Of a stretch of 64,000 bases of DNA, positions 1-64,000 are shown one piece after another; position 1 is the first letter of the stretch; the number at the start of each line of letters is the position of its first letter. The DNA is taken from the NCBI GenBank assembly GCA_963922205.1, contig CAWUHX010000035.1, positions 248,001-312,000 on the forward strand, read 5' to 3'. The stretch comes from Romanomermis culicivorax. Its lineage: Eukaryota; Nematoda; Enoplea; Mermithida; Mermithidae. The position numbers were made by a program, and so were the translations under genes. The notes under the pieces are model-generated. The model searched no databases, was not told the DNA's origin, and saw nothing but the letters and a program-made list of their open reading frames with translations.

Positions 1-809
1 TTAGCTTTGGCCTCGGTTAATCACTTACATTTGCACGCATATTATTGGCCTTATCGTACAAAACTAATTGAATGGGTGAGCTTAAATCGTCATTTGCCTC
101 AGCACGAAAAACTATATTGTATCCAAGTTTATATAGCTATTCTTATCTTTTCAGCCCCAATCGCAACTTTGCCCCGGTATAAATCTCATTAAAGATTGGA
201 TTTTGCCCTGTTTTGTAGTACAATTATTGGACAAAGATTTGGACGGATTCGTATGGTGAGAAGAAAATGGCATTTTCTTCATATCTGAATAAAATAGAAA
301 AATCGACAAATTACTAGCTTAATTTTCGTTGACGAATCGCGAGTCTAAATATCGATTTTCATCCTAAATCCCTTAGAATATTTTTTTTTGTAATGGATCT
401 CTTGCTCAGAACAAAGAGTAAACGGATCTCTAATAGCTTTTGCGTTTATTTCATAGTTTCAGATTGTTAATTTTCTGTGATATTAATTGCATAAACTACT
501 GACAGGTAGTCAGATGTTAGAATTTAATTTTTCCAATTATTTTAAAAATTATGTATCATTGTATAAATCGCTGAAGTCATGAAATCTATTAGTTAATTAT
601 TTTAATCTAATTTTATTCATGAGTTAATCAGTTAGCTATCACAAGTTGACTTTCTCAATATGCCACAGTAGTTGATTAGATTGAAGCCTCTTAAAAATGA
701 GAAATTATGCGACTGGAATCGAATTAGAGTTTACTTTATGCTCATTTCTTGCTGTCATCGTAAGAAAGTTTCGCTAAACTTTTCATACAAATAAACATTG
801 AGAAACTAA
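1..809. other. AT-rich non-coding stretch
   Basis: No gene seen. A short open frame at 7-192 has no splice sites in a sensible place and no recognisable protein features. The sequence is AT-rich with no clear repeat. Confidence 0.5.
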
Positions 810-817
810 AATGTTAG

Positions 818-1006
818 CATACCTGTAATTGGGGGGTGGGAGGCCCCCTCAACTTGGTCAACCATATACCCAACCCCTCAGACTTGAAAAAATTGGCAAA
901 AAGTGCCTTTTCGGGCTTTTTGGGAAAAATTTCGACTTTTTTCGACCCCCTCCCCCAAAATTTCGTATTTACCACCCCCCAACTGGTCGGACATCTTACA
1001 GGTATG
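818..1006. mobile_element. CATACNTG-ended short DNA transposon, copy 1
   Basis: A 189-bp element. It starts CATACCTGTAA and ends TTACAGGTATG, an 11-bp perfect inverted pair, and is flanked by a perfect 8-bp target duplication AATGTTAG (810-817 and 1007-1014). Inside are G runs near one end, C runs near the other, and an AT-rich core. It encodes nothing credible, so it is non-autonomous. The 8-bp duplication fits hAT- or P-type transposases; which one moved it cannot be told from this copy. Confidence 0.85.
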
Positions 1007-1014
1007 AATGTTAG

Positions 1015-1913
1015 TCGTGGGCAATCACTTGGGTCGTATGTCACAATCATACAGACATAAAATGATTACAATTATTAGTTGGAGAAATACTGCAAATGAA
1101 TTTATATCTGCAATAGCGACGTTCGAGGAAATTTATTTCCTACAAAGAACGTAATCTGTATGGCTAGAGAGTAACTTAAAATTTGATTAAATTACTATTA
1201 TTTATTGACAATTTGTCGGCTCAAACGTGACAATGAGTACATATTGAATGCAAGAAAATTATCGTTCTTGGTCAACGCTAAAGTTTATTCTCCATATATC
1301 GTCATCAAAACTAGAAGTACTGCATTCTAAATGGTGTTCCTGATAGTTCCGTCACAGTACCAGGATTTTTTAGCACGGTGCTAGTGAAACCAGAGCCGTG
1401 CTAATGGAAATTTCTTGACGTTAGCACGCGTGCTAATGACCGAAAGGGAGAAATGTTTAAAAAAATCAGAGAAGAAAGTTGAAGATTTCACAAAATTGTG
1501 GTGAAAAATCAAAAATCGTCGTTTTCACAAATAACGTCGTAAATATCCTCATTCCTTTCGTCGCTTCTGCTTAGTGAAAGACTATGGCTCGGATCTGAAT
1601 CAGCATCGGCTCTAACTTGTTGGACATTACTTAGGTAATTTGAAAACAGCTGTTTTGACATATGCTGAAGTTTACGCAAATCAATAATAGTGAGTAGCAA
1701 ATATAATTGTACGTTTTCTGAAAAAATCAATCGAGAGCATATATTGGAGTTGAAGCGCAGTTCCAGGTACAATAAGAACATGTAAACTTTTATCCAAGCA
1801 GAACGTGACTTCAGCGATTCCTAAAAGTTTTACTGTCAAACTAACCACTGAACTTGTCGATTAACTAACCAAGTGCATAATGTAAGAAGCTGATTTAATT
1901 AGAATCAGATAAG
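1015..1913. other. non-coding stretch, no feature seen
   Basis: No credible exon. A minus-strand open frame at 1509-1781 is compositionally like the surrounding AT-rich DNA and shows no recognisable domain. The phrase 'gtgctaatg' recurs at about 1380-1440 and again at 2297-2345, a hint of a decayed repeat. Confidence 0.4.
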
Positions 1914-1921
1914 AGTCTTAT

Positions 1922-2168
1922 CAGACATGCACGGCAAGAATTTTCCAGGGGGAGGGTCTATGGACTTTTTCCAGGGGGGTGGGTGAGCAAAAAAACAAAA
2001 GAGTCTAGCAAGCCTGTTTTTCATACAAAATATGCACAAAAATCATCAAAAAAGCTGTCTAGGAAAAAGTTCAGGAGGGGTGTTTGACGATTTTTTCGGC
2101 CAGGGGGGTGGCCAGGGTCTCAGGTATGGGAGTTTACCCCCCCCCCTACCCCCCTATGTGCATGTATG
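1922..2168. mobile_element. CATACNTG-ended short DNA transposon, copy 2
   Basis: A 247-bp element starting CAGACATGCAC and ending with the complement of CATACATGCAC, flanked by a perfect 8-bp duplication AGTCTTAT (1914-1921 and 2169-2176). The interior holds G runs on the left and a C run on the right. Non-coding. The GCAC end variant links it to the longer copies at 3478, 38591 and 59956. Confidence 0.8.
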
Positions 2169-2917
2169 AGTCTTATTCCTTTTGAAAGTACCAACATGAA
2201 GCAGGATTCCACGAGTTCATAACACTATAAAAGCAGGATATTAGAATTGACAGACTCGCACATTAGTTTGACACCAACAAAGTAACATTTATCAACCGTG
2301 CTAATGAAATATTTTTTGATGAGCACGAATGCTAATGGGACTCGTGCTAAAAAACAGTACAGTATCGTGTATCTAATTCGTACGTTCCCATACAACGAAT
2401 TTTTTGAGAATTCTGGATGTCAGAAACAAATGATTAACCGTAGACGAAGGATGTAGAATTGAATGATAACTGCACTTCGTCTATTATGATACACTTTCTG
2501 AGAGTTTCGACTTATTCGAAAATTGCAGTATCCTCGTGTTGATATTCATTAAGCCTGACAATCAAGTTTTGCTTATCAGTACAACAAAAATTTAAATTTT
2601 TACAATTTTTGACATTTCGTGTTCTATTTACTAGTTTTGATATATGACACAGGGTGGTCACTAGCTCGGATTTTTTTGGAAACCTGTAAATCCTAGAAAT
2701 AACTAGTAATCCAAACAAATCACATTTTAAGTCATTTTTTAAGCAGTTGTGAAATGCTTTTTTGACTTCAAGAAGTTTCAGCGTTATACGAATTTCTTAT
2801 AACTAAATTAATTCTTTATTTCGAAAATATCCTAATATTATTTATAATTTCAAGTTTGGTATTTATCTGATATTCTTACTGCATAACTGTTATGTTATTA
2901 AACAAATGTGATATATG

Positions 2918-3326
2918 CATACATGTAATTGGTGTGAAGTGCCATTTGATTGACCACCCCCCCCCCAGAAATGTTCGGCCATATGGCTAGCCGTTGGGTA
3001 ATCCTCCCTCAGAATTTGCCAATCATATGGTCAGCCGTATGGTAGTCAGAGGGACTCTCATACTTTTGGTCGGAAAAATATCAGTTGTTTGATGAAAAAA
3101 TATCATTTTTAAACAAAAAATAGTGAAATATGTTAATTTTCTCGGCGCTTTGCGCCACAAATAGACAAAAATAACTATTTTTTGAATTATTCTTCTGCCT
3201 TTTTTGATAAAAAAATCGAATTTTTTCTTATGGATCCCGTCTAAAATTTTGTACAATTGATGACCCTCCGCTCCAAAGAAAGCGCTTAACCCCTCTCCCC
3301 AGACCTCTGAGCTCCGTTACACATGT
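2918..3326. mobile_element. CATACNTG-ended element, diverged copy
   Basis: Begins CATACATGTAATTGG like the copy at 7152-7585 and shares its inner features: ATGGCTAGCC-type sequence, a GGCGC/GCGCC hairpin near 3145, and the CTGAGCTCCGTTAC right end. The right terminus (TTACACATGTGTG) is altered and no matching target duplication is seen, so the right boundary is uncertain. Confidence 0.6.
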
Positions 3327-3477
3327 GTGGACAAATACACTAATGTTCTTCGCCAATTCGGTGTTTTTGGCTAGAAAAATTGGAAATCGGTACGCGAATT
3401 TTTTTTTGTTGTTTAGCCAAATGGCGAAAAAATTTTGGGGTTCGAGATCGAAAAGATACATTTCAGAAGGTCAAAAC

Positions 3478-3825
3478 CATACATGCACGTGGGGGGTTTG
3501 GGCGGTTTTGACCCTCCTAGCAATTATTGAGAAGATGATGAAGGAAAATGAGCTCGAGAGAAGAGAAAGTCGTCGTAAAAATGAAAATGATTCTGTAGTT
3601 TAACAATTTTTCTCAACAAAGCATACTTGATTCTAAAGAAGTAACATTAAAATATTAAAAAGTGCTGTCTGGGCAAATAATTTCGCATATCTGACTTATA
3701 TAGGTTAAAGAATATGCTGCTTGGATGTTAGAAGACCTTTCTTTTCGTTATCATGAACAAATAATTTATATTCCACCCCCTATCCTGACTGACCCCCAGC
3801 AGAATTTCTATGCTGTGCATGTATG
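3478..3825 (+). mobile_element. CATACATGCAC-ended element, long subfamily
   Basis: A 348-bp element: left end CATACATGCACG, right end GTGCATGTATG, flanked by a perfect 8-bp duplication GTCAAAAC (3470-3477 and 3826-3833). Clear relatives lie at 35358, 38591 and, inverted, 59956. The interior is shared by all copies: G-rich left subterminal part, a purine-rich stretch with repeated AGAGAAGAG, then an AT-rich tail. No transposase. Confidence 0.85.
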
Positions 3826-3833
3826 GTCAAAAC

Positions 3834-4935
3834 CTCAAAAGTTTTCTGCGCAATCATTATAGTAATGATTATTTGCTATCATTCAGCTCAAGCGCCGCCG
3901 TTAGCGTGTCCTCTTCAATACTCAGTCAACCTTCAATAGTTTTCATCATCTAAAATGTATCATCGCTCTCCTTAAGAGGGAATCATCTATATTTTGTTCG
4001 AATATTCAGCCAAACGTAAGGATAATAGCAACTAATTTCCACGGAAACCTTTCCCTGGTTTCAAAAATTTTTGAATTTTCTATGCATAAAAAAAATTTCA
4101 ATGGTCAGACATCAGCGCTATGCAATGGCATTTGTTGTTGACAGTTGAAGAATCGGAGCTTCTGGTGTCTGATTTTCGAATTTCCATTACATTTTCTCAC
4201 TTCTAAATGATTCAATACGATTTTTCCTGTGCCCCAATTTCTGAAATATGTTTGCTTCTAGGTGATTTTTCTATCTAGTTATCATAGAAGTCATCTATGA
4301 AAAAAAATGATCGGAAAAATTGAAGCTCAAATATTTGAGTAGAAATGTTGTAAAGATTCATTTTAAAGCGTTCTAGAATATCGAAGTACGAAAATTTTCT
4401 GTCGCGCAGGAGGGAAAGGTGAATCAAATAGTCTTTTATTCTTCGCCCTTTTTCTCTCGCTCGAAGTTTTCCGAAATTTTTAAACACAATATTTTCTATG
4501 GGAAACAACAAAGACATCATCCTAGAATGAAAATGTAAAGCCTTCGTTTAAGGAAAAGTGTTAAGATTCCTTTTCCGGCGTTCTAGAATATAAAGATCTA
4601 CAAAATTCTCCGGTGCTCTGTGCTAAAATTAAGCCTCGCATCAAATCTATAAATCTTTAGCTTCAATGATAAAAATGCCGACAACGGTTATTTTTGTTCA
4701 ATAATTCTGAATAATGTCGTTGAGTTAGAAAAACAGATGCAATATTTGAAGATTTTCTTGTGAATCTACAATCTTTTCGCGCATTTTTTCACGATTTTAA
4801 TTTGAGATGGTAAAAAATTTCCTTCCAAAAAGGATTTTTGTCCTCTTCGCACAGTGCAGACGAAGGCGTGCGGGAAAAGTCTGACTCAAGAATTTCCATT
4901 TTCTCTCCATTTTTAATGAATTACATAATTTTCAG
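3834..4935. other. intron or intergenic DNA with decayed repeats
   Basis: About 3885-3995 matches the 'ttttcatcatcttaaacgt' core of the hAT-like family seen at 25664 and 56885, so it is an old fragment. Two diverged direct copies of about 80 bp lie at roughly 4340-4420 and 4560-4640, each with 'gcgttctagaatat'. Upstream exons of the gene at 4936 may lie here or left of the window; none can be recognised. Confidence 0.4.
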
Positions 4936-6105
4936 GCGCGTTCACAAAATAATCGACTATTTGACGCTATCCGAAACGCCTCACAACGTGTTTGTGGCCC
5001 GAGCTCCCAAGTGGCGGACGTCAGATTCGTCGGGAATAGAAAATAGCAAGAGTAGCCAAGTCCAAAGTGAATCCCTATACGTCACGTTTTACATTTTTCC
5101 TCGGAAACCGCTTTACGGCACTAAACCTATAACGACTCTTGCGCCCGCGTCTTGCGAAATGGGTGGCCATGTGCTAGTCTACAGTAAAGAATAGCATTTT
5201 TCAATTTCCTATGACCTGAGGAAATACGCAAACTTTACGTTAGGGATGATTATTTCTCCGCTGTAGTTACCGCAAAAATTTCAATTCAAGAATCATTTTT
5301 TCACGACAACGGTTGCTATAGTCTGTTTTTTATAAAATGCTTCCTAAGCGACACAAATCAGTACTGTCGTCAAAATCGTTTGCATATAGCTCTTACCGTA
5401 AAATGTTCCACTCGAAAAATTTTTAAGGGGTTAAGTCAGTATGGTCACAAAATTCCAGTCCTATAAGATATATATTTATCAGATAATCGTGAAAATCTGG
5501 AATACTACTTGCTTTCCACTTTCATTATTTAGAAGCATTTCTAGAAAAACAGATAATAGTGTGGTAATTGATTCCTCGGGAGACTGTGTGGTAAAATCTC
5601 ATAGAATTTCATAGATGAAGAAGTATTTCATTATACGGCGTCCTGCTGCATATTTTGCTTCTTTTTATTTCACCCGGTATTGGAATATATGTAAAAGGAT
5701 TTGTTGATATGAAAAGGGATTAACAAATTGGCTCAAAATTCATGATATTCCAGCTCTTTTGCAGAATAAGAGTCTGACAACTTACGGAATGTTTGAATTT
5801 TAAATATTATAAATTTTTTCGAGGTGAATATCGCATACTGTTCTTAAACAGTGAAAAACACAAGGCTTTCCTCAACAGTTTCGCTGTCATTCTGTGTACA
5901 CTTTTCATTTTTTCCATTCGGGAAGCACCCACCAGTCTTTTATGTCATATTCATTCGGTTCCCCGTTTTTCTAGATACCTGGGCTTTTCAAGAATTAAAC
6001 GAAGAAAAAGTGGTTAGAATCATGTCCGAAGAAGCCAAATTAGATCAAGATCAATTTGACGCACATTGCCAAAGAATCAGATCCCTGTTCACGTCCAGTA
6101 TTTGA
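4936..6105 (+). CDS. 3' end of an unidentified conserved-looking gene (two exons)
   Basis: Two exons join in frame: 4936-5183 (acceptor ATTTTCAG, donor A|GTAAAG) and 5975-6105 (acceptor TTTTTCTAG, stop TGA at 6103-6105). Together they encode about 126 residues: a start with RVHKIIDYLTLSE, a mixed hydrophobic/polar middle with ARAPKWRTSD and LYVTFYIFPRKPL, GGHVLVYN across the junction, and an acidic, probably helical C-terminus ending RIRSLFTSSI. Codon use is GC-richer than the flanks and both splice phases agree, so the exons look real. I do not recognise the family and assign no function. The 5' part is missing. Confidence 0.6.
5315..5559. mobile_element. CTATAGTCTG-ended MITE in intron
   Basis: A 245-bp element inside the intron of the 4936-6105 gene. 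The left end is CTATAGTCTGTTTTTTAT, followed by 'aaaatgctt'. The right end is the matching inverted form, with the last part mutated to 'agataatag'. The same family appears intact at 40082, 46307, 48428 and 58793. TA at both ends suggests a Tc1/mariner-type target. Confidence 0.75.
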
Positions 6106-6669
6106 TTACTTCATGCATCTTATTTTTAAAACAGGTCGTTTTTCCGGAATGCTAAATTGTGATACACGTGGATTTGTCATCATTTGCAAATCTTTCGGCA
6201 GCCAAAATGTAGTGGCGAACATTCTTTCGGATCAGTTTATATTGGGAACGTGACCTTTTTTATTTTCACTTTATTATCGCGATTATTTGTGCAAATTTCC
6301 TTTTTTTTACCGCGGCATATTTTTTGGAATCATCCGGTATAATGTTAGAAACCCATTGGAGAAAGTTCATCATTATTCAACAATTTACGACGATAAAAAA
6401 TCATCAGAACAGCCTGCATAAAGGTAAAAAGCGTTAAAATACTACGGGAAAAAAGGAAATTAAAAATACATTGCGTATCAGGATTATCATGATCTTCAAT
6501 AATGGCAATTATCTTGAAAAATCAAGCGAACGAACGGCTGATCCGCGTCTAATTTTTGTGTGCAAAATGGACACACAGGAATGAATTCGCTGGTACCGTG
6601 GGGCAGAGGAATTCTGGACCAATATCTGGAATATGAAAAGAACTGAAAAATTTAGTGGCATGATTCATT
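6106..6669. other. 3' flank, no further gene seen
   Basis: Follows the stop codon of the unidentified gene. No canonical AATAAA was found close to the stop; an ATTAAA lies near 6459. An open frame at 6056-6253 overlaps the last exon in another frame and is not considered real. Confidence 0.35.
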
Positions 6670-9400
6670 GAATGAATTGCAAGCAGATTTTCAAAATTTA
6701 CGTTTCCACGCTTTAGACACGATTTGTGTGAGGTTCTACTTTCCCTATGATAAGTTGAAAATTAATCATACCTCAAAATCAGATATTTTGGGTAGTTTCG
6801 TGCGCTGACTTCCATGGTACCATTTGTTTTGCTTGTAAACCAAAATTCGCGCCGCTACAGTATGCCAAAGTTTGAAAATTGATGATTTTTCGGCATTTTT
6901 CAGTGGTCTTGCTAACTAAGCGATATTCCAAAATCGCATTGATCTTATTTGGTGAATGAATATTCATTTTACAGAGGAGAGAATAATCTCTCTTCTGATG
7001 TAATATTTACAGCAAATAATTGCATATTACACTTTTTCATAAAGTTCAAAGTGTCAAAAATGAGCCGTAAGATTGGAAAAATTTTGTTCATGGTCACTCC
7101 CGAGCACCTTCCAATCGGAAGCTGCAGAATTTAATTTTCTTATATTGTAGCCATACATGTAACGGAGCTCCGAGGTCTGGGGGGGTTGGAGCACTTTTTT
7201 GGGGCCGAGGGTCAGTAATTCCCAAAATTTTGGGGGGAGGGGTCCCTGAAGGAGAAAAAATTCGATTTTTTCCATGAAAAATGTCCGAAAAACGGTTTAA
7301 AAAGTAGTAATTTTTGTCTAAAAAATGATAAAATATGTACTTATGGCGCGAAGCGCCGAGAAAATTGACGTTTTTGACCATTTTTTGTTCAAAAATTGAC
7401 ATTTTTCATGGAAAAAATGACATTTTTCAGTATTTTTCCGACTAAAACTATGGTGGTCCCTAGGGCTACCATATGGCTAGCCATAGTATTGGAAAGTCCT
7501 GGGGGGGGTCGCCCAATGGCTAGCCATATGGTCGACGATTTCTGGAGGTGGGGTCCCATAGCGCTTCCCCCCAATTACATGTATGATTGTAGCTCATCCA
7601 TTTTTACTGCATTGGTTAAATTTTCATCAAAATTTTTGACCCTTTTTGGGAGCTGCACTGCTCTGAAGAAGGCATACTTATGAAAATTTCATAGGAATCA
7701 TTCTATGTGCCAGGTGGCCCTTGTCTACCCCTTGTGATATATCCATTACGTATACTATAGAATTATCAAATAACTAACAGGCTATAGTTTGATGTATTAA
7801 TTGTTTCACAAGCAAACATTTTAAACTCTGCAAGAAAGTTTGAACAAATTACTGAAAAGAGAAATTTTTGATGCATCTCTTCTGAGGCATCCTGTTGTTC
7901 AACCATTGTAAATTGATCGATGAAATTTTTCGAGTGACTCGACTCACATCTTTTATTTTTACTCGTCTAATGTGAACGTTTTGAATTTTTCCTGCATTTG
8001 ATGGCATATTTAGTTGATGGCATATTTAGTGGAGTCAATCAGCATTTTTGTATCAGCTTTCAGAATGTGCAGACACCTACAGCTCCTAAAACGGTACATT
8101 AATTTGATTGAAATTTTAACACAATATGTCAGACAATAGTGGCTACAGAAATCAAGAAAAAAATTCTGTGGCATCCTTTGGGAAGGTGCCAAAAAAAGGT
8201 CCCAAAGTCCTTTGGGACATTTTTCGGTTTATTTTGACATCGATTTTGAAACTCTAAAATGAAATAAAAAGTGTAAAGTAAGAGATTAGAGAGTGTTCTT
8301 CATACCGACATATAAAGCACGGTCTTCTGCATGCATTCAACATTTGGCTTCAGAGTCGCGTCTTTTCTGAGCTGTGATATTCCGAAACACGTGTACAGAC
8401 TGAAAAATGTCAAAAAATGTAAAAATTCCAAACTTTGGAGTACTGTAGCTTTGTGAATTTTGACTTTTGCGCAGAATGAATGCTGTCACGATATTCAGCA
8501 TGTAAAACTACTCAAAATATCTCTCTTTCAGATATTATTAATTTTCAACTTATCATAGGTCAATGGAGCAGAAGGTAGAATCTCTCAGAAATCGTGTCTT
8601 AAAATAATTAGGGAAAATCTCCGATTTCGAAGAATGGTTACAAAAATTTGAATGATTATGAATTAAAGGGATTTTACTTTTTTTGCTTCTGATTTTCGAC
8701 AGTTCGGGTTTTTTTGAGTGTAAAATGTTCGTTAGTTAAACAATTAGTACATCAAACTATAGTCTGTTAGTTACTTGATAATTCTATAATGCAGGTAATA
8801 AATGTATTACAAGGGGTAGACAAGGACCATACGGAAGATGCAGTGACCTTGAGCGATTTCCATAAGTGTGCCCTGTTCAGAACTGTGCAGCTCCCCAAAC
8901 AGTTTTGATGAAAATTATACCAATACAGTAAGAATGCATTAGCTATGAAATAACAAAATAAAATTCCGCAGTTATCGATGGGAAGATGCTCGGAAGTGCT
9001 CATAAACAAAGTTTTTACAATTTTGACGGCTCATTTTCGACACTTTAAACTCCCTTAAAAAGTGTAATATGCAATAATGTACTGTAAATATCACATCAAA
9101 ATAACGCATATCGTCTCCTGTGTAAAATGAATATTCATTTATCGAACAAGATAAATTCCATCCCGAAAAATCGCTTGGCTGGCAAGACCACTGAGAAATG
9201 CCACGAAATCAATTTTAGCATACTGTAGCGGAACCAATGATACCCTGAAACTCAACACACGAAACTACCAAAAATATCACATTTTGAGATATGATTAATT
9301 TTCAACTTATCATAGGGAAGGACGAACCTCTCAGAAATTGTATCATAAAACCTCAGTGAATGAACGAATTTCACGAAATTTTCAAGATAAACAACCATGT
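6670..9400. mobile_element. long-inverted-repeat element, about 2.7 kb
   Basis: The left arm (about 6670-7810) and right arm (about 8725-9400) are inverted copies: 'ttccctatgataagttgaaa' near 6740 reappears inverted near 9300, 'cagtggtcttgc' near 6903 is inverted near 9187, and 'ttgatgtattaattgtttc' near 7790 is inverted near 8740. The left arm has been split by the 434-bp insertion at 7152-7585. A further inverted fragment lies at about 8450-8600, and another copy enters at 63640. No transposase frame survives in the centre. The outer boundaries are approximate. Confidence 0.7.
7152..7585. mobile_element. CATACNTG-ended element inserted in long-inverted-repeat arm
   Basis: A 434-bp element with ends CATACATGTAA and TTACATGTATG and a perfect 8-bp target duplication ATTGTAGC (7144-7151 and 7586-7593). 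It carries G runs, the 12-bp palindrome ATGGCTAGCCAT, and a GGCGC/GCGCC hairpin near 7345. It interrupts the left arm of the 6670-9400 element; the right arm lacks it and acts as the empty site. Confidence 0.9.
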
Positions 9401-10602
9401 TAAATCGTAAGAAACAAAAGCTGGGAGATACTAACCGCATTTTATTAAAAAAACGTTATACTTTCAAGCAAATAGTGGTGACACGTTCACTCATCAAGGT
9501 CAATCGGCAACAAGATAGCTGAAAAATGTGTTTTTCTCATTTTTCATTTTCTCATTTATTTTTTACCTGTGAATATTCTCGTACCCCTTCGATATTATAC
9601 GTGTGCATCTCATAAACTTTTTTTTAAACATTGTATACAGTATGAATATCGCATATGATTGTGACCGCCACAGCCCCATTACCGCTGTTCGAAAGAAAAA
9701 ATTAATTGGTGCTTGCCGGACTAATTTTTAGCTTGATGTTCTTCATGCCTTATGCACATAAAAATATTTCAAGAAAGTATGAAACCTCATGGCCACACAA
9801 TCCGTAATTTATAATTTTTCACTGCATACCGGTAAAGATTCAGTGACTTTCATCGCTTCAAAAAATTCTCCTGCAAATGTCATGAAAACGCGCGCGAACC
9901 CCAATGATATTTAGTGATTGTTGATAACAATTTGGTGGTATATTTGTTTCGGTTAGAAGAAGCTCATGTCTCTGAAATTTCTGTTGAATTTTTGAAAATT
10001 TTCACAACGCTTATAATTCTTAATGTTTGACATACGGTCACTGAATAGATTATTTCAACCTAATGGCCATTTGAGAAACTTGGATCACTCAAATTCACGG
10101 ACAAGATTCATGCATTTCCTCATCTTTCCAAAACTATGGTTCAAAGAATAAAAAGTGAGAATCCAGGACATGAGGACTGCGCCAAACATATTCGTTTAAC
10201 GAAAAGTGTGAGCTTCAAAATGATATAGATTACGACGCAAGGAACGGGTAGACGCGCCTTGAAATTAACGTAATTGATCAGCCGTCATTACGTACAGAAC
10301 TTTTCTCATCATGATTATATTATATTATTTTCTAAAATTTCTCACTCCTACAACTTTTCGTTCAAAATCGTGTTTGGCCTACTGTATCATTTACAAATCT
10401 TATAGCAGTGAATGAAAATGAATTTCGAGTTCAATCATTCTTTTCTCTGCTCATTTTTCTCACGATCGGCTAAAAATCCACATTTTTACCGGTAACGGGC
10501 CGATCGCGTAATGAATCCTTCACCGTATGAGGAAGGTCGCGGTAATGGACCTGTCGCGTAACGAGCTCTACGCGTTCCACTTACGTTAAATTTCTCAAAG
10601 TC
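9401..10602. other. non-coding stretch with a short GC-rich duplication
   Basis: No exon recognised. Two related GC-rich segments containing 'cggtaa.gg.c..tcgcgtaa' lie near 10493-10513 and 10540-10562; they stand out from the AT-rich surroundings and might belong to another decayed minisatellite. Confidence 0.35.
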
Positions 10603-11090
10603 GTTTCTACGGTGTAGTCTCAACCTTGCCACCATCCAAACATAGCTACCGTTTGATATGACGGTAAAAATTCACCATTTTATATAACGTTTTTGAAGGG
10701 CTTCGTGGATATAAATTTGGCGTAACATACTAACATTTAATCTTGTGAAGCAAACAGGATGCCTCTATATTCACAAAACATGTTAAATAATCATGCCATC
10801 AAGGCGTCTTTAATTTTCATAAGTTTCTTTGGAAATGATTGAATTGTGATGGTAAGCTAGGCTTGCTGGTTCTAATGCACATTTGCATAACTAGGGCGTA
10901 CTGCATATGGATGACTTCAGTTCAATTTAATATTTTCTACATCAAGAATTGAAGAATATTTTGCCGATTGTCGAACCGCGAAATCCTCAATTTTCCCAAA
11001 AGAATCAAAGCATTTATCTAATGATGTTTTATCAAATTATTGCGTCTGTAAATTTTGCTTGCCTCTTAGAAAAGCGGAATCAGCCAGAGC

Positions 11091-11455
11091 TATGGTTCAA
11101 AAAGAAAGACTTGTGACGGATCTAACCATGGGTCAGAACATCGCACGCAGGCTTGCCGTCGTCTACTTCCGACCAACATAAACATCTGGGTATGTTTATT
11201 TCACTTTGACCGATTTCTGAAGCACTGGCTACAGTCAAATATCTGGAAGCAGCTTACGAGGATGAAAATGGACAATTGGGACCTTGGAAAATCCAACAAG
11301 AAAAATATCCTTTATCTAAGAATACGTGACTCCGTGGGCAGTTCGATGTGCCGACTTGGAATAATTTTGACAACATTTTGATGTTCAATGAGCAATTGGT
11401 TGAATGTTCAGGCCTGCAAACAACAAACCATGCGGAAGGGTGGCACAATAAAATA
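11091..11455 (+). pseudogene. MULE-type transposase remnant, C-terminal part
   Basis: Conceptual translation gives broken but recognisable MULE signatures in order: MVQKERLVTDLTMG then IARRLAVVYFRPT, like the helical segment after the DDE domain; SEALATVKYLEAAYEDENG; then PTWNNFD and TTNHAEGWHNKI, matching the W-N-x-Y/F and TNN-x-x-E-G-W-H motifs near the end of MULE transposases from animals. Stops (one after PLSKNT, one after PT) and at least one frame change show it is dead. It lies inside the FB1 inverted arms, which ties that element to the MULE superfamily. The N-terminal catalytic part was not found. Confidence 0.65.
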
Positions 11456-11930
11456 GACTAGGATTTGGGTAACGCCTTGAGTTCATTTTTGAATTGATTT
11501 CACTGAACCAATCATTTAGACCAAGTATGTACATAATTGTTAAAGAATTTGATCTACAAAACATTTAACTTTTTATTCTTGCCAATGAATTGCTCAAAAG
11601 AATTATTTTAGATACGAATTAGACAGCTGATGAGGGGAATTCAACCGAGACAATATATTTTTCGTTGCAAGTGGAAAAAAATTTTGTGCGTTCAAAAATT
11701 GCTTTTGTGTGAATGATGCCGTTGGCTGTAGATATTTGAAGCACTTAGTGTAACTGCTCAGTTGAAATGTTTGATTGATTCAGTAAATTTGAGGAAATAA
11801 GTCATTTGTAAAATTGAGAAATAAGCAAGGAAGGCACACTGCTTGCTTCACGAAATCATATGCCAGCATGTTACGAAATCCTTAATAACATAGTATAAAA
11901 AATGGTAACTTTTTACCATCATATCAAACG

Positions 11931-12013
11931 GTGGCAATGTTGGGACGGTGGCAATGTTGAGACGATGACAATGTTGGGACGATGGCAATGTTGGGATGGT
12001 GACAATGTTGGGG
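11931..12013. repeat. 17-bp minisatellite, right arm of FB1
   Basis: Five tandem units of exactly 17 bp of the form gtggcaatgttgggacg with a few substitutions. The left arm at 10617-10650 holds about two inverted units. Confidence 0.85.
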
Positions 12014-12029
12014 CACAATCGTTTTAACG

Positions 12030-13708
12030 CCTTTCTTCAGTGCTGCATTTTCAAAATACATAGGTTTTTGTTGCTAAAAATATGCAACAATGACTTTTTA
12101 TGGGTCATATAAGCAGCATTGCTAACACATTGAGTCCATGCACTCAATTGATAAAGGAAAATACATTCATTCACTGAAATTTCATATAAACACAGATAGA
12201 AAACAAGTATCTCACCTCTACAATATCGTGTTAACACCCGGGTTGGGTTTTATTTGTGAAATTGATCCCGATATATCCGAGCACCCGGTGTGAAGCACTA
12301 ATTAGGAACCAAAATAACTTTTTATAAAAAAACTTTTTTAAACTCCATTTCTCCAGAACTTGTATACAGCGTCTCCCGAAAATGAACCGCCATTCTTCTG
12401 ACAGGCTTTGAAGAATGTTTACAGTGCAAAGTAATTTCACCAAGATAATTTGTCTAATTTTTTCCCATGCCAAGGGGTGTGTTGATTCCAGCAAGAAAAA
12501 ACTTCCCATAATCAGCTTAACATCTTCAATGCTTTTCTGTTATTTACTGCCTACCCTAGTGCATTGGTTTAAACGTTGTAACAATGTTAAAACAATTTTC
12601 GCTGGCAGAAATTCAGAAACTGGGGACATAGTGTAGATTCCAAAAAGCAGTCACATCAGAAACTGTTCATCTGTCAACAGACAGGAAGGTCAATGATCAG
12701 TAATTTATTTTCCGCAAAAACGCTATATGCGGGCTCCGAAATTACTATCAATATATTGTAATCCACATTCAAGACAATGCTCACTTGACAGTCTTCTCTG
12801 ATGCAATATGCCCGCACGGATTAAATGCATAATTTAAAGCTGATGAATCTAAGTGGAATGTCGGTTCCATTCCCATCGTTAACTGAATAATTCTTCCTGA
12901 CTGAAATGCCAAAATGAATTGAAGCTTTTTGGTAGTTCAATAAGATAGCTTTCGCAGAAAAAAGTTCAAAGTTTGCGGAATTTATACTTATGTAGCCTGT
13001 TTTTCTTGAAATCACGCTTGGACAAACTCTATCCATTCGGCTGGTATCAGTCAGTCCAAAAAGTTGGTCGCTATAACCGGAAATAGATGCAAACAATCAA
13101 ATTTGAATTTTAATTTTTTTTCAAAGTCTATATGCTTTTAGGATGTAGCAGAAAAAATAGCATTAATGTTGAAGATAAAATTCAATTTTGTGTCCTGATG
13201 CCGGGAACTAGCTCAGTAATCGGGTACTGTAGTTGACTTATCAGATACAACCAAGTTGTATCCACTTGAATCTATCATTTAGGTATGCCTGAAATATTTC
13301 TAAATAAAATTGAAAAGCATTTATTATTGCATAACTTCATTATTGACAATTAATGACAACAATTATTGTTGCCATTTTTCAATTTACAGCATTTTATAAT
13401 AACTGACTATAAAATCATTTCAAGAAAAATTATCGAAAATCAAATTGTTTGAAAGCATATTTTTGCAGTTCGAAATATAAGGCTCCTGCTGACATAAAAA
13501 ATGTCCTCGAAGCATCGAAATATTCCATCTAAAAACAAAGCGGCGGAATGTCAGCGTTTAAATTTTCGGCAAAATTGGGTCGTTATTCTGTTATCAAAAA
13601 AGTCTACTCGTTCTAGGATACCAAAAATTCCTCTTTAATTTTTGCCTTGGCTTTTGGAATTGGATAATTATTTGATTCCAAACAGTTTTGCTGCTCTGCA
13701 TTTCTCAC
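12030..13708. other. non-coding DNA downstream of Pellino exons
   Basis: The missing last exon of the minus-strand Pellino gene would be expected here or further left. No reverse-strand segment encoding a second CGH...CPFC pair could be found. A minus-strand open frame at 12821-13096 was not recognisable. Confidence 0.4.
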
Positions 13709-13951
13709 TTCAGTATTACACATCGGACATCTGTGCTTTTCGATCGAATCCTTATTCGAACTTTTGTCCTTGTGGCCCCAAGCATGGCGGCCTTGCACGT
13801 GCCCACAATTCGAGTAGCAATATGGCTGGCGTTCCGAGTCGAATAGGGAATCACTTTTACGTCTCGGAATGATCAATGTGTTCAAATTTACGGGACATAC
13901 TGGACGACCTGCATTCAAGCGATCAAGCGTTTGATCGAGATCTTCACGAGT
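13709..13951 (-). CDS. peli: Pellino exon, first half of RING-like domain
   Basis: 243 bp, acceptor TTTTCGCAG, donor GAA|GTGAGA. Carries CPV, NCGHVQGRHAWG and HRCPMC, the first Cys/His set of the RING-like domain. If the donor is not used, translation runs 31 residues further to a stop at 13613-13615 with a Lys-rich tail unlike Pellino, so splicing to a further exon is the better model. Confidence 0.92.
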
Positions 13952-16900
13952 CTGCGAAAAATAAAGATGAAAGATCTAGCTACATCGCATCGACAGAGGA
14001 TATGAAATTTCTGTCATAAAAACATGGAATTTCCGTCAGCAAAACTTCGAAAAAGCCACAGTGATTGATGAAAAGACGTGAAACTTTTGAATTTCTCAAC
14101 AATTCTTTTGGTCATGACCATATGTCTCTATTTTGAAAAATCCTTGAGTATCTTATAACAAAGACATAAATAGATCTAACTCATTCTTGGGGCAGTAGGT
14201 AGTGATGTAAGCAATAAATGAATTCGGATGTACTGTTTAGGTCTATTTTACGAGCAAAAAACCTGCAAGAATCATGATCATAAGTTGAACAAAAAGTATA
14301 GACTTTTCGAACATTTTTAGACTTTCGAGACATTTTGGTAAGCAGCAAATCAATCCATGAAAGTATATAAACAGGAGTAGACAGTAGATTTGTTGAAAAT
14401 CTTAAAAGCTGGAGATATAGACAGTTTGCGGTCGTAACTTGAGAAAAACTATTTTAATGAAGAAAAAATGAAAATGTCAACAAATAAAAAAGAAAATACT
14501 TGTAAATAGCTTTTCGCTAATAACTGATGATGATCAAATTATCAGAGTTACCAACGCCGGATTCATCGAAGGCACTTAAACTACCGTTGAGCAGCTGCAT
14601 AAGCTCTAGCTTAACTCAGAGATCCCCAAGATCATATTTTTAGATAGGGGTAAATTTAAAAATTTACGGGTGTAGTCTAAGTAAATGTCTACTGAACACG
14701 TCATTTTTCCAAAAATCAGGCACCCAGTGATGGATTTTTAGGACTTTGAGTAGGGGTAATACCCCCTCATACCCCTCCCCATGGGGCAGTCTAGCTTAAC
14801 TCCATATGTTACATTATTGCCTCTAAAATGCAGCTCAGTCGCAGCGTAACTTGTACACGCAAAACATATCGAGAAAGAAGCTGCAGTTGAACTGCACCTT
14901 CGCGGTGATCTAATAACAGACAGAGTTAAGCTACGGTTCAACCTGCAGCTAAGCTGGAGCCTAAGTTCTTTTGATGAAACCGGGCCCAGTTCTTTTGCGA
15001 ATGATATATTTCGATTTACGCTTGTCTTGAAACTAGACAGGAATGGTCACGAACGACCGTGGAACCCCATATTCAAAAAATTCACAACATGTGAACGGAG
15101 CCGAGACCTGAATTTATCTTTGTATGCGTAGGCTAATTCCACAGCAAGAAACTTTCGAGGATTATTTTTGATTCTATATTATAAAGACAGTGTCTGACTT
15201 TGGAATATTGACATGGTACTAAACCGACATTTTCGATAATTTTTTGAAAACGACCAAAATTGTCAGATTTAATCATATCAAAAACTAAAAATTATTAATT
15301 TACAGGCGAACACGCCAAACCATTAGCCGATCGGAATAATAACGTGGCGCCGCACAAGTCTATTAAGGTTCCGTCGCGTAAAATATTAGACTCGTTATCA
15401 ACTTTTTCGCCCCGCGTCGGTGACGAACGCGTTTTTCTCAGCGTATAAACGTCGCCGTCGACGGAAACTTCCCGCCAAGCGTACATCGTCGCCGTTGTTG
15501 TCGCTCCATCGTTGTTCACTGCAAAAAAAGAAACAGATTTCTGACATAGACACTAACAGATAGAAATCGGGAGAATTACATGTATGACCGCACATAAATT
15601 TATCTCACATTAAAATTGACAAATTTTCAAAGTGCTAAACTTTTTGAACCTCAGCATTGGTGCTTCCGTTTAAACACCGCAGATCCTAATCAAAAACTTT
15701 TAGACAGCGTTGCAGAAAGAAGTTAACAAAATAGATCTATTCTTATGGACATGTTTAAGCACCATAAGCATTAGCTATCTGTAACTTCTTTATTTTTCGG
15801 GTAATCCCTTGAAGTGAATATTGAGAAAAAATATTGTTGAAGATATCCGATTAGTCCTTACGTTCGATAAGAGGAGTTGGACAAAAGTTCGGATGTAATA
15901 TCAATACTCCATTAGTCGTTAGTGCGTCTATTTGACCATTTTTCTTGTGCCACTTTGTGGCCTTTTCCTGATGAGAAAATAAATAAAAATACATATAGAA
16001 CGAAAAAAACTACAAACTAGGGTTGTCATAGGCCCCGGGAACCCTAGCCCCGGCCCGGTTCGGGGCAAGACTACAAAAAATTAGTATTTTTGATAGTATA
16101 ACAAGCTCGATTTATAATAAAATTGAAGTTTAGACTGTGACAAGTAAATATTCAGTAGTTGGTTTGACAGTAATACTTTTAGGAATCACTAAATTCATGT
16201 TCTATTTGGATAAAAGTTTAAAAGTTTTCATTATATCCGGAACTGCACTTCATCTTCAATTGATTTTTTCAGAAAAAGTACAATTATATTAGCTATTCAT
16301 TATTACTGATTTGCCTAAACTTCAGTATATGTTAATATGTTATATGTCTGCCCCGGCCTCGGGGCAGCTGCCCCGGCCCCGGCTAAAATGTCTGCCCCGG
16401 GACAACCCTACTACAAACTAAATAAATATGTTAAATAACGACCGAAAAAAAATATTCAGGAAACCGAGCAAAAATGTAAACAGCGAAAAAACTCAAAGGA
16501 GCACGTCATGATTAACTGGTTCTAACTATAATAGTTGAGCGAAAAAATATAAAGAGTGCTCTATTGTTTGAATAATAATTTAACGATTCATTTCGACGTA
16601 CTTCAAGGGAAACACCAAGAAGATTTTCCGGTCTGCAATTATTGCTTGATTAATATCGCAAACTAAATAAACATTTTCAAGCATACTGCAATATACGGAC
16701 TACCAAATCGTTTTGCAAAGTCATTAGAAACTGAGCATCCCCGTGTCGTAATGTCGTATGCCCAAATCCACGTGGCCGGCGCGTTAGAAAAATAACGCTC
16801 AGTGAGGATCTCGAACCCTCGACCAAGGCAGACGTGCTACCAACTGCCCTAACCGAGCCACGTGCATGGTCCGGAAATTGTGGTTGTAGTATGGTGAGTG

Positions 16901-18001
16901 CGGGGTGTGCCGCGTAATGAACAGCCGGACGCAACACTACAACCCCCATTCGAGGAGGAAGAGCAACAATCAGTAAAATATTGTAGTAAAAAATTCTGAT
17001 AGAATTTCATTTCCTACACTTTCTTTGATGAAATTCAAAGCGTTGACCTAATTCATACATATATTCTAAATTTCCAATCATAAAATAAGGGTTAAAACTA
17101 ATTCGTACATATATTCTGAATTTTTAAAAGCTAAAAAACTTACTCCGAGAAAAATATTCTTCGACGAATCGAAACCGGCCGCAAAAACTCGAGCTTCGTG
17201 AGGTTCGTCTCTTTGGACTAAAATACGACAAGCGAATCGGCTAATTGTACTCTGGGACGGTTTATTAAATATATCCGGCGAGAAACAATCGACGCCCAAA
17301 TACGTATCGACGACGGTGAAGTCGATTTGAGGTTCGGAAGATCGGCCAATCTATATTGTTAACAAGGTAGTGCCAATTTTTTCAATTAAAATGCATTCAA
17401 TTTCTTTATTTCCCCTAAAATTATGATCTTTAGCCAGAAAAACACCACCTGTCTGACTATTTAAAACGAGAGAAATTTCTATCTTTGACTGCTAATACCT
17501 GCAACATATCACTATTTTCGTCTAAACGATATTCTACGACGACCGACTTGTTCCTGCAGAGAGTATAAGTGACGGAATGAAATGAACTTTTGAGCAATTC
17601 AGTTTTTTCTCTGTCGTCAACAGCATGGTCGCGAAATTTGATTACACCGTTCGGTCGCGGTCGTTTTAAAAGTTCGAATCGGCTATTATGCGGTAAAACA
17701 TTCCTATCGTTGTCGTTTCGCGACTGACCGTTATAGCTGAAAATTTTCAAAAAGTTACCCATAATGTATAGAAAGACAACGGCAAAATTTATTTTTCGAC
17801 TTTCAGGGTTCGTCAAAATTTTTCGAAATCCGGATAAGTAAAAGTTCAATGAATTCGCAAGCCAGTACATAATTACCAAGAGAAAAATAATTTCAAAAAA
17901 TCCGAGTCATTAAGAATTATTTTGAAAAAATGGCTTACCCAAGAACAATCAGTTCGCCGTACTTTGTCGTCATACTATCCGGTTCATTATGCCAGTACAG
18001 T
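13709..18001 (-). CDS. peli: Pellino E3 ubiquitin-protein ligase (partial, six exons)
   Basis: Cytoplasmic scaffold and RING-like E3 ligase that ubiquitinates IRAK/Pelle-type kinases in Toll/IL-1 receptor signalling (family knowledge). Exons on the minus strand: 17939-18001, 17499-17736, 17144-17350, 15862-15967, 15304-15518, 13709-13951. All phases join, giving about 357 residues. Family hallmarks in order: KYGELIVLGYNG; SRFELLKRPRPNGV; VTYTLCRNKSVVVEY; QSTISRFACRI and AAGFDSSKNIFLG (FHA-like core); KWHKKNGQIDALTTNGVL; GTLIDLCGATLLFRSANGL; and the RING-like start RPVCPV, SNCGHVQGRHAWG, HRCPMC. An upstream exon with the first codons and a downstream exon with the last two Cys/His pairs are expected but not seen. 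Introns carry a hAT MITE and a tRNA-like repeat. Confidence 0.93.
15304..15518 (-). CDS. peli: Pellino exon, wing / pre-RING region
   Basis: 215 bp, acceptor TTTTTTGCAG, donor CCT|GTAAAT. Encodes WREVSVDGDVYTLRKTRS and GTLIDLCGATLLFRSANGL. A Thr/Ala-rich run (GATTTATMYA) at its start is longer than I expect for the family. Confidence 0.93.
15862..15967 (-). CDS. peli: Pellino exon, central
   Basis: 106 bp, acceptor CTCATCAG, donor AAC|GTAAGG. Encodes EKATKWHKKNGQIDALTTNG and continues to LILHPNFCPTPLIE. Too short to appear as an open frame of its own; found by frame and homology between its neighbours. Confidence 0.93.
16018..16410. mobile_element. hAT-type MITE in Pellino intron
   Basis: A 393-bp element with inverted ends TAGGGTTGTC / GACAACCCTA and a perfect 8-bp target duplication CTACAAAC (16010-16017 and 16411-16418). 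TAGGG fits the hAT terminal pattern YARNG. GC-rich subterminal blocks built of GCCCCGG repeats enclose an AT-rich core. It lies 50 bp from the acceptor side of the Pellino exon at 15862-15967. Confidence 0.88.
16742..16946 (-). repeat. tRNA-like dispersed repeat (SINE-like), copy 1
   Basis: On the minus strand, GGCTCGGTTAGGGCAGTTGG looks like a pol III A box and GAGGGTTCGAGATCC like a B box, flanked by inverted CACGTGGC/GCCACGTG. The A-to-B spacing is shorter than in a functional tRNA and there is no proper anticodon arm. A second copy at 46160-46617 shares 16742-16946 end to end apart from a MITE insertion. Confidence 0.7.
17144..17350 (-). CDS. peli: Pellino exon, FHA-like region part 2
   Basis: 207 bp (69 whole codons), acceptor CAATATAG, donor GGA|GTAAGT. 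Starts IGRSSEPQIDFTVVDTY and contains the most conserved Pellino blocks, STISRFACRI and AAGFDSSKNIFLG. Confidence 0.95.
17499..17736 (-). CDS. peli: Pellino exon, FHA-like region part 1
   Basis: 238 bp, acceptor ATTTTCAG, donor CAG|GTATTA. Begins YNGQSRNDNDR and ends VVVEYRLDENSDMLQ, matching the end of the corresponding family block. Reading on past 17499 leads into the intron. Confidence 0.9.
17939..18001 (-). CDS. peli: Pellino exon, N-terminal
   Basis: 63 bp, acceptor TTCTTAG, donor GG|GTAAGC. Encodes LYWHNEPDSMTTKYGELIVLG. The first base completes a codon from an unseen upstream exon, although the internal Met could in principle start a shorter protein. Confidence 0.85.
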
Positions 18002-20482
18002 CTAAGAAATAAAAAGAATAATCTCATGATCTAGTTTTATATATATAAATACTAAGACAGAGAAAAACGAGTTAATAAATAATAGCACTATTGACTCAGA
18101 CGATTTATAAAGCAAAGATGCAAGTTATTCATACTAGCCTTTTAATTTTTTTATTCAAAACTCATTGAATTCGGTTTTATAAGCTTAAAATTGATATAAA
18201 TTGAATGATATACAAGAAAACTGGCTTTTGATGGTTGGAAGTAAAATTTTGTCCTCATCCCTCAAATTTGTACTATCTTTTGTTAAACAATGCTAAAAAT
18301 TTGTTATTTGGCTGAGACCCCTGGATGGGGGTAAAGGGATCATCTCATCTGCATTATTTTTTTGTCCAGATTTATGAAATATTTTATAAAATTATATGCA
18401 CTTTTTGGAAACGTGTGAAATGCAGGTGTCAATAGCTTCGTAAATTGATCTTCTTTATTTCTTGCCTAACTTCGGAAGAACCTTTGATGCAAGTAATACA
18501 AATTATTTCGATTCCGCCCTTAACTTCGTTAAGAACTGCTGCTCAAATTGTGCTATTTTTAATTAAATTTTGTTTAATTTTCGAAAAAATGAGCAATGTT
18601 CAATAGTAAATATTTTCATTAATATTCTATTTCTTTCATTAATTTTTTACCGAAACGTCTGGGAACCCTTGACAAAGATTTCTGAAAGATTTCGACCTGT
18701 GTCCGTATATTCTATAAGAACAGATATTGGATTTGTGAAAGTTTTTCAATGAATTTTTTGCAATTTAAAAAAATGTAAAATGGTCAATTTGAAATATCTC
18801 CATAAATGGTCTTTTTATTTTTTTAATTTTTTGCTGGGATTCGTAGGAAGCCTTGAGGCAAATGCGTGTAAATTTTGAGCCGTGTCACGCAGCTTCTTGT
18901 GAGGCAAGTGCTGAAAATGTGCAAATTTTGAAATCTAATTTTCAAAGTTTTTTGACCTTAAAAGCATAGCTCGTAGACCGAGTGTGTTGTTTTTGAATTC
19001 CATATGCACGCCAGGAGTGAGCATCATCTCCTCTACTTAATACAAAAAACCGCTTGGTGAAAGGTCAAAAATACAGAGAGCTGCAGTTCTTTAAGTAAAA
19101 GTGGTCAATTTCGATCAAATTCATAAATTTTTGAAACTTTGAACCTTGATATTTCAGCGAATTCTTAATTTTGTGTAAAGCGGTTTGCACCATTGAACTC
19201 AGCGTAAAAAGTTTTATGATATGTCTAAAACTCACCATGAGTTATTTTTTGACGTGTCCGACGTAGGGATGATGCTAGCAGAAATTGACTCTTAATCGTT
19301 TGAATCGGAAAATTTTCGATATTTTCAATTTTAGAACGCATGAAAACGGATCTCTGGATAGCAATCCCTATAATCTAATGAGGAAGAACATCAAGCTTTT
19401 GGTAGCAATGTGCAACTTTGGGCAAAAATTTAGTTGCACAGAAAAATTTTTGGCAGCCCACTCTAAAATTGGTCAATTCACTTAATTTCATCCGAAAAAC
19501 GACGAAAAGCTAGTTTTTTGTACTTCATTCAATTCGCGTTAGTTTTACTTCTAGAAATTAATTTGCTGAGTATTAAAAGAAAAAGAAAAGGCTGATTCTG
19601 AGACTTCTTAAACGTCGTAAAATACATTTTTCAGCTTGATCTTCTGCAACTATCGATTATGGACCGTCATCTTTTTGCCATTTTGAGAGAGGTCACACAT
19701 TTTCCGCTTACCATTCACGGTTATATATCGAAAGAAATTGTTTGCAAATAATATGGAGCATAAAAAAGCGCGGCAGATATTTTATATCGTATTCCGATAT
19801 CAATAAAAAATAAAAAATTTGGGGAATGAATATTTTCAACATTTATTCCCTAGTGTCAATGTCTAGAAACATTCAATTTTCCAGTGCATCCAAGACGTTT
19901 TCAATAGGGTGGCAAACTGAAATTCGAAAAATAGGCGAGCAACCAAGAACTTGGATTCTTCATGCTTCAACCTCTAACAGCTCCGGGGATTGGACTCTGC
20001 TGAGCAGATGATATTTTAATCATTTTATAAGTGCAAAAAGTTCATTTTCACAGCAGTTAAGATTTTTTGATTTAGTCGAGAAAGGTGTTTTTCGGGTCAC
20101 ATCAGCTTTGGTAAAACCAAGTCGTTTTTTCTGGTTTAATTCGCAGTATGTATGGTACATCAAAATAACTATGTAAAAAACTACTGGAAGCTTTCTCTAT
20201 CATCTTATACTATGTAGTTAGGGAGTCAAAAATGACAACTAGAAGCATTAATTTGTCATCATTTTATGCTATAGGAAATCCCTATTATAACATTGCAAAT
20301 ACAGTAACAGTGGGCACATAAGAAACGAACGATGAGTGAAGAAAATATGGGAAGTAAAAAGAGAACATGCGATATGTAAAAAGGAAATTCAAAAAAAGAA
20401 GAGAAATGACAAACAAAGGGAAATATACAATACGTCTCATAAGAAATCAACCACAACATTGTATCTCAATGAATCTTATATA
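18002..20482. other. region upstream of Pellino exons, no exon recognised
   Basis: The first Pellino exon should lie here or further right but cannot be picked out. Open frames at 18570, 19285 and 19826 (+) and 20259 (-) have the composition of AT-rich non-coding DNA. No clear repeat. Confidence 0.35.
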
Positions 20483-21232
20483 CAGGGTGAGCAAAAAAAG
20501 GCAGCCGGTGCTGACTTCCATAACTTCCGAACGGATGAAGCTTTTTTAACGTGGATTGCTAGATTAGAATTCACTATTTATCCTTGTTGTAAGGGCTAAG
20601 TTTTATGCTTCTAGCTTTTATGGTTTTTGCACAAACAGAAATTTTGAAAAAGTGGTCATTTTTCAAAAGGTAAAGGTTGTGGAATCAAAGTAAAAATTGT
20701 CCTATTGTGAAAAAAGTTTTGTCATGTTGTTCAAACCAAAAAATACTTTGGAAATGACCCAGATTTGTAATTTAAAGCCACCGGTTTCTTTTTTCAATAC
20801 AAGCAAAATTTTGCTAAAATCAAAACCTATCGTTTTGAAATTGGAAAAAAGCAAAATGAAAGCAACATCAATACTGCCATTGACCAGTTCGAAAAACGAT
20901 TAAAATTAGAGGTGAGACCGAAAGGAGGACAAATTGAAACGACTTTCATGTTGTTTTCAGCTGTATATGGTTCTTATGATTGGATTCTATTTTACTTTTT
21001 TTCTGCTATAAAACATGTTGATTTTTTTCATTTTTCTTTGCTTTTTTGCAAGAAATCAACTTTAAGTATTTTTAATTCAGTCGGTCAATAATTGAGCAGT
21101 ATATCTTCTGAAACTTTTCAGCATTTATGTCAGATGTTACTTCTATCGATGACAGCAAACCGCATTGAAAATGCTTCATCCATTCGAAAGCTATCACAGT
21201 CAGTATCAGCCCCCTTTCTTTGGCCCACTCTG
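20483..21232. mobile_element. mariner-like non-autonomous element
   Basis: A 750-bp segment bounded by TA (20481-20482 and 21233-21234), with left end CAGGGTGAGCAAAAAAAGG and right end CTTTGGCCCACTCTG, an imperfect inverted pair. CAGGGTG..C.AAA ends at TA are typical of mariner elements. The interior carries no transposase motif that I can see. Confidence 0.65.
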
Positions 21233-21234
21233 TA

Positions 21235-22199
21235 TATGCACAAAAAAGCTGAAATGACAGACAACTTTCAAGTATACCGTTTTTGATAAGAGGGTTTTGA
21301 ATTAATAGATTATTACATACAAACTGCAGTTTAAAATCACACATAGACATCTGAAATGTGTTTAAATTTTTGCTCTGTAGATCTGTCTGTGAGCTAACTA
21401 CAGCATATTCGAATCTTTTGTATTACTGGTCTCGCTTGTATGATGGATACATAAACTATCCATTGATTTATAAATACTTTGTGTACGATTTTTTCCACTC
21501 CATAGCATAGTCAATTCACATAAAAACGAGCCATTCATGCTCTTATCTGTGTTAATCTACAATATGCAGTCATTGAATGTATGGAAGAAGAAGAAAGAAA
21601 GAAATTTGTTAAATGCCCAAGAGACAGAGTAGACTTCGGGTTCAATTAAGCTTAACTGATCTGTATAAAACTTTGTTATTGTTGTCCCATTTATATCGAG
21701 AAAATTCTAGTCGTGAAAATTAAAAATCTTAGTGTAACAATAAATTTAGAATATTAAACTCAATCATATTTTATAAAATTTCGATGATGATTTTGATATC
21801 ACCCCGTATGGCCAGAATGTACGGTATAAAAGATTTGGCGTCTATTTATTTGTTTGTAAGCAAACTATAGCTAATTCGACTCATGTACTAAATTTGTGCT
21901 TGTATGATGAGTACACAGAATATCGATGCAACTTTTGAGTACGAAATGTACCGTAAAAATAATAAAAATAAAATTTTTTCTACTTTGAAATGAAATTGAA
22001 CTAAATCAAGTATTTTGGTGACTTAGACACCAATACGTGTATAGAAAATCGACTAATGTAAAAAAAGATACCGAGAGTGGAAAAAACCAAAAAGCAGGAA
22101 TTTATCGATTTTTTGGTTTTTCTAAAAAACCAAAAAAATCAAAAATTAAAAAACTAAAGCCTTGCTGACCTTGGGTCAAATAGGTCGAAAACGGTACGT
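21235..22199. other. non-coding stretch with a degenerate direct repeat
   Basis: About 21385-21500 and 21850-21955 are related (both have 'gcttgtatgatg.gtaca' after a 'gta/gtgagc.aact.tag' block), separated by unrelated AT-rich DNA. No gene seen. Confidence 0.35.
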
Positions 22200-22613
22200 G
22201 ATCGAACCACTGTTTTTTTTTCATTAATCGTGCTTTTTGGCTAAAAAATTCGGAGAACGAAAAAAACTAGGTTCTTTTCTCATTTGGGGAAGAAAATTTT
22301 GGGGATCGGAATTCTGATACAGACAAAATGCATTTTGGTGCATTTTAGAAGGTCCGAATCTCAAAATTTCCGGCGGTTATAGTTATAACTTTCAAAGTTA
22401 TAACTTTTCCGGCGGTTATAACTTAAAACATCATTATTACTTACCTAGGTCAGACGCTGCTTTTAACATGTCTACTTTCATTTACCATTTAATCTTCAAC
22501 AGTTTTCATCATCTTAAACGTATTATCTCATGTTGTAATTGTTATCTGATATTTATTGAAAATCCGCATTTTTTGATGTTATTTATTGAAAATCCGCATT
22601 TTTTCCTTGACAC

Positions 22614-22790
22614 CAGGCCTGTAGGCAGGGGGGGTTGGGGGGCCATGGCCCCATCGAAATGTTTGAAGGGTTAAAAAAAGACAAAGTCAAGTCAGAATAA
22701 AGAAAGTCAAGTCAGAAATGCCTATTTTGTGGTAAATTGAGTGAAAAAAATATGTGCCCCCCCCGGATAAAATTTATGACTACAGGCTTG
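22614..22790. mobile_element. short G/C-run element inserted in hAT-like copy
   Basis: A 177-bp element, left end CAGGCCTGTAG, right end CTACAGGCTTG, with a perfect 8-bp duplication CTTGACAC (22606-22613 and 22791-22798). The homologous empty site is at about 57138 ('ttttttccttgacatac'). The terminal sequence differs from CATACNTG but the architecture (11-bp ends, G run left, C run right, 8-bp duplication) is the same. Confidence 0.8.
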
Positions 22791-22935
22791 CTTGACACAT
22801 TTTGTGAGAAAGGTCAACACATCAATTCCCTAAACTTTTTGAAGCAATTGTTCGTTTCTTAACGTACAATGAATTTAAAAGCTTCATGGAAATAGTTTTT
22901 AAAAATTTTCACTCTTTTCACTCACGTCTTTCGGG

Positions 22936-23135
22936 CATAACCTGTAGGAAGTCCGATCAGTTGGGGAGAGGTAAACACGAAATTGGGGGGGGGGGTCGAA
23001 AAAAAGTCGAAAATTTTCCCAAAAAGGCACTTTTTCCAAATTTTTTCTAATTTTTCCAAGTTTGGGGGGGTTGGGTATAGGGTTGGCCAAGTTGGGGGTC
23101 CCCATAACCCCCGCCCCCAATTACAGATATATATG
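22936..23135. mobile_element. CATACNTG-ended element inserted in hAT-like copy
   Basis: A 200-bp relative of the copy at 26970: left end CATAACCTGTAGG, inner 'tccgatcagttgggg', right end TTACAGATATATATG. Flanks CTTTCGGG and CTTTTCGG differ by one slip. The uninterrupted counterpart is near 57290 ('tctgttcggccaag'). Confidence 0.75.
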
Positions 23136-23811
23136 CTTTTCGGCCATATTCATGAAACGAATAAATTACTGGTTTTAAAATTTTTCTAACGACAAAATTT
23201 TAGAAATTACGATTTTCGAACAGAAAATTTGAATTTAATTCTTGAAATAAATGTTCGGAAAATCGATTTTCCAGCGTTGCAAAATGTTAATACACACAAA
23301 AAAATTTCGGCGCTTAGAGCCGGAAATATTAACATCTTTTTTGGGCTCTCACTTGTCATTATAGAGGACTTGACCGCCGATTCCTCATGTAATTCAACGT
23401 CATCATGCTCTTGAATAGATTGTTGGAAAATTTGTTCCACAATGTTTGTAAATTAGACTTCAAACTCGAAAATTTCAATTACTTTCTCAATTTTTATGAA
23501 TTAACGGCTGTAAAAACACCAGAAGGTTTAAAAAAGCTTAAATCGCTTAAATAATGCGTCTATGAGCATTTTTAAGCAAAAAAAACGACTTGGGAGAATG
23601 GGGGGATTTATGTCCCATTTTCAATCCTCCATCCCTTCTAATTATAGATAAGGCTTCCCATATTTGGGAAAAAAGGCCGGCAGAAAAAAACAGTGAATCA
23701 AACACTCATCCAGAATACAATGATGTTTAAAAGGACGACATTTTATAACTGCGCGCTAGAAGTAATAAAATTATAAATCATTAATTAAAATCCGGCTTCA
23801 AGAGCTGGAAG

Positions 23812-25307
23812 CAGCGTTTTTTTTGTGCACGAACATTTGTGCCAATTGGCACAAGAGGTCAACAAAATTTGTGCCAATGGCACAAAATTTTTTTCTATTA
23901 GAAACAATTGCGGAAAGGTTTTAGGCCAAAATCTTGATAAAAAGTTAAACGCATTAATTTTTTGCAAAAATCGTGCCCAACCTATTTTTCAGCTAACCAT
24001 GTCAGTGAGATAAGAAAAAACTGTGCAGGAAAATAGTTCACGACAACTCGAAAAGAAATGGATGCTGAAAAAATTTAAATAACTCTAGAATTGTTCAGAA
24101 AATTCAAACTGATTCAATTTTTGACTACGAATATGATTAAGGTAAACAACAATGTAAAGACTAGAGAAAATAAAGTCGAAAATTTTGTTAATTTTCGGTC
24201 GAAACATTGTACCATTACCAACGATATCGATTTTTCTATTATTTTATTTGAATCAATCAAACACAAAACGTGAGAATTTCAGTTTTAAATCCGAATCTGA
24301 CTGAATGACCAGAGAATATTCAGAATTTCTTTTCATTCATCAGTCAGTCAAATCAATCAAATAATTTTACTGTCACTGGCAAAATAGATAGTAAGAAACA
24401 AAACGCAATACAAACAAGAGTTATTAATTTGTGAACATAACACGTCGATTCAGGTAATAGCTGGATAGTTCGTATTCTGGAACAGATTGCTCTAAAATTA
24501 CTACACATAGGAAAAAAACAAAGTTAGATTTAGAATCAGCATCCTTTTTTCGACCAGAAAATCCAAGTTTCGTGTGATAGAGTTCAGTAAGACATAAAAT
24601 AATTCACACCAAATGATAAAACCCGCCCTGGAAAGTTTCGTAACTGTCATAGACGTATTTAAAATTTTCGGCTATAGTAAACCATGATACCAAAATGAAA
24701 AACACAAGTGATATTCAAATATCGCAACGCTATGTTGAAGATAATAGATAATTATGCAAAATTCACCATCATGCGCTGAAAATGGTTGCTTCTTCGTTGT
24801 GATATATGTAATTATCCGAAATATTTTTCATTTCGTTATTACTGTAGCAACGCTGTAACGAATTTTAATTTTTCCGCTGATGAATTTACGTGATAAATAA
24901 GAGTATAGAGGACGGTGAACAAAAGGATGCACGAGTCACTAGGTGACATCATTTGACGTGCACCCCGTAAATACTTAAGTATCGAGATTCATTTTCGCGA
25001 TTTTGGATTGAAAGATGTTGACAATGACAGCCTATAGAGTTTGCTGCAACGATACTGATACACGGTTCGAAGAGAAATTGTTCGCGTTCAGATCAAATAT
25101 ACGAATAGAAAATATTATATTCGTTGACTCGGCGCGAAGCGCCGAAAATTTTTTGCATTTTAAGCCCCTAAAACGTCTAAAAATCAAGGAAATTTAAGGT
25201 TTGACCAGCCAAAAATTTTGTGCCAATTGGCACAAATGCTCAAAATTTTTTGTGCCATTTCAAATTTTTTTGTGCCAAAAACCATGTTTTGGCACAAAAA
25301 AACACTG
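23812..25307. mobile_element. hAT-like element with GTGCCAATTGGCAC palindromes
   Basis: About 1.5 kb, ends CAGCGTTTTTTTTGTGC and GGCACAAAAAAACACTG (inverted, two differences). Near each end sits the palindrome TTGTGCCAATTGGCACAA (near 23838 and 25219) plus extra TGGCACAAA half-sites. A GGCGCGAAGCGCC hairpin lies near 25130. Flanks GCTGGAAG and ATCCTACC do not match, so no target duplication is proven. No transposase seen. Confidence 0.6.
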
Positions 25308-25532
25308 ATCCTACCCATACCTGTAAGACCTCCGACCAGTTGGGGGGGGGGGGGGGGTTAAATCCAAAATTTTTGGGGGGGGGGTAGGAAAAAGTCGAAA
25401 TTTTTCCCAAAAAAGGCCAAAAAACATACACTTTTTTGAAAATTTTTTTAATTTTTTCCAAACTGGGGGGTGGGTTGGGGGGAAATGACTTTGGGTACAG
25501 GGTTGGCCAAGTTGGGGGGGTCCCCCCCCAAC

Positions 25533-26937
25533 CATACATGTAATTGGGGGGGGGGAAGTGCTATGGGAACCCATCCCCCCCAGAAATCGTCGACCATATG
25601 GCTAGCCATCGGGCGACCGCCCCCCCCCAGGATTTTCCAATCCTATGGCTAGCCATATGGTAGCACTGTTTTTTTTTCCCCAAATCGTGCTTTTTCGGGA
25701 AAAAAAATTCGGAAAGGGGAAAAAAATTTTGGGCTCTTTCCCCATTTGGGGAAGAAAATTTTGGGGATCGGATACAGAAAAGATGCATTTTGGTGCATTT
25801 TAGAATGTCATAATCCCAAAATTTTCCGGCGCTTCGCGCCGTTTATAACTTTAATAATCATTATTATGCATTACTTAGCTCAGGCACGGCTTTCAGCACG
25901 TCTACCTTCATTTATCATATAATCTATAATAGTTTTCATCATCTTGAACGTATTATCTCATGTTTTCATTGGTAATCTTCAATATTTTATCGTGATATTT
26001 AATGAAGATTCGCATTTTTTCCTTTTGAAAAAGATCAGTACGTCAAGTCTCTAAGCTTTTCGATGCGATTATTTCTTTTCTAACGTAAAATCAATTCAAA
26101 CGCTTCATGGAAATATCTTTCGGAAATTTATACCCTGCATACTCATATATTTTCGACTAAGTATGAGAGTTTACAAATAAATTATACTGGTTTTAAAATT
26201 TTTCAAGTAAAATTCTAGAAATTACGACTTTTGAACACAAAATTCAAATCTAATTCTTGAAATAAATGTTCGGAAAATTGATTTTCCAGCGTCGCAGAAT
26301 ATCAATACCCAAAAAATTTTTCCGGCGCTTCGCGCCGGAAAGATTAACATCCATTTTGGGTTCTCACTTGTCATCATAGAGAACCTAACCATCGATTTCT
26401 CATGTAGTTCTCAAAGTCATTATGCTTTTGGATAGTTTGCTTGAAAATTTGTTCCAATGCTTGTAGATTAAACTTTGAACTCGAAAATTTCAATTTTTTC
26501 CTCAATTTTAATGAATTAACGGGTCTAAAAAACACCAGCAGGCTTGAAAAGGCTCAAAAACACCTAAATAAAGCGTCTGTGAGCATTTTTAAGCGAAAAA
26601 AACGACTTCGGGAAAATGGGGAAAAAAATTTTGATCCCTTTCCCCATTTGGGGAAAAGGTCCGGGGGGGAAAAAAACAGTGTATGGTAGCCCTAGGGAGC
26701 CCCATAGTTTTAGTCGGAAAAATACTGAAAAATGTCATTTTTTCTATGAATTATCATTTTTTAGACAAAAATTACTACTTTTTAAACCGTTTTCGAACAT
26801 TTTTCATGGAAAAAATCGAATTTTTTTTCCTTCAGGGACCCCTCCCCCCCAAAATTTTGGGAATTACTGACCCCCGGCCCCAAAAAAGTGCTCCAACCCC
26901 CCCCCCCCCCAGACCTCGGAGCTCCGTTACATGTATG
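25533..26937. mobile_element. inner CATACATG element, split by a hAT-like insertion
   Basis: Left end CATACATGTAATTGG, right end GCTCCGTTACATGTATG. It is the inverted relative of 7152-7585, including ATGGCTAGCCAT and the flanking ACCATATGG. The flanks CCCCCAAC and CCCCAACC are the same 8-mer with a C-run slip. Between 25664 and 26681 a hAT-like element interrupts it. Confidence 0.82.
25664..26681. mobile_element. hAT-like element (CACTGTTTTT family), intact copy
   Basis: A 1018-bp element: ends CACTGTTTTTTTTTCCCC and GGGGAAAAAAACAGTG, with a perfect 8-bp target duplication TATGGTAG (25656-25663 and 26682-26689). The empty site exists in the 7152-7585 copy. It contains two near-identical hairpins CGGCGCTTCGCGCCG (near 25827 and 26321) about 500 bp apart. 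Non-coding. Confidence 0.9.
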
Positions 26938-26969
26938 CCCCAACCCCCCCCCCCAGGTACAGGTATGAT

Positions 26970-27214
26970 CATACCTGTAAGACCTCCGACCAGTTGGGGG
27001 GGGGGGGTAGATCCGAAATTTTGGGGGGGGAGGGTAGGAAAAAGTCGAAATTTTTCCCAAAAAAGACCAAAAAACATACACTTTTTTGAACATTTTTTTT
27101 TTAATTTTTTCCAAATTGGGGGGGGGGGGTTGGGGGGAAATGATTTTGGGTACAGGGTTGGCCGAGTTGGGGGGGTCCCCCCCAACCCCTTCCCCCCCCC
27201 CAAGTACAGGTATG
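26970..27214. mobile_element. CATACCTG element inserted in the terminus of another
   Basis: A 245-bp element, CATACCTGTAAGACC to GTACAGGTATG, with a perfect 8-bp duplication GGTATGAT (26962-26969 and 27215-27222). The target is the very end of the outer element plus its first two flanking bases, so this is the later insertion there. Confidence 0.88.
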
Positions 27215-27265
27215 GGTATGATCCTATACCCCCCCCCCCCGGTCTTGAAATTTTCTCAACTTCAG

Positions 27266-27594
27266 CACTAAGCATTAGGGACGAAGCGTTAGCCCTCTTC
27301 TGATTGGTTGCAAATCAAGTCCCACCCCCTCACGCAAACACGTTATTTACTCTACAGTATGTGCGTATTATTGGTTTTAATTAACAACTTCATTTGAAAA
27401 AGCCTCAACAGCGCTGCGCCCTTGGGGCGCAGCAAGCCTAAGCCTGAGGAAAATTTTAAACTGAAAAATTTTCAGTATATTTCCCTTTTAAAACGCATAT
27501 AATGCATTTTCGACATCTCAAAAATTTTGACCAATCAACAAGGGGGCGGTAATTTCGGCTAGAGAGGGCTAACGCTTCGTCCCAAATGCTTTGT
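27266..27594. mobile_element. MITE with GGGACGAAGCGTTAGCC ends
   Basis: About 329 bp. AGCATTAGGGACGAAGCG near 27271 is inverted near 27574-27591, and 'attggttg' is also inverted inside. Flanks AACTTCAG (27258-27265 and 27595-27602) form a perfect 8-bp duplication. The middle has a hairpin GCTGCGCCC/GGGCGCAGC near 27414. One end of the same family appears at 47097. Confidence 0.7.
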
Positions 27595-27845
27595 AACTTC
27601 AGTGGGATCCGTTGAAGAGTACAGTAAAATTACATCGTTAACAGAATTCGTAGTACTCGTAAGCTCTTTTTTAGAAATGAAGTTTTTGCCAAACAAGAAC
27701 GATCTGCACACCATGGCGTTTCAGAAGACATTGCTAAGCAATAATTCACTGTCATTCACTCTTTACTGCAGCTAACGATTTTACACTTTTGCTGACGTTT
27801 AGTGCTCGGTCACTTTACTCATTTTTCTTCGGAACATAATACAGA

Positions 27846-28252
27846 ATGCATCTTGCTCAAGGGTCACTAAATTTCGGCGACAACTATATATCTAACATTT
27901 TGTTTCCAGCTCAGTCACCACCGCTGCACTTTTTCTTAAAATTGTCGTTTACTCTGATATTTTTCGGTCTTCTCTCAGTTTCCGTTTACTTTTGCGCCAA
28001 ATGTCGAAAAGGAAAGAAAGAGGCGGCCAACCGAGAAAAACCCGTCGCTCCAGAGAAAGCCATCGCTTCGACCGCCGCTGGCAAAGCAGCCGCAACTCAA
28101 AGTGGCACTGCGGCGGTTGGCGCCGTCAAAATTGAGCCTACGGCCCCGCCTCCTCTTGCCAATAAAGCCCCGCCTCCTCTTGGCGATAAAGCCCCGCCTA
28201 CAGAAACATTGTTGGTCAAGAGGGATGGAATGAAAAATGCGAATATGAAGTC
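27846..28252 (+). CDS. membrane protein exon 1
   Basis: Carries the membrane segment and the 24-bp tandem repeat encoding APPPLANK/APPPLGDK. Donor TC|GTAAGG. The ATG at 27846 opens the longest frame but gives no signal peptide. Confidence 0.65.
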
Positions 28253-31200
28253 GTAAGGGTTTAAAATCAGTTAATAGTAGTGACTATTCATTCTGAATTG
28301 ATCGCGTGAAACCAAGTTCAACACGGGAAAACCTGCTTTTAATGAAATATATGTAAATTAATTTCCAGTCATATACTGCTTGTGGTTGAGCAGAAAATTA
28401 AAAAAATGTGAAAACAAGCATATAAAAAAATAGATTATAATTTAGCTTATTAGTGTAGAATGAATAAAATTACTGGTCCAAGTAAACAAGACAAATAAAC
28501 AAAAACCTCGTTAAATGACCAAAACTTTTAGAGGAACATTCAGCGTCAAAACCTATTCTATCTAAAACCAAAATGGACGTCGTGGTCCTTGTATGTATTT
28601 TTTCCACAAAGATTCGATATTAGCTAAACTTTGATATCTTTCCGATCTACGTACTGAAGCACTGTTGGGTGGAATCCTAGAGAAAACCGTGGATTATTGA
28701 GTGAAAACATGATCTCAACAAATTTGTTACTTAAAAAACATAAGTTTACTTCTTTGTCCGTTCATTGTATTTTAATTATAAGTATTGTAAGATATGCATA
28801 ACACACGAATACTGTTGATTACATAATTTCCATGTAATGATCTAAACACTGACAACAACATTCTATGGATTACAGCGAGTACATCTTATGATGTACTGTG
28901 GCCCTGTATGAAATTTTATTAAGGAACCGAAATTGAAAGAACGGACCCGACCGTTCCAGGGGACCGGTTGTAATGCTGTAGCCTATTTGTTTTGAAATGA
29001 CCCACTCTGCTAGCCAATTAATGTAGCACAGAAAATTAGTGAACTCGTATTACTGTAGACATAGAAAAAGGCTTTCTCGTCCACAAAAACCAGGCTGTTT
29101 TCTTTAATAACCTTATCAAGTGGTCAAAACATCGATGTTGACACAGTTCTATCCAAATTAAAAATGCAGAAGTTTTTCACTGCGTGAATATTTTGTGGTC
29201 TAAGCAGAGGTCAATTTTTTTTATTGTTGCTGCGCCGTAAAAAGTAAAGGAGCCTCTGCTCCTTAAATTTGAAATAACAGATGAGCATTCGAAGTTTCAG
29301 CAACACACTATCAAGGAAATCATTTTAGCACTTTTAGAATGGTTGAAAAAGATCATACTTAATTTCCAATAGAAGTTGCGCTGCGACCTCGCTGCATCGA
29401 TTTTCAAAAGAGATTAAAAAATTCGTTCTTCAGACCACACTGTGCAGTAATATCATCCTACTCGTGCTTAGTACTTGAACAACGATCAAACTATATTATC
29501 ACGTTTACGACTTGCTCAGGGTTTTATTTACGAAAAATAGCTATCTGATGACCTCCTTGGCGGATCAGCGCTGGATTCAGCAGAATAAGCCTAATATCTA
29601 GCGGAATTCACAATAGCAATTTTTTCAAACTTGGAAAAATTTTTTCACATTGACTTTTTTGATTCTGGGCAATAATTTTGAAGATTCCATCCAACAGTAT
29701 CGATTGGAGCAGACGGAGACGAAAAATAGTTAGTTACAAATAGTGCGATCGACGATTAACGAACGTAGAAACTATGCTCTCCATTCATTTTGAAATGATC
29801 GATGTAGCGAGGTCGCTGCTAAACTTTTGTTCAAAATTGTGGAAGACTCGTTGAGTCTATTTTATGAATTTTTCCTTCATGATTCAAACTCGTTGATGAT
29901 CACTCTTTTCAATAATTTAAAGGCTATAGAAATTGATTTCCTGGTCTCTGGTAAGGCTGCGTTTATCAAAACTTCGAGCGTTGCATCGATCATTTCAAAT
30001 TTGATTGAGTATATTAAACTGTTAGGGAATGTATTTTGTCGTACATTGGCGTTCGTTAGGCGCGAGTAATGTTACACTACTATAAGCGAATCTGTTTAAC
30101 CTTGAAATGCAATAAACAATTGGAACTACCTATGACTGATTTTTGACTTCGCAGTTAGAATTTCGCTGATGAACAAGAGAGTGTTTTTATAGAATGCTTT
30201 CAAATCAAAAAATGATGGCAAAAAAACGTTTCAGAACTGATGATTACAAAAAAATTCAATGTTGAGTTATAATGCAGATCTACAGCTTTAAATGATGCGA
30301 GGTTTATCAGAAAATTACAAAAGAGTTCTTCCTAAACGGTTTTATTTTTTGGAAGCATTCGACACATTGTACTGTTGATTCAGATTACCTATGCACTCTG
30401 TGGATCATTTTGAAGTACACATTTGAACTTCAGTGAGAAATTAAAAAATTTTCTGACGATCGATTGTCCAGAGGCCCTTGATTTGAGTTGGATTGCTTGC
30501 TGGAATTGTTTGCTTGAGCTGTTTTCCCAACAGCCTAGATCTGGTCTAAAAATTTGTTCCAAAGTCATAATACAAGCTACAATGTCAAAATGCCGGCAAA
30601 TTTTATTATATTTGGTCGGAGATCTGAAATAGACTTCGCATAATATCATCAATTTTCCCTAAATTTTCAGCGGTACTGCCGCCGCTGACGCCCCTAAACT
30701 CGAGTTCAAAAAAGCTACGGCAGCGCCCAAAGTCATTCCCTTATACATGGAAACTTTGCCCGAAACGGAAACGGCTGCTGTGGTCAAAAAGTCGACAAGA
30801 ACCGCTCCTCAGAAACAGACGCCTCAATACGTTGAATCTAACGATTTGGATGCCGTGAAAGCCGCCGCTGCCGTTCCGGCCGCTGGTGCGCCGGCCTACA
30901 TCGAAGTCGGTCCCAAAGATGCGACTCCCGGTCAGCCACATTATATCGCGGAAAGCGAAATTCCAAAATTCACAAAAACTAGTAAGAACTGATAATCTGA
31001 TCACTGCTGTTGAATTTCGTGCATCACGTTCTTCATGATACTAAAGAATTTTGAGCCACAGAACTATCGTGTGTAGAAATTCAGCTAATGATTTTCTTTA
31101 TTTTACTTCTCATAAGGAAAGTTACCCTGATCGCATTACTATCATCCCGAATTGAATGATTATTGTTCTTTTTACATCCTGCCATATGTGGACACGTGAC

Positions 31201-34200
31201 CGGACATTAGAGCGTGGGACAGTAGAGCGCGGACATTAGAGCGCGGACATTAGAGCGCGGACATTAGAGCGCGGACATTAGAACGCAAAGACATTAGAGC
31301 GCAGGGACACTAGAGCGCAGGACAATAGAGCGCGGTCATTAGTGCGCAGGACATTAGAGCGAAGGGACATTAGAGCGCAGGACATTAGAGCGAAGGGACA
31401 TTAGAGCGCAGGGACACTAGAGCGCAGGACAATAGAGCGCGGTCATTAGAGCGCGGACATTAGTGCGCAGGACATTAGAGCGCAGGGACACTAGAGCGCA
31501 GGGACACTAGAGCGCAGGGACATTAGAGCGCAGGACAATAGAGCGCGGACATTAGAGCGCGGACTTTAGAGCGCAGGACAATAGAGCGCAGGGACATTAG
31601 AGCGCAGGACGATAGAGCGCAGGGACATTAGGGCGCATCTATTGGTTCGAAAAAATTTCAGCCAACTTTCCGTGATCTGCAATGAACGCGAATTTTAAAT
31701 TGTTTTTGAACACGAAAAAAGAATACTAAGCAAGAAGCTCTATTTCAAAAGCTGACAAAAAACTGCGTGTGTGATTCTGAATGCGAGTTAGAAATTCAAG
31801 ACTAATTCAAAAATAACAAAATGAAACAATTTTATTCGATGGTTTAAAGGTCAAATATCTGCGATTTTTTGCGTCTTTCGCTACTCTTGACAAAATACTC
31901 CATGGTGGAAAAATGCTTTGGCTTTGACTTGAACTTCTTCAGAGACACAAAAAAATGGTATTTTTGGACTGAAATGGAGTTATTTTTCACATTATTTTAT
32001 TTTCGTTTTTTTATTTTGCTATGATCTAATTTTTCTGTGCTCTATGGTCCTGCGCTTTAATGTCTCTGTGCTCTACTGTACATGCTCTATCGTCCTGCTT
32101 TCTAATGTCCTTGCGCTCTATCGCGCCTATCCGTTATTGTCCTGCGCTCTATTATTGTCTCAGTGGCCGAGGCAGAAATTATTTCGGGGGAGGGGCGGAA
32201 ATTTTTTATTTACAATTTTTATATTTTTGTTAAATTATTTGCTTCGATATGCAAACGATTTTTTTCTTTTTTTCTCATTTTTCTTTTTTTTACTTTTACT
32301 TTTTTTCTTACTCTCACCTTTTTCTTAAAATTTTTTCTAAAAAAGCAAAACGAAAAAAGGACGAAACAATGGGGCAACTGGTAAGAAAATAGAGGATAGA
32401 TGAAAGAAGAAAAAATTCGAAGAAAGTTAATTTTGGCTACAGTATTCAATTAAGTTGTGTACATGTCTGATAATTTGCGTTTAACCTTTATCTTGATAAT
32501 TTGTATTTTTAGACCATGAGTTTACTAGACGCGGAAGCCCCCTGCACCCGCTACTGTATTGTCTCTAATGTCCGCGCTCTATTGTCCTGCGCTCTATTGT
32601 CCTGCGCTCTAATGTCCCTGCGCTCTATTGTCCTGAGCTCTATTGTCCTGCGCTCTAATGTCCGCGCTTTATTGTCCCGCGCTCTAGTGTCTCGGTACCA
32701 TGTGGACAGCATCTGTTTGATTTCAGAAACGGCTAGCACTATGGGACTGAAAATGAAATCTGCTCTACCAGTCCCACCAGCCGGTTGTACGGTACCATTG
32801 ACCGCTCCACCTCCCCCAAGTCACCGAATGCCGTCCTTGCCACCAATGGCTCCCGTTGGGGACGAAGTTGGATTCAAGGTTAGTCGATGTAAATTCGATA
32901 AATTTTTTATGTGAAGTTGAGAAATTCGAACTTCCGGATTCCCCCGTGATACGTTTCACTTTTCTGTTTACGAGATGATGGAATTCTTCCTGCTATTAAT
33001 TAGCAGAGATTATCCATGCACATACTAACGCTTACGTACTTGAGCAGGAAAAGTTTCAATTCATTATACTATTGCAATAATGTTAGACCATAGTAAATTG
33101 AGTATTGTTACACTACTTTCCCTGGATTCTTCTGTTCACACCCAAACTTGCATAATAAAGCGACCACAACAATGCACGAAGTATAAAAATAGATAGCAAA
33201 CTGTTGACTAATGCTAAAATCTAAGGTTTGCCATTAGTTTTGAGGAAATTCTTTGGATTTTCAACTTAGTGGTAGAGTGTACGGTCAAAGTAAAAATGAT
33301 TGGTGTAATGTTATGAAGGGTGCTATGGCATAGTAGTAACACTACTCATCGCAGGGACATGGCTGCATTGCGCTGGATGATACTAAAGTTTGAGCTTGAA
33401 ATAAACTCCTTCCGAAGAAGAGACGGAATGACTCGAAGGATATTTTTGAAGGAATGTGAATAAGATCAATTGATGGACATAAAATTCGACGTGATCTAGA
33501 AGCAAAAGTATTTTCAAATATTTGAAACAGGTTCTCTAAAGCTCCAGATTTGATCGATTAAATTAACAAGTATGTCCTGCAAAATATTTTACCAATTGTG
33601 ACTCGATTTGAAGATATTCTGACTCATCTGCATCGTTTTGTAGCATGATCTGTCAACAAATTTTCCTGCTTCAATTCCTTACGATAGAACATTTTCCTGT
33701 GAAAATTTCTAAATCCCTCATGTTATAGTGAATTCAATTGCCCAACGCAAGCTGAGTAAGGTTACACCATCCGTTTTTCCCAATGAGACCTTATTTACAC
33801 CAACATTTACATGAACATACTGTCTGCCTTTACCAGATCGCGAGAACCAAAGAAACCTAAAGGCCCTGTCATACTTCGCCGCGAGGTACTGCGCGGCGCT
33901 TTTTCTATTCATACTAGCAAGCGGCGCTGCGCGGTGCCTTGTCATACTTCACCGCGTTTTTACTTTCGGATTTTGCTCTCTGAATAAAAACCTTCGCGAA
34001 AAATTTGCAAGCACTCTTGCTTTTTATGGTTTTTGGAACTGCTAATTGCAATTGGCTTATTACTAAGACAATAGCAGGCCGTGGAAACGTGTTTACACCT
34101 ACTTTGCATATTAATAATTTTCTACATTCATATCTTCATTGTAAATTTTGTAATCATAAGAACCTATAGTCTCTTTTTCTGGAAATGCTTGTGAATAAAA

Positions 34201-36613
34201 AAATGAATAGCAAGTATCATTTTATATTTCTGTCGTATTGTGTGCTCGTATGCCCTCGGCTACCTAGCTGCGGTTCTTGGGAGATCCAATCTGGTACGGC
34301 CCCTGACGCTAACCCGGTACTAACTACGATCCTACTGCACCTACCTGAGACTTGATGTACGAAGATATTTATTTTGAGCAAAACGAAAAGTGCAGAGAAA
34401 TACCACAGTGAGGGTAAATAGGAAACAAATATGCAAATGGCTGAACACGTGAACACAACCGCCTGACTCCTCCCTGCTTTGCAGATCCTTCTGTTCGTCC
34501 CTGTGCACAGAGCCACAGGGACTTCAGGATATCTCAATCCGCGGCCTAAGCTGAAACTCGTGGAAAGACGAAACAAATCTAGCTGTTTTCAACACAGCAA
34601 CTCACTACTTGTCTTGATCAAAATTGAGCGTCGTAACTCCTCAGGCCGCGTAGGCTCTCAAAGCTAACTCGCGACGTGAAACAATAATACACAAATAAAC
34701 GTAGCCGGCGAAATCGACCATGCTCCTTCCCGAGTGACCGCGAATATCGACAAAACGTCCGATCCTCAGGATAGGACGACAAGAGCGTACAAAAGGAGAC
34801 GTTTCTCCAAAAATAATAAAAACGACAATAATGAAAAATGTACACTGCGACGCGCCTAACATCAACTTGCAAGTTGTATGCAAAACTTTCGCGCTACCCA
34901 TTTGTTTGTTTTGGGCCAAAAATATGTGTGACACAAACCGTTTTATCGGTTTGTTTACTTAATGATAAATGGAAACACTTTAACAACAAAGGAACTTTAG
35001 AGAATGAAAATGAGGTAATTAGAGGACCAAAGGTCAGAGGAATTGACCCTCTGACATTTCTATAATTTATGGAGTCTGCTCAACTGATCCTCACGACTTT
35101 TTTACGCCAAAAATTCTATAGTAAACGGTTTGTATAAACGATTTTGAGGGCGGTCCATTTTTTGTCCATTTTCAGTTTACAAACATTTCATAAAAGCGAA
35201 CTATACATATTTCCAATCCTCCTGAATATCTATTTCTGCGAACGTCATTAATAATACCTCTGGGATAAAATTACACGAAAAACTTCACTGGGAAAATTTC
35301 TGAAGCTTGTCAATCATGGATTTTTCAGCATGTAGGATGAATTTTTTCCGAATGTAGCATACATGCACGTGAAGGGGCGTTTGGGGCTATTGACCCACCC
35401 AGCAGATCTGACCCCCTGCAATGATTGAGAAGATGACGAACGAAAAAATGATCAAGAGAGAAGAGAAAGTCATCATGAATGAAAATGATACCATAGTTGA
35501 GCGATCTCTCCAAACGAAGCATACTTGATTCAAAGAAGTAGCGCTAAAACCTTAAAAAATGCTGTCCAAGCAAATAATTTCCCATATTTGGCTAATATAT
35601 GATGAGAAACATGCTGCTTAGATGTTAGCAAAACATGCTGCTCGCACTGGCTGAGTACCCACAAAATGTCTACATTGTGCAAGTATTATGAAGAGGCATG
35701 ATAAAATAATACTTGAAAAGTGTCATAATTCACAATTCATGTAAAAAATATGATTGAACTGCATATACAGATGTTATAGTATGCATCAATATGTTATAGC
35801 AACAATATATTACAGCTTTATAACACATGAGTTGTTCGAAAATTTCGTTTGAGTTGAACTTTGAGAGCGGTGCCGCGCGCCCCCGGTTGTCTTATTCATA
35901 CTAAAAGCAGCGCTGCGCGGTACCTCGCAGTGAAGTATGACAGGGCCTAAAGATATGAAGATACATTTTGTCGAAAGGTCTTTCTGAGAATTGTAATATT
36001 ATTCGTGTAATCGGATTTCAATCTGTATTGTTCTCTGAGATATATACCAGTCTTAACTCAGGCAAAATTTGAACAGGTTCATGAGATTCGTTCATGAGCA
36101 CCTGAAGTATCATATTACTTTTATGTAAATTTTAATAGTAATAGCCACTGGGAAGAACGCCTGGGTTATCAATATTCACCTCGCTTCCAGCATTCGAATC
36201 ATGTCGAACGCGCTATAACTTGTCTCATATTAGAATTTCCATCGAAAAACGTCCCCTTGTACAGTGGGCTCCAAACGTCTTGTTTATTATCTTATCGTAC
36301 ATGTTTTTTTCAGATATATAGCGCGTCTTTGATCAAAAAAGCTACGTCTAGTAAAAACGTTATCGTGCCGAAAACCATTGAAACTAAAAAAACAAAAATA
36401 ACGACTACTACGGTCAAGACGACTAGTAAGTTCCTCGAAAGAAAGAGCAAAAAAACGCGTAAATCGCAACGCGGCGTAGACGCAGCAGCGGCACCTCCAC
36501 CGCCGCCGCCTCCACCGCCAGCGGCCAAAGTACCGGCTGCTCAGGCTGATTATCAGACTTTATTCGCCATAAAATCCGGTGCAATGAAAGCGTCTTTAAA
36601 ACATGAAGTGTGA
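27846..36613 (+). CDS. single-pass membrane protein with Lys/Ala/Pro-rich tail (four exons)
   Basis: Exons 27846-28252, 30671-30981, 32727-32878 and 36314-36613 join in phase to 389 residues ending in TGA. A hydrophobic segment (about residues 29-50, LSFTLIFFGLLSVSVYF) is followed by KCRKGKK, a stop-transfer pattern, so the tail should be cytoplasmic. The tail is low complexity: APPPLANK/APPPLGDK tandem repeats, Ala-rich AVKAAAAVPAAG, a Lys/Thr-rich block, and a run of nine prolines. No enzyme motif is seen and I do not recognise it. The start is uncertain: a TTTCCAG acceptor at 27909 inside exon 1 could mean that the N-terminus comes from an upstream exon. A strong donor-like A|GTAAGT inside exon 4 (near 36426) could give a second isoform. 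Confidence 0.72.
28253..30670 (+). other. intron 1 of membrane protein gene with decayed repeats
   Basis: About 29040-29190 and 29383-29830 match the dispersed repeat seen at 41905, 51340 and 53450 ('ttgacacagttctatccaaa'; 'gcgacctcgctgcatcgat' inverted at 29797-29820). An 80-codon open frame at 29827-30069 looks accidental. Confidence 0.4.
30671..30981 (+). CDS. membrane protein exon 2
   Basis: Acceptor ATTTTCAG, donor A|GTAAGA. Ala/Lys-rich with Tyr-containing stretches (PQYVESNDLD, PAYIEVGPKDA, PHYIAESEIPKF) that look like spaced short motifs of the form P-x-Y-hydrophobic. Confidence 0.75.
31203..31636. repeat. 14-17 bp minisatellite, left arm of FB2
   Basis: About 28 tandem units of ggacattagagcgcag and single-base variants (caat for catt, gtcatt for gacatt, gaag for gcag), with frequent one-base length changes. 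Confidence 0.95.
32036..32697. repeat. inverted minisatellite, right arm of FB2
   Basis: Units of the form ctgcgctctaatgtcc, the complement of the left arm, in two blocks (32036-32160 and 32557-32697) separated by an inserted element. Confidence 0.9.
32161..32556. mobile_element. hAT-like MITE inserted in FB2 arm
   Basis: 396 bp, ends CAGTGGCCGAGG and CCCGCTACTG, with a perfect 8-bp target duplication TATTGTCT (32153-32160 and 32557-32564) made from a minisatellite unit. The interior has a GA/TC-rich strand bias (a long T/C-rich tract at 32260-32340). Confidence 0.8.
32727..32878 (+). CDS. membrane protein exon 3
   Basis: 152 bp, acceptor TGATTTCAG, donor AAG|GTTAGT. Encodes MGLKMKSALPVPPAG and a Pro-rich stretch. 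The foldback element FB2 ends at 32699, only 27 bp before this exon. Confidence 0.7.
33862..35947. mobile_element. PIF/Harbinger-like element, 2.1 kb
   Basis: GGCCCTGTCATACTTCGCCG at the left is inverted at the right (GAAGTATGACAGGGCC). Flanks TAAA occur at both ends (33858-33861 and 35948-35951). A second inner copy of the terminal motif lies at 33938-33955. GC-rich subterminal blocks GCGGCGCTGCGCGG recur on both sides. It carries a CATACATGCAC element at 35358. Related ends are at 60466. No transposase motif recognised. Confidence 0.7.
35358..35690 (+). mobile_element. CATACATGCAC-ended element, long subfamily, decayed right end
   Basis: Starts CATACATGCACG and follows the 3478-3825 copy through 'cagcagatctgaccccc', the AGAGAAGAG tract and 'gctgtccaagcaaataattt'. 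The right end is degraded (GTGCAAGTAT) and no target duplication is seen. Confidence 0.65.
36314..36613 (+). CDS. membrane protein exon 4 (terminal)
   Basis: Acceptor TTTTTTCAG, phase 0, stop TGA at 36611. Lys/Thr-rich block, then nine consecutive prolines, then AQADYQTLFAIKSGAMKA. Confidence 0.75.
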   Translation: MYSASLIKKATSSKNVIVPKTIETKKTKITTTTVKTTSKFLERKSKKTRKSQRGVDAAAAPPPPPPPPPAAKVPAAQADYQTLFAIKSGAMKASLKHEV

Positions 36614-36684
36614 TGACTCTTTAAATACTTTAATCGTAGATTATTAGTGTTGCCAAACAGCCGATATTTACATTTCTACTGACG

Positions 36685-36690
36685 AATAAA
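36685..36690 (+). terminator. polyadenylation signal AATAAA
   Basis: Canonical hexamer 72 bp after the stop codon of the membrane protein gene. Confidence 0.6.
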
Positions 36691-38582
36691 ATAGTTTTTC
36701 AAACTAAAGTTTTGTGTTTCATCGTGTAGAAAATATATGATCGATGACGAAAAAAACTGTATCTTGCGTTGAGGTGTACTTGGATCGACCACATCCGAGT
36801 AGAATTACACTATAGTCTGTTTTTTGTGAAATGCTTATAAATTGAAAAGCAAGATGTTGTATTTTTGATTTTAACCATTCTTTTCCATGAAGCATCATAG
36901 TTTTTTCAATATAATGCTCTCTACCCCTTAAAAATTGTATGTCGAATTAAACCTACTTTTTTCATGCCGCTGTGTCCGCCATTTCGAAAGAAATGGACCC
37001 ACAAGTTGGTCAAGAAACCTACAAGCTGTCAGGTAAACGTTTGAAATCAAATCGACGGCAGTTCTGCTTATTGCTGAATATTTAGCCTATTTTATTAACT
37101 TGTGGATCAGGTTATACCAATCCATTGAAAAATACAGTTTGGGGAAAACAGTTGATATGAATAAAAATAAGCCATGGTCCCAAGTTGATGACGCGTGTAC
37201 ATGCAAACATTGACATTGGGGCTCTTGCATCATATTTATGCAAATTTAATATATTAAAATGGACGTTAGACCGTAAAGCTAATTGGAAAAAGAGGGCGTT
37301 TACGACGAAATTCTAAAGCGATGCATAGATCCTGAAAGCTATTTAAGCATTATTGACAGCAAGCCCGTTTCAATTTATCGAAAATGAACGAAAATTTCAT
37401 TTTCAGCTCGAACAAACAGTGAATATGTATAGTATCAAGGTCTTACCATTCAATTAAAGTCTACTGTAGCGTGGTACGGAACTTTACGACACAATCGCAG
37501 ACTTCTTGTCTACTACACAATCCTTCTGTATCTGACTCGAACTTTCTGCACAGATTGAAACTTTATGATGTACGTTTTATACATACAATCGTCGATTCCT
37601 TCTTTGCCAGGATTTCGCTGCTGTTGATTGAGGATCATCGTAAAAATAAATCCGTCAGTAATTGCGAGTGGGATGTATCAAATTCAAAAACATCTCTTTC
37701 GATGATTCTGCACTCAGAAAAGGTCTCGGAGGTGTGTTATTCAGGCATTAATTTGCATATTAATAAGACGAATTTCGACTAATTTTAGACATTATTCAAT
37801 ATTGGTCCGCTTAACATAGTTTACAGAGCTGAGGTGAGCAGGTTCTAATGTTTGATTAGCATGCATAAACAGACGGTTTTATCCTTAGGGTCAAAACCCA
37901 GCAGCCGGTGTCATACAGATGTCTAATAATCTTTGAGCCCGTGCTCATTTCTCTAAACCCAGGCTCACTTCCATGTTGCCTGGAAAAAATCCTTCTTTTT
38001 TTGGCGTAACAAATTTCGGAAATGGAAACATAAGTTTTGCTTTGAAAGCAGGTCGGCGTGCGTGCTAATGTCTAATTTTGGAAATTTCTGCCAATTGTTG
38101 TATCATCGAAATTGCGATTCAACTACAAAAATGTACTTTCTTGCGAATAATCAATGTGAGAAACTTTCTCGTCCATTACCGACAAGCGAACCGTAGTGAT
38201 AATTTTCTCCAATAACTTGGTCAGATGCACTTACTTAATCAATACAGTTCTATCCAAAGTAAGAAGTGATAAGCATAATGTTGTTTTCTTAATTTTTGCC
38301 TCACTTTTATTATAAAAAATTCATATTTTTTACAGTATGTGGTTGCCATTCCGTGAAAATTGTGTCAAATCGAACCTACTTTTTTGTTGTCGCAGCATCC
38401 GCCAGTGCAAAGTAAACAGGCTATAATAACTTTTTTCTAATTCGGACAAAATAGCAGAAATCAATTCCGAACTTGAAATAAACAACCATAAAGTCTAACA
38501 ACAAAGCATGGAATTGTATTCTTCAACCATCAAGAACTCCACTGTTGCGGTGTGTTCATTTTGAAAAGTGAGTTCGAAAGAG
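36691..38582. other. non-coding DNA with dispersed-repeat fragments
   Basis: A CTATAGTCTGTTTTTT end at 36810 starts a MITE copy that lacks a clear right end. 36830-37060 and 38130-38430 are inverted relatives of the repeat at 41905 ('aacctacttttttcatgccgc', 'aacctacttttttgttgtcgc'). An open frame at 37471-37782 is not recognisable. Confidence 0.4.
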
Positions 38583-38590
38583 GTCGAAAG

Positions 38591-39213
38591 CATACATGCA
38601 CGTAGGGAGTTTGGGGGGTATTAACCCACAGCTATTTCTTGCTGACCCCCAGCAGATTTGAACCCCAACAATGATAGAGGAGATGACGAAAGGAAATGAA
38701 CAAGAAAGAAGAGGAAGTCGTCATAAGAATTAAAATGATACTGTAGTTGAACGATCTTTTTCCAAAAGAAACATACTTGATTTCAAAGGAGTAACATTAA
38801 TAATTTAAAGGGTCATTTATACTTGCTTTTTTCGGCGGAACAGAACGGAACCGAATGCAATCGACACAACATTACCGAACGAAAGGGAAATTTTCGTTCC
38901 GCTCGGTTCGGTTGGAGGTTACCGTCGGTCATTTTCTAGAAAACTGAAGTTATCCTCTGCGATCGAAAGTTAATTTTCAGGCTGAACCTTTTAAGCTGTT
39001 GACGATCCGTTCCCTCGAAAAAAGCAAGTATAAATGACCCTTAAGAAGTACTGTCCAAGCAAACAATTTCGCATGTTTGACTAATATAGGTCGAAGAATA
39101 TGCTGATTGGATGTTGGAAGACTTTTCTTTTCATTATCACGAATGAAAAAAAAATTCTATCCCACCCCTGTAATGGCTGACCTCCAGCAGAATTTCTACG
39201 CTGTGCATGTATG
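38591..39213 (+). mobile_element. CATACATGCAC-ended element carrying a Harbinger-like MITE
   Basis: Left end CATACATGCACG, right end GTGCATGTATG, perfect 8-bp target duplication GTCGAAAG (38583-38590 and 39214-39221). The interior follows the 3478 copy, interrupted at 38809-39041. Confidence 0.88.
38809..39041. mobile_element. PIF/Harbinger-like MITE nested in CATACATGCAC element
   Basis: A 233-bp element with perfect 26-bp inverted ends (AGGGTCATTTATACTTGC...) and a 3-bp target duplication TAA (38806-38808 and 39042-39044), the signature of PIF/Harbinger. The sister copies at 3478 and 35358 lack it and show the empty site. Confidence 0.88.
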
Positions 39214-39221
39214 GTCGAAAG

Positions 39222-39702
39222 GATAGTGTGACTGAGAAGAGTTTTTTACGCGTTGCTGAAGCAAAATCCCAAACTTTTTACAGAAAGTTGCGATTACCCG
39301 ATCCAAATCTAAAATTTCCCCAATTTTTCTCCGGATAAATATTCTTATTGGCATTAGAGACTTTAGAAGTGGAAACTTAAAATCAAAAAATGCATCAGTC
39401 ACTACAAAATAACACTTCTAGAGCTAGCTTTATAAGACAGTGTTTTTTAACAAAGATTCTTTCACAATATAGAATCGAGCTCGTTGAGTTAGCGAGTTAG
39501 CCAGCTAACTATCCGTTTACGCGAGTCGGCTAATTCGGAGTTAGACAGCTTTATGGAAAGCCCCCTGTCTCAACTCTTTCCCTGATGTCAAAATGATGAA
39601 CCAGCTAACTTTTTGAACATGGGCTTATAAGATGACATCATTGTGAAACCGTCTGTAGATGTTCTTCTTGAACTATAACTAACATGATCACCGTTTTCTT
39701 TA
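39222..39702. other. non-coding stretch
   Basis: No exon seen. Around 39480-39560 there are interleaved gagttagc/gctaact inverted words giving local hairpin potential. Confidence 0.35.
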
Positions 39703-39838
39703 AATTCTCCGACCGCTTCAATTCTCCGACTGTATTGATTCTTCGACTGTTGCCATTCTCCGACCAGTTCGATTCTCCGGCTATCTCGATTTTTCTACTG
39801 TCATGATTTTCGGACTGCTTTCTTTCTACGACTTTCAT
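39703..39838. repeat. 17-bp minisatellite
   Basis: Eight tandem, diverged 17-18 bp units of the form attctccgaccagttcg. No inverted partner was found nearby, unlike the foldback arms, although the unit length is the same. Confidence 0.75.
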
Positions 39839-40081
39839 TCGTTTTTTCTGTTCTCAATTGTTCGAATTCCCCGAGGGTCAGATTATTATACACTTATACC
39901 TAATGTTTTTTCAAATTCGATTTCAAAAGTGTGACTATAAGTCTGCCGATTTCATATACAGCACCAAATCTAACCGGTAACTGTCCCCTGAAAAATACAA
40001 ACATCAATCAGTATTGGGTTTCCATAAATGGTCGTAAGGTTAGTTACGTTTTCAGCGATAAAACGCGTTTTTTAAAAAATG

Positions 40082-40337
40082 CTATAGTCTGTTTTTCTTG
40101 GAATGCTCCTAAATAATGAAAGTGGAAAGCAAGTAGTATTTCAGATTTTCACCGTTTTCTAACGAACAATATGTCATATAGGTCTGGAAATTTCTGAGCA
40201 TACTGAGCTCACCTTAACAATTTTTTGAGTGCAAAATATTACGGTAAAAGATCTATTTAGACGTACTGGTTTGTGTCACTTTTCTGGTTTGTGTCACTTT
40301 TCTACTTGGAAGCCTTTTATAAAAAACAGACTATAGT
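40082..40337. mobile_element. CTATAGTCTG-ended MITE
   Basis: 256 bp; left CTATAGTCTGTTTTTCTT, right AAAAAACAGACTATAG, then inner 'gtggaaagcaagtagtattt' as in the copy at 46307. Confidence 0.88.
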
Positions 40338-41154
40338 CGATTGAAAAACAACAGAAAGTAATTTTGTCGCCGAAATCATTTGAGTAAAGCTTTTACTACA
40401 GAATATCTCATCAAAAAAATTTTAAAAATTAGTCGAATATGCGTACAAACTTCCAATCCGATTTAGCAGAAAATTTTGAAAAAAGAATAGTACTCGCTCG
40501 TCATTCTGAGGCAAAACAGACTATATTATTATTTTGCGCCTCCTCAAAATAGACAATCACTTATGAATCGTATAATTTCCGTGTCTTTAAGATTTCATTG
40601 AGTGATATATTGGCGATAAAATTTTCTTAGTGTGAATTATGACAACAAATTCAGTCAGGAACAAGTAAAAATGTTTCTAAAATTATAGCGAAAGTTGGTG
40701 ATTCGTAGTATCGTTTATTGATGTACAACAAATTTTACGCAACGTTTCGTGTACAACTGTCTTTTGCCCACGTATAACAAAACTAGAGCCTTCATCCTTT
40801 TATCTTTTCCTTTCCAGATCGTCTGCACTAAAAGTTGTGCTTTATTGAATAGAATAGAATAGAAATAAGATTTTGTCTCAAAAAAAGATAGGTTAGTTTG
40901 CATAATCATTCTTCTACCGGCGTTTCACTTGAGCAAGTTTTATTCTGAGTCAGCTTGGGTGTTAATGTTTCTCACCGTGAACAAGTCCACTTAAAAGTAA
41001 CTGTTTTACGCTTGATCAAGCATTCCGGCATAATGTGAGCGACATCCTGATAGGTTTCAGTGTGAAGCTCAATTGTCGGATTCTGAGCTTCAATAAAAGT
41101 GAAAATGTCAAATAAGAATTCGCAATATCCCCAAAAAACAATCATTTAGCATTT
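40338..41154. other. non-coding stretch
   Basis: No gene seen. A short run of four GAATA units at 40848-40866 foreshadows the large array at 44604. Confidence 0.4.
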
Positions 41155-41507
41155 ACAGTCCCTTTTTTGAAATTTTCGTAAATAATTGAGCTAGAAAGCA
41201 AGTATTATCATCATGTTTCTCTTGTTTTCTGTTCAAAACAATATAAGACCATTCAACTAGTCTCTTTTTCTTAGAGCGATTCCAGATAATGAAACAGAAC
41301 AGCAGATATATTTAATATTTTTACGATTTCCTGTACAACTAAGTAAATTTTGGATTGTGAATTCGTCAGCTTATTCGAAACACACTCAGCATTTTTTCGG
41401 ATAAAAAATTCATTGTAGAAGCTTTGTCTGAGACATTTTGAAGTCTGTACTAATTTTGTCATTTTTCAATTTGCAGGCATTTTATAAAAACAAACAGGCT
41501 ATCGTAC
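41155..41507. mobile_element. CTATAGTCTG-type MITE, diverged
   Basis: Inner sequence 'gagctagaaagcaagtatta' near the left and 'gcaggcattttataaaaaca' near the right match the MITE family, with degraded outer ends. Confidence 0.55.
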
Positions 41508-41904
41508 TCTTGTAACCCCGTAGCAATTTTTAAGATAAAATTCCACTTCTGCATACATTATGAAAAAGTTTTTTACTCAAATGCTGGTGGTGATGCGCAA
41601 GAATTGTTAAGCAACTATAAAGCATCTTGTAATATTTCTGATTTAACGATAATCTTTGCGCGTGATATATCATGCACCATCGTTTTGGTACATTTTTCTG
41701 ATTTATAGCATAAACAATCGGGATTTCTGACTACATTTCTTCCCCATCATTTTTGAAGGCGGCAAGACTAGAACCAAAGATTGAAATGTATAAATTTACG
41801 CTGTGCGACTTGGAACTTGTCATCAACTGGAATTTCGGGGTGAGGCTTTTTGCCTTGGATGTTGGGTTTGAGGCCATTTATAGTAGAATAGTGTCACTTC
41901 TACT

Positions 41905-42500
41905 ATAGCCAATTTAATTTAAACTGATAGCAGCAGCGAAAACCAAAAAAGTAGGTTCAACTCGAATGCAATTTTAACGTAGTGGAAAATATAACACGGT
42001 AGAGAAAGTTAAATTTCTTCATTGGAATGGAAAGGGCCAAAATCATTTAATAAACATCATGCCTATCCGCTCTCAATTTGGACAGAACTGCATCGGTAGC
42101 TGAGCGCCACTCTATAGTCTATTTTTTCCAAATGAGCCTCGGCGCGAAAGAAAGTTGTTCATGCAAATAATAAAACAACCTGCGTATGCGGACACCTTTT
42201 TTCTGGGGTTGACTGGTGCAGCTAGAAGAACAAATTTAAAAAGAAAAATTTCGACCGACGATGCAGATTTATTATCGGCTCAACGATTTCTACGGATTAT
42301 TTTCCTTTCCCAGGCTCATTTGAAAATGGATCGACCATAGAACTGTTGATCGCTGAACCAGTGTATTGAATTGCCGCTCACTGGCGGAAAATTCCTTCAT
42401 TAATTACAGCAACAGGCTTACTAATTTTTTCCGTATTGAATTTACTTTCATGGGATCGCTGCGTCGATCACCTCAAAATGAATGGAGAATAGTACCGGAT
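41905..42500. repeat. dispersed repeat B, copy with nested MITE
   Basis: Shares with 51340-51700 and 53450-54990 the blocks 'atttaatttaaa', 'ttggacagaactgc', 'cgctcactg.cgg', 'gattacag' and 'atcgctgc.tcgatca.tcaaaataaatgga'. Split by 42112-42340. Probably a non-autonomous DNA element, but no ends are established. Confidence 0.6.
42112..42340. mobile_element. CTATAGTCTA-ended MITE nested in repeat B
   Basis: 229 bp, left CTATAGTCTATTTTTTCC then AAATGAGCCT, right AGGCTCATTTGAAAATGG then CGACCATAG: imperfect inverted ends. The sister repeat at 51340 is uninterrupted here. Confidence 0.7.
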
Positions 42501-44130
42501 CGAAAAATGTTGGTGTTTTCGATTGCCGGAGTATACTGGTGAAATTAATAATGCAATAATTCTTGAATATTTGATTCGGGGAGTAATTATCCTCAGTGTG
42601 ACGGTCGACAGAAAAGTATAATACGGACTCTCATTTTTCATGCCTTCTGAAAAAAGTGATGCTCCTTTTTTTGTTGATTATTTGCCTTCTATACGAAAAC
42701 GCTTTATGCTATTTTAATATCGGGTGGTTACTGTATTTGACATTTTGACAAGCGAAGAATGCAGAAATCACTTCTTATTAGGTATGCATACCCGTAAAAA
42801 AACTGTATCCATATTAGACTTGAAAAATGATCATCCTCACAGATCCTGTAATTATTTTAACTTTTGAAGATGTGTTTCCTGTTGAGAAGTAAAAAAAGGG
42901 TTAATCTGCCGAAGTGGGCCTGTAGAGCTTACCGAATGATTGTTGTTCTCTTGTACGTTTTCTCTTGAGAATTTGAAGCTCCCGCAATGCCATTTTTCAT
43001 TTTTGGTGAAAATAGGTTGTGGGCGGCAGGGTAGCAAAGCAAACCTTTTGGTTTTTACTTCTGCATAATCGATTTCGCCCTACCACTATTGTCCATTTTC
43101 ACTTTTACAATACTAGTGTATCATTTCCTGCACGAGATTACTAAAATGCGTATTTTGTTATTTCAGTTTTTTAAGTGGCTGGGTTTGTAAAATAATTGAT
43201 AGCAGAAAATGCTACTGTTTGATTGAGTGATTATTGTCTTCAACAATAAGCATTTTTTCAGTGTTGCCAAAAGTATTATTTCGAAATCATCAGAAGTTGT
43301 CAGAAAATAAGTAGAAGGGGTCTCTCTTACCACAAATATGTCGTGGCTATGTGCTGGACATTGTAAAATCATACTGTGAACAATTATACTGGATCTGCGA
43401 AATCCATAGGTGAGGACTCAGGGGTAATCAGGATTTTCTAATACATCCTGAAATCTTGGTGAATTTTTGAATAAAAATACTGAAAAACTGAATTCCATTC
43501 TTTACTATAGTCTATTTATTTAGTAATAAAATGAATACAGCCTGCCAATGAAAGTAAATTCAACACGGAAAAATTTAATTCAACAATCTGATCATCTTGA
43601 ATAGAACCCCGGTATCGGCGCACTTTTGCCCAAATCAAGAATTAATAAGCATGATGTTTCATGAAAAATTTCATTTTTTCTACAGTATGAAGTTTTTCAG
43701 TAGGTAAAATTGTGTGAATGTTAAAATGAACGTACCTTTTTTAATGTCATTGCGTTTGTCATTTCAAACTAAATGGGCTGTTGTGAGGCCATTCAGCAAT
43801 AGGATCTGAAATGGAATGTGCAAACGGTAGTCCTTGACCATCTGAATTATGGTGATGGCAAACTCCCGTGTATGTTGACGAACAAGAAGTGTTAGCAGAA
43901 CAAACCGATCGATGAAACTATTTTTCTAATTATAGTGGTCAGATTTATAGAATCTGTAATTGTCCTGTACTTTTTGATGAAGTCCTGAGTTTTAGTAGAA
44001 AAATTGATTCAAATAATATTACGTGGTTTGTGTTATAATGTATAAGATGTACAATGTTCTTTGAGTGAGTGGGAGTGCATTTCGATGTTTTATCTTGACA
44101 GGCAATGTGTCTAACCTGTCGCGCAAAATA
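42501..44130. other. non-coding DNA
   Basis: No gene seen. 43500-43780 is a further diverged, inverted relative of repeat B starting from CTATAGTCTATTTATT. Confidence 0.4.
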
Positions 44131-44470
44131 CGTTACAATACAATTCAATACAATACAATACAATACAATACAATACAATACAATACAATACAATACAATA
44201 CAATACAATACAATACAATACAATACAATACAATACAATACAATACAATACAATACAATACAATACAATACAATACAATACAATACAATACAATACAATA
44301 CAATACAATACAATACAATACAATACAATACAATACAATACAATACAATACAATACAATAGAATACAATACAATAGAATACAATACAACAGAATACAATA
44401 CAATGGAATACAATACAATAGAATACAATACAATAGAATACAATACAATACTGTATAATACAATAAAATA
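44131..44470. repeat. (AATAC)n pentanucleotide array
   Basis: About 65 units of acaat/aatac, near perfect to about 44355, then with scattered C-to-G changes giving isolated AATAG units (44360-44440). Confidence 0.97.
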
Positions 44471-44603
44471 CAATACAAATACAATATAACACGAAGCGAC
44501 ACGACATGATACAATACTATAAAATACAGTATGATACAGTATGGTACAATAGGATATGATATGATACAATACAATACGATATGATGCGATATGATACGAT
44601 TTG
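44471..44603. repeat. degenerate junction between AATAC and AATAG arrays
   Basis: Loose five-base periodicity (gatac, gatat, aatac, ggtac), the most diverged part of the satellite block. Confidence 0.8.
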
Positions 44604-45860
44604 ATAGAATAGAATAGAATAGAATAGAATAGAATAGAATAGAATAGAATAGAATAGAATAGAATAGAATAGAATAGAATAGAATAGAATAGAATAGAAT
44701 AGAATAGAATAGAATAGAATAGAATAGAATAGAATAGAATAGAATAGAATAGAATAGAATAGAATAGAATAGAATAGAATAGAATAGAATAGAATAGAAT
44801 AGAATAGAATAGAATAGAATAGAATAGAATAGAATAGAATAGAATAGAATAGAATAGAATAGAATAGAATAGAATAGAATAGAATAGAATAGAATAATAG
44901 AATAGAATAGAATAGAATAGAATAGAATAGAATAGAATAGAATAGAATAGAATAGAATAGAATAGAATAGAATAGAATAGAATAGAATAGAATAGAATAG
45001 AATAGAATAGAATAGAATAGAATAGAATAGAATAGAATAGAATAGAATAGAATAGAATAGAATAGAATAGAATAGAATAGAATAGAATAGAATAGAATAG
45101 AATAGAATAGAATAGAATAGAATAGAATAGAATAGAATAGAATAGAATAGAATAGAATAGAATAGAATAGAATAGAATAGAATAGAATAGAATAGAATAG
45201 AATAGAATAGAATAGAATAGAATAGAATAGAATAGAATAGAATAGAATAGAATAGAATAGAATAGAATAGAATAGAATAGAATAGAATAGAATAGAATAG
45301 AATAGAATAGAATAGAATAGAATAGAATAGAATAGAATAGAATAGAATAGAATAGAATAGAATAGAATAGAATAGAATAGAATAGAATAGAATAGAATAG
45401 AATAGAATAGAATAGAATAGAATAGAATAGAATAGAATAGAATAGAATAGAATAGAATAGAATAGAATAGAATAGAATAGAATAGAATAGAATAGAATAG
45501 AATAGAATAGAATAGAATAGAATAGAATAGAATAGAATAGAATAGAATAGAATAGAATAGAATAGAATAGAATAGAATAGAATAGAATAGAATAGAATAG
45601 AATAGAATAGAATAGAATAGAATAGAATAGAATAGAATAGAATAGAATAGAATAGAATAGAATAGAATAGAATAGAATAGAATAGAATAGAATAGAATAG
45701 AATAGAATAGAATAGAATAGAATAGAATAGAATAGAATAGAATAGAATAGAATAGAATAGAATAGAATAGAATAGAATAGAATAGAATAGAATAGAATAG
45801 AATAGAATAGAATAGAATAGAATAGAATAGAATAGAATAGAATAGAATAGAATAGAATAG
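44604..45860. repeat. (AATAG)n pentanucleotide array, about 1.26 kb
   Basis: About 251 units, apparently perfect except for one shortened unit (aataatag, near 44893). Very long open frames on either strand here are products of the repeat, not genes. Confidence 0.98.
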
Positions 45861-46159
45861 TCGTTCGTGCTTCTCAGTTATTCGTCCACGGTGTAGATAG
45901 AAGCTTGCAGAAAAGTATAATCTAAAGGTTTTGAGCTGTTGTTTCAACTTGCTTCTAATTTCAATAATTAATAACTCTTGAACTGCTAAGAAATATGAAT
46001 TCACAACTTGATCTTGAAGAATTGAACATATATATGCTATTATTCATTGACATATATATGTGCCATATACAAGTTCCGAATCCGGCCCGACGATTGCACT
46101 TTTCTAGATCCTGATCTGGATCCGAAGTAGATCCGTCCCATCCCTAGTATTCGAGCAAT

Positions 46160-46617
46160 CGGGGTTCGTGTTGTATGCCCAAATCCACGTGGCAGGCACA
46201 TCAGAAGAATAACACTAAGCGAGGAGCTCGAATCCTCAACCTTCTGCATATAAAGTGCTACCAACTGTGCTAACCGAGCCACGTGGATGGTTCGGAAATT
46301 GTGGTTCTATAGTCTGTTTTTCTTAAAATGCTTCCAAATGATAAAAGTGGAAAGCAAGTAGTATTTCAGATTTTCGCGATTTTCTGACAAACAAAATATC
46401 ATGTAGGACTGGAAATTTGTAAGCATACTGACCTAACCTTTAGCAATTTTTCGAGTTAAAAATTTTACAAAAAGAACTTTATGTAAGCGATTTTGCCGGC
46501 AGTACTGATTTGTGTCACTTCTCTATTCGGAAGCATTTTATAAAAAACAGACTATAGTGGTAGTGGTGAGTGGGGTGCATGCCGTGCATCCGGACGCATC
46601 ACTGCATCACTACAACA
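46160..46617 (-). repeat. tRNA-like dispersed repeat, copy 2, with MITE inside
   Basis: Same family as 16742-16946: A-box-like GGTTAGCACAGTTGG and B-box-like GGATTCGAGCTCC on the minus strand, bounded by CACGTGG inverted words. Interrupted at 46307-46557. Confidence 0.7.
46307..46557. mobile_element. CTATAGTCTG-ended MITE inserted in tRNA-like repeat
   Basis: 251 bp; ends CTATAGTCTGTTTTTCTT and AAAAAACAGACTATAG, with the inner 'aaatgcttcc'/'ggaagcatttt' extending the inverted pair to about 30 bp. It lies between 'gaaattgtggtt' and 'gtagtggtgag', which are nearly contiguous in the sister repeat at 16742. Confidence 0.92.
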
Positions 46618-47512
46618 TTCAGGGAATAGGGAATTTTATTCATTATTGGGAGAAAAGAGACGTATGGGTAATAATAACACAATCGATTTATAAGGCCGAG
46701 AGTTGGACGTAGTTTTTACGGGGCTTACCAAGGGGTTCGCTGAATCTGATGGACATATTGGTTATTTTTCATCCAAGATGCAGGATTTCCGGGAAATAGT
46801 CAGAATTTTGAACTCCGGTGGATGTTCTATGATGATTATCTACCTGCTCAAGAACCCGACAGAAACGAAAATTTGGATTCTTTTCCGAAATTACTGCATT
46901 TTGGATGAAAATTACGCCTTTTTAATGTTATTATGGAAAATCTCGAAAAACAAAAATTTTATGAAAAAGCAATATGACCATCGGGTTCCCCGTGCAAGAT
47001 AACGTCCCCCTCAACAACTACTCGTAAAAATCAAGGACGCTCTCCGCCGGCAAGCACTAATCTCAGAAACGCACTTTGAAGGATTCCCGCACAAATAAAC
47101 ATAGGGGACGAAGCAATGCCTCTGATTGGCTAGTTTCAAAAATTTGCATTCTTTGATGTGTCGCCCATCATGATTTTTTCAAGATTGAATCTTCATTCTT
47201 TTCCTAGATGAGATCTTGATTTTTTAAAGATGACGTTTTGATTTTTAAAGATCATCTTGAAAAAATGCTATTGCACTTGAAAAAATTGCAATTGACTTGA
47301 AAAGAAAGTCGATCATCGAAAAGCTCTTCGATTCTTGAAAAAGTGTTATTCATCATGAAGGTAGCGATTTTTTTCTCGTGGTCTTTCTCGTATTCCATAG
47401 GTAACCATTATCAATAAATCGCAATTTCATTCGGCAAACTTTCTAATCCTTCCCAAAATTTTTGTGGCATTCAAGATGCACTGAATCAGACGTGCGATAT
47501 TTTTCTCTGCCC
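46618..47512. other. non-coding DNA upstream of the peptide precursor gene
   Basis: A 99-codon frame at 46703-47002 has no convincing homology. 47097-47130 is one end of the 27266-type MITE ('ggggacgaagc', 'ctgattggct'). Confidence 0.35.
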
Positions 47513-47520
47513 TATAAAAA
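47513..47520 (+). promoter_or_regulatory. TATA box of the peptide precursor gene
   Basis: TATAAAAA lies 104-111 bp upstream of the ATG at 47624, with an initiator-like TCACAGT about 30 bp further on (near 47545). The spacing suits a pol II core promoter with a short 5' leader; an intron ending at CTACCAG (47584-47590) is also possible. Confidence 0.5.
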
Positions 47521-47623
47521 GTTTCAGAACCTACGCCAATCCTCACAGTATCTAGATGTCTTTAAGAAAAATTTTTTTCTGTCTACCAGGTGCTGACCGT
47601 CTCCAGCTTTTTAAACGTCAACC

Positions 47624-47992
47624 ATGTCCGGTAAACAACCGCTAATTCCATCGACGTTGATGTTCGCCGTCATCGTTCTACCGCTTATTTTAGCGCACAG
47701 TATACCTACGATAAATCGATCGAAACGATCGCTGTCCAGTTACTTGCCAAATTCTTACGAAAATGATTTTTTCATGAGCTTCCGCCCGTATAGGGGGCGC
47801 CTACCGCGTTTGCCGCCCCAATTTCTTTTCAAGCGTCGTATCGGTACGACGTACGACGATTTGCCAGCTTCCGCCGCCGCCGTCGCCGAAAATTTCGGCG
47901 ACCAAATTTTCGATCGCGAAGATCGCGATTATAAAGATATGATTTTTGGTAAACGTGCCAGCAATGATTACGTTTTGACACCTTTCGGTTGA
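47624..47992 (+). CDS. candidate neuropeptide precursor, 122 aa
   Basis: The intact frame has a signal peptide of about 26 residues (hydrophobic LMFAVIVLPLILAHS). Basic cleavage sites follow: SKR (33-35), FKRR (69-72) and GKR (109-111). Cleavage would release a 34-residue peptide containing RPYRGRLPRLPPQFLF, a spacer ending KDMIFG that would be amidated to DMIF-amide, and a C-terminal ASNDYVLTPFG whose final Gly could also serve amidation. Secretion and amidation are inferred from motifs; I do not recognise a known peptide family. It could instead be a secreted protein with chance dibasic sites. The GC-rich third positions of parts of the frame contrast with the flanks and support coding. Confidence 0.65.
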   Translation: MSGKQPLIPSTLMFAVIVLPLILAHSIPTINRSKRSLSSYLPNSYENDFFMSFRPYRGRLPRLPPQFLFKRRIGTTYDDLPASAAAVAENFGDQIFDREDRDYKDMIFGKRASNDYVLTPFG

Positions 47993-48427
47993 TATTATGA
48001 CTACTTTTTGTTGAATGCTTTTTTTCGTAGTTCATGAAGTATAACCAACAGCTCCAAATTTTTTTGTTCCAGGCACGGCATATCATTGCCCCATCATGCT
48101 ACTACTCCTGCCTGTTGCTGATGTAAAATCTATTAGGCTTTGATGCGACCGTTGTTTGTTTTTAAAATGTTTGTGAAAAATGAAACAGAGAGGTAGGCAA
48201 TAATTTCTATTTGGTAATTTTCTGTAGAATTCCATGTCACATAGAGTGAAAATTTGTGAACTTAATTGAACCTCAACAATTTATGGTTACTTGAATGATG
48301 TAGTTTTAAATTTGCAAGCATTCGATATGAAATACTAAAGAATCTGTTGTTTCTGCTTCATGCCACACCAGTGACCCACTACAGTAACTCATTCCTGCAA
48401 CATGTTGCCGTCAAAAATGATGTAACT
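47993..48427 (+). other. 3' flank of the precursor gene
   Basis: No AATAAA was found in the first 300 bp. A T-rich tract and a CAG acceptor-like site near 48070 do not lead to a recognisable exon. Confidence 0.35.
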
Positions 48428-48679
48428 CTATAGTCTGTCTTTCATAAAATGCTTGTAAGCTGAAAAATGACAAAAACTAAATACCGCACTTAAAGATGAC
48501 GTTCATACACAGCTTTTACTGTAGGATTTTTTACTTAAAAACTGATGAGGAAGGCTCAGTAGGCTCACATATTTCCAATCTGATATGACATATTTTTTAG
48601 CAGGAAATCGCAGAAATATGAATAGTACTTGCTTTCAACTTGAATATTTACTAGCATTTCAAGAAAAACGGAATAATAG
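48428..48679. mobile_element. CTATAGTCTG-ended MITE
   Basis: 252 bp; left CTATAGTCTGTCTTTCAT with 'aaaatgcttgtaa', right 'agcatttcaagaaaaacgg' then a degraded AATAATAG. Confidence 0.75.
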
Positions 48680-51339
48680 TTCATATGTCGCTTTCGTAGA
48701 AAATTTGTATTTTCTCCAATTTTAAACTTATCTGCTTTCTACAAAAATGTTGGTGAAAATTGTCATTCAATTGGAAGTCATATTCCACTTTCATGCCTTT
48801 CACATATTTTTTATCTGCATGAGAAGCGATGAAGAAGCATGTATCGTTCTGCTGACATCGAAAAAATTTTTTTTTGGGGGGGGGGGTAAAACGAAGCAAC
48901 ACATTCGATCAGATGGGATGACGGTGAACAAACAAATTTGCTGACGCTGTAGGCTTCTACTCGGCGATAAAAAACATGTGTGGATGATAAGAGAAAAATT
49001 TGAAAACATGAGTGTTACTATATCGTTAAATTGCTGTTGATTCTGACAGATTTGCATATCACAATGGTGAGTACTGACTTACAGTAGTGCAGACCAGATG
49101 AGTCGGACTCGCCAATTTTATGAATTTAGTGAGTGGGGAATGTTTGGTTTATGTGCTTCAAAATTGTAGATACAACGAAGCATTGTAAGTAAGTTCTATT
49201 AGGCGAAAATAGTAATCTTATTACTGTAGTGTACAAGAAAAACTCATCTCGCCCAACACACCGACTGATAATTTTGTCCAATAATTTTTTCAAATGCAGT
49301 AGGTTAGCAATAGTTCTGTCTAAATATGGATAAGAAAGATGCCGTTTATCTGATTTTGGCCTTCTCTTCGTGATGCGAGAATTCATCTTTTTTTCTACGA
49401 TATAAAGTTGCTCACCTCATAAAAACTGGTGGTTCAAATCAAAAATTTCTTTCTTGTCGCTGTATCTGCTACTTCAAGATAAATAGACTATAGTAGTAAT
49501 AGTAGTAGAAGTAATATTACTGGATGTGGTTTGCACAGTCATACTCGAACGTCGTACGTTCCATTATTCAAGCTTTGTGATTTCGAAAGCAGCTTGAGAA
49601 TTTTATGGAGTTGTGAGTTCACGGAACCGGACTGATGCCAAAGTAATTAGTCTTTCTTGGAAAGTTGTCAAAATGTCCTCTGATTTTCTAGAATATGAAA
49701 AACAAAATTGTAGCTCAGTTGATGTCTGAATAGTCATGTTATCTTCCTTGTACCAGAGTTTGATCACTGAAAACAAACTCGTATTTTTGATTCAGCATAA
49801 AAAAGTACATAAGTAGTAAATTCGTACTTTCTTATCATTGATAAGGGATACTGACGAGCATACTTATCGACAAAATAACTTGTTATGTGTTCGATGATTC
49901 TTCGAAGAAGGTTGCGATCAATAAAGCTGGATAATTGAGTGTAATTTTTTTTCTCGTTCGTCGATTGTGGATATTCTCAAATTTTCTTAGACCAAAGTTC
50001 AATGAGAAAATAACGAACAAATTCCTATTTCGGCAAATTTTATCCAACGATTCAGATTCGTCAAAATGTATTTTTTTCTATCAATAATATCAGATTTTCG
50101 CATTTTCACATTTCGTTTCATCAAGAAAGATTTCCAAAGAGACTTCGCACAATTCGAGTGTTGTAGAGGGAGGTGCAGTAACGAAAAATATTAAACGCGT
50201 GACATCGGGCACTCCACAAAACCTTCAGTAATTAAATGAAAGAAAGATTTATTGGATCAAAATGCCGTTTGTTCGGTAATCTTCAAATCTGTAATCACGA
50301 GCTCAGGTTCTTACAGTAATTGCAGTCTATTCATTTTGAAGCCGAAGTCGCAAATAGAATAATTTTGGTAGTTGCGGACTTCCAGCATCGAAAAATTCTC
50401 TGTAATCACATGGACGCCAAAAGCAAGTATGGCCGAGGAAACATCAATGAACTCTGATTTTCTGGATAGAATTTATTACGTAGCGACTACGGGGAAGCTT
50501 AAAGTCAAGGTTTTGTGTCCAACCATAAAACTGAATGAAAGGCGGCTGATGAAAAGAATCTTCAATTAAAGGCAATCGCCGATTTAAGTCGAATTTGTGA
50601 TTGGCGTAGTCAGGAATTGGTAAAGTACTTGAATTTTCTCGAACCACACATTTTGAAAATGTAGCGTTCCGCAAAGTTATGATTTTTGAGGAAATTTACG
50701 ATCGTCTCCTACATTACGTAACGAAGTACAAAAAAATAGACTGTATATTGATTTTACCTCCGTAAAAAAGTTATATTTGCCATGTTGGAATTATTCAAGT
50801 TTATGTCACAAAAAGCCACCAATGTTCAACACATTTTTCCACTAAACGCCCCAAATGGTCTGCTGTAATCATTCTGCCGGAATTACATGATGATTCAAAA
50901 TTACTTCAGTATCGACCGGAATTAGATCTTTTATTATCTGTATCTATTTCCCGAAAATAAGCCGTGATCTTGTAGTTAGACCGACATTATTCATTAGTTG
51001 CGGTTTCATCTAAAAGACACTGTAAAAAGAGTTCGTTGTTTGCGAGACCCTATGCGTGATCAAGTAAATTCATATTCGTTTAAAGTTCTCCATCAATGGC
51101 CACTGTTGAAATAACGCTGGAATTAAGGCGAAAAATACGAAAAAAGTTGTCTAAGTGGTGAAAGATACCCATCGAGGACTTCAGGCAAAATAGCCGAGGA
51201 CCGTTAGGATCAATAACCAATCGGATCGTCGATTAAAGTCTGATTAAACATCTCCAATTTGCTTTATCGGTTTGATTTGAACAATCTTAGATTGAAAAAC
51301 GCCTTTCCTAATCAAAGGTCGCCAAATCTCCTATGGTCC
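48680..51339. other. non-coding DNA with one repeat B fragment
   Basis: 49240-49490 is an inverted relative of repeat B ('tagcaatagttctgtctaaat', ending AAATAGACTATAG). A G run of 10 lies near 48878. No exon recognised. Confidence 0.4.
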
Positions 51340-51700
51340 ATTTAATTTAAAATGGCAGACGCAGTGACTACCAAAAACCTAGGTTCACTTTTATGCACAT
51401 TCTTCTCGAAGTGGAAGACTTTATACTGCAGAAAAGTAGAACTCCTTGCCAAAGTAATAGGCACATCGAGCTCATCAACTGTTGATTCGAATAAAACTGT
51501 ATAGACATCTGAATGCCACTCAAGAGATTTTTACTCTTTCAGCCGATCTGTTTGCTGCTCACTGACGAAAAAAAATTTTCATTGATTACAGTACTAGGTT
51601 TACTAGTTATTCAGTATTGAACTTTCGTGGAATCGCTGCTCGATCATTTCAAAATAAATGGAGTATAATAGCAGGTCGAAATCTCCGATTAGCCATCCTT
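51340..51700. repeat. dispersed repeat B, uninterrupted copy
   Basis: Contains 'atttaatttaaaatggcaga' and 'gaatcgctgctcgatcattt' in the same order as the copies at 41905 and 53450, without insertions, and so serves as the empty-site reference. Confidence 0.6.
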
Positions 51701-51754
51701 CATCATTACGATAACTTATTTTTTCTGTTATTGCGGTTTCGCTTCACCTCGAGC

Positions 51755-51857
51755 CGTACATGTATCGGGCCCAGAGGTCCCAATGGCTAGCCATATGGCC
51801 GACGATTTCTGATGGGGAGGGGTTCCAATAGCATTTCCCACCCTAATTACATGTACG
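51755..51857. mobile_element. CATACNTG-type element, smallest copy (103 bp)
   Basis: Ends CGTACATGTA and TTACATGTACG, with the internal palindrome ATGGCTAGCCAT. Flanks CCTCGAGC (51747-51754) and CTTCGAGC (51858-51865) match at 7 of 8 bases. Confidence 0.8.
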
Positions 51858-51865
51858 CTTCGAGC

Positions 51866-53449
51866 AGTGCATGTGCTTCTGTCAAAAAACGATTTACAAT
51901 GCTCCAGTACTGTGACCACGTCATTGATATCATGTTGCTATTAGTGAACAATTTTGACAAATAAGTCCCTAATGCATCCAGGAACGATCTTCTGTTACAA
52001 TTTCCTCAATGAACTGTAATCTGTGAGAAATTCTAGGGACCAGTTGCTATAAACAGGATGATCCCGAGCTCGGCACTTAATCGACTTTCTGTCACACGTC
52101 ACACAAATCTCTGATTTAGATAATCGCAGATGATTAAATCTCTAATTGACTTATTCAAATATTATCGGAAAATCAACGTTATGTCATTCGGCCTTTATCT
52201 TCTTTCCTTTTTTCTCGACATTAAAAATCGCGTATCAATCGATAGATTTCGTCGCGTAGAGACTTCTGGAATCAAAGTTAAAGTTATATTGCTCTAGGAA
52301 TCTTTGGTCATGCTCGTGCTCATTTTACAAAATCATTCTTTACGTTCGATCTTGAACCTCGAGCAGTTGTTACTTATGCATCAATATCTCAGTGAATTGC
52401 TATTCTCCTCCGCTTAACTTTTCCTTTGATATGAGTCCTAATGTGTTATCGAAAAACAATTGCTCCAGGTAAAAGTGACGTCTTCGCCGCTATATTCTAT
52501 TCCAGCTACTATTTTCATTTGGAAAAAATAGCTAAAAATTGAAGAAAAAGTTCCAAGAAGAAGCTGCTGCAACTCCACATCTACACCTGCGCCGTCGATA
52601 TCCCCTCGCCGCATGGGGCACGTTGTTAACGATAGGACGGCCAAGTGGGTATATTTCACTTGTATAAGCTCACACAACACATTCTATTAGCTATATATCC
52701 TGCGTAAAATATTAACTCCGCTTTCATAAAGGTCTGACAATAGCGGCAATGATGGCGATTTTTCCACTGGTGAGAAAAATTCACAGAAAAATTCACAGCA
52801 GAAGCTTCGTAATGGCCAAAGTGTTAGCAGTTATAGGAATCAACAACAACAACGTAAGCTATATGATGTGTACATTTTCTAGCATTTTGTTTTTTCTAGA
52901 ACCAACGATGAAGAACCAGTCCGCTGACAAACATGACGGTAAAGAATGTTTCTGCAGCTATGCTTCTTCAGATTGAAAATACCATTTTTCCAGGCCATGC
53001 TAGTCATGTTTTTAGAGCTTCAATTAAGCCCCTGCCAAATTATCTTCCCAGCAAAATCGATACTTCCTCGTATAGGCTTTTGTAGTATCTATATAAGCAT
53101 ACTGTATGCGCCGCACTCGGGATTAGTTTTGATAGATATCTTTAATCTTCCTATTAGAGTTTAAAAGAGGAAGTTTCCTTACACATTGTTAGCGATAAGT
53201 TAGTAACTTGAAGACTTCTAAGTTGAGTAGTAGGGGAATCGAAATCTGGAGGATTATTTTAGCTATCTCATTTGTTTTTTTCCAAAACGTTCATTTAATG
53301 TTTTTCGCCATTTTGTGGTCATAGTTAATTTCGCCCTAATTCACTGTCAAAATGTTGCCACAACACAACCTCCGTGGCAAGATCTCGATGTAAACTTTGG
53401 TAAAGCATTCAATAGTCCAAAACCGATCTGAGTAGTGCTACGTGATAGC
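51866..53449. other. non-coding stretch, no feature supported
   Basis: Open frames at 52438-52680 (-), 52749-52976 (+) and 52946-53164 (+) lack recognisable motifs. Exons without homology cannot be excluded. Confidence 0.35.
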
Positions 53450-54990
53450 ATATTTAATTTAAAATAATAGACGCAGCAAAAACTAAGAAAATAGATTCAA
53501 TTTGAAAGGCAATTTTCACTTAGGGAAACTTGACACTGTAGAACAGCGCTAAATTTCCTCATGAGGATGGGAAAAACCAAAATTATTGAGAAAATACCAT
53601 GCTTATCCAATATAGATTTGGACAAAACTGCGTTGATACCTGAGCGCTAATACAGAAATTTTGGCCACTTAGGTCCGTATGCCAGAAGGTGGAGTAGCCT
53701 ACTCCGTAGAGTAAACGGTGGATTATTTTCTGGATTATCTCCAGTTGGCATTCCAGAAAGAGGAGTAAAGAGTCGAGTAGAATAAATCGGTTTGCCAGAA
53801 AGCAGAGTAGGCTAATTCACGGATCAAACGGCGGAGGAATCAGTGGATTATCTTTTTTCGGTATGCCAGAAAGAAGAGTAGAGCAAACAGTGGACTAAAA
53901 AAAGTGTTTTTTCTTGTCTTTTTCTAAACCTGCACCTGTCAGATGTATTCGGTAGAGTAAGACTGATTTGTAGTGCTATAACTATGGAAGTTGTTGATTT
54001 CATTAATTTTTTGGAAAATTGGGACGAGGAAAACGAGCATGTAAACAACATTCCACGAGTTCTTTTTCGAAGATCAGATCCATTCAAAATGCATAGTGAT
54101 TTTAACTTCCGACTACGATATCGATTTAATAAAGCAAAAGTACGTGAATTGTAAGGAATTTCGCATAACGAACTAGAAAATTCAACAAAGCGGCATGGAA
54201 GCCTGACACCTTACATTTTTCAAACTTTTCCATTTTGTCATCAGTTGTTCGTCATTCCTCTTGGCATTCTGGATTTTCTGGGAAATCTTTCTCCATGCTG
54301 ACCCATGCCGTCCTATTAATGTTTTATCATATTAACCGAAACTGTCCGTCTTTTTATTTTTGATAAAATTCTTTCGACTTTCGATGGATTCGATTAGAAA
54401 GTTAATTACAAGCTCCAAAAAAATTATCACCTAGTTTTTGTTGCTCATTTCACAAGTTTCAAATTATGTAGATTAGCAAAAAACAATGCAACGAATGCAG
54501 AAAAAACCGATAAAGTTGACAATGTGTGGTCTTGCAGAGAAAAGGTCGATAAAGCGATCTTGTAGAGAAAAGTAATAAAATCTATAAACTCACGATGAAC
54601 AGCAGAAATCCATTGTGAAAAATGTGACGATTTTTTTTCTTGTCTTTTTGCCACTACCCCACAGTCTAATCCACGAATTACGAACTCCGCCACTACTCCA
54701 CTTTTTGGAATGCCGAAAAAGAAAATCCGAGGAGTAGCCTAATCTGGGGAGTAGCTAGTGGGTGGATTAGCTTACTCCATGGAGTGGCTACTCCTCGGAT
54801 TAGACTATTCCCTTGAGTATTCTACTCCACCTTCTGGCATACGGGCCTTAATCAGCTTATTGGAGGAAATCTTCAGCTGTTCTATTTGTCGCTCACTGAC
54901 GAAATCTATCTCCCTCGATTACAGTGCAGTTGTTTCCGTATTGAAATTACTTTTATGGGAATGTCGCACCGATCATTCCAAAATAAATTT
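53450..54990. repeat. dispersed repeat B, split by a Harbinger-like element
   Basis: Left half 53450-53668 aligns with 41905-42110 and right half 54852-54990 aligns with 42342-42490; the 1.18 kb between is the inserted element. Confidence 0.65.
53672..54847. mobile_element. Harbinger-like element with subrepeated inverted arms
   Basis: 1176 bp; inverted 26-bp ends (GGTCCGTATGCCAGAAGG... against GGCCCGTATGCCAGAAGG...) with one mismatch, flanked by TTA (53669-53671 and 54848-54850). Near each end are tandem degenerate units built on 'tatgccagaaag..gagtag' and 'gtggatta'. The centre has no recognisable transposase. Confidence 0.8.
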
Positions 54991-56142
54991 TGTATGGTTG
55001 TTTTTCCCAGTGGACTACACAAAAATGTGCACACATGTTATGTGCTACCTGATCCTAAATTTCAGCAAAGTTTGAAAACTTCAAGTCTGAAGTCTGAATA
55101 AAGTTTGGAAAACTTCAGATTAAACTTGGACACGAGATCTGTTCATGAGCAGGTATTGATGGGCTCTATCAAACGCAATTTTTCGTTTGTTCATATCAGT
55201 CGTAGTTGCTGAAATCATGTGCCGGCAACAGTAAACCATTCTGTGCCACTTTCATGCAAATAAGGCCCACTGTAAATGAGGACTTATGTAACATTGTTCA
55301 GTTCGCTTCGAATTATTCAGGGTACCATGAGTTATCCTGTGATAGAATTTTTACAGGAAAACGTTCAATCGTCAGTTCAACACATGTTTTCGAATGCATC
55401 ATAATTTATATTATTTCAAAATTTACTCACCTTGAGAGCTTCTCACATCCGTCTTTTTGTCCAGACGATAATTATGTTAATTCAAAAATGATATCCAGTC
55501 AATTTTTTTTATAGAAACCGAGATTGAATAACAGTATTTTAAGTACTTGGAGAAATCTTTCCCGTGGTAAATTAAGAGTAGCTGTTGAACCTGAAATTCG
55601 GAAAGTTCACTGCTGATGAATGCATCAAATTTTTATTGGTTGGTAAGCGTCCAATACTAGTCAGTTTTTCGAACTTGTCTTAATTTTGCTAATCACGGAT
55701 TTTTTATGTAAAGTTGTAAGGATTGAGCTGAATAATTCAAGTTATTGTAAATATATCGACTGAACCTGTTATTGTCTTATATATATATATACATATATAT
55801 TAGATCCAAAATACGAGATTCGATCATCATCCTTTAGCGAACGCACCTATTTTTGGTTTTGAAATTTTAAAAATTTGAGTGAAGCTGTTATTGTCTGGTA
55901 CATACATATTTCAAGTGTTATGTTCCTTCAGATCGAAATTCTATTGGTCCTCCTATCTTCTACTCTGTTCCGACCCTGTTCACAAGCTGTGATGACATAC
56001 GAAAGTTTCATTTGTTGTTATTCAGTCTGAACATTGCTGTCGAAGTGTGAATTTCCAAGACGGGTTGAAACTTTGCGCAAAACCTGAAAAAACTTTTATG
56101 ACCAAAAAAATTCCTACTCCGAAAAATCTTCGTGTTTGTGCA
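54991..56142. other. non-coding stretch
   Basis: Includes a short AT dinucleotide run at about 55780-55800. Open frames at 54758 and 55206 (+) overlap repeat B or lack motifs. Confidence 0.35.
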
Positions 56143-56156
56143 ATTTTTTCGATTGT

Positions 56157-56400
56157 GTCTCACTTTGGCGCCCGTCTCATTTCTATCGCCCGTCTCACTT
56201 TGGCGCCCATCTCACTTTGGCGCCCGTCTCATTTGGCGTCCATCGTTGTAGGCACCAAAGTGAGACTGCTGTCTTACTTTGGCGCCCGTCTCACTTTGGC
56301 GCCCATTGTTCAATAATGACCTTTCTTGGATGTCCTAACTTGGCGCCCGTCTCACTTTGGCGCCCATCTCACTTTGGCGCCCGTCTTACTTTGGCGCCCT
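56157..56400. repeat. 17-bp minisatellite, left arm of FB3
   Basis: About ten units of tctcactttggcgcccg in two blocks, one unit inverted (near 56250-56265). Confidence 0.92.
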
Positions 56401-56789
56401 ATCATAGTCTGCTTTTCGACATTCATGCTGATCATTTACTTGGGTGAATCCCCATTCACCGAAGGTCCTGTTTCCCCGGAATTCCTCTTTCCCCCAAGAA
56501 TGCTTCAAAGCTTTTTCTTGAAAGTCCCTATTCCTCAAAATTGTCAAACCTCGTTTCTCCAAAAATAGATGAAGGTTATTTTTAGTTTGCAGTTTGTAAA
56601 TTGCTAATTTTCCTTGAGAAGATTGTAAATTGTAGGATTTAGCACGAAATTCGCACGGTAATAAAATTAGTGAAAAATTGGAAAAAAATCTTTTCACGTT
56701 TGATACGCTTAGCTTCAACTTCGGATCGGGTAAGGCGCACAAAGTGGATTGTGACCGTGATCCGGATTTGACATGAACTGCGGCATGAC

Positions 56790-57870
56790 CAGTGTTTTTT
56801 CTGCACAGTGCAGACTTTTTAGGCTTCGTGCAGATTTTTTTTTGGTGATTTGTGCACTGGTGCAGAACTTTTTGAGTTTTGATCACATCGGATACAGAAA
56901 AGATGCATTTTGGTGCATTTTAGAAGGTCATAATCTCAAATTTTTCCGGCGCTTGGCGCCGGTTATAACTTTAATAAGCATTATTATTTATTTCCTAGCT
57001 CAGGCGTTGCTTCTAACACGTCTACCTCCCCTTACCATTTAACCTTTAATAGTTTTCATCATCTTAAACGTATTATCTCATGTTTTAATTGGTAATTTTC
57101 AATATTTTATCTTGATATTTAATGAAAATTCACATTTTTTCCTTGACATACTTTTTGACAAAGATCAATACGTCAAGTCTGTAAATCTTTTGAAGCAATT
57201 ATTCCTTTCTTAACGTAAAATCAATCCAAAAGCTTCATGGAAGTAGTTTTCGGAAATTTCTACTTTTCTTACTCATATCTGTTCGGCCAAGTTCATAAGA
57301 GTTTGCGAATAAATTACTGGTTTTAAAATTTTCCGAATAAAAAATTCTAGAAATTACAACTTTTCAACACAAAATTTGGATCCAATTCTTGAAATAAATA
57401 TTCGCAAAATTAATTTTCCAGTGCTGCAGAATGCCAATAATACCCGGAAAGATTAATATATTTTTTGCTCTCACTTGTCATCATAGAGGACATAACCGTC
57501 GATTTCTCATGTAATTGAAAGTCATTATGCTCTAGCGTAGTTTGCTGGAAAATTTGTTCCACAATGCTTGTAGATTAAACTTCGATCAAAGTCAAAAATT
57601 TCAAATGTTTCCTTAATTTTAATGAATTAACGGCTCTAAAAAACAGCAGAAGGTTTGAAAAAGCTCAAAAATATATTAATAAAGCGTCCATAAGCATTTC
57701 TAAGTGAAAAACGACTTCGGGAAAATAGGGAAACAAATTTTGACCCCTTCTCCCATTTGGGGAAAAGGCCCGGGGGAAAAACAGTGGTAACAGGAGAAAA
57801 CTGCAGTCAGAAACTTTTTTTTGGCTTTTCTGCACTATGCAGAAAGCCCGGTGCAGAAAAAAAGACACTG
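56790..57870. mobile_element. hAT-like element with CTGCAC subterminal repeats, inside FB3
   Basis: Ends CAGTGTTTTTTCTGCAC and GTGCAGAAAAAAAGACACTG. Extra GTGCA/TGCAC words lie just inside both ends. Flanks GGCATGAC and AGGAATTC do not match. It encloses a CACTGTTTTT-family fragment (56885-57786). Confidence 0.6.
56885..57786. mobile_element. hAT-like element (CACTGTTTTT family), left end missing
   Basis: Follows the intact copy at 25664-26681 from 'catcggatacagaaaagatg' to the right end GGGGGAAAAACAGTG. Keeps one hairpin, CCGGCGCTTGGCGCCGG, near 56947. The left terminal part is replaced by the GTGCA-rich sequence. Confidence 0.7.
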
Positions 57871-58127
57871 AGGAATTCCGATGACTGTTGCAAGAAACGC
57901 ATCCGAAGTACTTTAACTTTTTTCTTTTTGAATAAATAAAAAAGATCCGAATTAACTCTACTTTCACAAACCAACATTGACATTTGACAATAAAAAGACA
58001 GAATAGAGCGGGCTTCCTCGAAATCAGTCATTTTAGTTTCATTAAAAGTGTTTTTATTGAATGGAGTTTAGCAGGGTAACTGACTATTTTTATGGTAATA
58101 TAAAACTGCTTGTTTATTAGGACACAC

Positions 58128-58289
58128 AATGCGCCAAAGTAGGACGGGCACCAAAGTGAGACGGGCGCCAAAGTGATATGGGCGCCAAAGTGAGACACAG
58201 CTTGGGCGCCAAAGTGGGACGAGACGCCAAAGTGAGACGTGCGCCAAAGTGAGATTGGCCCCAAAGTGAGACGGGCGCCAAAGTGAGAC
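58128..58289. repeat. inverted 17-bp minisatellite, right arm of FB3
   Basis: About nine units of cgggcgccaaagtgaga, the complement of the left arm. Confidence 0.92.
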
Positions 58290-58303
58290 TGTACCATTTT
58301 TTC

Positions 58304-58792
58304 TTCATGGGACACGGTGAAATTTCCGTCTTTCTTTCGCAGTTCTTGTAATTTATTCTTGCTTCCCATTAGTTTTTCCCCTAATTTATTCAATTTTTGC
58401 GTTCATACTTTATTGACCATTATTCCGTGTAAAATATTTTTTTCATTTACGTAAGCAACAACTGCATAAATTTTCCAGGAGCAAATTCCATAACCTCCAA
58501 GGAAAATCGTTCGCTTTTTCATCGCCCTGCCAACAATGTCAGCAATTTGATTTTCGTTTTTCTAGATAAACATCAACAGCTGCTTTTTTTCCAGAATTCT
58601 CTCCCATTCTCCAAAAAAAACATTTTTCTATGTGACACGAAACCAATTACCTGACGGCAAAAGTCCAATTTGTTAAGCATCCACGAAAAAAGTGATTGGT
58701 GGAGTAATTCTTCTTTTTTTCTTACTTGGTAGAAAATATGACGCAGGTGAAAAATCTGAGGTCATAATGTTTTTTTTAGGAGAAAAATGAAC
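58304..58792. other. non-coding stretch upstream of the FLVCR-like exons
   Basis: No exon recognised; upstream exons of the transporter may be here or further left. Confidence 0.35.
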
Positions 58793-59041
58793 CTATAGTC
58801 TGTTTGTCATTAAACGCTTGTAAATAAAAATGTGGATAGCAAGCACTATTTCATATTTTTAAGATTTTCTTCCAAATTGTGTTTCAAATATGGTTGAAAA
58901 TTAGTCATGCTTAAATAATCTTTGAAAGTTTTTTTGATTGAAAAATTTTATAATAAAAGCTTCACTTACGACTTTCATGACAAATTAATTTTTGTCATTT
59001 TTCAACCTGCAAGCATTTTATTAATTACGGACTATCAATAG
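58793..59041. mobile_element. CTATAGTCTG-ended MITE
   Basis: About 249 bp; left CTATAGTCTGTTTGTCAT, right 'gcaagcattttattaattac' then 'ggactatcaatag'. It ends about 80 bp before the transporter exon at 59121. Confidence 0.75.
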
Positions 59042-59120
59042 AATGTCTTCCAATGAACGTTACGTTTCGGGTAGATTGAATCAGGAATTTTCTTCAAAAT
59101 TTAACATTTTTGATTTTTAG

Positions 59121-59376
59121 CCCAAGACAACGGCAAAACGTCGACCACGACGTCGTCGTCGACGACGACCAGGTTGTACAGGAAACGTTGGGCGATTTTG
59201 GCCATCTTTTGTTGTTTATCGATGTCCAACGCTTTCCAATGGATACAGTACGCCATTATAACGAGTATATTGACCAAATTTTACGGCGTCAACGAACTAG
59301 CGATCAATTGGACTTCGATGATCTATATGTTGACCTACATACCGTTGATTTTCCCAGCGACATTCTTATTAGACAA
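59121..59376 (+). CDS. flvcr: FLVCR-like exon, TM1-TM2
   Basis: Acceptor GATTTTTAG, donor CAA|GTGAGC. Ends LIFPATFLLD plus two bases of the Lys codon completed by the next exon. Confidence 0.92.
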
Positions 59377-62300
59377 GTGAGCCATATTTTAACACGTACA
59401 AGGTCTGAGTCACCCTAACTTTATATCTCCAAGAACAGAACTACGTCAGTTTGGTTCTCATACTTCTTCATTAGTTTTTTATGCTTAGTTGTGTATCTGC
59501 ATATCTAACTTTTTGCGCGACGATATTTTGATATGCCAAACACTTACGAAAAAGAACCACCGACATAATATTTCATCTTGACAATTTTTTTAATTATTCG
59601 GTTCAGAGTTGCCCCATTAAGCATTCTGTTATTCAAACGCTGTACCAGTCTGTTTACTGTCCGCTGTCATTCTAAAAACTTTTTCTTCCAAAGCTTCGGA
59701 TTGAGTCACATCACATCCAAAGCTCCATTTTTTCTTAGATTCCAATGTTTTTTATCTATTCGACGGCATGCTAAACTTATAGTCGTCCAGTTAATTTAGG
59801 ATTACTAAATTGCTTCAAATGTATAAACAATAACAGATCAGCTTCAGAATCATCTTAAATTCATGTGATAATGATAACTATTTTTTTATCTCTGTTCCAA
59901 ATTTGTCAGCTGTGACAACTGAACTATTCTACTGAAGGTCATTCCTTGTTGTAAACATACATGACAGTATAGAAATTCTGCTGGGGGTTTGCCATGACAG
60001 GGAGTGGAATAGAATTTCTTTCGTTCTTGATAACGCAAAGAAAGGCCTTCTGACATCCAAGTAGCTTCTCTTCAACCTATATTAGTCAGATATGTGAAAT
60101 TATTTGCTTAGACAGTACTTTTTAAAGTTTTAATGCTAGTCTTGTGAAATCAAGTATGCTTTGTTTAGGAAAATTATGAAACTACAGCATCATTTTCATT
60201 TTTATGACGACTCTCTCTTCCCGCGCTCATTTTCCTTCTCCATTCAATCATTGCTAGGGCGGTCAAATCTGCGGGGGTCAGCAAGGATCTGATTGGGGTC
60301 AATATGACTCAAACCCTCACGTGCATATATCGTTGTAACACACGGAGCTTTGGAAGCCTGAAATTGGCTTAGTCTGACTTGAATTGCTTGAATCTGTACT
60401 TCCATGTGACATAAATCACTGTACGCAGCATAAACGATTAGCCACTGACGCATAAGCTCTCTTAAGGCCCTGTCATACTTCGTCGGATAGCGTCTATCGA
60501 CAGTCGGACAGAGCTGCTATACTTCTGCAATTGCAATTTCGATCGAATTGAAATTTTTTGTTCGACGCTGTCCGACGCTCAAGAAAATCTTTCAGTTTTC
60601 TGCGTTTAGGCCCCTTTAATCAACACATACAATAGCCGGATAGTGTCAGATGCCCGGCTATACTTCGTCGGACAGCGTCGGCCGTTGCGCAAATTTAACA
60701 TTTGAGCTGTTTTTTTGCCGAGTTTCGAATATATACGAGTATTGAATGTTTTTTGGTACAACTGTAACAGACTTTAGTTCGGCTATTTCGGTTTTTCACT
60801 TTCGTTTTTTCTTTCTCTTTATTCCTCCATCCTGTCAGGCACTGTATTTTTTTCCTTCGTGCGGTTAAAGAAACATAATTTGATGAAAAAATAGTTTTCT
60901 GAAGTGGGTTTCATTCATCCAAATTGATGTTTTGTGAATAACTTTTAATTTTATAAAAATCGTGTATCGATTCGAGCACCACCCAAAATTCACATTGGGA
61001 GCCCATCATTTCGATTTAAACAATAAATTTGTACGTTCCTGTAACCGATTATGAGCTGTTACTAACCTCTAAGGAATATTGTTTATCAGTCACTTGTGAA
61101 ACGGTTACTAGTGTGAAATATACGTGTAGTGGTCTCGGAATAACGCAGAAAAAATTACAGGAACAGAATGGAGATTCGAGATTCGAAGTTTGGTCTGAAA
61201 AGTGGGCAGGAAATAATACACAATGGATGAAGCTACAAAAAATGAAACAACGAGAATAGGGCCAGAACAGGGCCAGGTAGGTCCATCGGGCTGGAATCTA
61301 CTGAGGATAGTGTGTTCCAAATCAGCTATACAAGAAACTTCCAAAGTACAACAGAAAAGTAGACAAGTTATTGAGTGATTCCAAAAAAGGTAGCGTGGAT
61401 TTTATTTTTGTGAAATTTGATATTGATTCTGACTTTGGAAAATAGCTGAATTGCTTTGGTGTAACATCGGTTTGATTGATGACACTTGCTTGGAGTGCTG
61501 TACCAACGGTATACTATTATGTGATTCGTGTGGGCGGTAGTAGTACAGTTAACTAAAACATGGTCATTTTAAGTTGACCAATTCGGTATAGATTTTTGAA
61601 GAACCGTAGGAATGTTTTACAAACAACGTCAGATTTGATAGCGAACTTTTTCTTTCGTGAGTAGCAATTATTTACTTCCTCAATTGTGCATTTTTAATAT
61701 TTATAAAATCATATAAAAACAAACTGTTATTTCGGGTATCATCCGTTAGTTTTCAAGTAGTCTCTCACTTCTACTTCCACATCGTTAATTTGTGTTTTGC
61801 AGATACGGGCTACGGGTATCGGCCATATTGGGAGCTACGGGAAATTGTCTTGGAGCCTGCTTAAAATGCTTAGCCTCTAAGTCTGACCGGTTCTATTTGG
61901 CGTTCATAGCTCAAACCATTTCGGGTGCATCTCAGATTTTCACGTTAGGTTTGCCGGCACGGATAGCGGCCATTTGGTTCGGTCCGCGAGAGTTGTCGAC
62001 GGCCACTTCGATCGGCGTTTTTGGAAACCAGGTAATTTGGCCAAAACCTTATTATGTATTTTTTCCAGTTCAAGCGGTTCTGGGTTGAATGTTTTGCGCA
62101 TAGGTCTTCTACGCAAATAGGATTTTCCATCAATCAGATTCACACTTGTATAGAAGATTAACCCATAGTTTGCAATCAAAACTGTAAATTTTGGCCGAAA
62201 ATTTTACTCTGTAAGAAATCACTATATTATTTAAATTAAAATTACGTTGTCACTGATGTTCGTTCCAGGTGATTCGTCGTCTTCTTGAAGATAATCATAG

Positions 62301-63413
62301 CATATTTAAAATTCGAATACTGCTCGAAAGCTAGCACAGCTTTAAGTCAGATTCTTTCGAGTAACGATTCACAGGGAGAAAGTTCCCCATGGGGTAACAA
62401 GGCGTCTAATAATATTTATAGTTTTGAAAGGTTTTATCTAAGAAATGCGCCTACGCTGTAGTTAACTTCTCTCATCATGAACTTGAAACTTATTGATTGA
62501 GTTTTATGTACCGGTACCTACCCGTATGCTATGAAGTGGGAAAACTTTTTTTCAATCAATCAACTAATCCGCATCATAAGTTCGTAAATTTCAAGATGCT
62601 AATTTCGACAAAAAATTATTTTTAAAAATATTTAGAGTTCGAATCAGGGCGTGGACTGCGCTGCAAGAAATGGAAAAAAGGTGTAGCTGTTCGATCTTTA
62701 ACGTCAGCTGGAAAATCTTAATTAGCTCAGAACCAAGATCTAGCACAATTTCTACTCATCGTTCTTGGTAAAACATGATTCCGTTTTTTGGTTGAAAAAT
62801 ATTTAAAACCGCTAAATCTTACTTTTGGAAATCTTACTTTTGCATTTGGAAAAGACATTGCCAGAAATCAAAAGTCAATTCTTCAGCCGGCTCACCTTAA
62901 TTTTCTGGAAATTTTTTGTACTGAAAATCTGTGATCAGATTCGGTTATATACATTGAACTTCTACTCTAGAATCTTTTTGAAATTCTCTCAAAGGGCAAG
63001 GTGACACCACTAACGAATTTTCAGTGTGATGGCTTAACATGTAACAATGTTTGCTTTGATATGTTGATTTACTATTTGATGAAAAACAGAATATAAAGGA
63101 AACTATGTACATCACAAAAGAACGCGATATACTGTGGTGGAATACGACTCGGCATCAAATTTGGAATGAATTTCTTTTCAGCTCGGCATTGCGTTAGGGT
63201 GCCTGATACCACCCATGATCGTCATGAATTTCAAAGACATCGTGGAAAGAGAAATGAAGGGAAATTATACGCACGATATTTCGACCAATCTTAGCGCAGA
63301 AAACGACGCCAAATTTACGGACCTGCTGCAGAAACAAGTTTCAATTGATTTGGATTATCTTTCCTATCCACTGGCGGCGTTCACTTTACTGATTCTAATA
63401 ATGGTTTTAGCAT
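59121..63413 (+). CDS. flvcr: FLVCR-like (SLC49) major facilitator transporter, partial
   Basis: Plasma-membrane carrier of the FLVCR family, whose vertebrate members are linked to choline and haem transport. Exons 59121-59376, 61803-62031 and 63182-63413 join in phase and give about 239 residues. After a Thr/Ser-rich leader (STTTSSSTTT) come RKRWAILAIFCCLSMSNAFQ (TM1), YMLTYIPLIFPATFLLDKYG across the first junction (TM2 and the loop motif), GATGNCLGACLKCLA (TM3), IAQTISGASQIFTLGLPARI (TM4), WFGPRELSTATSIGVFGNQ then LGIALGCLIPP (TM5), a polar loop with NYT and NLS glycosylation sequons, and AAFTLLILIMVLA (TM6). The first exon(s) and the C-terminal half lie outside what can be recognised. Short open frames at 59110 and 61792 in other frames are shadows. 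Confidence 0.92.
59956..60331 (-). mobile_element. CATACATGCAC-ended element, inverted copy in FLVCR-like intron
   Basis: 376 bp, ends CATACATGACAG and CACGTGCATATATC, flanks GTTGTAAA (59948-59955) and GTTGTAAC (60332-60339), 7 of 8 bases matching. The interior is the complement of the 3478 copy. Confidence 0.78.
60465..60690. mobile_element. PIF/Harbinger-like terminal region without a matching end
   Basis: Starts after TTAA with GGCCCTGTCATACTTCG, the same terminus as 33862-35947, followed by repeated 'cttcgtcgga.agcgtc' words in both orientations. No opposite end is seen downstream in the window. Confidence 0.5.
60691..61802 (+). other. FLVCR-like intron, remaining part
   Basis: No repeat or exon recognised; open frames at 61029 (+) and 61108 (-) overlap each other and have no motifs. 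Confidence 0.35.
61803..62031 (+). CDS. flvcr: FLVCR-like exon, TM3-TM5
   Basis: Acceptor GTTTTGCAG, donor CAG|GTAATT. YGLRVSAILGATGNCLGA to STATSIGVFGNQ. Confidence 0.94.
62032..63181 (+). other. FLVCR-like intron, no feature seen
   Basis: AT-rich sequence between two certain exons; no repeat family from this window recognised in it. Confidence 0.5.
63182..63413 (+). CDS. flvcr: FLVCR-like exon, TM5-TM6
   Basis: Acceptor TCTTTTCAG, donor AT|GTAAGT. LGIALGCLIPPMIVM, a 55-residue polar loop, then YPLAAFTLLILIMVLA. Confidence 0.9.
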
Positions 63414-63639
63414 GTAAGTTTTTGTCGAGTGGTAACTCAGCACCATACAGTACAGAGAACGATAATCTTGCGAAAATCAGGATTTGTAGATTTTCTTAAT
63501 TTTCCTTATAAGTGGGAATTCTGAGGCAAAATCTCTCTCCCTATGCATGTATGATGGATAACTGAAATGGCCTCGATGCAGTCTGACTTCAGTATACGTT
63601 TCTTATATAGCTGAGCTGATTCCAATTTCAAATTTTTTT

Positions 63640-64000
63640 CAAGACACGACTTAGAGGTTCGACCTTCCCCATAATAAGTTGAGGATTAATCATATCTCAA
63701 GATAAAAAATTTTAAACAGTTTTGTGCGCTGAGTTTCATGGTATCATTGGTTTTGCTTTAAAAGGAAAATTCACGCGGCTAGTATGCCAAAGTTTGAAAA
63801 TTGATAACTTTTTGGCATTTTTCAGTGGTCTTGCTAGACAAACGATATATTAGGATAGGAGTGATCTATTCCGTTAATCAACAATCATTTAACACAGGAG
63901 AGGACAGGCTATCTTTCGGAGTAATATTTACAGTAAATTATTGCATATTACATCTTTTAAGAAAATTCAAAGTGACGGAAGGAGCCGCCAAAATTAGAAA
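63640..64000. mobile_element. long-inverted-repeat element, one arm, cut by window end
   Basis: Follows the left arm of 6670-9400 from 'ataataagttgaggattaat' through 'tgcgctgagtttcatggta', 'cagtggtcttgctag' and 'attgcatattaca'. It lies in the next intron of the transporter gene. Confidence 0.7.

Follow-up and report, generated by a model that had tools for sequence, protein, structure and literature searches.

Foldback elements with minisatellite arms in Romanomermis culicivorax: probable MULE transposons in two groups of array families

The window (the whole stretch of Romanomermis culicivorax DNA analysed here, 64,000 nucleotides) contains three elements, FB1, FB2 and FB3, which are very probably cut-and-paste MULE transposons with foldback (minisatellite) TIRs, decayed in the case of FB1 and FB3 and apparently non-autonomous in the case of FB2. 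The inverted minisatellite arms that the earlier note had described at all three sites are present, and each element shows the structure of a foldback transposon, namely long inverted repeats composed of tandem short repeats. The features of the window are given below.

10611..12020, no strand assigned: FB1, a decayed element, very probably a MULE foldback transposon, bounded by a target duplication (TSD)
10904..11698, + strand: FB1 transposase remnant in three pieces (N part, MULE part and C part)
10904-11130, + strand: FB1 remnant, N part
11148-11255, + strand: FB1 remnant, MULE part, 64% identity with the L066 copy, E 5e-10
11330-11698, + strand: FB1 remnant, C part, E 8e-12
31195..32699, no strand assigned: FB2 foldback element, bounded by a TSD
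32161..32556, no strand assigned: MITE, presumably hAT-like, inside the FB2 right arm, 396 bp, ends CAGTGGCC.. / CAGTAGCG..
39692..39840, + strand: stranded FB4 arm, a Y-like tip CGTTTTCTTT followed by a unit array
56151..58295, no strand assigned: FB3 foldback element, bounded by a TSD
56733..56795, - strand: FB3 transposase N-terminal fragment, 67% identity with L090, E 7.5e-5
56887..57786, + strand: unrelated interspersed repeat within FB3, 82% identity with 25767-26681
57927..58040, - strand: FB3 transposase N-terminal fragment, 61% identity with L090, E 1.6e-8

The two tips of each element are designated X and Y. FB1 has its Y tip (GGTGTAG) on the left and its X tip (GATTGTG) on the right, its arms are built of 17-bp units, and its TSD is weak in this copy, with a 6/8 match between 10603-10610 and 12021-12028. 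FB2 runs from a left X tip (CGTGACC) to a right Y tip (GGTACCG), has units of 14-16 bp and is flanked by a perfect TSD (ATGTGGACA, 9/9, at 31186-31194 and 32700-32708). The right arm of FB2 is split by the MITE, which is bordered by direct repeats TATTGTCT (an 8-bp duplication) and which we take to be hAT-like from its end motif and this duplication. FB3 has the X tip GATTGTG on the left and the Y tip GGTACAG on the right, 17-bp units, and a TSD (ATTTTTTC, 8/8) at 56143-56150 and 58296-58303. About 0.9 kb of its interior is the foreign repeat, with a second copy elsewhere in the window, and the two transposase fragments sit on opposite sides of this insertion.

A lone array at 39703-39838 had previously been suggested to be a stranded arm, which it is: it belongs to a fourth family, FB4. 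Its eight units are spaced at exactly 17 bp (core TTCTCCGAC) and its tip matches the FB4 Y tip at 8/10 positions. No inverted partner of this array was found in the window. The FB4 family also has a GATTGTG end. No FB4 transposase was identified, and the tips, arrays and duplications suggest that the family belongs to the MULE set.

FB1, FB2 and FB3 are all multicopy families with precise ends in the R. culicivorax genome. Genome-wide, the unit patterns matched 167 times on the + strand and 227 on the - strand for FB1, 669 and 697 times for FB2, and 590 and 522 times for FB3, while the reversed patterns used as a control for these units gave 0 matches. An exact scan of viral contigs for two units also gave 0 matches. 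As to the source of the DNA, Pellino exons indicate an animal, and an Rfam scan for nematode SL1 RNA gave no match in the 50 of 149498 candidates scored, where its control gave none either. In the window and in fetched copies, the latter drawn from the first listed places and mostly those with arrays on both sides, unit spacing was 17 bp in 160/198 cases for FB1 and in 270/292 for FB3, and 14-16 bp in 319/322 for FB2. The TSDs have sharp peaks at one length. For FB1 the peak is at 8 bp (mean identity 0.88 vs 0.33 for a null of mismatched pairs, n=20), as it is for FB3 (0.73 vs 0.32, n=20), and the peak is at 9 bp for FB2 (0.89 vs 0.26, n=5) and for M1, a further family introduced below (0.90 vs 0.33, n=7). 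These counts are the loci that had both ends and enough flank, namely 20/21 for FB1, 20/24 for FB3, 5/6 for FB2, 7/11 for M1 and 1/2 for M3. TSDs in the MULE superfamily range from 8 to 11 bp, and both lengths fit this range.

The TSD run imposed one X and one Y end on each copy, whereas a separate end-pairing run did not. Under free pairing, 20/20 copies of FB1, 16/20 of FB3, 5/5 of FB2 and 6/7 of M1 had an X end opposite a Y end. Among the four exceptional FB3 rows (4/20), copy L021 seems genuinely to carry Y tips on both sides and lacks a duplication. An X end, a Y end and an 8/8 duplication, CTTTAAAG, were read by eye in the FB3 element L090+L091. The end patterns tolerated 3-4 mismatches and are thus biased towards consensus tips; the duplications are independent of this bias.

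FB1 and FB3 carry decayed MULE transposase genes. Pieces of the FB1 transposase were found in L066, L072 and the window copy, and 13/94 genome MULE-match rows (at 10 places) lay within 4 kb of an FB1 array in a listing of 100 FB1 array places, as judged by eye. The Pfam MULE domain was identified in M1 (L033, E 1.4e-15) and M3 (L046, E 2.8e-13). In FB3 (L090) it scored E 8.9e-6, slightly under the curated cut-off, and in FB1 (L066) E 0.0046, also under the cut-off, with E 1.8e-5 for the same copy against a profile made from R. culicivorax MULE loci. Pfam also reported RYYR-CCHC for FB1, FB3 (E 0.0015 in L090) and M3, all below the curated cut-off, and reported no FLYWCH in the scanned frames of FB1, FB3, M1 and M3. 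The 8-bp TSD would be compatible with hAT or P identity for FB1 and FB3; this was rejected because their coding remnants are MULE. L076 was considered as an autonomous FB1, but its large frame was unlike such a transposase on inspection.

FB2 gave no match to the MULE profile in the window copy and five fetched copies, and among the 100 listed of its 270 X-end places none was near a MULE match (by eye). One MULE match, C17, adjoins FB2 arrays, but it is part of a neighbouring FB3 element and was rejected as the FB2 transposase. On its tips, arrays and duplications FB2 is provisionally placed among the MULEs.

In addition, nine other MULE sets were seen, and seven of these (M1-M7) bear their own inverted arrays with units of 14-18 bp; M7 was reached through a further MULE match, C122. 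The genome thus holds at least 11 array families, nine of which (FB1, FB3 and M1-M7) are tied to transposase genes or remnants. These families fall into two groups. Group A comprises FB1, FB3, FB4, M3, M5, M6 and M7, which have a GATTG[TG]G tip, a different second tip and an 8-bp TSD, and its units are mostly 17-18 bp. Group B comprises FB2, M1, M2 and M4, which have other tips, GA at positions 9-10 and a 9-bp TSD. For example, M7 has the X tip GATTGTG, a 17-bp unit and an 8-bp TSD (8/8 in two copies, 7/8 in three and 6/8 in two, of seven). On the other side, the TSD of the single M6 copy reaches just 6/8, like that of FB1 in the window. The TSDs of M2, M4, M5, M6, L090 and FB4 come from inspection by eye. 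The transposase tree, which covers eight array families (FB1, FB3 and M1-M6), agrees with the split by tips and duplication length, and the branch dividing the two groups has support of 99.1/99.

The earlier note suggested that each family had fixed its own unit and stated that the elements did not share unit sequence. Each family does have its own unit, and the second statement is too strong because in-phase units are more alike than chance. When the units of group A (seven families) are aligned in phase from the tip, their identity is 0.468 vs 0.276 by chance (p<=5e-5), the unit and tip strings being read by eye and those of M3, M5 and M6 coming from one or two copies. The units thus appear to derive from a single ancestral site by divergence. 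In a five-family unit test the base at column 13 of M6 was chosen by the analyst, and the other choice leaves 4 invariant columns. Arrays begin about +10 to +12 from the tip. CA occupies +11/+12 in FB1, FB2, FB3, M1, M3, M4, M5 and M6, the outermost M2 unit has AA there, and a universal CA was rejected since it fails in M7 and FB4; it was the sole prediction set beforehand for C122, and it failed there.

The proposal that a transposase drives unit turnover was not borne out. Rare unit variants common to both arms of one copy numbered 0 in 47 copies, which rejects arm-to-arm homogenisation within a copy; sharing of rare variants between copies was 0.06-0.10 per pair. No FB1/FB3 hybrid arrays were found as an origin of new units. 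One order gave five matches and the reverse order 0, and the five have 3 mismatches each and were read as an FB3 variant, GTCTCAACTTGGCG.

We infer that a MULE transposase would cut at the short conserved tips, while the tandem units, which begin some 10-12 nt inward of the tip, would be bound by the N-terminal region of the protein, a region that is RYYR-CCHC-like in FB1, FB3 and M3. End specificity would come from many weak sites, which would leave array number free to vary. Unit sequence would drift along with the lineage of active copies, and new units would arise through divergence and amplification of lineages and not through recombination between families or between the arms of old copies. 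A tentative extension, possible though short of even odds, is that there are separable codes: the tip would be a shared cleavage site and the unit a family address for the N-terminal domain, with the siblings that carry GATTGTG insulated from one another.

Alternatively, the units may be neutral passengers, with replication slippage building the arrays and the transposase reading only the tips of 7-10 nt. Families with a common X tip differ in unit sequence and array number varies within one family, as this reading would have it; the conservation of units in phase between families argues against it, as does the binding of arm repeats by the THAP domain of Galileo (PMC3688188), and we regard it as doubtful.

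The resemblance of the tips in FB1, FB3, FB4 and M7 could also be convergent, through a common cleavage chemistry in elements that are not close kin. The tree gives no firm sister pairing of FB1 and FB3 (13.3/54), and their units are identical in phase at just 9/17 positions. However, all seven group A families agree at six of the initial seven X positions, the group A units align in phase above chance, and the transposases of FB1, FB3, M3, M5 and M6 cluster together with support. Convergence is improbable.

The three elements of the window had been proposed to share outer ends and one transposase family. Shared ends are seen in FB1 and FB3, with identical X ends and near-identical Y ends, and the MULE superfamily links these two with seven further families. 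If FB2 were also moved by the FB1/FB3 transposase, the three would be one set. The Y ends do start alike (GGTACC vs GGTACA), and the units of the trio, set in phase, have 4 columns in common where chance would give 0.79 (p 0.005 by shuffle, 0.019 by rotation). However, the overlap of FB2 with the FB1/FB3 ends is limited to GGTAC at one end, its X end is different, its tips are nearest to those of M2 of group B (CGTGACCGG vs CGTGTCCGG), and its TSD is 9 bp vs 8 bp. Unequal TSD length had been named beforehand as a refuting result; with tips and TSD length both different, FB2 lies outside the set by that test, and a single set is very unlikely. Ordinary minisatellite or satellite arrays in chance inverted pairs, a reading suggested by the homogeneous, satellite-like units and by the solitary FB4 array, are hardly credible given fixed asymmetric tips, sharp 8- or 9-bp TSDs in many copies and transposase genes located between the arms.

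The earlier note knew of no description of such a set, but the kind is known from Tm1 of root-knot nematodes, the nearest published relative (PMC3169594). Tm1 elements are MULE foldback elements with composite inverted repeats built from a 13-15 bp motif in tandem; their tips are asymmetric, 7 bp long (CGGTTAA/CCTACCC) and generally of one kind per end, and are followed by 3 bp and then the array, which starts 10 nt from the end (PMC3169594). TSDs are 8-10 bp, mostly 9, the transposase has FLYWCH and MULE domains, and autonomous and non-autonomous copies exist (PMC3169594). The R. culicivorax families have the same tip-then-array geometry. In addition, one Tm1 copy has the same tip at both ends without a TSD, as does FB3 L021, and the Tm1 unit starts with CGATTC at 10 nt, the same as the FB4 unit (PMC3169594). 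On TSD length the comparison is mixed: the peak is at 9 bp for FB2 and M1 and at 8 bp for FB1 and FB3, and Tm1 itself spans 8-10 bp. As described, Tm1 is a single family whose unit is nearly uniform across two species, whereas here at least 11 unit families in two groups occupy one genome. Its tip letters are also unlike those here, the group A TSD is 8 bp, and in the scanned frames of FB1, FB3 and M3 Pfam reported RYYR-CCHC, below its cut-off, and not FLYWCH.

Other systems share part of this organisation. The Drosophila families Galileo, Kepler and Newton have different arms but are alike in about 40 bp of conserved terminal sequence (PMC3688188, PMC3573991), Kepler and Newton being Galileo subfamilies K and N (PMC3688188), and Tetris of Drosophila virilis is a foldback transposon tied to tandem DNA (PMC4079207). 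Galileo belongs to the P superfamily, with a THAP domain and long arm repeats, whereas the elements here are very probably MULEs, with 15-17 bp minisatellites. Phantom, a Mutator subclass reportedly described by Marquez and Pritham in 2010, is said to include animal MULE transposases, some with foldback-like flanking ends. The Phantom transposase has been described as FLYWCH plus MULE (PMC3169594), in contrast to the frames scanned here, in which no FLYWCH was found.

The finding explains some of the inverted minisatellites of this genome as the arms of transposons. It also bears on why foldback transposons make their ends from minisatellites and on how a transposase tracks changing end repeats, with at least eleven array families, conserved tips and phase-locked diverged units in one genome. 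Because many families combine conserved tips with diverged units, co-evolution of transposase and binding repeat becomes testable by comparison and binding assays. If the codes for tip and unit are separable, these families would be a natural series of matched transposase/unit pairs that would allow the recognition code to be deciphered.

In the window, searches for tandem and inverted repeats recovered one lone array and, at three places, minisatellite arms arranged as an inverted pair; this bears out the earlier note's claim of three foldback elements. Element borders were set by target-site duplications. The FB2 duplication was 9/9, equalled by approximately 0.1% of random site pairs, and that of FB3 was 8/8 (0.7%). 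The FB1 duplication was weak, with 8/10 in its best register (4.4% of random site pairs) and 6/8 in the FB1-family register. The elements and other features of the window are as follows.

10611-12020: foldback element FB1, duplication-bounded
31195-32699: foldback element FB2, duplication-bounded
56151-58295: foldback element FB3, duplication-bounded
6716-9344: closely packed long inverted repeats, nested in one another, with arms of up to 199 nt at 78% complementarity; related sequence also lies at 26.7-26.9 kb and at 63.6-64 kb
13616-17906, minus strand: Pellino E3 ligase gene, represented by exons for its FHA and RING parts, which point to an animal
44147-45860: array of (AATAG)n simple sequence, 1.7 kb long and strongly skewed between the strands
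47615-47989, plus strand: frame containing GKR and KR sites that resemble dibasic cleavage signals; it has no Pfam match and looks like the precursor of a neuropeptide or of a small secreted product

Unit patterns occurred 1112 (FB3), 1366 (FB2) and 394 (FB1) times in the 359-Mb assembly, and reversed controls gave 0. The copies fetched were a non-random sample of 20 FB3, 20 FB1 and 5 FB2 stretches, the first places listed and mostly with arrays on both sides. Their two terminal tips, X and Y, were GATTGTG-CCC and GGTGTAG-TCC in FB1, and GATTGTG-TCT and GGTACAG-TCT in FB3; those of FB2 were CGTGACC-GG and GGTACCG-AG. Free pairing of ends gave one X and one Y in 20/20 FB1, 16/20 FB3, 5/5 FB2 and 6/7 M1 rows (M1 to M7 are array families at Mutator-like transposase, or MULE, loci). 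The four FB3 exceptions were L011, L012, L027 and L021, and the first two look like mis-calls when judged against a separate end reading, whereas L027 is ambiguous. Copy L021 (contig C57) apparently carries Y-type tips at both ends and has no duplication; in both respects it resembles one reported Tm1 copy. Duplication length was 8 bp in FB1 (identity 0.88 versus 0.33 for flanks paired across different copies), 8 bp in FB3 (0.73 versus 0.32) and 9 bp in FB2 (0.89 versus 0.26). Thus, the likeness of outer ends that the earlier note saw in all three elements is confined, as is a common duplication length, to FB1 and FB3, and FB2 stands apart except for GGTAC at Y.

The pattern of the lone 17-bp array (at approximately 39.7 kb) was found 92 times on the plus and 104 times on the minus strand of the genome (control 0), at several places as inverted pairs 0.8 to approximately 3 kb apart. 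Three such pairs gave the tips of a fourth family, FB4 (X GATTGTGG, Y CGTTCTATTT), with duplications of 8/8 on contig C6, 7/8 on C8 and, with one extra base allowed at the Y tip, 8/8 on C4. The array in the window begins CGTTTTCTTT, matching the FB4 Y tip at 8/10, a score attained at 0.08% of window positions. The best reading of the array is a Y arm of FB4 that has been stranded, and the suggestion that it was a stranded arm is upheld by this match and by the inverted pairs elsewhere.

The genome-wide MULE search yielded 122 matches, and 30 MULE loci were excised. At 20 of these 30 a tandem array with units of 14-18 bp lay on at least one side, and nine of the 20 had inverted arrays on both sides inside the excised stretch. 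These 20 loci fell into families M1 (11 loci), M2 (5), M3 (2), M4 (1) and M5 (1). Opposite arms were fetched afterwards for one copy each of M2, M4 and M5, and an additional MULE locus defined M6. No array was seen at the remaining 10 loci, and FB1, FB2 and FB3 units were absent from all 30. Three of the 10 (L030, L034 and L039) form set U1, which is related to M4 and in which no array was found within 1.5 kb on either side. The other seven (L048-L052, L054 and L055) make up a distant set of MULE-like loci, whose frames reach 1354 aa and at which arrays of 14-18 bp units were not seen. In L052, positions 1-101 and 2503-2603 form an inverted repeat of 101 bp (99%).

MULE remnants lie inside two FB1 copies, L066 and L072, and the window FB1 has N, MULE and C parts matching the FB1 transposase remnants. 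When the L066 MULE frame was searched against the genome, 94 rows resulted; at least 13 of them, at ten places including the window, were by eye no more than 4 kb from FB1 arrays, the arrays compared being the 100 listed of 394 places. The row on contig C17 falls in an FB3 element of approximately 4.3 kb (L090+L091) that is bounded by the two FB3 tips and an 8/8 duplication and carries a MULE domain as well as an N part resembling RYYR-CCHC. The window FB3 retains two N-part pieces of the FB3 transposase, flanking an inserted repeat. An FB2 transposase was not found with the MULE profile in the window FB2 and five copies, or by eye at the 100 of 270 FB2 X-end places listed.

A tree of 123 MULE columns with no outgroup separated FB1, FB3, M3, M5 and M6 from M1, M2, M4 and U1 with support of 99.1/99; FB1 and FB3 were not supported as sisters. 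A distant outgroup, when added, joined FB3 weakly (35), and the M1 group retained 90. Duplication length tracks the split, with 8 bp on the FB1/FB3 side (M3 8/8 in one copy; M5 7/8 and M6 a weak 6/8, one copy each, by eye) and 9 bp on the M1 side (M1 9 bp; M2 and M4 9/9, single copies, by eye). Because of its 9-bp duplication and its tip (CGTGACCGG versus CGTGTCCGG in M2), FB2 would go with the second group. A previously unread MULE match on contig C122, 33% identical to FB1 in the L066-frame search, was used as a check. The locus lacked CA at +11/+12, which had been predicted beforehand, and had a 17-bp array beginning with the tip GATTGTG, defining M7. Seven further M7 copies had 8-bp duplications (two at 8/8, three at 7/8 and two at 6/8). 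The second tip is GGTTGTA, and nine M7 places adjoin MULE rows of the same search (by eye).

With positions numbered from the tip, units of the seven GATTG families had a mean identity of 0.468 versus 0.276 when shuffled or rotated (p ≤ 5e-5). The first five families read have C1, A2, G8 and C9 in common, a pattern broken by M7 and FB4. The units of the window trio agree at 4 columns versus 0.79 expected (p = 0.005 shuffled, 0.019 rotated), and FB1 and FB3 alone gave p = 0.012 (shuffle) and 0.12 (rotation). Since in-phase identity exceeds chance, it is more fitting to call the units phase-locked relatives that have diverged than to call them unrelated. The earlier view that unit sequence is not shared is therefore right in that each family has its own unit, and goes too far in that the units are alike in phase. 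Rare unit variants common to both arms of one copy numbered 0 in 47 copies (0.06-0.10 per pair between copies), and no mixed FB1/FB3 arrays were seen at the tested stringency. Thus, unit change likely occurs in active lineages between bursts. Two nested arrangements were also noted. An M5-type element is apparently inserted in an FB3 array (positions 330-2487 of L089, contig C36), one foldback MULE family within another, and oppositely oriented FB1-type units within an FB3 element (positions approximately 1423-1990 of L009, contig C3) are probably a nested short FB1 copy.

The tips, duplications, arrays and coding link are observed features of these elements. The MULE transposase would cut at the tips, and its N-terminal region may bind the arrays. 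Array binding has an analogy, with no membership implied, in Galileo, where a foldback transposase domain is shown to bind arm repeats, a tip of approximately 40 bp is conserved between families, and the tested binding site had no significant match in related families (PMC3688188). We hold the MULE foldback explanation for the families as a whole with high confidence, tempered because the evidence for FB2 and FB4 consists of tips and duplications. Passages of a 2026 arthropod MULE survey (PMC13359780) give arm lengths from 13 to 1193 bp (13-1193 bp), and the terms tandem repeat, foldback and Phantom do not occur in them. The architecture described for Tm1 (PMC3169594) is the same as that seen here, and titles and abstract openings of freely accessible papers showed no report of several unit families with common tips in one genome.
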